Below, one piece after another: positions 1-48,231 of a stretch of DNA of 48,231 bases. The stretch lies in the NCBI RefSeq assembly GCF_017982655.1, contig NZ_JABXYX010000039.1:1-48231 (forward strand). Direction: 5' to 3'. Under the pieces are notes generated by a model that had not been told where the DNA came from, searched no databases, and saw only the letters and a list, made by a program, of their open reading frames with translations. Within the stretch, counting starts at the first letter, position 1. Every line of letters begins with the position of its first letter. The position numbers were made by a program, and so were the translations under genes. This stretch comes from Brasilonema sp. CT11 (GTDB lineage: Bacteria; Cyanobacteriota; Cyanobacteriia; Cyanobacteriales; Nostocaceae).

Positions 1-59
1 AACAGTAGAGGTTCAAGAATTTCCCACTCTTCGTCTGTTAGGCTGCTGGAGTATGGCAT
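1..59 (-). pseudogene. IS5-family transposase, N-terminal fragment at window edge
   Basis: Read on the minus strand from an ATG at 59, the bases encode MPYSSSLTDEEWEILEPLL, a typical start of IS5-type (DUF4096) transposases. The rest lies left of the window. The IS end should lie between 59 and about 115, because hsdM coding sequence starts abruptly there. The IS reads away from hsdM and has evidently cut it. Completeness of the transposase cannot be judged here. Identification rests on the N-terminal motif alone. Confidence 0.7.
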
Positions 60-108
60 GGTTGCTGGATAAGGCTTTTGCCGTAACTTTACTTCAACAC
101 TGTAAAAG

Positions 109-759
109 ATGTCAAATGGGTTCTATACAGAGATTCCTACAAATTTGTTATTTTTTGACTGTTCTGGACAAACGGATGAGATTTGGTACTACGAAATTCC
201 GTTGCCGCAAGGACGCAAGAAATATACTAAAACCAAGCCAATACAAGATGAGGACTTTGCTGACTCTATAGGATGGTGGAAGAACCGACAGGAGAATGAA
301 CGCGCTTGGAAGTATAACTTTCGGGAGGCTTATCACCAAGCGATAAAAGAAGCAACACTCCACTGGGATGCAGCGAACAAAGCTGAGGAAACTGCTAACC
401 AATGCGTTAAGACAGCTAAGAACTTAGCTGAAAAAATCCAAAGGTTGCGGAATTCAATTTTGGACTTCTCGCCAGCAGAAAAAAATGCACGGATTCAAGC
501 TGAGATTGAAGCGCTAAAGGATGAGATAACACAGACTCAATTAGAGGAACAACGTCAGCGCGAGATTTTAAAGGATGAGCAAGCAAAAGGCGATGCTATC
601 TACTGGGCGATTTATAATCTTGACCGCAAAAACCCCAACAGTCAGCAGGATTTTGAGCATTTACCGCCTGAGCAGTTATTAGCGGATATTTTGGAAAAGG
701 ATAAGCGAGTCGCTGAGATTATGGCAGAGATTCGGCAGTTGTTAAAAAGTGATAGTTAA
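109..759 (+). pseudogene. hsdM: HsdM, C-terminal part only (type I DNA methyltransferase), truncated by IS
   Basis: The 216 residues match the C-terminal third of type I restriction-modification N6-adenine methylases. An IPTNLLFFDCSG stretch corresponds to the end of the catalytic domain (G-V-K-T-N-L-L-F-F in relatives). A WYYEIPLPQG strand, a WWKNRQENERAWK segment, a coiled-coil helix at about residues 75-165 and a YNLDRKNP...DFEHLPPEQLLADILEKDKRVAEIM tail follow. The SAM-binding and NPPY catalytic motifs are missing. An in-frame TAA at 103-105 and the IS5-like end just upstream show that the front was removed by insertion. The ATG at 109 is fortuitous. The stop overlaps the hsdS start (TAATG), the normal coupled hsdM-hsdS arrangement. 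The fragment cannot methylate DNA unless the rest of hsdM is supplied elsewhere. Confidence 0.85.
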
Positions 760-2159
760 TGCTAAAACTAACCTTTAAGCAAACCCAAGCTGAAGTGATA
801 GTTCGAGCTGCTTCAACTATCATATTTAATACTTTGAATAGAGCAGGCTACCCAATTGTAGCTTTGTCTGAATTGGCTGATAATCCACAATATGGTTTTA
901 CTGCTAGCGCCTCATTTGAACAAGTAGGAGCAAAATTTGTCCGTATTACCGATTTAAAAGATGGTGGCATAAAGTGGGATACTGTACCCTATTGCAAATG
1001 TGATCAACCAGAAAAGTATCTGATTTACCCCAATGATATTTTGTTTGCAAGAACAGGTGCAACAACTGGAAAAACACATCTTGTCAAAGAAGCTCCATAC
1101 GCTATTTTTGCTTCCTACTTGATACGAATACGCCCAAAGCCACTAGTAGATCCTGAATATCTTTATTCATTTTTTCAATCTGATGCTTACTGGACACAGA
1201 TTTTAGATGAAAAGGAAGGCTCGGCACAGCCTAACGTTAATGGTCAAAAATTGATGAATATTCTAGTGCCAATGGTCGGTAGTGAGATTCAGTCTGCTAT
1301 CAGTAACTTCCTGGAAGTTGTGAGAAACCGACAAGACGGTAGTTTTGAAGAACTGCCTGAACTGCCACCACCGATGAAGGAACAACGGCGGATTGTGGCG
1401 CGGGTTGAGGAACTGGCGGGGAAGATTGAGGAAGTGCGATCGCTTAGGAAAGAGGCGCTTGAAGAAACAGAAGTGCTTGTATCTTCCTCACTATCACAGA
1501 TATTTGATTATCAAATTTCCGATAAGCTTCCCAACGGTTGGAAATGGAAAGCTTTAGGTGAACTGCTGTTAAATAATAAGGAGGGAATGACTACAGGTCC
1601 ATTTGGAACACTTCTACAAAAGTCTGAAATTCAGTCTGAAGGAGTACCTGTTCTTGGGATAGCCAATGTTCAGGCTAATCGTTTTGTGCCTGGGTTTATT
1701 GATTATGTAAGTCCTTGGAAAGCTCAAACGCTATCATCGTATAAGCTACAGCCAGATGATATTGTGATTGCTAGGTCTGGAACCGTTGGCAGAAGCTGTG
1801 TTGTTCCACTAGGACTTGAGCCAGCGCCCATCATATCTACAAATTTAATCAAGCTACGGCTTGATAAGCAAACTTTTTTACCTGAACTTTTGTGTCGTCT
1901 GTTCAATGGTTCGCGTCTTATTGAGCGTCACAAGGATTCTGAATGCCGTGGTTCTACACGCTCTTTTTTCACTCAAACAATCTTATTAAGACTCAAAATA
2001 CCAGTCCCACCTATCCCCGAACAATGCCGCATCGTTGCTTACCTTGATGAACTTCAAGCCAAGGTAAACACAATGAAGCGACACAGAGAAGAGGCGATGA
2101 AAGAACTGGATGCACTGCTACCTTCTATACTTGACAAAGCATTCAAAGGGGAACTGTAA
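759..2159 (+). CDS. hsdS: Type I restriction-modification specificity subunit HsdS
   Basis: This is the DNA-recognition subunit of a type I restriction enzyme. In a 466-residue protein, two target-recognition domains (about 20-200 and 260-415) are separated and followed by conserved helices. The central one is EQRRIVARVEELAGKIEEV (about 208-226), and the distal one starts PIPEQCRIVAYLDELQAKV (about 417). The two TRDs read different half-sites of a bipartite target and the helices set the spacing. The ATG overlaps the hsdM stop by one base, so translation is coupled. The length is usual and both halves look intact. The partner hsdM is truncated and no hsdR is present in the window, so the system is probably inactive here or relies on subunits elsewhere. 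It lies in the cargo position of the transposon. Confidence 0.93.
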   Translation: MLKLTFKQTQAEVIVRAASTIIFNTLNRAGYPIVALSELADNPQYGFTASASFEQVGAKFVRITDLKDGGIKWDTVPYCKCDQPEKYLIYPNDILFARTGATTGKTHLVKEAPYAIFASYLIRIRPKPLVDPEYLYSFFQSDAYWTQILDEKEGSAQPNVNGQKLMNILVPMVGSEIQSAISNFLEVVRNRQDGSFEELPELPPPMKEQRRIVARVEELAGKIEEVRSLRKEALEETEVLVSSSLSQIFDYQISDKLPNGWKWKALGELLLNNKEGMTTGPFGTLLQKSEIQSEGVPVLGIANVQANRFVPGFIDYVSPWKAQTLSSYKLQPDDIVIARSGTVGRSCVVPLGLEPAPIISTNLIKLRLDKQTFLPELLCRLFNGSRLIERHKDSECRGSTRSFFTQTILLRLKIPVPPIPEQCRIVAYLDELQAKVNTMKRHREEAMKELDALLPSILDKAFKGEL

Positions 2160-2241
2160 CTACTATAAATATCTGATAGCTGTCTCTATAAGCAGTATAT
2201 TTAACTAAGCCATAATGAATAAAGTTGGCAGAGGGTAGTAA

Positions 2242-4140
2242 ATGGACTTAGAAACGTTACTCCAACATATCAACTTTGGAGAAGACGAAGACATTGAGTT
2301 TAAGTCCGCAGATGGGAATTTACCAAATGATATGTGGGAAACAGCATCCGCATTTGCAAATACAGATGGAGGCAACATTATACTGGGTGTCAGCCAAGGC
2401 AAAAGTGGGTTTACTATTTCTGGAGTACGCAACCTAGATGGATTATTGAACAACTTTTGGAACAATCACAATAATTCACAAAAACTTAGCACCCCCATTT
2501 GCTCAAATTCGGATGTGCAAGTTCTGAAGGTTGGCGTACACAATTTAGTAGTTGTCAGAGTGCCCAAAGCTATACGCACACAGCGTCCTGTGTACATCAA
2601 GAACAACCCAATGACTGGCACTTTCAAACGGAATTTTGAGGGAGATTACCGTTGTACCCCAGAGGAAGTGCGGCAGATGTTACGGGATGCTGGCAACGAA
2701 CCTCAAGACAACCAGGTTTTAGAAGGATTTAATCTCACTGACCTTGACCCAGAAACACTTAAATCATTTCGCCAAAGGTTTACTTCCAGGGAACCTGATC
2801 ACCCTTGGCTTGCATTAGACGATAAGAATCTGCTGACGCAGTTAGGTGGCTGGAAACGCGATCGCCTTACAAGTAAAGAAGGACTAACACTAGCAGGTTT
2901 ACTCATGTTTGGTCGTGAGCGTAGTATTTTAGATGCGCTTCCTAACTACCAGCTAGATTATCAGGAGCGACTTTCTAATGATCCAGAAATCCGCTGGACT
3001 TATAGATTGACACTCGATGGCAAATGGGAACCTAATCTTTTTAACTTCTATTACCGCGTTTATAGTCGTTTAGTCAACGATATAAATGTCCCATTTCAAT
3101 TAGACAGGGATGCAGTGCGACGGGGTGAAACTCATGTGCATGAAGCACTCCGAGAAGCTCTTGTCAATTCTCTTATCCATGCAGATCATCAATCGACTCG
3201 TCCTCTAATAGTTACAAAGTTGCCAAATAGTTTTTTATTCTCTAATCCTGGTCGCCTGAGAATTTCTCTTCAGCAGCTTTATGACGGTGGTATCAGCGAT
3301 CCTCGCAACCCCAACCTGCAAAAAATGTTTCAAATGCTTGGCTTGAGTGAGAAAGCAGGTTCAGGTTTTGGCAAGATTCTCCGTGCCTGGAAAGAGCAGC
3401 AATGGTTGATTCCGTTGGTGTCAGAAAAACTAGAGTTAGAAATGACATCAGTTGCATTACCAACGATGAGCTTGATTCCCGAAAATGTCGAGAAAGAGTT
3501 AAGAGAAATTGTCGGGGATAACTATTCTGAACTAACAGAGCTAGAACGCATTATTTTGGTACTAGCACATCAATTTAGAGAAGTTTGTAATACTGATATT
3601 CAACGTTACAGACAGGAACACCCAAGAGACATAGGGGAGTGTCTCAAGCAGTTAGTATATAAAGGCTGCTTAGAAAGTTCAGGTCGTGGTCGTGGAACAA
3701 ACTATACTTTAGCCAACACAGAAGCTCAACCAGATTTGCTTTCACTGCTTCCAAGCTCCGAACATTACGAACCGAACTCCGAACATTACGAACCGAACTC
3801 CGAACATTATGAACCGAACTCCGAACATTACAAGCGTCTCCAAGATATTGCTGCCCCTGTCCGTGGGAAAGGTCGCGCCAGTAAACAGGTTGTGGAGCCG
3901 ATTATTTTAGAGCTTTGCTCCGAACATTACCTACCACTCCGAACATTAGCTGAACTACTGGGAAGAGAACCTGACAGCATTCGGAACCACTATGTAAACC
4001 CAATGTTAGACCGGGGCTTATTAAAGTTACGATACCCTGAACAACTGAGTCATCCTCAGCAGGCATACATAACGGTATCTTCTCGAAATATACAAGTTAA
4101 CCAAGTTTCTGAAACTCCGCCATCTCCGCAAAACTCATAA
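2242..4140 (+). CDS. AlbA_2/Schlafen-type ATP-binding protein (RecG-like transcriptional regulator family)
   Basis: The N-terminal AlbA_2 (Schlafen-like) domain, residues 15-125, carries EDIEFKSADG and TASAFANTDGGNIILGV. A GHKL-type HATPase_c_4 module at about 290-380 has EALREALVNSLIHADH as N-box. The C-terminal part has winged-helix-like segments (LRTLAELLGREPDSIRNHYVNPML, about 570-605) and four tandem SEHYEPN-type repeats (about 506-532). Such proteins are often encoded inside or next to type I RM loci. Their role there is not settled; regulation or accessory defence is suspected. The gene follows hsdS by 82 bases on the same strand. Its 3' end overlaps the 3' end of the opposing tniQ by 44 bases, so the two transcripts would be antisense to one another. 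The start is the ATG at 2242. Confidence 0.85.
   Translation: MDLETLLQHINFGEDEDIEFKSADGNLPNDMWETASAFANTDGGNIILGVSQGKSGFTISGVRNLDGLLNNFWNNHNNSQKLSTPICSNSDVQVLKVGVHNLVVVRVPKAIRTQRPVYIKNNPMTGTFKRNFEGDYRCTPEEVRQMLRDAGNEPQDNQVLEGFNLTDLDPETLKSFRQRFTSREPDHPWLALDDKNLLTQLGGWKRDRLTSKEGLTLAGLLMFGRERSILDALPNYQLDYQERLSNDPEIRWTYRLTLDGKWEPNLFNFYYRVYSRLVNDINVPFQLDRDAVRRGETHVHEALREALVNSLIHADHQSTRPLIVTKLPNSFLFSNPGRLRISLQQLYDGGISDPRNPNLQKMFQMLGLSEKAGSGFGKILRAWKEQQWLIPLVSEKLELEMTSVALPTMSLIPENVEKELREIVGDNYSELTELERIILVLAHQFREVCNTDIQRYRQEHPRDIGECLKQLVYKGCLESSGRGRGTNYTLANTEAQPDLLSLLPSSEHYEPNSEHYEPNSEHYEPNSEHYKRLQDIAAPVRGKGRASKQVVEPIILELCSEHYLPLRTLAELLGREPDSIRNHYVNPMLDRGLLKLRYPEQLSHPQQAYITVSSRNIQVNQVSETPPSPQNS
3757..3830 (+). 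repeat. 21-bp tandem repeat inside the AlbA_2 gene (SEHYEPN-coding)
   Basis: Three full copies and one partial copy of a 21-bp unit (TCCGAACATTACGAACCGAA plus one base) start at 3757, 3778, 3799 and 3820. They differ only by one synonymous base in copy 3 (TAT for TAC). The core CTCCGAACATTA recurs nearby at about 3917-3928 in the same reading frame and again at about 3937-3948 in a different frame, where it encodes LRTL. Copy number could vary by slippage without shifting the frame. Confidence 0.9.
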
Positions 4141-4600
4141 AACATCGCTGACACCACCCATCTATCCACAACGCTGGAACCTTAAACCTTGCTCCACAAT
4201 TTGGACATTCTGATCGCAAGCGTAATTTGTGGCGATCGCACTCCTGCGTCACCTTAAACTGCCATTCAATTTTGTGACAAGGTGACTCAGCATAACAAGC
4301 CCCACACAACCGAATTGGTTCAAGATTCATCCCCACCCCAGCAGGTGGTAACATTTGCTCTAGCCTATGAGCATCAACCCCCACCACAGTAGCTAATGCC
4401 TCCAACTGTTGCCTAGAAGGAGGGGGATTAAATCGAAACTTTTCCCAACGTGCGATCGCACCCCCAAGTCCTGCTGCTTTACCTAAACCAGTAGGCGTTA
4501 ATTCATTTGCCCGTCGAAAGCGTCCTAAAAAGTGACTTAGACTTTCCCCTTCCAATGGTTCAACTTGAAACAACCAGGGTTTAATATCTTCCGCTTCCAT
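4097..4600 (-). CDS. tniQ: TniQ of a type V-K CRISPR-associated transposon
   Basis: This is the small targeting adaptor that, in ShCAST-like elements, caps the TnsC filament and links it to the Cas12k-guide complex. From the ATG at 4600 the protein is 167 residues, the size I recall for ShTniQ, and closely resembles it (KPWLF, GESLSHFLGRFRRAN, MLPPAGVGM, EPIRLCGACYAESPCHKIEWQ). Zinc-ligand pairs are visible at C99/C102, C121/H124, C132/C135 and C150/C153. The start overlaps the tnsC stop (TGATG), so it is the third gene of the tnsBC-tniQ operon. The short size separates it from the larger TniQ/TnsD of other Tn7-like elements. It overlaps the 3' end of the convergent AlbA_2 gene by 44 bases. 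Confidence 0.94.
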   Translation of the reverse strand: MEAEDIKPWLFQVEPLEGESLSHFLGRFRRANELTPTGLGKAAGLGGAIARWEKFRFNPPPSRQQLEALATVVGVDAHRLEQMLPPAGVGMNLEPIRLCGACYAESPCHKIEWQFKVTQECDRHKLRLRSECPNCGARFKVPALWIDGWCQRCFMSFAEMAEFQKLG

Positions 4601-5436
4601 CACTTATATTCAGTAGCAACTTCCTTCAAAGTTTCTAAGTCAATCTTTTGTAGTCCGTTTTTCAAAGCCCGAATCGCAGACTCTCGCAAAATCATATCCA
4701 TCAAACCGATATAGCCACCCGTCGCTTCTCCCAAAGTCTTCAGCATTGTCTTACTCGAAAGATTAGAAGCAACTGGTAACTTTAAAATTTGCTTCTCCCA
4801 AATATTCACCGTCCGCTTAAAATCTTCCCCCGACATTTTCCCAAAACGGTGACAAGATCGGAAACGGTTGTAAACCTGCTCATCCCGCTTAATCACAGCG
4901 TCCAATCGGTCAGTACCAACCAAAATCACCGCTATTTCCAACTTGTCAAAAATATCACGCACTTCAGCAAAAGTTTTCGGTTTAAAGCGGTCAGCTTCAT
5001 CAATAATCAACATCTCAACCCCACAACCTTTAAGAACACGCAGCGTTCTATCCCGAATTTCCGCTACTGTTCCTTTAGTTACTTGGTACTTCAAATGTTC
5101 CATAATTACCCCAAACAACTCCTTAGCGCCGCACTCTTGCGGAATTTGGATATAAGCCACAGGTACAGTTGGTGGTTTTCCAGCTGACTGAAGAGGTTTA
5201 TTTCTTAACCTATAAGCATCACAACCCATAGTTTTACCAGTTCTTGACTCACCTACAACACGCCCAGACTGACGTGATTGGCGCTTTCCTTCCAACCAGT
5301 CATGAAGAATTTGTACTTGTTCAAGTGGGACAAAACCCTTACGATTTAATCGTTGAATCTCCGCTTGCAATTTCTCACTATTAATAGGAATATCACCCAA
5401 TTGTTTGGCGACTGCTTGAGCTTCTTTTGAAGTCAT
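4600..5436 (-). CDS. tnsC: TnsC, AAA+ regulator ATPase of a type V-K CRISPR-associated transposon
   Basis: This ATPase polymerises on DNA and recruits TnsB to the target marked by TniQ/Cas12k. The protein has 278 residues from the ATG at 5436. Walker A is GESRTGKT (62-69), Walker B is MLIIDEAD (142-149), and VGTDRLDAVIKRDEQV follows as the sensor region. The sequence aligns along its length with my recollection of ShTnsC (KGCGVEMLIIDEADR, KKID...EVA.EYK ending). No TnsA- or TnsD-interacting extension is present. ATG 5436 lies two bases past the tnsB stop; a GTG at 5445 overlapping tnsB is the alternative start. The 3' end overlaps tniQ, so the three genes form one operon. Key motifs are intact. 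Confidence 0.95.
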   Translation of the reverse strand: MTSKEAQAVAKQLGDIPINSEKLQAEIQRLNRKGFVPLEQVQILHDWLEGKRQSRQSGRVVGESRTGKTMGCDAYRLRNKPLQSAGKPPTVPVAYIQIPQECGAKELFGVIMEHLKYQVTKGTVAEIRDRTLRVLKGCGVEMLIIDEADRFKPKTFAEVRDIFDKLEIAVILVGTDRLDAVIKRDEQVYNRFRSCHRFGKMSGEDFKRTVNIWEKQILKLPVASNLSSKTMLKTLGEATGGYIGLMDMILRESAIRALKNGLQKIDLETLKEVATEYK

Positions 5437-5438
5437 TT

Positions 5439-7154
5439 TTACCACCCGTAATCATCACGCATTTGTTCGTAATCAAATACCTCTGGCATCTCTGGTTCAG
5501 TTTGAGTGTCAATAGATGCCACCATCTCTGGTTCCTCTGGCTCAACTCTTATCGTTTGTTTAGCTTTTTGCACTTCAGTCTGTTCTGCTTGTTGACGCTC
5601 TTTTTTGGTTTTCTTTGGCAAAGAAAAAGTTTCCCGTTCCCGAACTTCTGCCAAAATTGACCGATTGCTCACAGCCTTACCCGCTTCCCGTACTTTACGA
5701 CTGCTAGCTTTTGCCTCGTCTAACGAGAGTTCCTCTGTCTGCAAATCTTGAGCATAAGCACGGGCAAGAAATACTTCCTTATCCCCTTCTGTGCGATAAA
5801 CCAAAATCGTTGTGATGTCTCTGGGGTCATAGCGCAATACAACACTTTCCCCCGCGTAACCTGCCAAAAGCTCGCCTCGGTACATGAGATTTTCAAGTTG
5901 CAGATATCCTCCACGTTGGATTTGTCGCCATGTTCGCTTCATTAAGCAAATATCCAAATCCCGTTCGCAAAGTAAATCCGGCATTGCAATTAACCCAGAT
6001 TCCCAACGTTGAAATCGTGTTTGGTCGCCCATCCGTGCATCAAGTCGTTGGTTATAGTTATCAACGATGTAACGTACTAAACGCTGCTGTAGTTGCCGCA
6101 ATGTTAGGCAAGCTTCTTTTTCCGCTGACTCTGGTCGTTCTTGTACGTTTGACCCCGTATATCCGGGCAAAGTTGAGAATAACTCGGTATTGAAGGTTTT
6201 AAACGGACGTTCGACACTACCACCTTCAGATGGGCGATCGCGCAAATGACAAACAAACCCCAACTGCACTCCTATCTGTTGCAAATGGTTAGAACGAAAA
6301 TCTTTACCCCCATCCGTATAAAAGTGTTGCGGTAAACCAGAAGTACCCCATTCCTCATTAAGTGCATATTCTGAACCATATTGCTTAGGCAAAATTGCAT
6401 GACGCAGCGCTAAAGCCACAACAGTCGAACTTGGTGCATCGTAGCCCAAGTTAATCCCCATAATGCAGCGCGAATAACTATCAATAACCGTTGTTAACCA
6501 AGGACGACTAAGAATTTTGCCTGAGCTGTCTACTAATAAAACATCAATTAGGGTGTGGTCGCATTGCCAAACTTGGTTACTATGTTCTACTTGTAAATCT
6601 TTCCCATCACGGGTTTTCACTGATAGCCGCGAACCACGCCAACCAGGAGAGCGAATACTCTTAGCTTGCTCAATTTTATCTATTAACGGTTGCAAAATCC
6701 GATAAACCGTCATGTGGGAAGGAGGTTTAATGCCCAGTTCGTCTGCTCTAGCCTTCACTCTAATAAATACCTGCTGGCGAGTCATTCTTTTACTTCCTTT
6801 ATTACCCTCTTTATAGGTCTTTAAAACAAACTCTTGCCAGTTTTCATCGACTCGGTGCTTTCCTTTGTCAGCTCGTTGATTTTGCGTCAGTCCAGCCAAA
6901 CCCTCCTGTTCCCACTTGTCAACCAGTCGCCTGACTGTGCGTACCGACTTGCCAAGTTTTTCTGCTGCTTGTTGGAGGCGCTGAGTATATGTAGTGCGAT
7001 CGCTATTTTCTAAAAGACTTTGAATCACCTCCATTTTCAGCAAAGCTTCATCCGACAGTTCATCAACAATAACGTTCGTTTCAGCAAGATTATTATTAAC
7101 ATCTGCGGAGCTTGCCAAAGTCATAGAGGTTGTAGAAAATTCTGCTTCCTGCAT
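5439..7154 (-). CDS. tnsB: TnsB, DDE transposase of a type V-K CRISPR-associated transposon
   Basis: This is the integrase that binds the transposon ends and joins 3' ends to target DNA. The protein has 571 residues from the ATG at 7154; a TTG at 7169 would add five. Order of parts: N-terminal helix-turn-helix domains (about 35-165, with LGKSVRTVRRLVDKWEQEGL), an RNase H-fold catalytic core with D199 (QCDHT), D281 (TDGGKDF) and E315 (GGSVERPF), a beta-barrel, then a charged tail (KETFSLPKK-type) that ends in the TnsC-contacting C-terminus. All three catalytic acids are present, so the enzyme looks active. No TnsA gene is adjacent, as expected for V-K elements. The 5' flank carries a TnsB-like site at 7195-7218 and is then interrupted by the IS-bounded unit at 7250. 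Confidence 0.94.
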   Translation of the reverse strand: MQEAEFSTTSMTLASSADVNNNLAETNVIVDELSDEALLKMEVIQSLLENSDRTTYTQRLQQAAEKLGKSVRTVRRLVDKWEQEGLAGLTQNQRADKGKHRVDENWQEFVLKTYKEGNKGSKRMTRQQVFIRVKARADELGIKPPSHMTVYRILQPLIDKIEQAKSIRSPGWRGSRLSVKTRDGKDLQVEHSNQVWQCDHTLIDVLLVDSSGKILSRPWLTTVIDSYSRCIMGINLGYDAPSSTVVALALRHAILPKQYGSEYALNEEWGTSGLPQHFYTDGGKDFRSNHLQQIGVQLGFVCHLRDRPSEGGSVERPFKTFNTELFSTLPGYTGSNVQERPESAEKEACLTLRQLQQRLVRYIVDNYNQRLDARMGDQTRFQRWESGLIAMPDLLCERDLDICLMKRTWRQIQRGGYLQLENLMYRGELLAGYAGESVVLRYDPRDITTILVYRTEGDKEVFLARAYAQDLQTEELSLDEAKASSRKVREAGKAVSNRSILAEVRERETFSLPKKTKKERQQAEQTEVQKAKQTIRVEPEEPEMVASIDTQTEPEMPEVFDYEQMRDDYGW

Positions 7155-7194
7155 ACGGTGTTTTATCAAAACATAGTTGTATTATACTACTAAT

Positions 7195-7218
7195 TTGACA
7201 AATAATTTGTTAATTTAG
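7195..7218 (+). promoter_or_regulatory. Candidate internal TnsB-binding site upstream of tnsB
   Basis: TTGACAAATAATTTGTTAAT followed by TTAG lies about 40 bp upstream of tnsB. It differs at few positions from the terminal site at 26644-26668 (TTGACAAATAATTAGTTAAT followed by GTACA). It therefore looks like the innermost of a series of end sites, and may also allow TnsB to affect its own promoter. Assignment is by sequence similarity only. Confidence 0.65.
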
Positions 7219-7249
7219 AAAAATCGTGATTTTTCCATGTTTCTGGGAA

Positions 7250-9073
7250 CTAGAGTTTAGACTAAAAGTCAGAGAGCAGAAGCAAATCAATTCAAATGTA
7301 CTAAAAGACGGCACTTAGGTACAAGTATAAAAAATGTAGTCGAGTCGGCATCTGGTGCAGGCAGTCACCAACGCTCGCTTTTGCAGCAAAAACTAACCTG
7401 ATATAGGCGTTCGCCACCGAAAAAGTTCACATGTACTAAAAAGACCGGATAACGCTTGTTGTTCCTGCTGAGGTTATTCCTGATTCTGTTGGTGAAGGGG
7501 GCGTAGGAGAAAGATTTTTCGTGTTGCCGAGTAGAGCCGCTCTGGGGCTTTAGCCCACTCTTATTTAAACTGACGCACAGAAGTAGTGGTAGAAAATTTC
7601 AAGAAAAGGAGCCTGGATTGAAGACAGACTCCAATAACGGAAGATGAGAGAAGCGCTAACAACTCTCACTACCGTTATGCAACCAATCGCACGACTCAAA
7701 GGGTTACGCCCGTGCTGTGTATGAAAATTTGTGTCGAGCTCATGATGCAACGTTTGAACTAACTGATGCAGTGATGCTGACACGCAAAGCTTATTGCTTA
7801 GCAGATTTGTCGCTGTCTCCAGTATTTCGCCGCAAATGGTCAAGTATTTATGAAGCATTACAAGATACAAGACCTCAACGCCAAAAGTTGATGAAACTGT
7901 ACATTGAACAAATACCATCTCAGGGACGAATCGTGCTAGCAGGAGATCATACAGCTTGGTCGAGACCAGATGCAGTAACGCTTCAAGACCGAACAATTGA
8001 ACACCAGAATACAGAAATTGCTGGAAACAAACCAATTGTGCCAGGAGAAGGTTATAGCACTATTGCTTGGATACCAGAAGACTTTGGTAGTTGGGCATTG
8101 CCACTTCGGCACGAGCGAATCACGAGTTGGGAAAGTCCCATTAGTAAAGCTGTGTGGCAGCTCAAGCAGGTATGTAAATACTTACCTACAAGACCAATTT
8201 CTTTATGGGATAGCGAGTACGGATGTACCCCATTTATCCTCAAAACAGCAGATATTAAAGCCGACAAATTAGTACGTTTGCGCTCCAATCTCTGCTTGTG
8301 GACTTCACCGCCAGAATATTTTGGACGTGGAAGACCCCGCCTTCATGGTAACAAATTTAAGCTTAATGACTCCCAAACTTGGATTGAACCAGTTCAAACA
8401 GCTAACATTAACGACCCGAAATTAGGTTTACTTAGAATTCAACTATGGCACGATTTACACTTTAGAGGAGCTGCTTTGCACCCAATGTCGGTAGTTTTAG
8501 TTGAGCGTCTCAATGAAGATGGTTCGCTACGGGTGATGAAACCTATGTGGTTGGCATGGGTGGGAGATGTGATGCCAAGTTTAGAACAAGTATGTACGCT
8601 CTACTTACGACGTTTTGCTGTTGACCATTGGTATAGATTCCTCAAGCAACGCTTACACTGGACTGTGCCTAAATTTGCTACACCCAAACAATGTGAGCGG
8701 TGGAGCGATCTGATGCCAATGATTACTTGGGAACTTTGGTTAGCTCGTGATATTGTTTTGGATAACCCTCTTCCTTGGCAAAAATCCATTGACAAATTAA
8801 CGCCTGGAAGAGTAGCCCAGTCTATGGGAGGAATTTTAGCGGTGATTGAGACACCAGCCCATCCTCCAAAATCCCGTGGAAAATCTCCTGGGTGGAAAAC
8901 AGGACAGCCACGCCAAGGTAGAATTCGCTATCCTATTGTCAAAAAACGTACTTCTAGACCTCGGAAGCCAACTGCCAAATCTGCTTAGCTTAGCAATTTT
9001 CTCAATTTCTAGTATGAACTATCTTTAACTCAGCATCGCTGGGTTATTTTCCATGTCATAGTCTAAACTCCAG
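7250..9073 (+). mobile_element. Insertion sequence, full-length copy (left boundary of composite unit)
   Basis: The termini are CTAGAGTTTAGACTA at 7250-7264 and, as reverse complement, CTGGAGTTTAGACTA at 9059-9073: a 15-bp inverted repeat with one mismatch. The element is 1824 bp. It has an unusually long 5' leader (7265 to about 7640) with repeats of ATGTACTAAAA (about 7299 and 7433) and a hairpin-rich stretch GGGCTTTAGCCC near 7540. One DDE transposase gene follows. The second copy (25753-26480) shares both ends but lacks nearly all of that gene. Family is uncertain; IS4/IS701-like. Confidence 0.88.
7717..8988 (+). CDS. DDE transposase of the composite-unit IS (possibly frameshifted near its start)
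   Basis: The 423-residue protein has candidate catalytic acids in LAGDHTAW (about residue 74), LWDSEYG (about 166) and the terminal block YLRRFAVDHWYRFLKQ (about 298), which resembles the Y-R-E-K signature of IS4-like transposases with Asp in place of Glu. A basic tail ends KKRTSRPRKPTAKSA. The only usable start in this frame is a GTG at 7717. A sensible N-terminus (MREALTTLTTVMQPIARLKGL) begins at ATG 7644 in another frame and would join this one near 7700-7712. The deleted IS copy carries the same bases there, so this is either an old frameshift, a programmed shift, or a real GTG start. Within the IS it is the only gene. Confidence 0.85.
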   Translation: MYENLCRAHDATFELTDAVMLTRKAYCLADLSLSPVFRRKWSSIYEALQDTRPQRQKLMKLYIEQIPSQGRIVLAGDHTAWSRPDAVTLQDRTIEHQNTEIAGNKPIVPGEGYSTIAWIPEDFGSWALPLRHERITSWESPISKAVWQLKQVCKYLPTRPISLWDSEYGCTPFILKTADIKADKLVRLRSNLCLWTSPPEYFGRGRPRLHGNKFKLNDSQTWIEPVQTANINDPKLGLLRIQLWHDLHFRGAALHPMSVVLVERLNEDGSLRVMKPMWLAWVGDVMPSLEQVCTLYLRRFAVDHWYRFLKQRLHWTVPKFATPKQCERWSDLMPMITWELWLARDIVLDNPLPWQKSIDKLTPGRVAQSMGGILAVIETPAHPPKSRGKSPGWKTGQPRQGRIRYPIVKKRTSRPRKPTAKSA

Positions 9074-9085
9074 TTACTCACTCCT

Positions 9086-9262
9086 ATGGCGATAAGCCGG
9101 AGGCTTGACGCTCCGCGTATCGCATCTATGAAGAAGCCTGAACTAATCAAGCACTTGCAAGATGCTGGACTGTCCACTAATGGAGTCGTCAAAGATTTGA
9201 GAACCCGTCTTACTACCCACATCATGAGTCAGCGTAAAGTGACTGTTAAGACTGCATCGTAA
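9086..9262 (+). CDS. Small SAP-domain-like ORF, possibly a fragment
   Basis: The 58 codons (from ATG 9086; a second ATG lies at 9128) contain ELIKHLQDAGLSTNGVVKDLRTRL, which fits the SAP DNA-binding motif (L-x3-L-x3-G-L-x3-G-x-K-x2-L-x2-R-L). The frame is open back to the IS end at 9073, so the ORF may be the tail of a gene cut by the IS. No Shine-Dalgarno sequence is obvious. It abuts, tail to tail, a transposase fragment on the other strand. Confidence 0.45.
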   Translation: MAISRRLDAPRIASMKKPELIKHLQDAGLSTNGVVKDLRTRLTTHIMSQRKVTVKTAS

Positions 9263-9415
9263 TGGTGGCACGCCATAAGTCGTACCTGCTTCCCACATTA
9301 AGGAACGTAGCAGATTGTAGGCTAACAAATAAACGTAAATTTCTTTACGTACCATGTGAGGAGTTTTACCCCGTAATATCTCCATACCCAAAGTCGTTAC
9401 ATTATAATTAGACAT
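9263..9415 (-). pseudogene. IS4-family transposase, C-terminal fragment
   Basis: On the minus strand the frame encodes TTLGMEILRGKTPHMVRKEI and then YVYLLAYNLLRSLMWEAG. This is the characteristic C-terminal block of IS4-type (DDE_Tnp_1) transposases. Neither the catalytic core nor the terminal repeats are present. It is a remnant of an older element lying just inside the composite unit. The frame runs on past the recognisable part to 9143, without similarity I can name. Confidence 0.7.
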
Positions 9416-9503
9416 TTTTAACAGCCTCCTTGTGTTCCAACCTAGTTTGGCTGGACATAGGAGACTTTTTCTACAGGGATATTATGGTTATTTTTTTTAC
9501 TAG

Positions 9504-9617
9504 TATCTCTGGAAGCGATCGCTCTTATCGAGCGTGCCATTCTGCCAGAGTCATTTAACACAACAGTTTAAGCGCCTTACCGGAATAACGCCAAAGCAAG
9601 TTCGCCCTTCACCTTAA
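9504..9617 (+). pseudogene. AraC-family regulator, C-terminal fragment
   Basis: The frame ending at TAA 9615-9617 reads FCQSHLTQQFKRLTGITPKQ and then VRPSP. That is the second helix-turn-helix and end of AraC/XylS regulators (F-x-S-Q-S-H-F-x-x-x-F-K-R-x-x-G-x-T-P-x-x-x-R). Nothing recognisable precedes it, so the first HTH and sensor domain are lost. The other half of an AraC gene (first HTH, ending abruptly) lies at 24711-25025 in the same composite unit. Confidence 0.7.
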
Positions 9618-9620
9618 GAA

Positions 9621-9682
9621 TCTAATAAAACGCTGTAAGAATCTAATAGAAGTCAAGCTTTAGAACTCAATACATTACTTCT
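9621..9682 (+). promoter_or_regulatory. Shared upstream element, copy 1 (before the sensor kinase)
   Basis: This ~60-bp stretch (core TAAGAATCTAATAGAAG, then TTTAGAACT and ACATTACTTC) closely resembles 21821-21880 and in part 17288-17326. It lies about 145 bp before the sensor kinase start and just after the AraC remnant. The repeated position ahead of three transcription units suggests a common regulatory site, or a sequence that travelled with AraC-linked genes. The stretch 9683-9825 shows no further gene. Confidence 0.5.
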
Positions 9683-9825
9683 GTTACCACAAGATCTCAA
9701 ATCATTACTCTGCAACTGCTTCAGACCTCCTCTTCGGCAAATTTGCGCTCAGAGATTATTTTTTGGAGTTTGGTAAACGATATACTTTGTGATATGGCTG
9801 ACGACACTCATCCCAAGAGAATCCA

Positions 9826-12800
9826 ATGATTGCCTTACCTGGAGTTACCATCCACAGCAAAATCTATGAAAGTTCGGTAACTCTCGTGTATCGGGGCATA
9901 AGAGAACGGGAGAATTGTGCAGTCATCGCTAAAGTTCTGAAGCAGGATTATCTTTCTTCTCAGGAATTAACTCGTTATCGGCAGGAATATGAAATTACCC
10001 GTTCCCTCAACATCGAAGGCGTAGTTAAGGCATACAGCCAGCAGAACTATCAGCGCACGCTCTTCATCCTTCTGGAAAACTTTGGTGGAGAATCTTTAGA
10101 ACACTGGATGCGCCAGCAATCAGACTTCTGCCCCATGGCCTTACCTACTTTTCTGAGACTGGCGATCGCCATTACCGATACTCTGGGCAGAATCCATGCT
10201 GCTCATGTAATTCATAAAGATATCAACCCTGGTAACATTGTCTTTAATCCGAAGACTGGCGTTGTTAAAATCATTGATTTTGGGATTGCCACTCGCTTGG
10301 GCCGCACCAATCCCACGTTCAAAAGTCTCCATCTTCTGGAAGGAACCCCCGCCTATCTGTCGCCAGAGCAAACCGGGCGGATGAACCGGATACTCGACTA
10401 CCGCACTGATTTTTATTCACTGGGCGTAACCTTCTACGAACTGTTGACGGGACAATTGCCGTTTTCCACTATAGATCTCCTGGAGCTAGTCCACTGTCAC
10501 ATTGCCAGACCACCGATTCCCCCGCACCAATTGAACGCGACGATTCCCCAACCCGTTTCAGACCTGATTTTGAAACTGATGGCGAAAAATGCGGAGGATC
10601 GCTATCAAAGTGCCTGGGGCATCAAAGCGGATCTAGAACGCTGCGCTCAACAACTGGCAGAAATGGGTCAGATTAACGCCATGTCGTTGGGACTGCAAGA
10701 TGTTTCAGAACAGTTTTGCATTCCTCAGAAACTGTATGGACGAGAAGCCCAGACTAAAGCATTATTGGCGGCGTTTGACAGAGTGGCTAGAAAAGAGACG
10801 TTTGGCGAAATTTGTCAACTAGAGTCAGGCATAGAAAATGCTCAATTCAATGTCGAACTCATGCTCGTTGCTGGTTACGCTGGCGTTGGCAAAACAGCAT
10901 TGGTGCAAGAACTCTATAAACCCATCACAGCAAAGCACGGCTATTTCATATCGGGTAAATTTGACCAATTCAGGCGCAATATTCCCTACAGCGCCATTGT
11001 GGATGCCCTGCAAAAGTTGGTGCAGCAACTTCTGGGGGAACCGGATGAGCAAGTGCAACAGTGGCGATCGCGCCTGCTTACTGCTTTGGGCAGCAATGGA
11101 CAAATCATCATTGATGTCATCCCCGAAGTTGAGTTAATCATTGGCAAGCAGCCGCCCGTACCAGAAGTTGGAGCAACTGAAGCACAGAATCGCTTCAATC
11201 TCACTTTTCAAAGGTTTATGCGGGCGTTTTGTGCAAAAGAGCATCCCCTGGTCATCTTCTTAGACGATCTACAGTGGCTCGATTCTGCGACGCTGAAGTT
11301 AATCGAACTCATCTTGTTCGACGAGCAAATCCAATATCTGTTTTTGATCGGAGCCTACCGAGACAACGAAGTGACTCCAACGCATTCATTGGTTTTGACG
11401 CTAGAGAAACTACGGAACCAGGGAGCAATGCTTCAGGAAATCATTCTGACTCCCTTAACACTGGAATCGTTGAGTCAACTGTTAGCTGAGACATTACATC
11501 ACAATCCTGAAACGGTTCATTCCCTAGCCCAAACTGTGTCACGTAAAACCGAGGGCAACCCGTTCTTTGTCGGTGAATTTTTGAAAATGCTGTATGGCGA
11601 AAATCTGTTGACCTTTGATGCACAACAGTTGAGCTGGCAATGGAACTTGGCTGAAATTGAAGCTCAAGATATCACTGATAATGTAGTGGAGTTGCTGTTG
11701 CGTCAGTTGCAGAAATTACCGGAAGCAACACGGCAAGTTCTCTCCATCGCCGCTTGTGTTGGGTCTGAGTTTGATTTAGAAACATTGGCGATCGTTTGCG
11801 AAAAATCACCGAAAGCAATTTTTCAGGATTTACTAGCAGCAATACAAGCTGGGTTAATTCAACCCTTGTTTAACTTAGACGAAGACCTGTTAGTTCAAGC
11901 GTATAAGTTTTTGCACGATCGCGTCCAGCAAGCTGCTTATGCTTTGATTGATGAGTCACAGAAACAAGTTGTTCATCTCCAAATCGGTCGCAATTTACTC
12001 GAAAAAACTTTACCAGAGCAACTATCAGATCGGCTGTTTGCGATAGTGGATCATCTCAATCAGGGAATTGAGCTAGTCACTGCTCAACCAGAACGAACTG
12101 AAATTGCCAGATTAAATTTAATGGCAGGACAGAAAGCAAAGGCAGCAACAGCTTATGAAGCAGCTTTTAAGTATCTTACTACAGGACTGAAACTCCTCAA
12201 TCCAGAAAGTTGGCAGACTGAGTATAACCTCACCTTGGCGCTGTATTCAGAAGCAGCAGGAGCGGCATATCTTCACGGTCGCTTTGATGAGATGGAACAA
12301 TTGGTAGAAGCGGTACTTGATTGCGCCAAAACAGTGATTGACAAAGTGCAGGTTTACGATAGCAGAATTCAAGGATATTTGTCACAGGGCAATCTGAAAG
12401 AAGCACTAAAAATTGGATCGGAAGTGTTAAAGCTCCTGGGACTAGATTTAATAGAAAATCCAAGTCAGGTAGATATTCAAAGGGAATTGGAGTCAACGGC
12501 TGCACTACTCGCTGAACGAGAAATCGAAGACTTGATTAATTTACCAGAGATGACTGCACCAGAACCGGTGGCAGCAATGTCAATCCTAGCGAATATAGGG
12601 GCTGCTGCATTTATAATGTCACCAGCACTGGTGATACTGATTACTTGTAAAACGGTAAATTTATCAATCAACTACGGTAATGCTATCTGGTCATCACTGT
12701 ATTATGCTGCCTACGGGTTTGTTCTATGTGGAGTTGTTCAAGACATTGAACTCGGTTATAAGTTCGGCAAATTGGCTCTCAGTTTGGCGGAACGATTGAA

Positions 12801-15800
12801 TACCCAGAAAGGAAATGCTAAAACATTAATGTTTTCAAGTGCCCATATCATGCACTGGAAGGTGCATCTTAGGAACACAATACCAATGCTGGCTGATGCT
12901 TATCAGAATGGAGTGGAAACTGGAGACTTTGAAATAGCTGGTTATGCTGCATATAACGTATGCTATAACTTGTTTTTTGCTGGTGAGGAACTCACCCAAC
13001 TAGAACAAAAAACAGCAGCCTATAGCAAAGCGATCGACCAAATCAGACGGGAAAGCCCCTCGAATTGGCTTGCAATATTGTGGCAGACAATTCTTAATTT
13101 GCTAGATAGGTCTCTTAATCCCAGCCGCTTAGTTGGTAGGCTATGTAATGAAGAGCAGGCGTTACCACACGCTATTGCAGTTAAAGATGGAACTGCAATT
13201 CAAATGCTGTATCTGCACAAAGTTATACTGTGTTATCTATTTGAAGAATATCATCAAGCTGTACAGACTGCTATTTTAGCAAGGCAATATTTTGAAGAGG
13301 TGACAGCAATAACGGTTTTACCTGTATTCTGTTTCTACCATTCTCTGGCGCTTTTGAGCCTATCGCTTGATGCTTCGAGCGCTGAAAAAGCAGCTTGGCT
13401 GAGTTGTGTTAGTACCAACCAAGAAAAGATGCAAAAATGGGCAGAACACGCCCCAATGAATTATCTACATAAATTTCATCTAGTCGAGGCAGAGAAAGCG
13501 CGAGTCTTAGGGCAATTTCTTGAGGCTGAAGAGTTTTATGAACGAGCGATCGCAGGTGCTGCTGAAAATGAGTATATCCAGGAAGAAGCATTAGCTTATG
13601 AATTAGCGGCTAAACATTATCTGGCGCGAGGTCGGTCAAAAATTGCTCAAACTTATATGAAAGAGGCGCACTATTGCTACGATCGCTGGGGCGCAACCGC
13701 TAAAGTTAAAGACTTAGAAAACCGCTATCCACAGTTCTTTCCTCAGTCGTCTAGAGCCGCTTCCACATCAATTCCTATTACTGCTAAAACTATCTCTAAT
13801 CCCTTCCATACCGCTTTCGATTTAGTAGCAGTGATGAAAGCTTCACAGGCGATTTCTCGTGAAATTGAACTGAAGCAATTGCTGCGATCACTGATGCAAA
13901 CTTTAATTGAGAATGCTGGCGCACAAACCGGATATCTGATTTTAGAAAACTCAGGAGAATGGTCGATTGAAGCGGCTTGTGAACTCAATACCGATGAAAA
14001 TGCTTGTGCGGCTCAGGTGTTACAGTCTATTCCAATTGCCGATCAATTGCCAGAATCAATCATTCAATATGTGATTCGGACTCTGAAGTCTGTCACCTTA
14101 AATGATGCGACTCGTGAAGGTGCTTTTATTAATGAGCCATACATTCAACAGAACCAGCCTCAATCTGTTTTCTGTTTGCCGCTGCTGAATCAAGCCAAGC
14201 TGGTCGGTGTATTGTATTTAGAAAATCGGTTAGCAGCTAGAGTATTTACACCAGAGCGATCGCAGGTCTTGCAGCTATTATCGACTCAAGCAGCGATCGC
14301 CATCGAAAATGCCAACCTTTACTCAGAACTGCGGGCTAAGGAAAGCAAGATCACCCAGTTCCTTGAAGCGATTCCGGTGGGAATTGCGATCGTGGATGCG
14401 ACGGGTCGCCCTTACTATACCAACCAATGCGGCAATCAACTCACGGGCAAAGAAACTGATACTTCCATAGCACCGGAGCAGATATCAGAGGCTTATCAGC
14501 TTTATGTAGCGGGAACGGATCAAATCTATCCAGCGGAGAGCTTGCCTATTGTGCGGGCATTAAGGGGCGAACGCATTAGGACTGAAGATATAGAAATTCG
14601 TCGAGATCATGCCTCAATTCTAATTGAGGCACGGGGAACACCAGTTTTTGATCAACAGGGCAATATCACTTATGCGATCGCTACCTTTGAGGACATTACA
14701 GAGCGCAAACAAGCCGAGAAACTCCTAGCCGACTACAACTGCACTTTAGAGCAACAGGTCGCAGAACGAACTGCTGCGTTACAACAAAGTGAAGCCAAGT
14801 TCCGAACTATCTTTGAAAACTCGCAGGTCGGCATCTTCCGAACCCGCCTCTCGGATGGATTACTTCTCGATGCCAATCAACGCCATGCCAATCTGTTTGG
14901 CTTTGATTCACCAGAGGAGAGCATTGGGCTTGAACACGCCACAGACTACTATGTAAATCCCAGCGATCGCCAACAATTCCTTGAGTTGCTGAAGCGGGAT
15001 GGGGAAGTGCGAAACTTTGAAGCACAGATGCGAAAACGAGATGGGACATTGTTTTGGGTACTTTTCTCTTCTTATCTGAATGCAGCCGATGGATACATCG
15101 AAGGTGTGATTGCAGATATTAGCGATCGCAAACAAGCAGAAGTCACTCTACAAATGAGTGAAGAACGACTACGCTTAGCATTAACCGCTGCAAATCAAGG
15201 ACTCTACGATCTAAACATCGAAACTGAAGAAGTTGTGGTTAACCCAGAATACGCTTTAATGCTGGGCTACGATCCCGCAACATATCATGTGACCAAATCT
15301 AAGTGGATTGAGAGTTTGCATCCTGACGACAGAGAACCAGTGGTTGCAGCTTACAATGCTTGTATTACTGGAGAAGTCCCCAGCTATCAAGCAGAGTATC
15401 GCCAGCGTACCCAGAATGGTCAGTGGAAATGGATTCTTGCTGTCGGCAAAATTGTTAGCTGGAATGAATCCGGTGAACCCATCCGAGCGTTGGGAGTTTG
15501 TACGAATATCGACGATTGCAAACAGGCAGAAGCCGCGCTGCAAGCCTCTGAAGCAGAACTGCGGGCGCTCATTTCAGCCATTCCCGATCCATTATTTGTA
15601 TTGACTGCTGAAGGGCGATTCCTTGAAATAATCGTACTGGAACGAAATCTGCTATGGCAACCCTTTGAGGAGATGATTGGTAAAACCATGCATCAACTCG
15701 GAAGGGAACAAGCCGATGAATTTCTAGATTATATTCAGCAGGTACTGAGAACCCAACAAATCCTCACGGTCGAGTACAGTGCGTTTCTAAATGGACGAGA

Positions 15801-16518
15801 AGCCTGGTTTTCGGCTCGCATTGCCCCAATCAGTCACGACCAAGTGATTTGGCTGTCGCGAGATATTACGGCGCTGAAGCAAGCAGAAGAAGCCTCAATT
15901 TTAGAGGAGCGCAACCGCATGGCACGCGAAATTCACGATACACTCGCTCAGGCGTTTACAGGCATTCTGGCTCAGGTGGGAGCGGCAAAACAGGTGCTAA
16001 CGGATGATGTAGAAGCAGCTCAGGCACATCTAGACCTGATCAAAGAATTGGCACGAACTGGACTGACTGAAGCGCGGCGATCGGTAGTAGCGCTCCGTCC
16101 TCAGCTTTTGGAGGAGGGCAATTTACAGAGCGCTCTACATCGTCTCGTCGCTCAAATCAGGGCTGCCGCAATGGATACCACTTTATATTATGAGATTGAG
16201 GGTGCGGTGTATTCTCTACCGATTGAAGTCGAGAGTAACCTACTACGGATTGGGCAGGAAGCATTAACCAATGCGATTAGACACGCCAATGCTAACCAAA
16301 TCCAAGTGAAGCTAGGATACGATCGCGATCAGGTTTGCTTGCGCGTGAAAGACAATGGACAGGGCTTTGGAGTTGGGAGTATTCCAGCCTCTGAGGGTTT
16401 TGGCTTATTAGGCATGAGCGAACGGGCAGAGCGCATCGGCGCACAACTCACGATTAGGAGTCAACCTGGACAAGGAACAGAGATTATTGTTACCGTCGAT
16501 CGGGAGGCATCACAATGA
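9826..16518 (+). CDS. Giant hybrid Ser/Thr kinase - AAA ATPase - GAF - PAS - histidine kinase
   Basis: The 2230-residue cytosolic sensor has these parts in order. A Ser/Thr protein kinase domain (about 5-275) carries HKDINPGNIV near 129 and IIDFGIA near 149. An AAA/STAND-type ATPase (about 300-560) has Walker A GYAGVGKT near 350 and Walker B LVIFLDDLQWLD near 475. A long helical TPR-like region (about 600-1300) follows. Then come a GAF domain (about 1335-1490), four PAS domains starting near 1509, 1659, 1782 and 1911, and a HisKA_3 dimerisation domain with MAREIHDTLAQ (phospho-acceptor H2037). A HATPase domain follows (N-box near 2144). No membrane segment is seen. The domain set is that of cyanobacterial HstK/PknB-like sensors. 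The HisKA_3 type fits the coupled NarL/LuxR-type regulator that overlaps its stop. The input signal cannot be told from sequence. HIP1 sites inside indicate long residence in cyanobacteria. Confidence 0.93.
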   Translation: MIALPGVTIHSKIYESSVTLVYRGIRERENCAVIAKVLKQDYLSSQELTRYRQEYEITRSLNIEGVVKAYSQQNYQRTLFILLENFGGESLEHWMRQQSDFCPMALPTFLRLAIAITDTLGRIHAAHVIHKDINPGNIVFNPKTGVVKIIDFGIATRLGRTNPTFKSLHLLEGTPAYLSPEQTGRMNRILDYRTDFYSLGVTFYELLTGQLPFSTIDLLELVHCHIARPPIPPHQLNATIPQPVSDLILKLMAKNAEDRYQSAWGIKADLERCAQQLAEMGQINAMSLGLQDVSEQFCIPQKLYGREAQTKALLAAFDRVARKETFGEICQLESGIENAQFNVELMLVAGYAGVGKTALVQELYKPITAKHGYFISGKFDQFRRNIPYSAIVDALQKLVQQLLGEPDEQVQQWRSRLLTALGSNGQIIIDVIPEVELIIGKQPPVPEVGATEAQNRFNLTFQRFMRAFCAKEHPLVIFLDDLQWLDSATLKLIELILFDEQIQYLFLIGAYRDNEVTPTHSLVLTLEKLRNQGAMLQEIILTPLTLESLSQLLAETLHHNPETVHSLAQTVSRKTEGNPFFVGEFLKMLYGENLLTFDAQQLSWQWNLAEIEAQDITDNVVELLLRQLQKLPEATRQVLSIAACVGSEFDLETLAIVCEKSPKAIFQDLLAAIQAGLIQPLFNLDEDLLVQAYKFLHDRVQQAAYALIDESQKQVVHLQIGRNLLEKTLPEQLSDRLFAIVDHLNQGIELVTAQPERTEIARLNLMAGQKAKAATAYEAAFKYLTTGLKLLNPESWQTEYNLTLALYSEAAGAAYLHGRFDEMEQLVEAVLDCAKTVIDKVQVYDSRIQGYLSQGNLKEALKIGSEVLKLLGLDLIENPSQVDIQRELESTAALLAEREIEDLINLPEMTAPEPVAAMSILANIGAAAFIMSPALVILITCKTVNLSINYGNAIWSSLYYAAYGFVLCGVVQDIELGYKFGKLALSLAERLNTQKGNAKTLMFSSAHIMHWKVHLRNTIPMLADAYQNGVETGDFEIAGYAAYNVCYNLFFAGEELTQLEQKTAAYSKAIDQIRRESPSNWLAILWQTILNLLDRSLNPSRLVGRLCNEEQALPHAIAVKDGTAIQMLYLHKVILCYLFEEYHQAVQTAILARQYFEEVTAITVLPVFCFYHSLALLSLSLDASSAEKAAWLSCVSTNQEKMQKWAEHAPMNYLHKFHLVEAEKARVLGQFLEAEEFYERAIAGAAENEYIQEEALAYELAAKHYLARGRSKIAQTYMKEAHYCYDRWGATAKVKDLENRYPQFFPQSSRAASTSIPITAKTISNPFHTAFDLVAVMKASQAISREIELKQLLRSLMQTLIENAGAQTGYLILENSGEWSIEAACELNTDENACAAQVLQSIPIADQLPESIIQYVIRTLKSVTLNDATREGAFINEPYIQQNQPQSVFCLPLLNQAKLVGVLYLENRLAARVFTPERSQVLQLLSTQAAIAIENANLYSELRAKESKITQFLEAIPVGIAIVDATGRPYYTNQCGNQLTGKETDTSIAPEQISEAYQLYVAGTDQIYPAESLPIVRALRGERIRTEDIEIRRDHASILIEARGTPVFDQQGNITYAIATFEDITERKQAEKLLADYNCTLEQQVAERTAALQQSEAKFRTIFENSQVGIFRTRLSDGLLLDANQRHANLFGFDSPEESIGLEHATDYYVNPSDRQQFLELLKRDGEVRNFEAQMRKRDGTLFWVLFSSYLNAADGYIEGVIADISDRKQAEVTLQMSEERLRLALTAANQGLYDLNIETEEVVVNPEYALMLGYDPATYHVTKSKWIESLHPDDREPVVAAYNACITGEVPSYQAEYRQRTQNGQWKWILAVGKIVSWNESGEPIRALGVCTNIDDCKQAEAALQASEAELRALISAIPDPLFVLTAEGRFLEIIVLERNLLWQPFEEMIGKTMHQLGREQADEFLDYIQQVLRTQQILTVEYSAFLNGREAWFSARIAPISHDQVIWLSRDITALKQAEEASILEERNRMAREIHDTLAQAFTGILAQVGAAKQVLTDDVEAAQAHLDLIKELARTGLTEARRSVVALRPQLLEEGNLQSALHRLVAQIRAAAMDTTLYYEIEGAVYSLPIEVESNLLRIGQEALTNAIRHANANQIQVKLGYDRDQVCLRVKDNGQGFGVGSIPASEGFGLLGMSERAERIGAQLTIRSQPGQGTEIIVTVDREASQ

Positions 16519-17138
16519 GCCAAGCCATTCGGGTTCTGATTGCAGACGATCATGCCATTTTTCGGCAAGGATTAGCCACGATTATTAACCGTGACCCAGA
16601 TATGCAGGTGATTGCCCAAGCCGAAAATGGGGAACAAGCGATCGCCGCCTTTCGGGAACACCAACCAGATGTAACGCTAATGGATCTGCGAATGCCTGAA
16701 GTGGAAGGAGTTGCCGCCATTGGTGCAATTTGTGCGATCGTTAAATCTGCTCGGATTATTGTACTGACCACGTATGATAGTGACGAAGATATTTATCGGG
16801 GATTGCAGGCAGGAGCCAAAGGATATCTGTTGAAAGAAACTGAACCTGACGAGCTTCTGAATGCGATTCGTACCGTTTATCGGGGTCAGCAGTATATTCC
16901 GCCTGATGTGGGAGCAAAGTTAGCACAGCGACTTAGCAATCCAGAACTGAGTGAAAGAGAATTAGAAGTACTCCGCTCACTGGCGCAGGGGATGAGTAAT
17001 GCCGATATTGCGACTGCTTTGAGTATCGGTGAAGGCACGGTTAAATCTCATGTTAATCGGATTTTAAATAAGTTAGATGTCAGCGATCGCACCCAAGCTG
17101 TGATTGTTGCCGTTAAGCGCGGCATTGTCAGTTTGTAG
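16515..17138 (+). CDS. NarL/LuxR-family response regulator
   Basis: The 207-residue two-component output protein has a receiver domain at 5-120 with D57 in LMDLRMP and the usual acidic pair (IADDH). A GerE/LuxR helix-turn-helix at about 143-205 (LSERELEVLRSLAQGMSNADIATALSIGEGTVKSHV) follows. The ATG overlaps the kinase stop (ATGA), so the two are translationally coupled and are very likely cognate. It probably binds promoters nearby. Its last ~70 codons and downstream flank are duplicated, in decayed form, at 18381-18736. Confidence 0.95.
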   Translation: MSQAIRVLIADDHAIFRQGLATIINRDPDMQVIAQAENGEQAIAAFREHQPDVTLMDLRMPEVEGVAAIGAICAIVKSARIIVLTTYDSDEDIYRGLQAGAKGYLLKETEPDELLNAIRTVYRGQQYIPPDVGAKLAQRLSNPELSERELEVLRSLAQGMSNADIATALSIGEGTVKSHVNRILNKLDVSDRTQAVIVAVKRGIVSL

Positions 17139-17285
17139 GGTGTACTTTCGATCAGATTCGGATTCTAACTTAAGTTATAGCTAGCCTTCTACTTTGCGAT
17201 GGCACGGTTACTCTATCAATTTGTACTGTAAAAATTTTAACTTGCTATAGACGACAGCTTGAAGGCGATCGCCTATATTGAATTT
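16921..17285 (+). repeat. Direct repeat, copy A (3' end of response regulator plus downstream flank)
   Basis: The sequence from the HTH-coding end of the regulator through the intergenic stretch to TATATTGAATTT recurs at 18381-18736 with substitutions and small deletions (for example GGTGAAGGCACGGTTAAATC against GGTGAAGGTACAAATC). The two copies flank the ycaC-like gene. Copy A is the functional one, since it keeps the reading frame. The intergenic part (17139-17285) holds no other gene that I can see. Confidence 0.88.
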
Positions 17286-17287
17286 AT

Positions 17288-17326
17288 TCTGAAAGAAGCT
17301 GAGTACTAGAACTGGCCACACTTCAG
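17288..17326 (+). promoter_or_regulatory. Shared upstream element, copy 2 (before ycaC-like gene)
   Basis: TCTGAAAGAAGCTGAGTACT followed by AGAACTGGCCACACTTCAG matches the second half of the element at 21821-21880. It sits 55 bp before the ATG of the ycaC-like gene, a reasonable place for a promoter or activator site. Confidence 0.5.
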
Positions 17327-17380
17327 ATAGCTAGGAAAAAATGACATTGACTGAATTTGAATGAAAAAGGAGACAAACCC

Positions 17381-18067
17381 ATGAGCATGAGCAACACCAT
17401 CGACACAATGATCGATCCCAACGACGCCGTGCTGCTGCTGATTGATCATCAGAGCGGACTCTTCCAACTTGTGCGTGACATCGAACTCTCAGTCCTCCGC
17501 TCCAATGTCACGGCGCTCGCCAAGATTTCCCGACTCGTCAAGATTCCGACCTTCACAACTGCTTCGGTACCCGATGGTCCCAATGGTCCCCTGATTCCCG
17601 AAATCCACCAGCACAATCCTGAGGCGGTTTACATTCCGCGCACAGGACAGATTAACGCCTGGGATAACCCAGCTTGGGTAGATGCTATCGAGAAGACCGG
17701 GCGAAAGACTCTCCTCATCGCCGGAACTCTCACCAGTGTGTGCATGGCGTTTCCGACTCTGAGCGCACTGGCCGCTGGTTACAAGGTCTTCACAATCATT
17801 GACGCTTCCGGCAACTGGAGCCAGATGGCGACCGACCTCACTCTGGCCCGCGTCGTTCAGGCGGGAGCCATGCCCATCGACACTTACGCAGTCATGAGCG
17901 AACTCATGAACACGTGGAACCGTCCAGACGCAATGGAGTTTGCTGCTATTGCAGTTGACCACATCGTGCCGCCTTACCGCGCCCTGATGGAGAGCTATGA
18001 CAAAGCTCAATCCGTGCAACGAGATGGACTAGAGACCAAGCTCGATCGGCAAATGGCACCTGTGTAA
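17381..18067 (+). CDS. ycaC: YcaC-type isochorismatase-family hydrolase
   Basis: This is a cysteine hydrolase of the isochorismatase fold; YcaC relatives are hydrolases of uncertain substrate. The 228-residue protein aligns well with E. coli YcaC ([31 protein letters not shown]). The presumed catalytic trio of D19/R84/C118 in YcaC corresponds to D22, R87 and C121 here. A strong Shine-Dalgarno AAAGGAGA at 17366-17373 fixes the start at ATG 17381 rather than the upstream TTG at 17357. Codons are strikingly GC-ending (CTC, GCC, ATC) and there is no HIP1 site, unlike the neighbours, which suggests recent acquisition, perhaps from a proteobacterium. Direct repeats flank it on both sides. It is probably monocistronic. 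Confidence 0.9.
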
Positions 18068-18380
18068 ACGCACCTAATTACAACGCACACGCACAAAATA
18101 AAAAAAGGGAAGGCGAGGAGTTGGTTATCAGTTCCTCGCCCCGCATTTCCGATAAAAGTGTCCGTAATGCCCCAACAAGCAGGCTAATCGGGTCGAGGCA
18201 GGTGTTTCTCCTGCCCCTCCTAAACCCCACCCATTATGCGGAGCCGCAATGGACGGCTCATGAAGATGTGCAAACAACCTTGATCAACTAAGCGTATCCT
18301 CGAACTTTCATCTAAAGTTTTCAGCTCGATGAAATTTCTGTTCTTCAAGTTATGAGTTAGCCATTCCCATATGCGTTGGA
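18068..18380. other. Hairpin-rich stretch without a gene
   Basis: GGCGAGGA/TCCTCGCC pairs at 18112-18140, with a run of A before it, so it would act as a terminator for minus-strand transcription, though no minus gene is near. Further short stems occur at about 18195-18215 (GGCAGG/CCTGCC) and about 18240-18262 (GAGCCG/CGGCTC). I see no ORF and cannot name the structure. It lies between the ycaC-like gene and the second direct repeat, and may have come in with ycaC. Confidence 0.4.
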
Positions 18381-18736
18381 TGATACAGCGAATGAGCAAT
18401 CCAGAACTGAGTGAACGAGAACTGGCGGTACTCCGTTCACTGGCACACGGGGTGAGTAACGCTGATATTGCGGCTGCTTTGAGCATCGGTGAAGGTACAA
18501 ATCCCATGTCAATCGGATTTTGAATAAGCTAGATGTCAGCGATCGCACTCAAGCTGTGATTGTTGCCTTAAACGCGGCATTGTCTGCTTGTAGAACTTTC
18601 GATCGAATTTGGATTCTAACTTGAGTTAGAGCCTACCTTCTATTTTAAGAAGGAGCGGCTGCTCCATCAAATTACAGCCTAAAAATGTTAACTCACTGTA
18701 GACGACAACTAAAAGCCAATTGCTTATATTGAATTC
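18381..18736 (+). repeat. Direct repeat, copy B (decayed duplicate of 16921-17285)
   Basis: It starts TACAGCGAATGAGCAATCCA and ends near TATATTGAATTC, parallel to copy A through both the coding and the non-coding part. Differences are scattered substitutions, a 4-bp loss near 18493 and single-base losses near 18570, so the coding frame is gone. This is an older duplication, not a fresh one. Confidence 0.88.
18389..18596 (+). pseudogene. Response-regulator HTH remnant
   Basis: The first part still reads MSNPELSERELAVLRSLAHG and then VSNADIAAALSIGEG, the LuxR-type HTH of the regulator at 16515-17138. A small deletion then breaks the frame, and the remainder (LNKLDVSDRTQAVIVA) appears in other frames. 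No receiver domain precedes it. It is the coding part of direct-repeat copy B. Confidence 0.85.
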
Positions 18737-18791
18737 ATGGGGATTGAGCAAGTGAATCGCAAGGTTCCATGCTTGATACAGATGTAGAAAG

Positions 18792-19349
18792 ATGATCGAC
18801 GACCATAGTTCCAGTTCTTTAGTTGTGCCAGCTTCAACCCAAGATCACAGTCAAGGTGTGCTAAGTGCCGCTGTGGTGTTAGTGATGTATGGGGATTATC
18901 AATGTCTTAGAAGTGCAGCCGTTTACAAGCTGATTAAAATCATTCGGCAAGAGCTTACGGTTTCTTTTGGAGAGGATTATTTATGTTTTATCTTCCGCCA
19001 TTTTCCACAGATCCAGATTCATCCCCAGGCGCAACGGGCAGCCCAAGCAGCCGTTGCTGCCGCCGCCCAAGGAAAGTTTTGGTTAATGAGCGATACTTTA
19101 TTTGACCATCAACAAAGGTTGGAGAACGGTTATCTTGTCGAGTACGCCAATGATTTAGGGCTTGACATTCCTCAATTTCTCAAAGAGTTGTCTAAACAAG
19201 TGCATGTTGATCGCATCAATGAAGATATCGAAGGCGGAATACAGAGTGGAGTGACGACTACCCCAGCTCTGTTTATCAATGGAATTCGATATACCAGGCA
19301 CTGGAACACGACGGAGTTGATGGCAGCCATGATTGCTGCAAGTCATTAA
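18792..19349 (+). CDS. DsbA-like thioredoxin-fold protein with CxxS active site
   Basis: The 185 residues match the Thioredoxin_4/DsbA-like family (DYQC at 35-38, FIFRHFP, HPQAQRAAQAAVAAAAQGKF, TTPALFINGIRY with the cis-Pro loop TTP). The usual CPYC motif is here C38-L-R-S41: the second cysteine is Ser, so disulfide exchange would be altered or lost. Relatives with CxxS can act as isomerase-like or glutathione-handling proteins. There is no signal peptide, so it is cytosolic. The start is the ATG at 18792, after copy B of the direct repeat. It may be cotranscribed with nothing else, since 187 bases separate it from the next ORF. Confidence 0.85.
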   Translation: MIDDHSSSSLVVPASTQDHSQGVLSAAVVLVMYGDYQCLRSAAVYKLIKIIRQELTVSFGEDYLCFIFRHFPQIQIHPQAQRAAQAAVAAAAQGKFWLMSDTLFDHQQRLENGYLVEYANDLGLDIPQFLKELSKQVHVDRINEDIEGGIQSGVTTTPALFINGIRYTRHWNTTELMAAMIAASH

Positions 19350-19536
19350 GTTCCCCGATCTTTGCTCCCAATTCATATCTGACTTGTCTGTAAGTGCTGT
19401 AAGCTATCTAATTTCGATGGCTAGATTTTGCCTGTTTCACTGAACAAAATTGCCGCTTTTTGAACCATGCCAACAACTGAATTCCTGCGTATTGATTTAG
19501 TCAATTACAAATCAGTATTTCATTGAGGATAATTCT

Positions 19537-19719
19537 ATGACGCATTTACTAGTACAAGGCAATAATGATTCTGGGCATGAAGGTACACCTCAGACTGATT
19601 CTCTTCGCGACTCCTCAGTTAATCATGCCCTGATTGCGATCGCGCAAGAAGTCACTGAGTTGCTGAGACAAACTTACCTGATACAAACCGATGAAATTAA
19701 AACAGGAGAAACAGAATGA
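19537..19719 (+). CDS. Small hypothetical protein upstream of the SDR gene
   Basis: The 60-residue ORF starts at ATG 19537, with GAGGAT about 10 bases upstream. It ends in ATGA overlap with the SDR start, so it is translationally coupled. The N-terminal half is polar. The C-terminal half (HALIAIAQEVTELLRQTYLI) is an amphipathic helix. I recognise no family. Coupling and an HIP1-containing codon stretch support it as a real leader gene, although it could be a truncated remnant. Confidence 0.55.
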   Translation: MTHLLVQGNNDSGHEGTPQTDSLRDSSVNHALIAIAQEVTELLRQTYLIQTDEIKTGETE

Positions 19720-20462
19720 TACTGCAAGATAAAGTGGCTTTAGTTACTGGTGGCACATCGGGTATTGGCAGAGCAACTGCGATCGCTTATACCAAACAAC
19801 AGGCCAAGGTGGTGGTGGTTGGTCGTCGAATTGATGAAGGTGAAGAAACGGTTCGATTAATTCAGGAAGCTGGCGGAGAGGCTATTTTTGTGAAATCAGA
19901 TGTCACGAAAGAAGCCGATGTTAAAGCAATGGTTGATAAAGTGGTTGACGTTTTTGGTCGGTTGGATATTGCCTTTAATAATGCAGGAACGGCTGGCGAA
20001 AATCCCTCATTGATTGAGCAAACAGAAGCGGAATATGACCACACTATGAACATCAATGTCAAAGGCGTTTGGTTGTCGATGAAATATGAAATTGCTCAGA
20101 TGTTGAAACAGGGAAGTGGTTCAGTCGTCAATATGGCATCTGCGGTTGGAGTCGTTGCACTTCCTAACTTACCCCTCTACGCTGCGAGTAAACATGCAGT
20201 AGTAGGCTTAACAAAAGCTGCTGCACTCCAATATGCCAAAGCGGGTATTCGCATCAATGCCGTTGCACCAGGGTCAATCGAAACAGATATGTTTGAAGCA
20301 GCTCCGGATGAAGTCAAAGCCTACTTGGTAGGACTTCACCCGATCGGACGAGTTGGAACACCGCTTGAAGTTGCAAATGCAGTCCTGTTTTTATCATCTG
20401 ACATGGCATCGTTCGTAACAGGTGAAACGTTGATGGTCGATGGCGGGGCTGTAGCGCAGTAG
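19716..20462 (+). CDS. Short-chain dehydrogenase/reductase (SDR)
   Basis: This 248-residue NAD(P)-dependent oxidoreductase of the classical SDR type has the cofactor motif TGGTSGIGRA (8-17), NNAG (about 89-92) and catalytic S142, Y155 and K159 (YAASK). It ends in a typical GETLMVDGGAVAQ tail. RR at about 37-38 after the second strand suggests a preference for NADP(H). The substrate cannot be told. The start ATG overlaps the stop of the small ORF before it, with AGGAG about 8 bases upstream. A decayed second SDR fragment follows directly. Confidence 0.93.
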   Translation: MILQDKVALVTGGTSGIGRATAIAYTKQQAKVVVVGRRIDEGEETVRLIQEAGGEAIFVKSDVTKEADVKAMVDKVVDVFGRLDIAFNNAGTAGENPSLIEQTEAEYDHTMNINVKGVWLSMKYEIAQMLKQGSGSVVNMASAVGVVALPNLPLYAASKHAVVGLTKAAALQYAKAGIRINAVAPGSIETDMFEAAPDEVKAYLVGLHPIGRVGTPLEVANAVLFLSSDMASFVTGETLMVDGGAVAQ

Positions 20463-20492
20463 GCGATCGGCAGTGCGAAACGTTGCGACCAA

Positions 20493-20678
20493 GTAGCGAT
20501 CGACACCGATATGAATCCCGCAGACAGCGACTTTGCCGCAGAGCAGACCAAGATGACTGCCCTCGATCGCTATGGACAGGGTGACGAGGTAGCTGGCATG
20601 GTTTCTTATCTCGCCAGTTCTGAAGCTGCTTACGAAGCGAGAGCCAAAGTCTGTCAATTTATACTCTACACGCGGTAG
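20493..20678 (+). pseudogene. SDR gene, C-terminal remnant
   Basis: The frame VAIDTDMNPADSDFAAEQTK followed by MTALDRYGQGDEVAGMVSYL and ASSEAAY matches the C-terminal third of another SDR subgroup (I-D-T-D-M-N-P ... LDRYG..DE.AGMV.YL). The terminal TGASLTIDGG part is replaced by unrelated codons. Cofactor and catalytic regions are absent. It differs from the intact upstream SDR, so it is debris of a separate gene rather than a local duplication. Confidence 0.75.
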
Positions 20679-20754
20679 TTAGGGAGAACTTACCTACGCT
20701 GAATGGTATTGAAATCCGTCACTGTTTATTCTAAATCAAGGAGAGTTGGCACAG

Positions 20755-21723
20755 ATGGAATCTATGAAAGCAGCCGTATTAAATGCGTTTGGTGATGCTG
20801 AGAAGTTTGAGATTCAAACGGTTCCCACACCAACACTGAAGGCGAATCAGGTGTTAGTCAGAGTTTGTGCAACCTCGATTAACCCGGTCGATTACCAAAC
20901 TCGTCGTGGTGATTACAAGGAACTGGTTCAATTACCCGCTATCCTTGGAGTCGATGTTTCAGGGGTGATTGAGGCAATTGGCGAAGCTGTGACTGATTTC
21001 AAGGTGGGAGACAACGTATATTACTCGCCGCAAATTTTTGGAGAATTCGGTAGCTACGCTCAGTATCATGTGGCTGATGCAGCGATTGTTGCATTGAAGC
21101 CTGCAAATCTGTCGCACATTGAAGCAGCTTCTTTTCCGCTTGCAGGCGGAACTGCTTGGGATTGTTTAGTGACTAGGGGCAATCTACAAGTGGGTGAAAC
21201 AGTTCTCATCCATGCGAGTGCGGGTGGAGTGGGTTCGATCGCAGTTCAACTCGCCAAAGCGATAGGGGCATACGTTTTTGCGACGTGTAGTTCTAGAAAC
21301 CGAGATTTCGTGACAGAACTGGGCGCAGATCGGGTGATTGATTACAAAAATGAAGATTACGTAGAAGTCATTCGTCAAGAAACAAATGGACTAGGTGTGG
21401 ATTTAGTTCTAGATACGATTGGCGGAGAAACAATTCAGCGTAGTCTAGAAATCATTCGTCCTTTTGGTAGGCTTACAAGCATTGTAGACATTGCAATACC
21501 GCAATCGCTTCTGGAAGCATGGGGTAAGAATTTGACGATTCATTTTGTTTTTTCACCCCAGTACCGAGCAAAATTAGAGGCGTTGACAAAACTAATCGAG
21601 CGTCATCAGCTTCGCCCAGTGATTGATTCAGTATTTTCTTGGGATCAGGTCGTTCTGGCACATCAGCGTCTAGAGCAGGGAGGAACACGGGGCAAAATTG
21701 TGCTGAAGTTTACAGAAAATTAG
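20755..21723 (+). CDS. Zinc-independent MDR-family quinone/enone oxidoreductase
   Basis: This medium-chain dehydrogenase/reductase has 322 residues. A GroES-like N-terminal half (SINPVDYQTRRG, LGVDVSGVIEAIG) is followed by a Rossmann half with HASAGGVGSIAVQLAKAIGA (about 153-172) and C-terminal LEQGGTRGKIVLKF. Catalytic and structural zinc cysteines are absent, as in quinone oxidoreductase (QOR)-like NADPH enzymes. A Shine-Dalgarno AAGGAG at 20738-20743 supports ATG 20755; an upstream TTG at 20746 is less likely. It probably reduces quinones or unsaturated carbonyls. Neighbouring SDR, YcaC-like and cupin genes suggest a detoxification cluster. Confidence 0.92.
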   Translation: MESMKAAVLNAFGDAEKFEIQTVPTPTLKANQVLVRVCATSINPVDYQTRRGDYKELVQLPAILGVDVSGVIEAIGEAVTDFKVGDNVYYSPQIFGEFGSYAQYHVADAAIVALKPANLSHIEAASFPLAGGTAWDCLVTRGNLQVGETVLIHASAGGVGSIAVQLAKAIGAYVFATCSSRNRDFVTELGADRVIDYKNEDYVEVIRQETNGLGVDLVLDTIGGETIQRSLEIIRPFGRLTSIVDIAIPQSLLEAWGKNLTIHFVFSPQYRAKLEALTKLIERHQLRPVIDSVFSWDQVVLAHQRLEQGGTRGKIVLKFTEN

Positions 21724-21820
21724 ACCAGCTTTACGGTGTTGGTAATTGCTAAACAGATTGGAGTTTGATTGTGTGCTGAAGGTCAATTAGCGCTGCGTCC
21801 TGAAGGTGATCGCGCAAGGA

Positions 21821-21880
21821 GCTGATAAAACACCCTAAGAATCTGAAAGAAGTTGAGCATTAGAACCTATTACACTTCAG
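21821..21880 (+). promoter_or_regulatory. Shared upstream element, copy 3 (before SnoaL-like gene)
   Basis: GATAAAACACCCTAAGAATC followed by TGAAAGAAGTTGAGCATTAG and AACC aligns with 9621-9682 over its length. It ends 15 bp before the ATG and directly before the ribosome-binding site, so it covers the expected promoter region. Possible binding site for an AraC-type or NarL-type regulator. Confidence 0.5.
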
Positions 21881-21894
21881 AACAAGGAGTAACC

Positions 21895-22227
21895 ATGAAA
21901 TCTAGCCGGAGCATTGTTATAGAGCGACTGCACCAAGCACTAAACGAACATAACCTGGAAACGCTTTTAGCCTGTTTTGCACCCAACTTTCAGGGCGAGC
22001 AACCTCTCCATCCCGATCGAGCCTTCGAGGGAATTGAGCAAGTCCGTAAAAATTGGTCAATCATCTTCCAGGATGTTCCGGACTTTCACGCCGAGTTACT
22101 CCGTTTAACCGTTGCGGGTGATACTGCCTGGATCGAATGGCACTATTTTGGTACTCGCGGCAATGGCATACAGCTTGATATGCGTGGAGTGACCATTGTA
22201 GGGATAGAAGCAAATCTTACGCTATAG
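21895..22227 (+). pseudogene. SnoaL/NTF2-like small protein, C-terminally truncated
   Basis: From ATG 21895 (AAGGAG at 21884-21889) the 110 residues read as a SnoaL-like ester-cyclase fold: ERLHQALNEHNLETLLACFA, then WSIIFQDVPDFHAELLRLTV and AWIEWHYFGT. The usual ending after GVTIVGIE (strand with I..W.ly.e) is replaced by ANLTL and a stop, so the last beta strand(s) of the cone fold are missing. It may be unstable or non-functional. Strong ribosome-binding site and conserved upstream element suggest it was recently functional. Confidence 0.65.
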
Positions 22228-22317
22228 CGCGTAGATCCTTACACCCCACACCCTTGTGAATGCTTTGCTATTGCGTATTAATACAGCATTAACTGCAATT
22301 TTTAGTGAGTCAGAAAT

Positions 22318-23871
22318 ATGAATAAACGTCAAAGTATAGTACAAAAGTTTTCCACATTTCTTAGCTTTTTAGATGCAAGAAATAGTCTTATACACAAATG
22401 GAGAACAGAACCGCAATTGGAACGTCATATCAAACAACAAGTGCAAACACATCCAGAAAAGACAGCAGAATGGTGGGCACTTTACTTTTTAGATATTTTA
22501 CAAAGTAAATCCCAGGAAGAGGAGAAAAGTGGAGACACCGAAGAACAGAGAAATAACAAACAATGTGTTGATATATTATCCTCAACACATTATCCAGTCA
22601 CTACTCAACATTCCTCTAGCAGCCAGCATTTAAAAGCAGAAAAGTATCTGTCAGCTTACTTACAAGAAGCTTGTTATTGGGCAGCACAAAAAGTACAAAA
22701 GCAATTTCAATCAATTCAGTATAAATATTCATTAGAAGATTTTTTTCAAATCGGTAATTTATTTGTCACTCAACCAGGAAAACTCTTCCGTAGTTTTAAA
22801 TTAGAATATCAACACAGTAACTTGGAAAGCTATGCAAAAACTGCAATTTTTCGCTTCATTGGCAATAAAATTTATACTCAAGATGTAGAAGCGAAGCGAG
22901 AAAAGTTTTCTGATTATGGCTTGTTGAAGGATTTAAATAACAAAGAATTAAAAGAAGCCTTAGCATCAAAAGGAATAAACACTAGCCAACTTGATTCACA
23001 CTGCTTAGCTAGACAATGTTTTAATGTAGTTTATCAACCTCAAAAAAGAGAAAGTAGCCGTAGTTTCAAACCTCCTAGTCAGGAAGATTTAACTCAAATT
23101 GCCTCCTGGTACAATCAGCGACACAATCAGTTAAACTTACCAACTATACTAGCTGACTCTAAGAAAATTCAAGAAATGCTATCAACCTGCATTCAGGCTG
23201 CGCGCGACTATCGTACTAAACGTGTTCTGACTCTAGAAAATGATGACATTATTTCTGACCCCATGCCCACTCCTTGGGATATTGTCACCCAAACAGAAGA
23301 AACAGAGCAAATAGAATTTTTAGTCTCCAAGATATTTATAACCATACCAGAAACTGGTCAAACAATGCTAAAACTTTGGCTGGGATTAAACTTAACTCAA
23401 GCTGAGATAGCAAAAGTTTTAAAGCACAAATATCCAGAATTACAAAAACAGTATCAAGTAGCTCGTCAGTTGGGAAAACATAGTAGAAATTTCTTAAAAG
23501 AATTTTTTCAGCAGTGTCATCAACTAAATCCCGAAATATCTTTGCATGATGACAAAGATATAGAACTAATTCAAGAGTCGTTAGATGAATGTTTACAATC
23601 ATACTGTCAACGTTTATTATACACAGATTTAGAGCAATTAGCTCACCAATACTACAGTGAAGACGAATTTTTCATATTGACTGATTTAATACATAATGAA
23701 CAACCAGAATACGAACAAACAAGTAAGTTCATAGAAAAAAAGCAAGCTTTTATACAAGCTTTGGAAAAGCAACTAGAAAAAAATATGAATTTATCTCCTG
23801 AGTCTTTGAAATTTGTCAACAGGAAAATAGCTCGTATTGTAAGCGAATGGTTACAATCGTTAGTTAACTAA
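22318..23871 (+). CDS. Divergent sigma-70-like / HTH protein (cyanobacterial group)
   Basis: The 517-residue cytosolic protein is rich in Lys, Gln and Asn. A middle block (LEDFFQIGNLFVTQPGKLFRSFKLEYQHSNLESYAKTAIFRFIGNKI, about 138-185) corresponds to the first helices of a cyanobacterial sigma-70-like family often found beside DUF1822 genes. The HTH-like segment WLGLNLTQAEIAKVLKHKYP (about 352-371) matches its sigma region 4. The C-terminal 130 residues are coiled coil. AT-rich codon usage differs from the adjacent redox genes. It has a good start ATG at 22318. The function (alternative sigma or regulator) is inferred. No partner gene follows; the next feature is an IS-end remnant. Confidence 0.6.
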   Translation: MNKRQSIVQKFSTFLSFLDARNSLIHKWRTEPQLERHIKQQVQTHPEKTAEWWALYFLDILQSKSQEEEKSGDTEEQRNNKQCVDILSSTHYPVTTQHSSSSQHLKAEKYLSAYLQEACYWAAQKVQKQFQSIQYKYSLEDFFQIGNLFVTQPGKLFRSFKLEYQHSNLESYAKTAIFRFIGNKIYTQDVEAKREKFSDYGLLKDLNNKELKEALASKGINTSQLDSHCLARQCFNVVYQPQKRESSRSFKPPSQEDLTQIASWYNQRHNQLNLPTILADSKKIQEMLSTCIQAARDYRTKRVLTLENDDIISDPMPTPWDIVTQTEETEQIEFLVSKIFITIPETGQTMLKLWLGLNLTQAEIAKVLKHKYPELQKQYQVARQLGKHSRNFLKEFFQQCHQLNPEISLHDDKDIELIQESLDECLQSYCQRLLYTDLEQLAHQYYSEDEFFILTDLIHNEQPEYEQTSKFIEKKQAFIQALEKQLEKNMNLSPESLKFVNRKIARIVSEWLQSLVN

Positions 23872-23892
23872 ATTAGGGGCTAGCCTTATTAT

Positions 23893-23945
23893 TGGAGTTT
23901 AGACTTAAGGCATGAAAAATGACCCAGCTGAGTGCGGACACGATA
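23893..23945 (+). repeat. Solo IS terminus (same IS as composite boundaries), decayed
   Basis: TTGGAGTTTAGACTTAAGGC then ATGAAAAATGACCCAGC resembles the terminus of IS copy 2 at 25753 (CTGGAGTTTAGACTATGACA followed by TGGAAAATAACCCAGC). Only about 50 bp of one end remain. It marks a former IS insertion inside the composite unit. Confidence 0.7.
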
Positions 23946-23995
23946 TAACTAGGAGTTTGTTCCATTAGCTATAATCCCAATCAGATTCTATAGCG

Positions 23996-24661
23996 ATGTC
24001 TAAAAATCCAAAAATCGGCCTAGAAGGACTGCTTCGTCCAGAAGATAGCATTTTGGTACTGATTGACCACCAGCCTTATCAGTTCACCAACTTGAACAGC
24101 CATGAACCTACGATGATCATTAACAATGTTATTGGTCTTGCCAAATCGGCAAAGGTGTTCAATGTGCCAACAATCCTCACCACAGTAATTGAAGAGAGAG
24201 GGGGTTACATCATCAAGGGACTACAGGATGTTTTTCCTGATCAAAAACCGATCAACCGCACTTTCATCAATACCTGGGAAGATCCAAACGTTACAGATGT
24301 AGTGAAGAAAAGTGGCAGCAAGCAACTTATACTTGCTGCGCTTTACACCGAGATCTGTCTGGCAATGCCAGCAATCCAGGCGCTTGGTGAGGGTTATGAA
24401 GTATTCATCGTTACCGATGCTTCGGGCGGTGTTACTGCGGAAGCTCATGACATGGCTGTTCGCCGTATGGTTCAAGCTGGTGCAGTTCCAATCAATTGGA
24501 TGGCTGTACTTGCTGAATGGCAACGTGACTGGGCACGCACAGAAACAACTGCGGGTGTATCAGATATTGTTCTTGAGCATGGCGGTGCTAGTGCGGTAGC
24601 CCTTGCATGGGAATTTCAGCTCCTTGCAACAACCCCTCCAGTGACCTCAGGTGGACATTAA
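23996..24661 (+). CDS. YcaC-like isochorismatase-family hydrolase (second copy)
   Basis: The 221-residue hydrolase is of the same family as 17381-18067 but only distantly similar. It has LVLIDHQPYQF (D24), NRTFINTWEDP (R88) and LYTEICLAM (C121), the presumed catalytic trio. Its C-terminus WEFQLLATTPPVTSGGH is longer than in YcaC. Codon usage is closer to that of its neighbours. The start is the ATG at 23996; no strong Shine-Dalgarno is seen. It precedes the truncated AraC gene, an arrangement consistent with a hydrolase controlled by an adjacent AraC regulator. Confidence 0.88.
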   Translation: MSKNPKIGLEGLLRPEDSILVLIDHQPYQFTNLNSHEPTMIINNVIGLAKSAKVFNVPTILTTVIEERGGYIIKGLQDVFPDQKPINRTFINTWEDPNVTDVVKKSGSKQLILAALYTEICLAMPAIQALGEGYEVFIVTDASGGVTAEAHDMAVRRMVQAGAVPINWMAVLAEWQRDWARTETTAGVSDIVLEHGGASAVALAWEFQLLATTPPVTSGGH

Positions 24662-24710
24662 TACTTGAGGTTTCCTCTACGGAAGCAACAAGTAAAATAG
24701 GAGACAGCAT

Positions 24711-25025
24711 TTTGAAAAAGATAAAATACTGTCTCCGTCTCAAGCGTTAGTGATTCATCTGTTGCGCCACTATTCTGAGGTCGTACAAATTATCATGCCT
24801 GAGAATAGAAGCTTAACTTACAGCCAATTGCAGCAGGCGATCGATTACATTCATGCTCATCTAAATCGTGATTTATCCTTAGCCGAACTGGCAAGTGTAG
24901 TTAACATCAGCCCGACTTACTTTGCAAGTTTGTTTAAGCGAACGATGGGGATTTCGCCCCATCAGTACGTGATTCAACGGCGCGTGGAACAGGCAAATTT
25001 CTCCTCCAAAATTCATAGATTCTGA
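24711..25025 (+). pseudogene. AraC-family regulator, broken (first HTH only)
   Basis: The frame reads SQALVIHLLRHY, then a linker, then LQQAIDYIHAHLNRDLSLAE and LASVVNISPTYFASLFKRTM with GISPHQYVIQRRVEQA. That is the first helix-turn-helix and linker of an AraC/XylS protein. It breaks into unrelated FSSKIHRF and a stop where the second HTH should begin. The N-terminal sensor domain is also missing (stop codon at 24693-24695). The missing type of sequence (FCQSHLTQQFKRLTG) is found at 9504-9617, near the opposite end of the composite unit. Confidence 0.8.
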
Positions 25026-25060
25026 ACTTGCTCCGATTGTGTAATTGCAAGCCTAAACTT

Positions 25061-25429
25061 ATGCTGATCCAAAAACTAAACGACTGTGAAGAAATTATCG
25101 CTGAAGATGGAACTGTTCTGCGCGAACTGCTTCATCCTGACAAACAAGACATCAACTTGCGTTACAGTTTGGCGTATGCGATCTTGCCTGTTGGCAAAAC
25201 TTCGATTCCCCATTCCCTAAAGACTTCTGAGGTTTATTACATCATTAGCGGTGTTGGAGAAATGTCGATCGACAGTGAAGTTCGTCGCATTGAACCAGGC
25301 GATGCGGTTTACATTCCTCCAAATGCAATCCAGTTCCTTCACAACTACGGCGACGAACCCATTGTTTTCGTTTGTCTAGTCGATCCAGCTTGGCGCAAAG
25401 AAGACGAAACGATTTATGCACCAGTCTGA
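25061..25429 (+). CDS. Cupin-domain protein
   Basis: The 122-residue single-domain cupin has the first motif near IPHSLKTSEVYYIISGVGEM and the second near PGDAVYIPPNAIQFLHN. The usual HxH pair is H-S-L here, but the E and later H are kept, so metal binding is possible with an altered site. No catalytic function can be assigned. The ATG at 25061 is preferred over the upstream TTG at 25028, because homologues of this type start near MLIQKL. It lies between broken AraC and RidA fragments. Expression from its own promoter is unclear. Confidence 0.8.
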   Translation: MLIQKLNDCEEIIAEDGTVLRELLHPDKQDINLRYSLAYAILPVGKTSIPHSLKTSEVYYIISGVGEMSIDSEVRRIEPGDAVYIPPNAIQFLHNYGDEPIVFVCLVDPAWRKEDETIYAPV

Positions 25430-25457
25430 TTCATGCAAATCTCGCTGCTAGGGATGA

Positions 25458-25694
25458 TTGATCACGATCTTAGGAAACCTAGCTATCGTTCTAGATACAG
25501 CAGGAAGCTCGATAGAGAAATTGCTTCACCTTCGCATCTATGTTCGGGGTGAACTAGGAGAATTTATGGCAGCGATCGCACCGATTCTCGCACAATTTCT
25601 GGAAGATTCTCGCCCCGCTATAACTGGTATCGGTGTTGCCTCACTTGCCTCAAAAGAAACATTGGTTGAAATTGAGGCAACCGCATCGCTCTAA
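25458..25694 (+). pseudogene. RidA/YjgF-family protein, N-terminally truncated
   Basis: The frame encodes LGNLAIVLDTAGSSIEKLLH, then LRIYV, DSRPAITGIGVASLASKETL and VEIEATASL. That is the C-terminal two thirds of a RidA-like imine/enamine deaminase (L-x-N-x-x-x-x-L-x-x-A-G-S ... RPA-x-T-x-V ... VEIEAIA). About 45 N-terminal residues, including the strand that frames the active site, are missing, and a TGA lies just before TTG 25458. The catalytic Arg of the family (RPA motif) is present. It is a remnant, probably not translated. Confidence 0.7.
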
Positions 25695-25752
25695 TTCAGT
25701 CGCCCAAAAATATGAATTCACAAACAACTCAAAATCAAACCACCACTACTGC

Positions 25753-26480
25753 CTGGAGTTTAGACTATGACATGGAAAATAACCCAGCGATGCTGAGTTA
25801 AAGATAGTTCATACTAGAAATTGAGAAAATTGCTAAGCTAAGCAGATTTGGCAGTTGGCTTCCGAAATTTTCATACACAGCACGGGCGTAACCCTTTGAG
25901 TCGTGCGATTGGTTGCATAACGGTAGTGAGAGTTGTTAGCGCTTCTCTCATCTTCCGTTATTGGAGTCTGTCTTCAATCCAGGCTCCTTTTCTTGAAATT
26001 TTCTACCACTACTTCTGTGCGTCAGTTTAAATAAGAGTGGGCTAAAGCCCCAGAGCGGCTCTACTCGGCAACACGAAAAATCTTTCTCCTACGCCCCCTT
26101 CACCAACAGAATCAGGAATAACCTCAGCAGGAACAACAAGCGTTATCCGGTCTTTTTAGTACATGTGAACTTTTTCGGTGGCGAACGCCTATATCAGGTT
26201 ATACCGTTTCTTTATGAAGATGCGCCAAATCTTTAGCCTGCCTCTGCAGGCTTTGTTCGTATAGCCCCAGGCTTCAGCCTGTGGGGAAATAGAGCGCAGC
26301 CTCATACAGAATTGGTATTAGTTTTTGCTGCAAAAGCGAGCGTTGATGACTGCCTGCACCAGATGCCGACTCGACTACATTTTTTATACTTGTACCTAAG
26401 TGCCGTCTTTTAGTACATTTGAATTGATTTGCTTTTGAATTGATTTGCTTCTGCTCTCTGACTTTTAGTCTAAACTCCAG
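25753..26480 (-). mobile_element. Internally deleted copy of the composite-unit IS (right boundary)
   Basis: Both 15-bp termini are kept (CTGGAGTTTAGACTA at 25753 and its complement at 26466-26480). Read on the minus strand, it follows copy 1 from its left end to ATGAAAATTT (7730 in copy 1), then jumps to CGGAAGCCAACTGCC (about 8963), losing ~1.23 kb of transposase gene. It also carries a 16-bp tandem duplication near 26420-26450 and a 116-bp MITE (26202-26317). It can be moved only by the transposase of copy 1. Confidence 0.9.
26202..26317. mobile_element. MITE-like insertion inside the deleted IS copy
   Basis: Compared with IS copy 1 (rc around 7396), 116 extra bases interrupt CAGGTTA/GTTTTTGC. 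They begin TACCGTTTCTTTATGA and end TCATACAGAATTGGTA, imperfect inverted repeats, and TTA is directly repeated at both sides (26199-26201 and 26318-26320). The inside has short stems (CCTGCCTCTGCAGG, CCCCAGGCTTCAGCCTGTGGGG). No ORF. Comparison with the empty site in copy 1 makes the insertion clear. Confidence 0.85.
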
Positions 26481-26486
26481 TGGGAA

Positions 26487-26668
26487 TTGACAATTAAATT
26501 GTGAAATTTCTGGAATTTGACATCTAATTTGTGAATTCAGACTGAGAGCGGCGTGACAGCCTTAAATCGCAAAAAACCTGTCAGAATCCTTTCGATGACA
26601 GGTTTTTAAGCATTTGATGTCTCTGTGACAATATTTTGTTAAATTGACAAATAATTAGTTAATGTACA
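26487..26668 (-). other. Terminal region of the V-K transposon, tnsB-proximal end, with TnsB-like sites
   Basis: TnsB-like sites TTGACAnnTAATTtGTgAa(t) occur at 26487-26509, 26517-26539, 26624-26645 (GTGACAATATTTTGTTAA) and 26644-26668, the last ending in TGTACA at the element boundary. A site of the same kind lies at 7195-7218 beside tnsB. Read inward on the minus strand, the end begins TGTACATTAACTAATTATTT, the TGTACA start and TGTCA-spaced sites being typical of V-K ends such as ShCAST. The composite unit separates this end from tnsB. The element would still need its other end, outside the window. Confidence 0.75.
26572..26607. terminator. Bidirectional hairpin terminator within the transposon end
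   Basis: AAAAACCTGTCA at 26572-26583 pairs perfectly with TGACAGGTTTTT at 26596-26607 around a 12-base loop, with T runs in both directions. It should stop transcription entering or leaving the element. Its arms also contain TGTCA/TGACA, so it may double as a pair of TnsB half-sites. Confidence 0.75.
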
Positions 26669-26673
26669 TAAAA

Positions 26674-26697
26674 TGTACATTAACTAATTATTTGACA
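26674..26697 (+). other. Second, oppositely oriented transposon terminus (or half of a palindrome)
   Basis: TGTACATTAACTAATTATTT followed by GACA begins at 26674. It is the reverse complement of the adjoining terminus (26644-26668) over 21 bases, with only TAAAA (26669-26673) between. After 26697 no further TGACA-type sites follow before the gene ending at 26719. It may be the end of another V-K element abutting this one across a 5-bp target duplication, or a simple palindrome. Confidence 0.6.
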
Positions 26698-26718
26698 AGT
26701 AATTTATCGGATCTAATA

Positions 26719-27246
26719 TTATAAATATTTACTGATATCAAACTTATCTATCGGTTCACTTATAATATTACTTTTTCCAATTAGCTGACTTAAAACTAAA
26801 ATAGCTGCTTGGTGAAAATTATCACCTCCATTTGATGCTGAGTAATACTCTAAAATATAAGGATTAATATTGTTTTCAAAAAAATCAATGGCAGTTTTTA
26901 AGACACAAGCTTCAGTCTCAATCCCACAAATAAAGACTGTATGAATATCCCTTTTTTTAAGAAATATAAGAGTTTCTTCATTGCAGCCAGTATATATAGT
27001 TTTATTAAAAACAACCTTAGCAAATGGTTCAATTTCATCAACAAGTTTGCGCTCTGTGTCTGAAAAAAATTTGTTCCAATTTAGATATCTTACATAAGGA
27101 CTATCAAAGGTATTGATAAATCTTGTGAAGATAACGTACTCAAATATCTTTTGCTCTAATAGAGACTTAATTCGTTGTATAACATGACTTGTATTTTGAG
27201 TTATGAATCCGTTTTGAAGATCAATGACAAATAGGCATAAGTTCAT
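26719..27246 (-). CDS. Isochorismatase-family cysteine hydrolase (nicotinamidase-like)
   Basis: The 175-residue enzyme has an intact catalytic triad: D9 (FVIDLQNGF), K82 (VFNKTIYTG) and C114 (GIETEACVLKTA), with the cis-peptide motif before the cysteine. This is the nicotinamidase/isochorismatase branch, unlike the two YcaC-like proteins inside the composite unit. No metal-binding DxH pair typical of pyrazinamidases is evident, so the substrate is unknown. The gene is AT-rich. It is encoded on the minus strand from ATG 27246 and ends 22 bases from the transposon terminus, so the transposon lies just downstream of it. It seems to belong to the host or to a neighbouring element. Confidence 0.88.
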   Translation of the reverse strand: MNLCLFVIDLQNGFITQNTSHVIQRIKSLLEQKIFEYVIFTRFINTFDSPYVRYLNWNKFFSDTERKLVDEIEPFAKVVFNKTIYTGCNEETLIFLKKRDIHTVFICGIETEACVLKTAIDFFENNINPYILEYYSASNGGDNFHQAAILVLSQLIGKSNIISEPIDKFDISKYL

Positions 27247-27288
27247 ATTGTTAGACCTGAGAAAATCTTGGAATTCTAGCTTTTCAGT

Positions 27289-27437
27289 AGACCTCTTGCA
27301 AAAATGCTTGAATTGTCATGTTGATCGGAGCGAAACATCTCTGGAGATTCTTCGCTACACTGCGTTTCGTACCCTGCGGGAAGCCGCAAAGCGTCTACAG
27401 AATGACATTCACATTTCTTGACTTTTGCAAGAAGTCT
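27289..27437. mobile_element. MITE-like repeat, 149 bp
   Basis: The ends AGACCTCTTGCAAAA and TTTTGCAAGAAGTCT are inverted repeats (one mismatch). The inside holds GTCATGTTGATCGGAGCGAA and GAATGACA. Related text (GTCATTCTGAGTGAAGCG) recurs in the MITE at 32658-32814. No ORF. It lies upstream of the minus-strand hydrolase gene and may carry its promoter or simply be an insertion. Confidence 0.7.
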
Positions 27438-28010
27438 AATATTTATTATTAACAAATTATACTAATTCCAAAAATATTTGCGGCAGATAACGCATTCAAG
27501 ATCAACGGTAGCGCGATCGCTAACTCTGCATAATCCAGGTGAGGAACGATATCGATCCGAGTACCAAGCATGACTGCACACTTATTTTACTACCACTAAA
27601 TAATACTATCTATAGGAATCCGGTTTGATTTCTGAACTAACTCGTCAGGGCAGGGAACAGGGAACAGGGAAGAAGCAATAAAGATGTACCTAGCTTCGTC
27701 AAAAATCAAATATGAGTCCTATATATGCAACTTGGTATTAGCGCACGGTTGCCAGTGCCCAACGCCCTGGTGGGAAGGACCACGCCTGACGGAAGAGCGC
27801 CAGTTCCCAGGGTGTGGAAAACCCTTACACCCCTCGGACGTTCGGCGAAGCTTCGACGCCGCTCAGCTTCCGCTCAGTCGAGCCGCTGAGCGCTCATGGG
27901 GAAACCCCTACACTCCTGTATTTCTTCAAAATATCCCCTAAATATTTTCTGGAAAGACTGGTATCGTATTTGTAGCTAATATCCAGTCACTTATTACACA
28001 ACCATTCATT
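27438..28010. other. Repeat-rich intergenic region upstream of the STAND module
   Basis: There is no convincing gene. It contains an HIP1 site near 27513, the short tandem CAGGGAACAGGGAA near 27650, and a GC-rich interspersed repeat with stems at about 27740-27910 (GCCAGTGCCCAACGCCCTGG, then CCGCTCAGTCGAGCCGCTGAGCG). The ORF that could be drawn at 27684-27941 lies over these palindromes and resembles no protein. The promoter of the STAND operon should lie in the last 100 bases. Confidence 0.5.
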
Positions 28011-29597
28011 ATGAGCTTTAAAGAACTTATTGCGCAGCTACCTAAGATTCCTAATATTCTTGGTCAACTCCGCACACAAGCTCAGAACTATCCAAATCTT
28101 ATTGAAGAATTACAGAAATGGGGAGTAGACCCGACTCAGCCTCCGGAAAAACCTGATGCTATTTATGCTTGGAGTATCGTCAAGTATTATGACGAGTCTC
28201 AACAAAAACAGCCGATGATAGATTTGTTGGGTGAAGACGAGATAAAAAAGACTTTTGTAGAAAAATATAATGCTAATGACTTAGCAAATTTTTTAAAATC
28301 AGCAAAAGATTTTATTATTCGCAAGGGGTTGTGGCGTGAGTTTCAAGAAAAAGAGGTTGATCTGAGAGCAGAGATTCAGAATTTTTCTAGTGTTTACACT
28401 CAAGTTACGAAATGGTCTAGATCTCCTCTAAAAGTTTTAAATGATCCAGATTCTACTAAATTTTCAGAATATTCGCCTTATCCAAAAGAGTTCCAAGCAT
28501 TAATACAGAAAAAAATAGAGTCATTTCGCGGTCGAGAATTTGTTTTTCAGAAAATACAACAGTTTATTTACCGTAACTCTAACGGTTACTTTACTATCGT
28601 GGGAGATGCAGGTATGGGAAAAAGCGCGATCGCCGCTAAGTTTATTTGGAATCATAAATTTCCTTGCTATTTCAATATTCGCGCTGAGGGTCGCAATAGA
28701 CCTGAGTTGTTTTTGGAAAGTATTCGTCAACAGCTAATTAATCGTTTTTTGTTGCAGAATGCTAAGGATGATAATTTACAAACTTTGCTTCAAAAAGTCA
28801 GCGATAATTTGTTAGATGATGAACGCCTTGTGATTGTGGTTGATGCCCTTGATGAGGTGGAGCAAGAAGACCGAGATAAAAATATTTTAAATTTACCGAC
28901 GATACTCCCTAATAAAGTTTATTTCTTGTTGACAAGACGACCTTATGTTGCAGATAATAAGCGCTTGTACACTCAAAAAGTTCCTGAGGAGGAGTTAGAT
29001 TTAAGAAGTCAGGAATATGGAGATTTAAGCCGTCAAGATATTGAAAATTATATTTGGTTCTGTATCCAAGAAAATCCCAAAACTAAAGATAATCTCAGAA
29101 AATGGATTGAGGAGCGTAAAATAGCTGCTTTCACTTTCGTTGAGCAGGTAGCTGACAAAAGTGAAAATAACTTTATGTATTTGTCTTATCTCTTACCTGG
29201 AATTGCTAAGGGAGAATACAACGAGCTTTCTTTAGAAAGATTTCCGCAAGGTCTTCAGGAATACTATCGAACCCATTGGGTAAGGATGGGTATGGATACA
29301 GAACCTAAGGAAAAGATGGTGATTATTCTATTTATTTTCGTGGAAATTAGTACGCCGATTCCTTGTGAGATGATGGCAGAAATTGCCAACCAGGATGAAG
29401 ATGAGGTGCAAAAGGTTTTGGATCAGTGGGTTGAGTATTTGAAAGACCAGAAAATAGATAAAGAAACCTGCTATAGCATCTACCATACAAGTTTCCTTGA
29501 ATTCCTTAAAGGCAAACGGGAACTGAAGAAAACCCGGAAACTATTTGACGAAGTTAACCAAAGCATTGCTGAATATTTTACAAGGAAGATGGCGTAA
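28011..29597 (+). CDS. STAND/NACHT-type NTPase with N-terminal adaptor-like domain
   Basis: This 528-residue signal-transduction ATPase has an N-terminal helical domain (1-125; SFKELIAQLPKIPNILGQLR...LANFLKSAKDFIIRKGLW) that resembles the effector-associated adaptor domains of prokaryotic STAND proteins. The NTPase core has P-loop GDAGMGKSA (about 198-206), Walker B LVIVVDALDE (about 272-281) and LLTRRPY (about 306). Winged-helix and helical parts ending YHTSFLEFL (about 487) follow. Most relatives carry sensor repeats on the same chain; here the chain stops at TAA 29595-29597, and the WD40 sensor starts two bases later in another frame. It is first gene of a three-gene operon. Role: probable ligand-triggered switch; effector unknown. 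Confidence 0.85.
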   Translation: MSFKELIAQLPKIPNILGQLRTQAQNYPNLIEELQKWGVDPTQPPEKPDAIYAWSIVKYYDESQQKQPMIDLLGEDEIKKTFVEKYNANDLANFLKSAKDFIIRKGLWREFQEKEVDLRAEIQNFSSVYTQVTKWSRSPLKVLNDPDSTKFSEYSPYPKEFQALIQKKIESFRGREFVFQKIQQFIYRNSNGYFTIVGDAGMGKSAIAAKFIWNHKFPCYFNIRAEGRNRPELFLESIRQQLINRFLLQNAKDDNLQTLLQKVSDNLLDDERLVIVVDALDEVEQEDRDKNILNLPTILPNKVYFLLTRRPYVADNKRLYTQKVPEEELDLRSQEYGDLSRQDIENYIWFCIQENPKTKDNLRKWIEERKIAAFTFVEQVADKSENNFMYLSYLLPGIAKGEYNELSLERFPQGLQEYYRTHWVRMGMDTEPKEKMVIILFIFVEISTPIPCEMMAEIANQDEDEVQKVLDQWVEYLKDQKIDKETCYSIYHTSFLEFLKGKRELKKTRKLFDEVNQSIAEYFTRKMA

Positions 29598-29598
29598 G

Positions 29599-31527
29599 AT
29601 GGGGAAACTTGCCCAGAAATTAGCTGCACAACCTCTCTCGTTCCAGAACGCCTATCTAAGCGATGCCATAAAAAATTACGTGAAGTCGGGGAATTTTGCA
29701 CAGTACTACCAAACTTTGACTGATTTCGACTATTTAGAAGCCAAGATTAAGCGTCCTGAATTTGGAGTGCAAGCGCTGATTACAGATTACGATTTGATTG
29801 ACGAGTCAAAGGTGGCAACTCACTCAGACAGAGATACCCCATCCGCGCTGTCGCGCACCCTCCCCTTACTAAGGGGAGGGTTGGGGAGGGGTGTACTCGA
29901 TTTAGATGCAAAGCGCTATAACTCCCATGAAGTAGAAACGCTAAAACTGATTCAAGGAGCGCTGCGTCTCTCAGCACATATTTTAGCTGAGGATCACACG
30001 CAACTGGCAGGGCAATTATTAGGGCGGTTGCTGTCTTTTCCCCAACCTGAGATTCAGGCGTTATTAGCACAGGCAAAGCAGTGGCAAGATGATCCTTGGT
30101 TGCGTCCCCTGACACCTAGCTTAACTCCTCCCGGTGGGCGTTTGCTTCGTACTCTCACGGGTCATAGCAAGTCGGTAAACGCAGTCGCCGTCACCCCAGA
30201 CAGCAAGCGGGTGATTTCTGCTTCATCTGACAACACTCTCAAAGTTTGGGACTTGGCTGATGGCAAAGAAGTTTTCAGACTCAAAGCTCATAGCAACTGG
30301 GTAAACGCAGTCGCCGTCACCCCAGACGGCAAGCGGCTGATTTCTGCTTCCGTTGACAAAACACTCAAAGTCTGGGACTTGGCTGATGGCAAAGAAGTTT
30401 TCACACTTAACGCTCATCGCAACTCGGTAATGGCAGTTGCCGTCACGCCAGACGGCAAGCGGGTGATTTCTGCTTCATCTGACAACACACTCAAAGTTTG
30501 GGATTTGGCAGATGGCAAACAACTTTTCACACTCAAAGCTCATAGCCACTGGGTAACGGCAGTTGCCGTCACCCCAGACAGCAAGCGGGTGATTTCTGCT
30601 TCCGTTGACAACACACTCAAAGTCTGGGACTTGGCAAATGGCAAACAACTTTTCACACTCAACGCTCATAGCAAGTCGGTAACGGCAGTCGCCGTCACCC
30701 CAGACGGCAAGCGGCTGATTTCTGCTTCCGTTGACAACACACTCAAAGTCTGGGATTTGGCTGATGGCAAAGAAGTTTTCACACTCAATGCTCATAGCAA
30801 GTCGGTAAACGCAGTCGCCGTCACCCCAGACGGCAAGCGGGTGATTTCTGCTTCCCATGACAACACACTTAAAGTCTGGGACTTGGCAAATGGCAAACAA
30901 CTTTTCACACTCAACGCTCATAGCAAGTCGGTAAACGCAGTCGCCGTCACCCCAGACGGCAAGCGGCTGATTTCTGCTTCCGTTGACAACACTCTCAAAG
31001 TCTGGGACTTGGCAAATGGCAAAGAAGTTTTCACACTCAATGCTCATAGGGACTGGGTAAGGGCAGTCGCCGTCACCCCAGACGGCAAGCGGCTCATTTC
31101 TGCTTCCCATGACAACACACTCAAAGTCTGGGATTTGGCTGATGGCAAAGAAGTTTTCACACTCAATGCTCATAGCGACTGGGTAACGGCAGTTGCCGTC
31201 ACCCCAAACGGCAAGCGAGTGATTTCTGCTTGCGATGACAACACTCTCAAAGTCTGGGATTTGGCTGATGGCAAAGAAGTTTTCACACTCAATGCTCATA
31301 GGGACTTGGTAACGGCAGTTGCCGTCACTCCAGACGGCAAACGGGTGATTTCTGCTTCCGTTGACAACACACTCAAAGTCTGGGATTTGGCTGATGGCAA
31401 GGTTATTACCAATTTTACTGCTGATGGTTCAGTATGGTGTTGTGCTGTTGCACCGGATGGCATGACAATTACGGCAGGGGATAGTTTAGGACAAATTCAT
31501 TTCTTACAGTTAGAAGCAGGTCTATGA
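29599..31527 (+). CDS. WD40-repeat sensor protein of the split STAND module
   Basis: The protein has 642 residues from ATG 29599, which has AAGGAAG at 29582-29588; an in-frame ATG at 29545 would overlap the ATPase gene. The N-terminal 185 residues are helical (KLAQKLAAQPLSFQNAYLSD, then DYLEAKIKRPEFGVQALITD and later ETLKLIQGALRLSAHILAED), as in the linker of one-piece NACHT-WD40 proteins. Ten WD40 units of exactly 42 residues follow (GH/AH...VTPDGKRVISAS.DNTLKVWDLADGK), then one degenerate unit. The repeats probably form one or more propellers that bind a ligand. An in-frame palindrome (29832-29894) adds a stretch rich in Arg/Leu/Gly. The 3' end overlaps the next gene by four bases. A frameshift splitting a single ancestral gene is the alternative to a true two-gene design. 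Confidence 0.85.
   Translation: MGKLAQKLAAQPLSFQNAYLSDAIKNYVKSGNFAQYYQTLTDFDYLEAKIKRPEFGVQALITDYDLIDESKVATHSDRDTPSALSRTLPLLRGGLGRGVLDLDAKRYNSHEVETLKLIQGALRLSAHILAEDHTQLAGQLLGRLLSFPQPEIQALLAQAKQWQDDPWLRPLTPSLTPPGGRLLRTLTGHSKSVNAVAVTPDSKRVISASSDNTLKVWDLADGKEVFRLKAHSNWVNAVAVTPDGKRLISASVDKTLKVWDLADGKEVFTLNAHRNSVMAVAVTPDGKRVISASSDNTLKVWDLADGKQLFTLKAHSHWVTAVAVTPDSKRVISASVDNTLKVWDLANGKQLFTLNAHSKSVTAVAVTPDGKRLISASVDNTLKVWDLADGKEVFTLNAHSKSVNAVAVTPDGKRVISASHDNTLKVWDLANGKQLFTLNAHSKSVNAVAVTPDGKRLISASVDNTLKVWDLANGKEVFTLNAHRDWVRAVAVTPDGKRLISASHDNTLKVWDLADGKEVFTLNAHSDWVTAVAVTPNGKRVISACDDNTLKVWDLADGKEVFTLNAHRDLVTAVAVTPDGKRVISASVDNTLKVWDLADGKVITNFTADGSVWCCAVAPDGMTITAGDSLGQIHFLQLEAGL
29832..29894 (+). repeat. 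Palindromic interspersed repeat inserted in frame in the WD40 gene
   Basis: CCCTCCCCTT/AAGGGGAGGG pair perfectly around three bases at about 29859-29881, embedded in a repeat seen in cyanobacterial intergenic DNA (CCCCATCCGCGCTGTCGCGC). A related palindrome lies at 45966-46047. Here it is translated as DTPSALSRTLPLLRGGLGRG without breaking the frame, interrupting the helical linker. Confidence 0.8.
30163..31422 (+). repeat. Ten perfect-length 126-bp tandem repeats (WD40 coding)
   Basis: Units start at 30163 and every 126 bases to 31297. They are nearly identical in DNA except at a few codons: those after the first His (SKS, SNW, RNS, SHW, RDW, SDW, RDL), one before VAV (N, M, T, R) and the one after ISAS (S, V, H, D). 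LANGKQLF or LADGKEVF alternates at the end. Homogenised backbones with variable surface codons suggest recent unit exchange. Confidence 0.97.
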
Positions 31528-32660
31528 ATATCACACCTCGCCCCCCAACCGCTTTTCAAAAAGAATTTCAGCAACTTATTTACCAAAAAAGCAGCAATTT
31601 TGTTGGTCGTGAATTTGCCTTTACTGCCATTACCGACTTCCTCAACGACCAACCCTGTGGTTACTTTACCATTGTGGGCACACCTGGCAGTGGCAAAAGT
31701 GCCATCCTCGCCAAGTATGTGATGGAAAATCCTTCTGTTGTTTATTACAGTGCGGAAGTTGAAGGAAAAAATTTGAGTACGGAATTTCTCATAACTGTTT
31801 GCACTCAGTTAATGGGGGAAATGGGGGATACAAATGTGTCACTTCCTGATAACGCGACTGAGGGAAGTTGGTTTTTCTCACTTTTACTTCAGAAAGTCAG
31901 CGATTTACTACAACCAGATCAGCGTTTGATTATTGCGATTGATGGGTGCGATCATATCGACCTCAACAACCAATCCCCAGACTCAAATCTATTTTACCTT
32001 CCTAGATATCTCCCAGACCGAGTTTATTTTCTCCTCACCCGTCGCCCCTTCAAGAGCGAAAAATCTGGTTTATTAATCGAAACTCCTGCTCAAATTTTGG
32101 ATTTAGAAGCATATTCCAAACAAAACCGAGAAGATGTGCAGACATACATACAACAATATATTTCAGTAACACCCTCCTTTTTAAACAACGCTGGGTGGAT
32201 AACCAATCACTCTATCAGCGAACAAGAATTCTGCCAACACCTAACACAACACCTAACAGTCAAGAGCGAAAACAATTTCATGTATCTCTACCACATCTTA
32301 AAAGCAATTTCCCAAGGCTTTTATCCCGATAGCCCAAGCGTGGCGTTAGCCATACCCTTCCAATTTGAACCACTCCCCCCAGGCTTAGAAGCGTATTACA
32401 AAAATCATTATCAGCGGATCAAGGGTAAAGGTTTGTCTTCAGTGGGATTAGCCGTATTAAAATGTCTAGCACAGCTTGTGCAACCACTTTCAGTAGAATT
32501 AATCGCCCAAATGGTTGATGAAGATGAATACGAAGTAGAAAAAGTGCTGGAAAATTGGCTGGAATTTTTACATCAGGAAATTAGAGGAGAAGAAACTTTT
32601 TATAGTTTCTATCATACCAGCTTTGCGAACTGGTTAGGCAAGGAATTAAATTTAGCTTAG
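31524..32660 (+). CDS. Second STAND/NACHT-like ATPase with altered Walker B
   Basis: The 378-residue protein starts directly with EFQQLIYQKSSNFVGREFAF, the same region that precedes the P-loop in the first ATPase (28011), so it lacks the N-terminal adaptor. P-loop GTPGSGKSAI is at about 52-61. Walker B reads RLIIAIDGCDHID (about 134): the position of the catalytic Glu is His. LLTRRPF and a C-terminal YHTSFANWL block follow, as in its paralogue. It overlaps the WD40 gene (ATGA), so the three genes are translationally coupled. It may be a regulatory partner or hetero-oligomer subunit of the first ATPase. No repeats or effector domain are attached. Confidence 0.82.
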   Translation: MNITPRPPTAFQKEFQQLIYQKSSNFVGREFAFTAITDFLNDQPCGYFTIVGTPGSGKSAILAKYVMENPSVVYYSAEVEGKNLSTEFLITVCTQLMGEMGDTNVSLPDNATEGSWFFSLLLQKVSDLLQPDQRLIIAIDGCDHIDLNNQSPDSNLFYLPRYLPDRVYFLLTRRPFKSEKSGLLIETPAQILDLEAYSKQNREDVQTYIQQYISVTPSFLNNAGWITNHSISEQEFCQHLTQHLTVKSENNFMYLYHILKAISQGFYPDSPSVALAIPFQFEPLPPGLEAYYKNHYQRIKGKGLSSVGLAVLKCLAQLVQPLSVELIAQMVDEDEYEVEKVLENWLEFLHQEIRGEETFYSFYHTSFANWLGKELNLA

Positions 32661-32814
32661 AGGATGTCTGAAAAGATTAAGCAAGGTATATTTTGTCATT
32701 CTGAGTGAAGCGAAGCGGAACGAAGAATCGCAGTTTCTCGTTAATTTTTGAGATGCTTCACTACGCTATCGCTCCGTTCAGCATGACATTTTTGACTTCT
32801 CAGACATCCTCTTA
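32658..32814. mobile_element. MITE-like repeat, 157 bp, at the end of the STAND operon
   Basis: Inverted ends AGAGGATGTCTGAAAAG and CTTCTCAGACATCCTCTT enclose GTCATTCTGAGTGAAGCGAA on one side and AGCATGACATTTTTGACTT on the other. The left end overlaps the last bases of the upstream stop codon. It could act as the operon terminator through its long stem. Confidence 0.75.
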
Positions 32815-32885
32815 GACGACTTGCAACAGTCGTAGATTATATCAAGTTCGTAGAAACACTACTCTTAGACTAACTTACACCATAA

Positions 32886-33062
32886 TTCTCGTCCGCCAAG
32901 AAATAAATTTCTTAGCTCAAAGTTCAAGTCCGTTAAAACGGACTAGGTAAGTTTTTCAGGAGGCACTGCGTTGGGCGGGTTTCCCGACTTGAAGCATGTG
33001 CCGTTCCATTTTAATGGACTTCGCCTATGAGCCTGGGACTTACAGTCCTAGGCGGACGAGAA
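32886..33062. repeat. Palindromic repeat unit, 177 bp
   Basis: TTCTCGTCCGCC at 32886-32897 is repeated inverted as GGCGGACGAGAA at 33051-33062. Inner stems include GTCCGTTAAAACGGAC (32928-32943) and TAGGACTGTAAGT-like arms. No ORF. It belongs to the interspersed repeats of such genomes and lies upstream of the channel gene. Confidence 0.75.
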
Positions 33063-33119
33063 CCCAGTCAAAGAAGATGAATCATAATTATAAATATATG
33101 TTAACAATCAGTAATACAC

Positions 33120-35147
33120 ATGCATCAAGTGGCACAGCCGGGGGTGCTATTGAATCAATTTTTAGTTTGCGGATTGGGGAGTTTAGGTCAACATTGTGTT
33201 GTCGCCCTCAAACAGTTTGAAGTTAGCGTCATTGCTATTGATAAAAAGCCGCCTGAAGACTGGGAAATTCCTCACCTTGAGAATTTATTGGATACCTTAG
33301 TCATTGGTGATTGTCGTCAAATCAGTGTTATACAACAAGCCAAAATCCAGCAGTGCCGAGCTGCCATTATAGTCACTAATAATGAGCAAGTGAATGCAGA
33401 GACAGCTTTAGCAGTGCGCAAGCTTAATCCGAGAACCCGCTTGGTTGTTAGTTCATCTCAAAAAAATCTCAATCAATTATTGAGTCAACATTTAGGAAAT
33501 TTTGTTGCCTTTGAACCAACTGAGTTGCCTGCACCAGCTTTTGCTCTTGCTGCTCTTGGTACAGAGACACTAGCATTATTTCATTTAGAAGGACAGTGGC
33601 TGCAAGTTGTCAAACGTACTATATCACCAACAGACCGTTGGTTCAACAACTGTCTGTTGCACGAAGTCAATAATCACAAGCGTCAAATTCTCTATTACAC
33701 ATCTAGTGCAACTTCTTCATTCAAAGCCTTCCATGAATGGGATTTAGATACACGTCTTCTGCCGGGAGATACAATTGTTTATATTAAGCCAGTCAAACCA
33801 ACTTCCACTGATTCTAGAAAACTGGTAAGAAATACTTGGTATAACCCCCGGCACTTCTTAACAACACTCAAACACTTCAACTGGTTCACTATTAAGCGGC
33901 AATTTTTGACATTTTTGCGGAAATCTGATGAAAATGGATTTAAGCAGGTAGGCATTATCTGTGCAGTGATTGTAAGTTTTTTATTGATATTGGGAACAGT
34001 TTTGTATCGATTAAACTATCCCAAAATTGGCTTGATAGATGCCTTTTTGATCTCAACCATGCTACTTCTAGGGGGATTTGGTGATTTGTTTGGTGGGTTC
34101 AATTTCACACTTCCTGTTCCCTTTTGGTTGCGGTTGATTAGCTTGGGAATGACAATTACTGGTACAGTTCTAGTAGGAATACTCTACAGTTTCTTGACAG
34201 AAAGGCTTTTAGCTGCTAGATTTCACTTGAATAAGCGACGTCCACCCGTTCCTCAAAAAGATCATGTCGTCGTGGTGGGACTCGGTCGCACAGGTGTGGG
34301 AATCGCAGAAATTTTACAAGAATTCAACCAACCGATTGTTGGCTTCAGCATAAACAAAGACTTTGACACCACACTTCTACCAGAGATGCCCCTGATAACT
34401 GGTTCCCTAAAAAAGTCTCTTTCTAAGGCAAATCTTCAAACAGCAAAAAGTGTCGTTGTGGTGACTGATGATGAGATGCTGAATTTGGAAGTCAGCTTAA
34501 TGGCTTATGATGCAAATCCAGAAAGCAATTTAGTTATCCGCAGTACAGGTGTTAGCTTAAGTGACAATTTAACCGAACTCTTGCCGAATGCTCAAGTGTT
34601 GTGTGTCAATGCTGTAGTTGCTGAAGCTTTTGCTGGTGCTGCATTTGGGGAAAAAATTATGAATTTGTTTCGTATTGAGCACAAAACTATTTTGGTCACA
34701 GAATACCAAATTGAAGCTGGTGATACGCTCAATGGCTTACTGCTATCTGAAGTCACCTATGGCTATGGAGTTATTCCAATTCTTTACCAAAAAGAAACAG
34801 AAATGCCTAAGCTTATGCCTTCTGAGGATATTAGTTTAGTTGTGGGCGATCGCATGGTAGTGTTAGCAACAAGCGATGGTCTACAGCGGATTGAGCAGGG
34901 AGCGGCGATCGCCTCAAAAACCTGGCTAGTACATATTACAAAAGCTTTGACAGAGGAGGCAGAGTTTGAGGGGGCGAATGTTATAGTTCGAGTTTCAGGA
35001 TGCAATCTCAACACAGCGAGAACAGTAATGAAAAAGTTACCAGAAACATTACATGTACCACTTTATAAGCATCAAGCTCAGCGACTTATTATAGAACTAG
35101 CTAAAGCTCAAGTTATAGCTCACTTGCTTAGGACAAATCATCCTTAG
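33120..35147 (+). CDS. Potassium-channel-like membrane protein with two TrkA-N/RCK modules
   Basis: The 675-residue protein begins with an RCK-type Rossmann domain (QFLVCGLGSLGQHCVVALKQ, about 13-32) and its TrkA-C-like partner (to about 225). A membrane part follows with segments near 277-298 (VGIICAVIVSFLLILGTVLY), 304-330 and 337-365. A second RCK domain (DHVVVVGLGRTGVGIAEILQ, about 381-400) and a last TrkA-C domain complete it. A pore-like TMLLLGGFGDLFGG occupies the place of the potassium filter (usually TVGYGD), so selectivity may differ. Function in ion transport gated by nucleotide is likely. It stands alone, with repeats on both sides. The ATG at 33120 just precedes the first beta strand. 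Confidence 0.85.
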   Translation: MHQVAQPGVLLNQFLVCGLGSLGQHCVVALKQFEVSVIAIDKKPPEDWEIPHLENLLDTLVIGDCRQISVIQQAKIQQCRAAIIVTNNEQVNAETALAVRKLNPRTRLVVSSSQKNLNQLLSQHLGNFVAFEPTELPAPAFALAALGTETLALFHLEGQWLQVVKRTISPTDRWFNNCLLHEVNNHKRQILYYTSSATSSFKAFHEWDLDTRLLPGDTIVYIKPVKPTSTDSRKLVRNTWYNPRHFLTTLKHFNWFTIKRQFLTFLRKSDENGFKQVGIICAVIVSFLLILGTVLYRLNYPKIGLIDAFLISTMLLLGGFGDLFGGFNFTLPVPFWLRLISLGMTITGTVLVGILYSFLTERLLAARFHLNKRRPPVPQKDHVVVVGLGRTGVGIAEILQEFNQPIVGFSINKDFDTTLLPEMPLITGSLKKSLSKANLQTAKSVVVVTDDEMLNLEVSLMAYDANPESNLVIRSTGVSLSDNLTELLPNAQVLCVNAVVAEAFAGAAFGEKIMNLFRIEHKTILVTEYQIEAGDTLNGLLLSEVTYGYGVIPILYQKETEMPKLMPSEDISLVVGDRMVVLATSDGLQRIEQGAAIASKTWLVHITKALTEEAEFEGANVIVRVSGCNLNTARTVMKKLPETLHVPLYKHQAQRLIIELAKAQVIAHLLRTNHP

Positions 35148-35215
35148 CTATTTTACCAGTTATCAGTTATCAGTTACCAGTTATCAATTGCTCCCTGCTC
35201 CCTGCTCGCTGTTCC

Positions 35216-36580
35216 CTAATTTTTTTTCAACCAATCCTTAATCTCGTCAATTAACCAATGGCGTTCCACAGTTGCTAAAGGACTAGAGGTGAGCTTCTGT
35301 TTATTAGAATATTCAATTGTCACGCCCCGAGGTGCAGAACCCTGTTGAACTATCTCTTCATACACTCTACAAATCAATGGAGTTTTTCCTCGATACCGCC
35401 AATAACATAAACCAAATAACTTCCAGCAGATTTCAAAATGCTCACGGTCAAAGTACATATCTGTATGTCTAAAAGCAGGTAGCACTGTTGCTTGGAATAA
35501 GACAAGCACTAATACTAAAAGAGGCATAGTATACAATATCGAATGATAGATAAGTCCTGTTGAGAGCAAATTAAACCACTGTGGTATTTGCCAGACAAAA
35601 GGAATAATTAAGCCTATAAGATAGAATAATTTAAATGTTTTTCTTCCGCGTCTGGGGATTTTAATTTCTATTTTGTGAGCAGACTTTTTGATTTGAACCA
35701 GACTACCTGTGGGCTTACGGCTAGTGAGTGGTGGGGTGAGTGCGTGTCTATTCTTGAGCGTGTCTAGAGCTTGGCGTGCAGAACTCAGTCGCTCTGCAAC
35801 ATTTGGTTCTGTCAGTTTACCAATCCAATTCACAAAACCCAAATCGACACTTACTCTATCAGCAAACTGAATGCGGGAGTTCTGGTATGGTAAATCAGCA
35901 GGAGGCGTTCCGGTGAGGAGATGAATCAAGGTTGTACCAACAGCATACAAGTCAGAAGCGGGAACAGCACGACCTGCAAACTGTTCCATTGGCACATAGC
36001 CGTAGGTTCCTACAACTGTAAAAGTCGCACCTTCCAACACCGCTTGATCTTGTACTGCGCCAAAGTCAACCAGGTAAACACGCTCATCCTCACCCCAAAT
36101 TAAATTGCTGGGTTTGATATCTCTGTGCAACACAGGAGGGTTGAGTTCGTGCAGGTAAACAAGAATGCTCAAAATTTCTGTTGCGATCTTTTCCACCTGT
36201 GACTCAGAAAACCGATGCCCCCGATTCAGCAGTTGCTGGAATGATGTTCCGGGAACGTAACTGTGCACTAACCCAAACCAGGGAAATCTTGAGCCAGGTT
36301 GCTTTTCCAAAACAAAGTCATCCCGATACTTGGGAATTCGGGGATGATTGAGATTTTTCAGCACCTGAGCTTCACGTTCAAACAGCTTATGTTCATCCCA
36401 TTGCATCTGCGGACTCAGAGCGAGCAGTTTGACAACCACTTGTTCTTGAGGCTGTGTACGCAAATCTACTGCTAACCAAGTTTGACGACTAGCATCTTGC
36501 CCTAATTTTTCTTTAAGTTGATAACGAGACTCCTGGGGAGTCGCCTCGCGAATGCAAAGAACTTGTCCACCTTCTGCCAT
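35216..36580 (-). CDS. Membrane-anchored Ser/Thr protein kinase (tandem copy 2)
   Basis: The protein has 454 residues from ATG 36580 (an upstream ATG at 36625 would overlap the preceding gene by 29 bases). The kinase domain at about 22-270 has QDASRQTWLAVDL and VVKLL for nucleotide and Lys, HRDIKPSNLIW as catalytic loop and VDFGAV as DFG. After it come two or three membrane segments (FKLFYLIGLIIPFVWQIP, then YTMPLLVLVLVLFQATVL) and a C-terminal domain of ~100 residues ending WLIDEIKDWL. The glycine loop is atypical (G-x-D-A). It follows its paralogue by 16 bases in the same operon. Substrate unknown. Confidence 0.88.
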   Translation of the reverse strand: MAEGGQVLCIREATPQESRYQLKEKLGQDASRQTWLAVDLRTQPQEQVVVKLLALSPQMQWDEHKLFEREAQVLKNLNHPRIPKYRDDFVLEKQPGSRFPWFGLVHSYVPGTSFQQLLNRGHRFSESQVEKIATEILSILVYLHELNPPVLHRDIKPSNLIWGEDERVYLVDFGAVQDQAVLEGATFTVVGTYGYVPMEQFAGRAVPASDLYAVGTTLIHLLTGTPPADLPYQNSRIQFADRVSVDLGFVNWIGKLTEPNVAERLSSARQALDTLKNRHALTPPLTSRKPTGSLVQIKKSAHKIEIKIPRRGRKTFKLFYLIGLIIPFVWQIPQWFNLLSTGLIYHSILYTMPLLVLVLVLFQATVLPAFRHTDMYFDREHFEICWKLFGLCYWRYRGKTPLICRVYEEIVQQGSAPRGVTIEYSNKQKLTSSPLATVERHWLIDEIKDWLKKN

Positions 36581-36596
36581 AACCAAAGACCAAAAT

Positions 36597-37907
36597 CTAA
36601 AGTCCCAACCAATGCTTGATTTCATCTACGAGCCAACGGCATACCTGATGAGAAAGAGGTGGTTTCAATCTTCCAAATGAATACTCTTCGACACCAACAG
36701 CCAAAGTTACCTCAGGAATTTTCTTGTTACCATAGCCGCCAGAGTCACTTTTAAAAACATTATCAATCTCTAAGACATTTCCTCGCTGTCGTTTGATACA
36801 AAAACCCAGTACTTTCACCTCAATTTCAAATTGCTGATGATCGAAGTTGATATTGGTTTCCACAAACACAGGTAATAGAAACCAAGCCCCCAATACAAGA
36901 CTACCTGCCAACCAAAACAAATAAACCCAACCGCTGATGAGCATCGACAGCCAAAATAACCAAAGTCCCAACCCCGTCAGTACAAGCCAATTTCTTGGGG
37001 TAGATATTACCTTGTACCAAGGGACATGAAGTTGAATCTGCAAGCGCCTTGGTGATTTGTCCAGCCAAATGCAACTTTGCGGGAGTCGTGGACTAGCAAT
37101 TTTGATCGCATTTTGATTAGCCCTAAGAGCGTCAAGTGCTTGTTGAGCGCTACTAAAGCGTCTTTCAAGATTAGGCTCAGTCAGTTGCTCTAACCAACGG
37201 ACAAACCCAGGATTGAGCCTGACAAGGTGAGCAAACTGCAAGCGAGAATCTTTTTGAGGCAAATCCGCTGGAGAAATACCTGTCAGCAAATGAATCAATG
37301 TTGCTCCTAAAGCATAGAGATCAGATGCTGGAGTTGCTCTTCCGCCAAACTGTTCCAGTGGTGCATAGCCATAAGTTCCCACCACTGTAAAAGTAGCACC
37401 TTCTCTGGCGGCACGGTCTTGTACTGCACCAAAATCAACCAAATAAATACGAGAATCTTTACCCACTAGCACATTGCTAGGCTTAACGTCCCGATGCAGC
37501 ACAGGAGGACTCAAACCATGCAAATAAATCAGAATTTTTAGGATTTGAGCAGCAATTTTGCGAACTTCTGGTTCTGCAAATACTTGACCTTTAGTGAGTA
37601 ATTGCTTGAGTGATATACCAGGAATATATTCTTGAACTAACCCAAAGTAGAGTAACTGGTCATCAATGCAAAAATAGTTACGATAGTCAGGAATGCGAGG
37701 ATGGTTCAACTGTTTCAAAACTTGTGCTTCTCGCTCAAAGAGTTTCAAACTCTCCCACTGCATCTGGTCGCTAAAGGTCAACAGTTTCACCACAATATCG
37801 TCTTGTGTTGACAAATCCAGTGCTAACCAAGTTTGACGACCTGCACCTTCACCCAGTTTTTCTTTCAGTTGATAGCGATTATGTATAACCTGTTGCGTTT
37901 GCAGCAT
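36597..37907 (-). CDS. Membrane-anchored Ser/Thr protein kinase (tandem copy 1)
   Basis: The protein has 436 residues from ATG 37907 (a GTG at 37928 is an alternative). The kinase domain has GEGAGRQTW (19-27), VVKLL (about 39-43), HRDVKPSNVLV (about 136) and VDFGAV (about 156). The membrane part (NWLVLTGLGLWLFWLSMLIS, then YLFWLAGSLVLGAWFLLPVF) lies about 305-350. The C-terminal domain is as in the downstream paralogue. It is first gene of a two-gene operon. The full-length similarity of the pair, including the unusual cytosolic tail, points to a local duplication. Possibly the two form heterodimers. Confidence 0.9.
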   Translation of the reverse strand: MLQTQQVIHNRYQLKEKLGEGAGRQTWLALDLSTQDDIVVKLLTFSDQMQWESLKLFEREAQVLKQLNHPRIPDYRNYFCIDDQLLYFGLVQEYIPGISLKQLLTKGQVFAEPEVRKIAAQILKILIYLHGLSPPVLHRDVKPSNVLVGKDSRIYLVDFGAVQDRAAREGATFTVVGTYGYAPLEQFGGRATPASDLYALGATLIHLLTGISPADLPQKDSRLQFAHLVRLNPGFVRWLEQLTEPNLERRFSSAQQALDALRANQNAIKIASPRLPQSCIWLDKSPRRLQIQLHVPWYKVISTPRNWLVLTGLGLWLFWLSMLISGWVYLFWLAGSLVLGAWFLLPVFVETNINFDHQQFEIEVKVLGFCIKRQRGNVLEIDNVFKSDSGGYGNKKIPEVTLAVGVEEYSFGRLKPPLSHQVCRWLVDEIKHWLGL

Positions 37908-38276
37908 CGTGTTGCTATTCCTCAACACTTCTGTTGTACCAAAATAACACTCTTAACCCTAAAGACAACAAGGCAATCCCTGTTGAAGCGAAGTATTTCA
38001 ATTTCTATAGTAATAAAATTAATATACAAAACGAAACAACCGTATTCCGGATGTCCTGAGCAAAGTTTTGGTAGACACACCTGATACAAGGGACTTGGGT
38101 CACTACCTAATTATACTAGAGAGCAATTTATCTTGCTTTTGGTTTTTTCGGACTTGTCTGTGGTGGACAAGTACAATTACTTCCAGGGTTAGCAGGATTA
38201 GATGCTTGGGATCGGATAAGATCCCCCGCCTGCGGCGACAGAGTTAAAAAGGGGGTAAAATAGCCCACTGAATAAC

Positions 38277-38312
38277 AAGATTCCCGACAAATTTTGCGAA
38301 GTCGGGAATCTT
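38277..38312. terminator. Perfect 12-bp stem-loop downstream of the methyltransferase gene
   Basis: AAGATTCCCGAC pairs with GTCGGGAATCTT around 12 bases. It sits 34 bp beyond the stop of the minus-strand methyltransferase gene. A strong U tract is missing, so it is a possible terminator or mRNA-stabilising hairpin. The surrounding stretch 37908-38345 also contains a CCCCC...GGGGG repeat near 38222-38255 and the kinase operon promoter region, but no gene that I see. Confidence 0.55.
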
Positions 38313-38345
38313 AGCAGGCACTTTCACACAAATCAAATAGGATTG

Positions 38346-39242
38346 CTATAGTTGGGTACTGTAAGCACTATAGCCATAAGCTAGAGTTTCTTTCATCGCA
38401 GCTGACGGCTTGAGACTTCTGTTAATTGAATTAGCAAAGGGTATCTGGATTCCTTTGATGGTTTCTGGTAAAATTGCATATTCTTGTGTTGGTTCTACGA
38501 TGTATTGTGGACACTTAGTTTTCATTCCAGAAGTGGTTAACATTGCATTTATTTCTGCAGATGAATATTGCTTGAGATAAACTGAGTTCTGTTTTGGGTT
38601 TAACCTTCTAACTAAATTATGAATTATATGAGAAGGACAAGACTTGTTGTGGAAAGAATGATTGAAGACAAAAGTTCCACCTGGCTTGAGTACACGAGAT
38701 ACTTCAACCAAGAGGTTTCTAATCTGTGCTTCTGGTATATGCATAAACACACAGTTAGAAATAATCAAGTCTACAGAATTATCTTCTAAAGGCAGTAATT
38801 CAGCAGAAGCACAAATAATGTAAAACTCTGCTCCTGGGAAAAAATCATATTCTTGCTTACACTTGAGTAACCGTCGCAATAAAGACTCCGAGATATCAAT
38901 GCCATAATACTTTTGACACCTCAAATTTTTGTCCTTTGAAAGAAACAAAGGGATTCGACCATAGCCACAGCCAATTTCCAGAATAGAATCAACAGACTTA
39001 TTGATAGGAAACTTATTCCAAGTTCCTCCAGGTCTTCCGGTTAAAAGAGTGTAATCTTGTTTAAGTGGTGATGTTTCTTCTGCTTGTTCAATTTTTTGAG
39101 AACCGTAGTACGTCTTACCAATTTCGTCCCATCTTTGTTTTTGTTCAGTACTGTTCAACTGTTCGTAATCGTTAGGAAAATAGATGCCATCCCGAAGTTG
39201 AAAGTCATTCAAACTGATTTTGTCGTTGAGTGATGTGCTCAT
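38346..39242 (-). CDS. Class I SAM-dependent methyltransferase (Methyltransf_11)
   Basis: The protein has 298 residues. SAM-binding motif I is ILEIGCGYGRIP (about 87-98), motif II is YYGIDISE, and the later motif is VDLIISNCVFMHIPE...VLKPGGTFVFN. The family methylates small molecules or lipids; the substrate is not visible. AGGAA about 10 bases before ATG 39242 sets the start; the upstream TTG at 39260 is less likely. An N-terminal extension of 80 residues (ISLNDFQLRDGIYF...) may shape substrate binding. Transcribed divergently from kaiB. Confidence 0.87.
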   Translation of the reverse strand: MSTSLNDKISLNDFQLRDGIYFPNDYEQLNSTEQKQRWDEIGKTYYGSQKIEQAEETSPLKQDYTLLTGRPGGTWNKFPINKSVDSILEIGCGYGRIPLFLSKDKNLRCQKYYGIDISESLLRRLLKCKQEYDFFPGAEFYIICASAELLPLEDNSVDLIISNCVFMHIPEAQIRNLLVEVSRVLKPGGTFVFNHSFHNKSCPSHIIHNLVRRLNPKQNSVYLKQYSSAEINAMLTTSGMKTKCPQYIVEPTQEYAILPETIKGIQIPFANSINRSLKPSAAMKETLAYGYSAYSTQL

Positions 39243-39410
39243 GAGATTATTCCTGCTCAAGTCCTTAATATGTTTCTGGTTATACTCTGAAGTTCATCTA
39301 AACTTCAAGTCCTCTTACTTATCGTTTTTACTTTTATTTATACATATAAAAATCAAAAATTCTTTTATTCCAAAGTCTTACATAACTGAGGGAAGGGGAA
39401 AGGGTTGCAG

Positions 39411-39482
39411 ACGGGTAAAGGGTAAAGGGTAAAGGAAAGAAAATTTTTACCCCTTACCCCTTACCCCTTACCCTTTACCCGT
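39411..39482. repeat. Inverted pair of short tandem repeats (STRR-type)
   Basis: ACGGGTAAAGGGTAAAGGGT with AAAGG is followed, after about 15 bases, by CCCTTACCCCTTACCCCTTA and CCCTTTACCCGT. Heptamer tracts GGGTAAA and CCCTTAC on opposite strands can fold into a long hairpin. Short tandem repeats of this kind are common in heterocyst-forming cyanobacteria. The rest of 39243-39826 contains the divergent promoters of the methyltransferase and kaiB genes and no ORF. Confidence 0.85.
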
Positions 39483-39826
39483 TCATGGTGAAACAGTTAT
39501 ATTTTTTGCGGGTGCTTCACCGTAAAGATATTTCTTGCTATTTTCCATAAGTTGCGAAATCACTTTCTTGGGGCGGTTTCTCCGGAACATCGCCAGGGTA
39601 AGCCAGAGGGGATAGGCGATGGCGTATCGCCCCTGATTTTTCATGTCAGTTTCTATGCAAATAGCCTGATCAGAAAATTCCTTGAAGGCTAATGCACAAA
39701 TAACTCATTACCTCTAGACATTTAGAAATACCTCGTTAGTCTGAGCAAATCCAACATTATAAAAACTTATAATAACTTCGATAAAAAGTGAATACATAAG
39801 TTCGCAAGTTATGACTCGACTGACAA

Positions 39827-40108
39827 ATGAGTGAGAAATATCTGCTCAAACTGTATATTACAGGATACACGCCCAGATCCCAACGAGCGATATCCAATTT
39901 GATTCAGTTGTGCGAGTCACATCTGCGGAATAAACATGAGATAGTAATTATAGATGTACTGGAGCAACCCCAGGTTGCTGAAACTGAGAAAATTTTAGTA
40001 ACCCCAACTTTAATTAAGGAATTTCCCTTACCAAAGATACGAATTATCGGTGATTTATCAAATATACACACAGTTTTGTTAGGGCTTAACATTCCCTTCA
40101 AGCAGTAA
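39827..40108 (+). CDS. kaiB: KaiB-family protein
   Basis: This 93-residue thioredoxin-like (fold-switching) clock protein has LLKLYITGYTPRSQRAISNL at the start, VIIDVLEQPQVAETEKILVT in the middle and PLPKIRIIGDLSN towards the end. It matches KaiB along its length but lacks the acidic C-terminal tail of the main KaiB1, as KaiB2/KaiB3-type paralogues often do. It binds KaiC rings. It is followed by the kaiC homologue after 64 bases. No kaiA is nearby. It is probably an accessory Kai set rather than the core clock. Confidence 0.9.
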   Translation: MSEKYLLKLYITGYTPRSQRAISNLIQLCESHLRNKHEIVIIDVLEQPQVAETEKILVTPTLIKEFPLPKIRIIGDLSNIHTVLLGLNIPFKQ

Positions 40109-40172
40109 AATACATTAATAATACTAATCAGTGGTATTGGATTTTTTAATATAAAAGTTTAAATTTCACCAA

Positions 40173-41666
40173 ATGAATCAAGAAAAAGAACAAGATTTGG
40201 TTGAGAAGCTGATCACTGGAATTCCTGGCTTTGATATATTATCTGAAGGCGGATTACCTAAGTCACGAGTCACGTTAGTAGTTGGTACCGCAGGTAGTGG
40301 TAAGACTGTATTTGCATCTCAGTACCTTGCACAAGGAATTAAACAGGGCGAGAATGGCGTGTTTGTGACTTTTGAAGAATCTCCCCAGCGTATACGAAAA
40401 AATATGCGAGGCTTTGGCTGGGATATCCGCAAATGGGAGGAGGAAGGCAAATGGGCGTTTGTTGATGCTTCCCGCCAAGCTGGAGAAAAACCTTTGGTGA
40501 GTGGAGAATACGACTTCGATTCTCTTGTTGCTCGGATTAAGTATGCCATTAATCAGGTGGGTGCAATACGAGTCTCAATGGATTGTTTGGGAGCAATGTT
40601 TACTTATTTACCTGATAAAGCTCAAGTTCGCAATGACTTATTCATGATTGGTTCAGTCTTGGAACAAATTGAAAGTACGGTTGTTGTGACATCTGAACGC
40701 AATCAAGACTACGGTGAGATTAGCACTTACGGTGTTGAAGAGTTTGTCGCTGACAATGTGATTATCCTGCGCAATGTGATGTTCCAACAGAAGCGCCGAC
40801 GAACAATAGAAATTCTTAAGTATAGAGGTAGTCCTCACAAGCAGGGAGAATTTCCTTTTTCAATTGTTCCTGACAAAGGGATTGTGATTATTCCTCTGTC
40901 TCGAACGGAAACAGCAGAAGAAAGCACAACTGATACCCGTATAACCTCTGGTGTTCCTGAACTGGATGCTATGTGTGACGGTGGTTTGTTTCAAAATTCT
41001 ATTATTCTTGTGTCAGGAGCTACAGGTACAGGCAAAACCTTGGTATCAACCCAGTTTATAGCAGCAGGTGCTAATAATAAGGAACGTTGCTTATTGTTTG
41101 CTTTTGAGGAAAACCGAGAACTGATTTTGAGAAATGCTCTGGGGTGGAGTGTTGACTTCCGACAAATGGAACGGGATGGGCAATTGAAATTTGTATGTCG
41201 CAATCCAGAGGCAAATCCACTGGAGTATCACTTGATTAAAATGCAAGAAATGATTGAGGAATTTCAACCTCATCGGGTAGCAATTGATAGTCTTTCAGCA
41301 TTGGAGTGGGCTTCTAATACAGAAGGATTTCGGCAATTTCTTGTTGGTCTAAATTCAATGATCAGAGAACGTAAAATGACGGCACTGTACACTTCCACAA
41401 CTCCGATGAGTCTTGTTAGTAGTACCTCAACTTCCGAGAATCATATCTCTATTACTACTGATGTGATTATATTACTACGATATGTTGAAGTTTATGGGGA
41501 AATTCGCAGAGGAATAGCAGTGATAAAAATGCGCGGCTCACAGCACGATAAGCAAATCCGAGAGTTTACAATTGACAATCGGGGTATGCACATCGGCAAA
41601 CCATTTCGCAACATCACTGGCATTTTGATTGGTAATCCTATGTCTGGTTTTTACAAACCAAAATGA
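40173..41666 (+). CDS. kaiC: KaiC-family double RecA-like ATPase/kinase (accessory KaiC)
   Basis: The 497-residue protein has two RecA/RAD55-type domains. CI has Walker A GTAGSGKT (38-45) and the catalytic E68-E69. CII has GATGTGKT (282-289) and an FEE pair in LLFAFEENREL. At the site of the autophosphorylated S431/T432 of Synechococcus KaiC, the sequence is H424-I-S426-I427-T428-T429-D, so Ser is kept and the Thr is Ile by my alignment. The C-terminal tail is short. Arrangement kaiB-kaiC followed by a hybrid kinase resembles KaiB/KaiC paralogues outside the main kaiABC operon. Start is ATG 40173. Confidence 0.92.
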   Translation: MNQEKEQDLVEKLITGIPGFDILSEGGLPKSRVTLVVGTAGSGKTVFASQYLAQGIKQGENGVFVTFEESPQRIRKNMRGFGWDIRKWEEEGKWAFVDASRQAGEKPLVSGEYDFDSLVARIKYAINQVGAIRVSMDCLGAMFTYLPDKAQVRNDLFMIGSVLEQIESTVVVTSERNQDYGEISTYGVEEFVADNVIILRNVMFQQKRRRTIEILKYRGSPHKQGEFPFSIVPDKGIVIIPLSRTETAEESTTDTRITSGVPELDAMCDGGLFQNSIILVSGATGTGKTLVSTQFIAAGANNKERCLLFAFEENRELILRNALGWSVDFRQMERDGQLKFVCRNPEANPLEYHLIKMQEMIEEFQPHRVAIDSLSALEWASNTEGFRQFLVGLNSMIRERKMTALYTSTTPMSLVSSTSTSENHISITTDVIILLRYVEVYGEIRRGIAVIKMRGSQHDKQIREFTIDNRGMHIGKPFRNITGILIGNPMSGFYKPK

Positions 41667-41978
41667 TTAAAACAGTTATCAGTTATCAAGGAAGCGCAGT
41701 ATCAGTTATCAGGTAGGAAACGGACTCGTCCACCCCTTGTTCACTGTTTACTGTTCACTGCGATGCACTGAGCTTGCGTTGCCCTGAGCTTTGTCGAAGC
41801 TTCGGCTTCGCTCAGCTTAAAAGGGGTCGAAGTGTTCACTGTTCCCTGGTGAATACCTCTTTTTCTTCTCTTTCTACAGGAAGAGTAATAAACATAAGTC
41901 TTTGGGTGAGATTGTGCGGCACCATTAGCGATTAATATTAAATTATATTAATCCTCAGTTTACGAAAACCAGTTAAAA
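41667..41978. other. Repeat-bearing intergenic stretch between kaiC and the kinase gene
   Basis: It has CAGTTATCAGTTATCA-type short repeats (41672-41720; the same kind is at 35152-35190), TTCACTGTTTACTGTTCACT near 41740, and a stem around GAAGCTTCGGCTTC near 41797. No gene. It probably holds a separate promoter for the kinase in the last 100 bases (AT-rich, 41925-41955). Confidence 0.5.
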
Positions 41979-43946
41979 GTGGATAACAAATGTACCATAT
42001 TATTTTTATTAAACTCGCTCCAATCTACAGAAAATATCCTCGCTGTGATGAATGGGGCTGGTTTTGCAGTCGATTATAAGTGTATAGCAACAAAAGTTGA
42101 TTACCTCACTTATCTCAATTGTGGTTGGGATGCGATGGTTGCTGAAGACAGTTTAAAAGATTTAGACGCTTTGGAAGCATTGCAAGAAATGCACGCGCAG
42201 GGGTTGAACATCCCTTTTGTGATTATTAATGGTACGGATAGCGCATTTATTGCCGTAAAATGTATTAAGGCAGGAGCAACAGACTACCTATCCAAAGATG
42301 AACTGGTACGGCTTCCTGATGTTATAAAACAGGTTCTTGGGGAGAAAACACAATCATCCCAATTGCATAAGCAAGATTTAGAACAACAGCTGCAAGAACA
42401 GACAGTAGAACTCGGAAAACAAAAAGAGCACTCTCAACAAGTCGAAGCAACACTGCAAAAGGTTGAACTACAGTTACAAACGCTGATTACCAAGAATGCT
42501 GACGGTATAGTGGTTGTGGATCGGCATGGCATTGTGCGTTTTATTAACCCAGCAGCACTAAATATGTTTGCCTGTAAACAAGAAGAATTATTGGGTGAGT
42601 TGTTTGGCTTTCCTGTTGTTGGTGAGGATAATACAGAGGTCGATATTTACCCTTATAGATGTAACACAGAACGCACCGCAGCAAAGGATAGTCTCGAAAA
42701 AATTGCCCAAATGCGCGTGGTAGAAATTGAGTGGCAAGGAGAAACTGCTTATCTTGTTTCTTTAAGAGATATCACAGAACGCAGACGAGCTGAACAAGAG
42801 CGGAATAAACTTTTGGAAGAGGCTCAAGCAGCAAACCGCATCAAAGATGAGTTTCTTGCTGTTCTTTCCCATGAATTGCGAACACCTTTAAATCCAATAC
42901 TCGGGTGGGTGAAACTTTTACGCAGTGGCAAGCTTAATGATAACAAAAAAGAGCAAGCACTGGAAACTATTGAGCGTAACGCGAGTTTACAGGTGCAACT
43001 GATCAATGACTTGCTAAGTGTATCTAAAATTTTGCGTGGTAAGCTAACTCTTAATCCAATTGCTGTTAACCTGCAAACTATAATTACCAAAGCTATAGAA
43101 AGTGTAGATATTGCGGCTCAAGCTAAGTCAATTGAGATATTGACTGTATTTGATGCTAATCTGGGAGTAGTTTTTGGTGATTCAAAACGATTGCAGCAAG
43201 TCATGTGGAATCTCCTTTCTAACGCTGTGAAATTTACGCCATCAAATGGACAAGTCACAGTTCGATTAAAAAGGGTTGGCTTATACGCTCAAGTTCAAGT
43301 TATTGATACAGGCAAAGGTATTCAACCAGATTTTTTACCTTATATATTTGATTACTTCCGTCAACAAGATAGTGGTTATACCAGAAAATTTGGGGGTTTG
43401 GGTTTAGGGCTTTCTCTTGTTCGCCACTTAGTTGAATTACACGGCGGAACTATTCAAGCTGAAAGTCGTGGTGAGGGAAAGGGAGCAACTTTTACTGTTA
43501 AGCTTCCATTGATGCTGAATCCCTCCATAACTCAAGGTGAGACTCAAAAAGATGACAAGAGTCCAGATTTACATGGTGTGCGGGTACTGGTTGTGGATGA
43601 TGAACCAGACAACCGCGATTTTTTGGCTTTTCTACTAGAAGCTTATGGGGCTTGTGTATGTGCAGCCGCCTCAGCACATGAAGCGCTTTCATCACTGGTT
43701 GACGAACAGCCAGATTTGCTGGTGAGTGATATTAAAATGCCAGAAATGGATGGTTACATGTTAATTCGTCAAATCAGATCTTTGCCACCTGAGCGAGGAG
43801 GACAAATTCCGGCGATCGCCCTCACTGCTTACGCCGGGCAGACTCCTCAACAGCAAGCTCATGGTACTGGTTTTACGCTTCATTTTCCCAAGCCAATTGA
43901 ACCAGTTCTTTTGGCGACAGCGATCGCAAATTTGGTTGAGAAATAA
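41979..43946 (+). CDS. Hybrid histidine kinase with N-terminal pseudo-receiver, PAS, and C-terminal receiver
   Basis: The protein has 655 residues from GTG 41979. The N-terminal receiver-like domain (1-125) lacks the acidic pair (FLLNS) and has Glu or a shifted Asp at the phospho-acceptor place (AMVAED), but keeps the Lys (DYLSKDEL). A coiled coil (about 127-165) is followed by a PAS domain (about 168-270), HisKA with LSHELRTPLNP (H298), and HATPase (N-box WNLLSNAVKF, G-box GLGLGLSLV). A true receiver (VLVVDDEPDN, D584 in VSDIKMPEMDG) ends the protein. It has no membrane segment. Position after kaiBC suggests a clock-linked signalling role; this is inference. Confidence 0.88.
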   Translation: MDNKCTILFLLNSLQSTENILAVMNGAGFAVDYKCIATKVDYLTYLNCGWDAMVAEDSLKDLDALEALQEMHAQGLNIPFVIINGTDSAFIAVKCIKAGATDYLSKDELVRLPDVIKQVLGEKTQSSQLHKQDLEQQLQEQTVELGKQKEHSQQVEATLQKVELQLQTLITKNADGIVVVDRHGIVRFINPAALNMFACKQEELLGELFGFPVVGEDNTEVDIYPYRCNTERTAAKDSLEKIAQMRVVEIEWQGETAYLVSLRDITERRRAEQERNKLLEEAQAANRIKDEFLAVLSHELRTPLNPILGWVKLLRSGKLNDNKKEQALETIERNASLQVQLINDLLSVSKILRGKLTLNPIAVNLQTIITKAIESVDIAAQAKSIEILTVFDANLGVVFGDSKRLQQVMWNLLSNAVKFTPSNGQVTVRLKRVGLYAQVQVIDTGKGIQPDFLPYIFDYFRQQDSGYTRKFGGLGLGLSLVRHLVELHGGTIQAESRGEGKGATFTVKLPLMLNPSITQGETQKDDKSPDLHGVRVLVVDDEPDNRDFLAFLLEAYGACVCAAASAHEALSSLVDEQPDLLVSDIKMPEMDGYMLIRQIRSLPPERGGQIPAIALTAYAGQTPQQQAHGTGFTLHFPKPIEPVLLATAIANLVEK

Positions 43947-44007
43947 GAACGTGAGAAGAGGTTTTGGCGTAGGGAAACCCAACAAAAAATAGTTGAGTGC
44001 AAATGTA

Positions 44008-45429
44008 CTATTTCTTTCGTTGAGTCCAAAGCCAAGCCAAAGCGCCAAAAAACAAAGTGGCTGCAACACTCCAAAGCAAGCATGTGACTATGGGATGTAG
44101 TGGTTTGTTGAGAGATATTATGATTGGTTTATCGATGTGTTGAGTGACAACGCCAGAGACGATCGCACCTGCACCTAAGCCGACACCCACTACTTGAATG
44201 GTGTTTTCCAAAGAGCGATCGCGTTCGGCTTGTTGAATATCGCGTTCGGCTTGTTCTATTTCCACTATGCCGCGAATTGAGGCGATCGCCTGTTCTAACA
44301 AACTAGAACCGTGACGGAAATATCCCAAATCTGCTTGTATTTGTTTTTGGAATAAAGGAGAATTATCCTGACTAAAAGTTTTTAAAAATAGTAAGTCAGC
44401 ATTTTTTATTATACCGCTTATTTGTTGCAAATTTTCGGAATAATTAGATTCGTTTATGACGATTGTATTTTGATAATCTTCTAAATTTCGCAGCAAACGA
44501 GTGTATTTTAAGGCTAATTGCGGTAATTCTTTCAAGTGATTTTTTAAGTCTTTTAAATCGTCTGTTGTGACTTCATCGTTTTTACCTTTCTTAGGCAAGT
44601 TATCAATTGCGTTTTCTATCTCTTTATAGGCAGAAGCAACATCATGATAAATCCTGCGACTGTCTTGATAAGATTTGACAACCTTGGTACGAAAAAAGAA
44701 GAGATCTAATAGTTCTTGATAACATAGACTTAAATTCTCATCTGCCTTGTGATCACGGAATAACCAGATAAGGACATGTTGATAATTTGCTAACTGGCTA
44801 AACAAGCCATATTCAAAAATCGGACTCCCGAATAACTCTCCTTGACGACTCAAAGGCGGGCGTTGAGATGGATTAGGAAAAATGGCTTCTAGACATTCTT
44901 GGGCGATTTGAGAAATAGATTTTTCGTCTTTAGCGCCTGTCAGCCAAGCGGTAATTAATAAAGTTTGTCCAAGAAAGAGTTCTTTTTTTTCTAAAGTGAA
45001 ACAATTATTTGGATTTAACTTGCTCAAGAAAGCAATATCGACATCTTCTGTTGGTGTACCATCATCTTCTTTTTCTGGACGACGTAAATTTAAATACAAA
45101 GCGTAGCTGTCATAAAGTCGCAAGGGTTGAGCAAAGCCTTTGATGATGACTTGTTGCGTGTCAAAGGAGATTTTCCCTTCTACATCTACAGCATAATTAT
45201 CATCTTTGACTTCTGAGTCTTTGAGCAAGTCAACGCGGGGACTATGGGGTTCTTTGTGAATATCTATGCGCTGATTGAGATGTAAATCTTGATCTAAAGT
45301 GGTGCTGACTATTGTATCAGCACTTTGCCACAGTTGAATTTTCTCAGCTTGCACAGAAGTGGAATCTACATTTGCACCCTTATAAAGCTGAAAAGCAAAA
45401 AGGTGAATATTGGGAGCATAGATTTTCAT
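44008..45429 (-). CDS. Uncharacterised membrane-anchored protein linked to a CHAT gene
   Basis: The protein has 473 residues. The N-terminal 150 (MKIYAPNIHLFAFQLYKGAN and later KGFAQPLRLYDSYALYLNLR) look beta-rich and are probably cytosolic. The middle is helical, with coiled coil at about 255-345 and 385-405 (VEIEQAERDIQQAERDRSLE). Two hydrophobic segments near the C-terminus (TIQVVGVGLGAGAIVSGVVT, about 410; PIVTCLLWSVAATLFFGALA, about 445) are likely membrane helices, followed by a basic end. I recognise no family function. It is the last gene of a leftward set after the TPR-CHAT and 106-residue proteins; a membrane effector or anchor for them is a guess. Confidence 0.7.
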   Translation of the reverse strand: MKIYAPNIHLFAFQLYKGANVDSTSVQAEKIQLWQSADTIVSTTLDQDLHLNQRIDIHKEPHSPRVDLLKDSEVKDDNYAVDVEGKISFDTQQVIIKGFAQPLRLYDSYALYLNLRRPEKEDDGTPTEDVDIAFLSKLNPNNCFTLEKKELFLGQTLLITAWLTGAKDEKSISQIAQECLEAIFPNPSQRPPLSRQGELFGSPIFEYGLFSQLANYQHVLIWLFRDHKADENLSLCYQELLDLFFFRTKVVKSYQDSRRIYHDVASAYKEIENAIDNLPKKGKNDEVTTDDLKDLKNHLKELPQLALKYTRLLRNLEDYQNTIVINESNYSENLQQISGIIKNADLLFLKTFSQDNSPLFQKQIQADLGYFRHGSSLLEQAIASIRGIVEIEQAERDIQQAERDRSLENTIQVVGVGLGAGAIVSGVVTQHIDKPIIISLNKPLHPIVTCLLWSVAATLFFGALAWLWTQRKK

Positions 45430-45468
45430 GTAAGGTTTTGGTACTCAGTTTTTAATATTCTCTCCCTT

Positions 45469-45582
45469 CTCTCGTTCCCATGCTCTGCGTGGGAATGCAT
45501 TCTGTGAGGCTCCGCCTCCAGTTTATCAGCATTGAGGCAGAGCCTCAAACAATGCATTCCCAGCCGGAGGCTAGGAACGAGA
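45469..45582. repeat. Long imperfect palindrome (MITE-like)
   Basis: TCTCGTTCCCATGCTCTGCG at the left is mirrored by GGCTAGGAACGAGA at the right. Inside, TGGGAATGCATT/AATGCATTCCCA and GAGGCTCCGCCTC/GAGGCAGAGCCTC pair. It fills the gap between the 106-residue gene and the 473-residue gene and may attenuate read-through. Confidence 0.85.
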
Positions 45583-45586
45583 AACT

Positions 45587-45907
45587 CTATTTCTTTTTAT
45601 CTTGTAATTTTTGCACTTCCTCTTGCAAAACTCGGTAACGATTCTCCAAAGTATTTTCCTGGCTTTGCGGTTTCGTCTTCCCGACTTTACTAATTTCTCG
45701 TTCTTCAACCAGCAGGGCATCTATCACAGATTTATGATTTTTGTACCACTGACGAATCACTTGTGCAATCACCTGTGAGTTAAGATTTTCTATCGCAGCA
45801 AGGTTTTTTTGCAGTGTCGGTAAATCAGCGATCGCATCCTCAGAAAACACATAATCTTGTTCTCTGACGACTTGGGTAAAGGCTTCGATAATTTTATCTG
45901 GTTCCAT
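45587..45907 (-). CDS. Small helical protein of unknown function in the CHAT set
   Basis: The 106 residues are fully helical by composition: IIEAFTQVVREQDYVFSEDA, QVIAQVIRQWYKNHKSVIDA and a C-terminal coiled coil (ENRYRVLQEEVQKLQDKKK). I know of no enzymatic motif. Start ATG 45907. It lies 139 bases after the TPR-CHAT stop and before the membrane protein on the same strand. Adjacent position suggests an adaptor or regulator of the CHAT protein, but this cannot be shown here. Confidence 0.65.
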   Translation of the reverse strand: MEPDKIIEAFTQVVREQDYVFSEDAIADLPTLQKNLAAIENLNSQVIAQVIRQWYKNHKSVIDALLVEEREISKVGKTKPQSQENTLENRYRVLQEEVQKLQDKKK

Positions 45908-45965
45908 AGTTTTTACCTGTTTGAAATTTTGAATTTGAGATTATCCTGTCTCCGCAAGCTTAAGG

Positions 45966-46047
45966 AACCTCACCCTGCCCTCCGGGCATCCCTCTCCTTG
46001 GTAAGGAGAGGGAAAGATTTTAGCGCAGCTAAAAGCGAGGGTGAGGT
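45966..46047. repeat. Palindromic interspersed repeat after the CHAT gene
   Basis: AACCTCACCCT and AGGGTGAGGTT form the outer arms. CCCTCTCCTT/AAGGAGAGGG and TTTTAGC/GCTAAAA form inner stems. It resembles the palindrome translated within the WD40 gene (29832-29894). It touches the CHAT stop codon and could serve as its terminator. Confidence 0.85.
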
Positions 46048-48231
46048 TATTCTCCAATTGCACAAAAAGCTGCCCAAAAAGCCGGCTGTTCAAATGGTCG
46101 ATGTTCTGGGTAATATGCTTCTAATATCTTTTTTACTTTCTGTTTTTGCTCAGGATTCATATCTGTTTTACCATCCAGCCATTGCAATAACTCTCGTTGG
46201 GTGACTCGACGCAACCATTGCTGCGCAGAGTTAAGAGCAAAAGGCACATTTTGAGTTACAGTTTGCAGGTTTTCATAAAACTTAATCATTAACAAAGCTG
46301 TAGAAAAGTCATTGACAGCCCATAAACTACTGACGATACTAGCTGCACCGGCGCGGATAAAGCCACTGGGTAAACCAATATATTCATCGCTGGTGTTGAG
46401 AATGTCAACTAAGCCAGTTTCGCAAGCCGAAAGCGTGACAAGACGACAGTTTGGTAAACTTAATTGGAAGATATCTTCGAGAGTGAGACAATTTTCTAAG
46501 TCAATTTCTGTGTCGTCAGAGACTCGCAAATAGCGAGAGGTTTCTGGTTCTGCAGGAAGAGGAGAAATCTCAGAAGCTGCTAACAGTAAAGCGGATTTTT
46601 CCGGAAGGTTAAAGTTGAAGTAGCCGTGACAAGAAAAATGCAACCAGTTTGCATTGCGGAAATTTTCGGCGGTTGTTGGTTGTGCTAAAGCAGCTGCTGT
46701 TGCTTGATTCTTTTTCAGGATGTGGCGTGGGTGAAATGCAGCAGCAATTGTCTCGACTTCGATATCAGTGAACTCTAAATCCTTTGTGGGGTTTTGAATC
46801 GCGAATAGGTGATGGAATCGTGAGTAAGATAATGTCTTGGCTTTGTTTTGCGTCACGCGCCAAAGTTGACAACTCGGTGCATAACTGACGCCGTTGGGGA
46901 ATTTATCTATGAGATATTCCTCTGATGATAAGGGTAAAGCATGAAGAGGGAGTAGGTGCAGGTAATGATGGGGAATTAAAATAACTTTCTTGCACTGTTG
47001 TGGAACAAGAGAAAGAATTTCGGGTATGTGTAAAATCTCAGCGAGTAGGCTCAGTTTATCATTGAGGAAATGTCGCCAGCGCTGTTTATCGCCATAGTAA
47101 AGCAGGAGATAATCCTTTGTCCAATTCGCCAACTTTTCTAAGTCTTGAAATTGTGACTGCCAAATTTCAGGTTGTTCCTTGTGGCGGGTAATGATGAAAG
47201 CGCGAAAACAATTATTAAAGAAATAGAATTGGATGATCGCAGTTTCCTGATCTAGCAGGTTGTAAATCTCGTCATAGCGGATGGGGTTCAAGCCGATAAT
47301 TCTTGTGATCAGTTGTTCTCGCCTTTGACGCAACTTATTGAGTTGAGTGCGATCGCTATCTTGGAGATTAGATTTTTCTGCTTGTTCTATACGACGCTTT
47401 TCTTCTTCGATTTCCTGCTGTAGCTGTTGGAGTTGATTTTTGGATTCTTCAGAAATTGCGAGTTTGGGGTACAAGTCAGGGCTAAACAGGAGTTCCACCA
47501 AGTTACGGGTTTTGCTACGTTCAATATATTCAATTGCTTCGCTAGATTTTTTCAACTCCAGACAAACTTCTACCATGCAACGATAAATTTGATTAAAATG
47601 TTCTGCTTGCTTGCGTTTGCTTTCATCGCCAGAAACAATTTCCCCCCGCAACAATAGAGTTGTTTCAATAGCAGAATGAAAAGTTGTGTAAGCATCGCTG
47701 AAGCGTTGTGCATCTTGGTAAGCATAACCCAGGTTGAATAATGTCTCAGCATAGTTTTGGGGAAACGCTTGGCGAGTGTAAACTTCCAAAGCAGCAGAGT
47801 AAGATGCGATCGCCATTTCTAAATTCTGTGCTTTGTCACCCAATATTCTGACACGGTAAGCACTCCCCAGATTATTTTGCGTCATCGCCCAATCTAGGGG
47901 AAACGCTTGGCGGGTTCTTACTTCCAAAGCAGCAGAGTAAGATGCGATCGCCATTTCTAAATTCTGTGCTTTGTCGCCCAATATTCTGTCACGGTAAGCA
48001 AGCCCCAGATTATTTTGCATACCCGCCCAATCTTGGGGAAAGGCTTGGCGAGTGTAAACTTCCAAAGCAGCAGAGTAAGATGCGATCGCACTTTCGATAT
48101 TCTGTGCTTTGTCGCCCAATATTCTGTTCGAGTAAGCAAGCCCCAGATTATTTTGCGTCATCGCCCAATTTTGGGGAAACGCTTGGCGGGTTCTAACGGA
48201 CAATGCAGCAGAGTAAGATGCGATCGCACTT
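46047..48231 (-). CDS. TPR-CHAT (caspase-like) protein, 5' end outside the window
   Basis: At least 728 residues are in the window, and the frame is open to its right edge. The upstream part is made of tetratricopeptide repeats of 46 residues (NNLGLAY.DRILGDKAQNLE.AIASYSAALEV.TRQAFPQDWA). A helical/coiled-coil linker (QLQQEIEEEKRRIEQAEKSN) and a C-terminal CHAT domain follow. The dyad His lies in NWLHFSCHGY (about 46625) and the Cys in VTLSACETGL (about 46425), both present, so it may be an active caspase-like protease. It is upstream of two genes of unknown function in the same direction. TPR-CHAT proteins in bacteria serve as regulated proteases in conflict or cell-death systems; substrates are unknown here. 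Confidence 0.9.
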   Translation of the reverse strand, partial: SAIASYSAALSVRTRQAFPQNWAMTQNNLGLAYSNRILGDKAQNIESAIASYSAALEVYTRQAFPQDWAGMQNNLGLAYRDRILGDKAQNLEMAIASYSAALEVRTRQAFPLDWAMTQNNLGSAYRVRILGDKAQNLEMAIASYSAALEVYTRQAFPQNYAETLFNLGYAYQDAQRFSDAYTTFHSAIETTLLLRGEIVSGDESKRKQAEHFNQIYRCMVEVCLELKKSSEAIEYIERSKTRNLVELLFSPDLYPKLAISEESKNQLQQLQQEIEEEKRRIEQAEKSNLQDSDRTQLNKLRQRREQLITRIIGLNPIRYDEIYNLLDQETAIIQFYFFNNCFRAFIITRHKEQPEIWQSQFQDLEKLANWTKDYLLLYYGDKQRWRHFLNDKLSLLAEILHIPEILSLVPQQCKKVILIPHHYLHLLPLHALPLSSEEYLIDKFPNGVSYAPSCQLWRVTQNKAKTLSYSRFHHLFAIQNPTKDLEFTDIEVETIAAAFHPRHILKKNQATAAALAQPTTAENFRNANWLHFSCHGYFNFNLPEKSALLLAASEISPLPAEPETSRYLRVSDDTEIDLENCLTLEDIFQLSLPNCRLVTLSACETGLVDILNTSDEYIGLPSGFIRAGAASIVSSLWAVNDFSTALLMIKFYENLQTVTQNVPFALNSAQQWLRRVTQRELLQWLDGKTDMNPEQKQKVKKILEAYYPEHRPFEQPAFWAAFCAIGE
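47745..48231 (-). repeat. 138-bp tandem repeats coding TPR units
   Basis: Three to four 138-bp units are nearly identical in DNA (GATGCGATCGCCATTTCTAA, TCTGTGCTTTGTCACCCAAT and similar lines recur at about 47803, 47941 and 48079). Each includes an HIP1 or near-HIP1 site. The array continues past the right edge. High identity implies recent expansion. Confidence 0.92.

Follow-up and report, generated by a model that had tools for sequence, protein, structure and literature searches.

Structure of the locus

The window, a stretch of 48,231 bp from Brasilonema sp. CT11 (contig NZ_JABXYX010000039.1 of a draft genome of 411 contigs), carries the transposition genes tniQ (4097–4603), tnsC (4600–5445, with TniB and AAA_22 domains), and tnsB (5439–7169), all on the minus strand, together with an hsdS-type gene. 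The best solved relative of the tnsB product is the TnsB of 7svw (834 bits), a chain that is also present beside Cas12k in 8ea3 and 8ea4. No Rfam family reached its gathering threshold in the window. The tnsB-side end of the transposon, identified by a row of TnsB-like sites, lies in two parts on the minus strand. Four of the five sites stand by the terminus, in an outer part (26487–26668) that closes with the terminal TGTACA (26663–26668), and the fifth (about 7195–7214) stands by tnsB, in an inner part (7170–7249). Between the two parts lies a unit of 19,231 bp (7250–26480), bounded by two inverted copies of one NF041680-family IS, and the distance between terminus and tnsB is about 19.5 kb instead of about 0.26 kb.

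The outer transposon and its tRNA target

Based on its sequence, the outer element is a type V-K CRISPR-associated transposon (CAST). Two cas12k genes are present in the same genome, on contigs C368 and C256. The C368 gene lies 27 kb from another tnsB, which is 53% identical to that of the window. The Cas12k on C256 is intact (NF038191: 970 bits, cut-off 150), and this contig also carries CRISPR repeats, hsdR, and an oppositely oriented MerR gene next to cas12k, as well as an HsdM-type methylase gene that ends near the contig end (above cut-off for Pfam HsdM_N and N6_Mtase, below it for NCBIfam hsdM). We infer that the C256 cas12k belongs to the CAST of the window; the order C245–C256–C296, which would link the pieces across contig breaks, appears well supported. 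The known pieces of the CAST sum to 34.5 kb.

Type V-K CASTs duplicate 5 bp of their target, and TTTTA stands on both sides of this one: next to the terminus in the window (26669–26673; TAAAA on the plus strand, TTTTA on the minus strand) and beside the tRNA-Arg(CCG) gene on contig C245. The latter contig holds tRNA-Arg(CCG), TTTTA, TGTACA, and four TnsB-like sites, as well as a truncated repeat, after which comes a 17-nt anchor spacer matching the flanking tRNA-Arg (14 nt exactly; 16 of 17 nt by reading the sequences); the PAM is GTG, and 61 nt were counted from it to TGTACA. Both values agree with the targets of V-K anchor spacers, for which the part of PMC9938897 consulted gives a GTN PAM and 46–82 nt from the end. 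A CAST-free site is present in a genome of the same genus (G022), where the tRNA-Arg gene and TTTTA run straight into the sequence of the window's right flank (97.4% identity over 617 bp), and this accounts for both CAST junctions with the tRNA-Arg target. The palindrome at 26644–26698 was considered as two side-by-side CASTs. This reading was rejected, given that the CAST-free site shows the CAST end abutting a relic of an older CAST end at the tRNA-Arg site (26674–26712, plus strand), which is present in G022 as well.

Both TGTACA ends thus bear arrays of TnsB-like sites, five on the tnsB side and four on C245. The tnsB-side end corresponds to the right end in the naming used in the available text of PMC9938897. 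If the right end of PMC9527255 is taken as the tnsB side, following that naming, the gel shifts with ShTnsB described there fit five sites on this end.

Two copies of one IS

The left IS copy (7250–9073, plus strand; 1,824 bp) encodes a 423-aa transposase (7717–8988, plus strand) of the NF041680 family (DDE_5), which scores 537 bits on NF041680 (cut-off 440); similarity to IS701 is distant and below cut-off. The first codons of this transposase are one base out of frame relative to the four relatives aligned there, a difference near the start that is common to both IS copies. The right copy (25753–26480, minus strand; 728 bp) has no transposase. It lacks IS positions 482–1711, and it has a 16-bp duplication and a MITE-like insertion of 116 bp (26202–26317). 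The two copies are 100% identical over 337 and 113 bp, and the outer 163 bp of the right copy differ from the left copy by two mismatches and one 16-bp gap. The IRL is outermost in both copies (CTAGAG in the left, with the third base changed, and CTGGAG in the right).

When the genome was searched for the IS, 40 of 49 candidates were scored and 24 matches were obtained. Within this scope, only the two copies of the window are at least 95% identical, the remaining matches of >300 bp are 66–76% identical, and an 89-bp piece on contig C302 shows 93% identity. A match to the IS on contig C3 of a same-genus genome (G022) agrees in length, identity, and score with one on a plasmid of Brasilonema octagenarum. 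For the duplication length of the family, 36 listed IS entries were surveyed, some of which repeat one place and three of which are the right copy of the window itself. In 14 of them, the ends pair with no more than one mismatch and are flanked by an exact repeat (6 bp in 11, 7 bp in three); two entries with three mismatches were left out of this count and 20 yielded no pair. The typical target duplication of NF041680-family ISs is therefore 6 bp. The window IS resembles this family in its transposase, CTGGAG-type ends, and 6-bp duplications, and differs in that its second copy is internally deleted, so that its mobility has to be provided by the left copy or, in trans, by relatives.

Cargo cluster and its likely origin

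At the left edge of the cargo stands the 3' part of a plasmid gene that the left IS has truncated (9074–9262, plus strand); this gene is an uninterrupted 220-aa ORF on plasmid AP018265 of Scytonema sp. NIES-4073 (91% identity over 182 bp). The remnant is followed on the same strand by a 2,230-aa Ser/Thr kinase-AAA-GAF-PAS-histidine kinase (9826–16518), a LuxR-type response regulator (16515–17138), and a series of metabolic and regulatory genes (17357–25429) that comprises two isochorismatase-fold hydrolases, a DsbA-like protein, an SDR, a Zn-alcohol dehydrogenase, a SnoaL-like protein, a sigma-70-like protein (below the NCBIfam cut-off), an AraC fragment, and a cupin. At the other edge, only the 5' part remains of a gene that the right IS has truncated (25712–25752, plus strand); in G022 this gene is uninterrupted.

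The cluster is found mostly in the same order in a block on a 7.8-Mb contig of G022 (pieces 80–98% identical) and on plasmid C of Trichormus variabilis ATCC 29413 (72–97%), in both cases without these IS copies. The region 21788–23988, with the SnoaL-like and sigma-70-like genes, has no match in either of these clusters, showing that the cluster is partly mosaic, and 9074–9673 has no match in G022. Parts of the cluster also occur on other plasmids: 47 plasmid records match 9074–17038, four of them over at least 80%, and 176 match 17039–25000, none over 80% and many with short matches in rhizobia. Given these plasmid matches, the cluster likely came from a plasmid.

Departure of the cluster from an old chromosomal place in its own genome was considered and is not claimed. 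Contig C102 is without the 27.8-kb block that G022 carries at that place. In a further genome (G020), however, the cluster lies on another contig, and the two matches at the C102-type place are separated by about 4.7 kb of other sequence, so that the block could equally well have been inserted in G022.

Empty target site in relatives

When the flanks of the unit are joined with one TGGGAA, they form a 262-bp end that runs from TGTACA to tnsB. This joined sequence was compared with 80 tnsB loci, which represent 80 of the 134 relatives. A single alignment spans the join in 28 of the 80 loci, 17 of which show no indel within 26 nt. The nearest uninterrupted relative is Brasilonema angustatum L004, with 95.4% identity over the 262 bp and a tnsB 95% identical to that of the window. 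At the target site itself L004 reads TTAAGA, not TTCCCA, which is the sequence in several other relatives.

The distance of the end from tnsB was also determined with a strict pattern that required TGTACA and two or more TnsB-like sites. In 28 of the 80 loci, such an end stands 261–357 bp upstream of the tnsB match, and in two it stands farther off; the remaining 50, in which the pattern gave no end, form an uninformative class that may pool divergent ends, short contigs, and cases missed by an over-strict pattern. Regarding the two far loci, the end stands at 864 bp with two sites in L039. In L035, the start of tnsB is close to the end and the match used begins at residue 144, so that this tnsB itself seems to be interrupted.

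The comparison bears on several claims of an earlier note on this DNA. It had proposed that joining the flanks would restore a row of TnsB-like sites, and the row is indeed restored, with four sites in 26487–26668 and one at about 7195–7214. The shift of the terminus by about 19 kb away from tnsB was borne out by the distances given above, and the uninterrupted tnsB-upstream relatives that the note had called for exist, with L004 as the nearest. Relatives with a complete tnsB end before 7250, or with the 26487–26668 block linked to another tnsB, had been named as arguing against the nesting; neither was seen.

Probable movement of the unit as a composite transposon

Direct reading of the junctions places TGGGAA at 7244–7249 and 26481–26486, immediately outside the IS ends at 7250, which begins CTAGAGTTTAGAC, and at 26480, which closes with GTCTAAACTCCAG. 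With equal base use, two given positions would share the same 6 bp by chance once in 4,096 cases. The assignment of TGGGAA as a target duplication, at a site that relatives have once, is firmer because the sequence left after taking out the unit and one TGGGAA can be aligned through the join with 28 of 80 relatives, and because 6 bp is the duplication length of the IS family. Both outer junctions are formed by an IRL (left: CTAGAGTTTAGACTAAAAG; right: CTGGAGTTTAGACTAAAAG), and these two IRLs come from two different IS copies, in each of which the IRR (CTGGAGTTTAGACTATGAC) points inward. A single IS insertion leaves IRL on one flank and IRR on the other, hence one insertion cannot account for these junctions. 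The unit has the features of a composite transposon: non-IS genes flanked by two copies of one IS (the right one internally deleted), joint use of the outer ends of both copies, a target duplication of the IS's own length outside them, and an empty target site in 28 of 80 relatives' loci. The junction between left IS and cargo was found in no other genome among the matches listed (217 genomes of the family, two candidates scored per genome), and movement as a unit accordingly rests on one insertion.

We consider it very probable that a composite of two inverted ISs and the cluster entered the tnsB-side end of a V-K CAST at tRNA-Arg in a single insertion. Points that weigh against this reading are the changed third base of the left IS end, the missing transposase of the right copy, the one-base frame difference in both copies, the TTAAGA of L004 at the site, the partly mosaic cluster, the 89-bp IS piece on C302, and the draft state of the genome. 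A stepwise origin, in which a single IS entered the CAST end first (giving TGGGAA) and the second copy and cargo arrived later by recombination or a further IS move, is very improbable. Recombination between the copies is possible, given that they are identical over 337 and 113 bp, but the IRL at both flanks does not fit a first insertion by one IS. Moreover, integration of an IS-bearing circle by recombination gives direct copies, whereas those of the window are inverted, and a replicative move to a nearby site gives unequal outer flanks. We regard a misjoin of contigs through the repeated IS as slightly less probable still. The draft state of the assembly and the inverted identical stretches in the two copies would allow such an error; however, a false join within the IS may invert or swap what lies inside and does not create two fitting IRL-flank junctions with a 6-bp duplication, and, with 40 of 49 candidates scored, the genome showed no further IS copy of at least 95% identity.

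The insertion of one composite into the CAST end, then, agrees with the earlier note, which had placed TGGGAA directly outside both outer IS termini and had proposed that a large IS-bounded unit moved as one piece into another transposon. The junctions were confirmed, and single-piece movement is supported by the paired IRLs, the duplication, and the empty sites. The description of the unit stands with small corrections, namely its length of 19,231 bp and the internal deletion of the right IS copy.

Discussion

The sequence itself shows the nesting, the duplications and empty sites of both elements, and two cut genes, and it suggests the following history. Two copies of one NF041680-family IS would have inserted, in inverted orientation, on either side of a kinase, regulator, and metabolism cluster, probably on a plasmid, each insertion cutting one gene beside the cluster. 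The IS transposase would then have used the two outer IRL ends together and moved IS, cluster, and IS as one composite transposon. Very probably, the composite landed in a type V-K CAST, within the end on the tnsB side, and duplicated TGGGAA there; this CAST sits at the tRNA-Arg(CCG) gene, to which its anchor spacer would have directed it.

IS-bounded composites in Tn7-like transposons are described in PMC8649781, with examples that carry mcr-3, mcr-9.1, and cytochrome P460. As far as they are presented there, these composites are alike in having cargo between two ISs of the same family within a Tn7-like transposon. The present case differs in its host, a V-K CAST, and in its landing place, which falls within the array of TnsB sites that runs from the terminus to tnsB; in addition, its empty site, duplication, and cut genes have all been resolved. 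Such nesting of mobile elements is thus already known, and the Brasilonema locus is a well-resolved case in a V-K CAST end. The literature search found no paper that combines CRISPR-associated transposon, Cas12k, and composite transposon, and none on a Brasilonema genome and transposon together.

The CAST itself shares with AnCAST and ShCAST, in the descriptions consulted (PMC9938897, PMC11406308, PMC9527255), tnsB-tnsC-tniQ, cas12k with a reverse MerR gene beside it, CRISPR repeats, a truncated repeat with a 17-nt anchor spacer, and a tRNA target. Unlike in these systems, an insert of 19 kb divides the sites of the tnsB-side end 4+1, and the terminus abuts an older end relic. The terminus with its four predicted TnsB-like sites may still work, in which case the enlarged CAST could still move, and it is plausible that the outer transposon could mobilise the whole unit.

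According to the part of PMC11406308 consulted, ISs likely assist Tn7-like transposons in acquiring cargo, and further capture mechanisms probably await discovery. The Brasilonema locus resolves one capture step base by base, from the donor-type cluster and the two cut genes to the composite, its duplication, and the uninterrupted CAST end. It is also a natural experiment on how large a V-K end has to be, with four of five TnsB-like sites left with the terminus and one with tnsB. More tentatively, composites that land in V-K end arrays might provide a direct route of cargo capture, with the four outer sites still forming a working end that would carry a plasmid-type signalling and metabolic cluster to tRNA sites.

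An older CAST-end relic at the tRNA-Arg(CCG) site

A relic of an older CAST end lies directly at the insertion point of tRNA-Arg(CCG) (window 26674-26712; loci L191, L194, L195, and L196), and it is also present there in genomes that have no such CAST at this site. The relic is clear in G022, a genome of the same genus, and in the comparison genome G020 (score reached by 2 of 500 simple shuffles), and its signal is weaker in G025 (14/500) and G024 (55/500). No relic signal was found at the tRNA-Arg(CCG) site of G023 or of G021, where only 66 nt are available up to the contig end. Because the insertion point of the present CAST falls exactly between its target duplication (TTTTA) and the relic, the same nucleotides at tRNA-Arg(CCG) seem to have been used twice for CAST insertion. 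The chromosome side beyond the CAST (window 28011-35147) carries one NACHT, one WD40-repeat, and one TrkA-type gene and contains ten repeat copies spaced at 126 bp, which are 77-90% alike, except for one edge copy (61%).

Related tnsB loci

Another tnsB (53% identical to the window tnsB) and a cas12k are located 27 kb apart on contig C368 (L113, L188), apparently representing a second V-K CAST within the Brasilonema sp. CT11 genome. The tnsB of Calothrix sp. NIES-4101 (L035, about 7725-10001) seems to be interrupted by about 1.8 kb, located between its start and residue 144.

The IS copies and the gene cluster

Both IS copies share one extra base near the transposase start (window 7677-7720) when compared to four relatives (L085, L156, L157, and L162; 16 were tried, and the alignment covers the transposase start in these four), which shifts the reading frame of the initial codons. 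The cluster-bearing block of G022 also terminates at a same-type IS end (CTTTTAGTCTAAACACCAG; G022:C1:1367560-1367640, L203), hinting that ISs have been involved repeatedly with this gene cluster.
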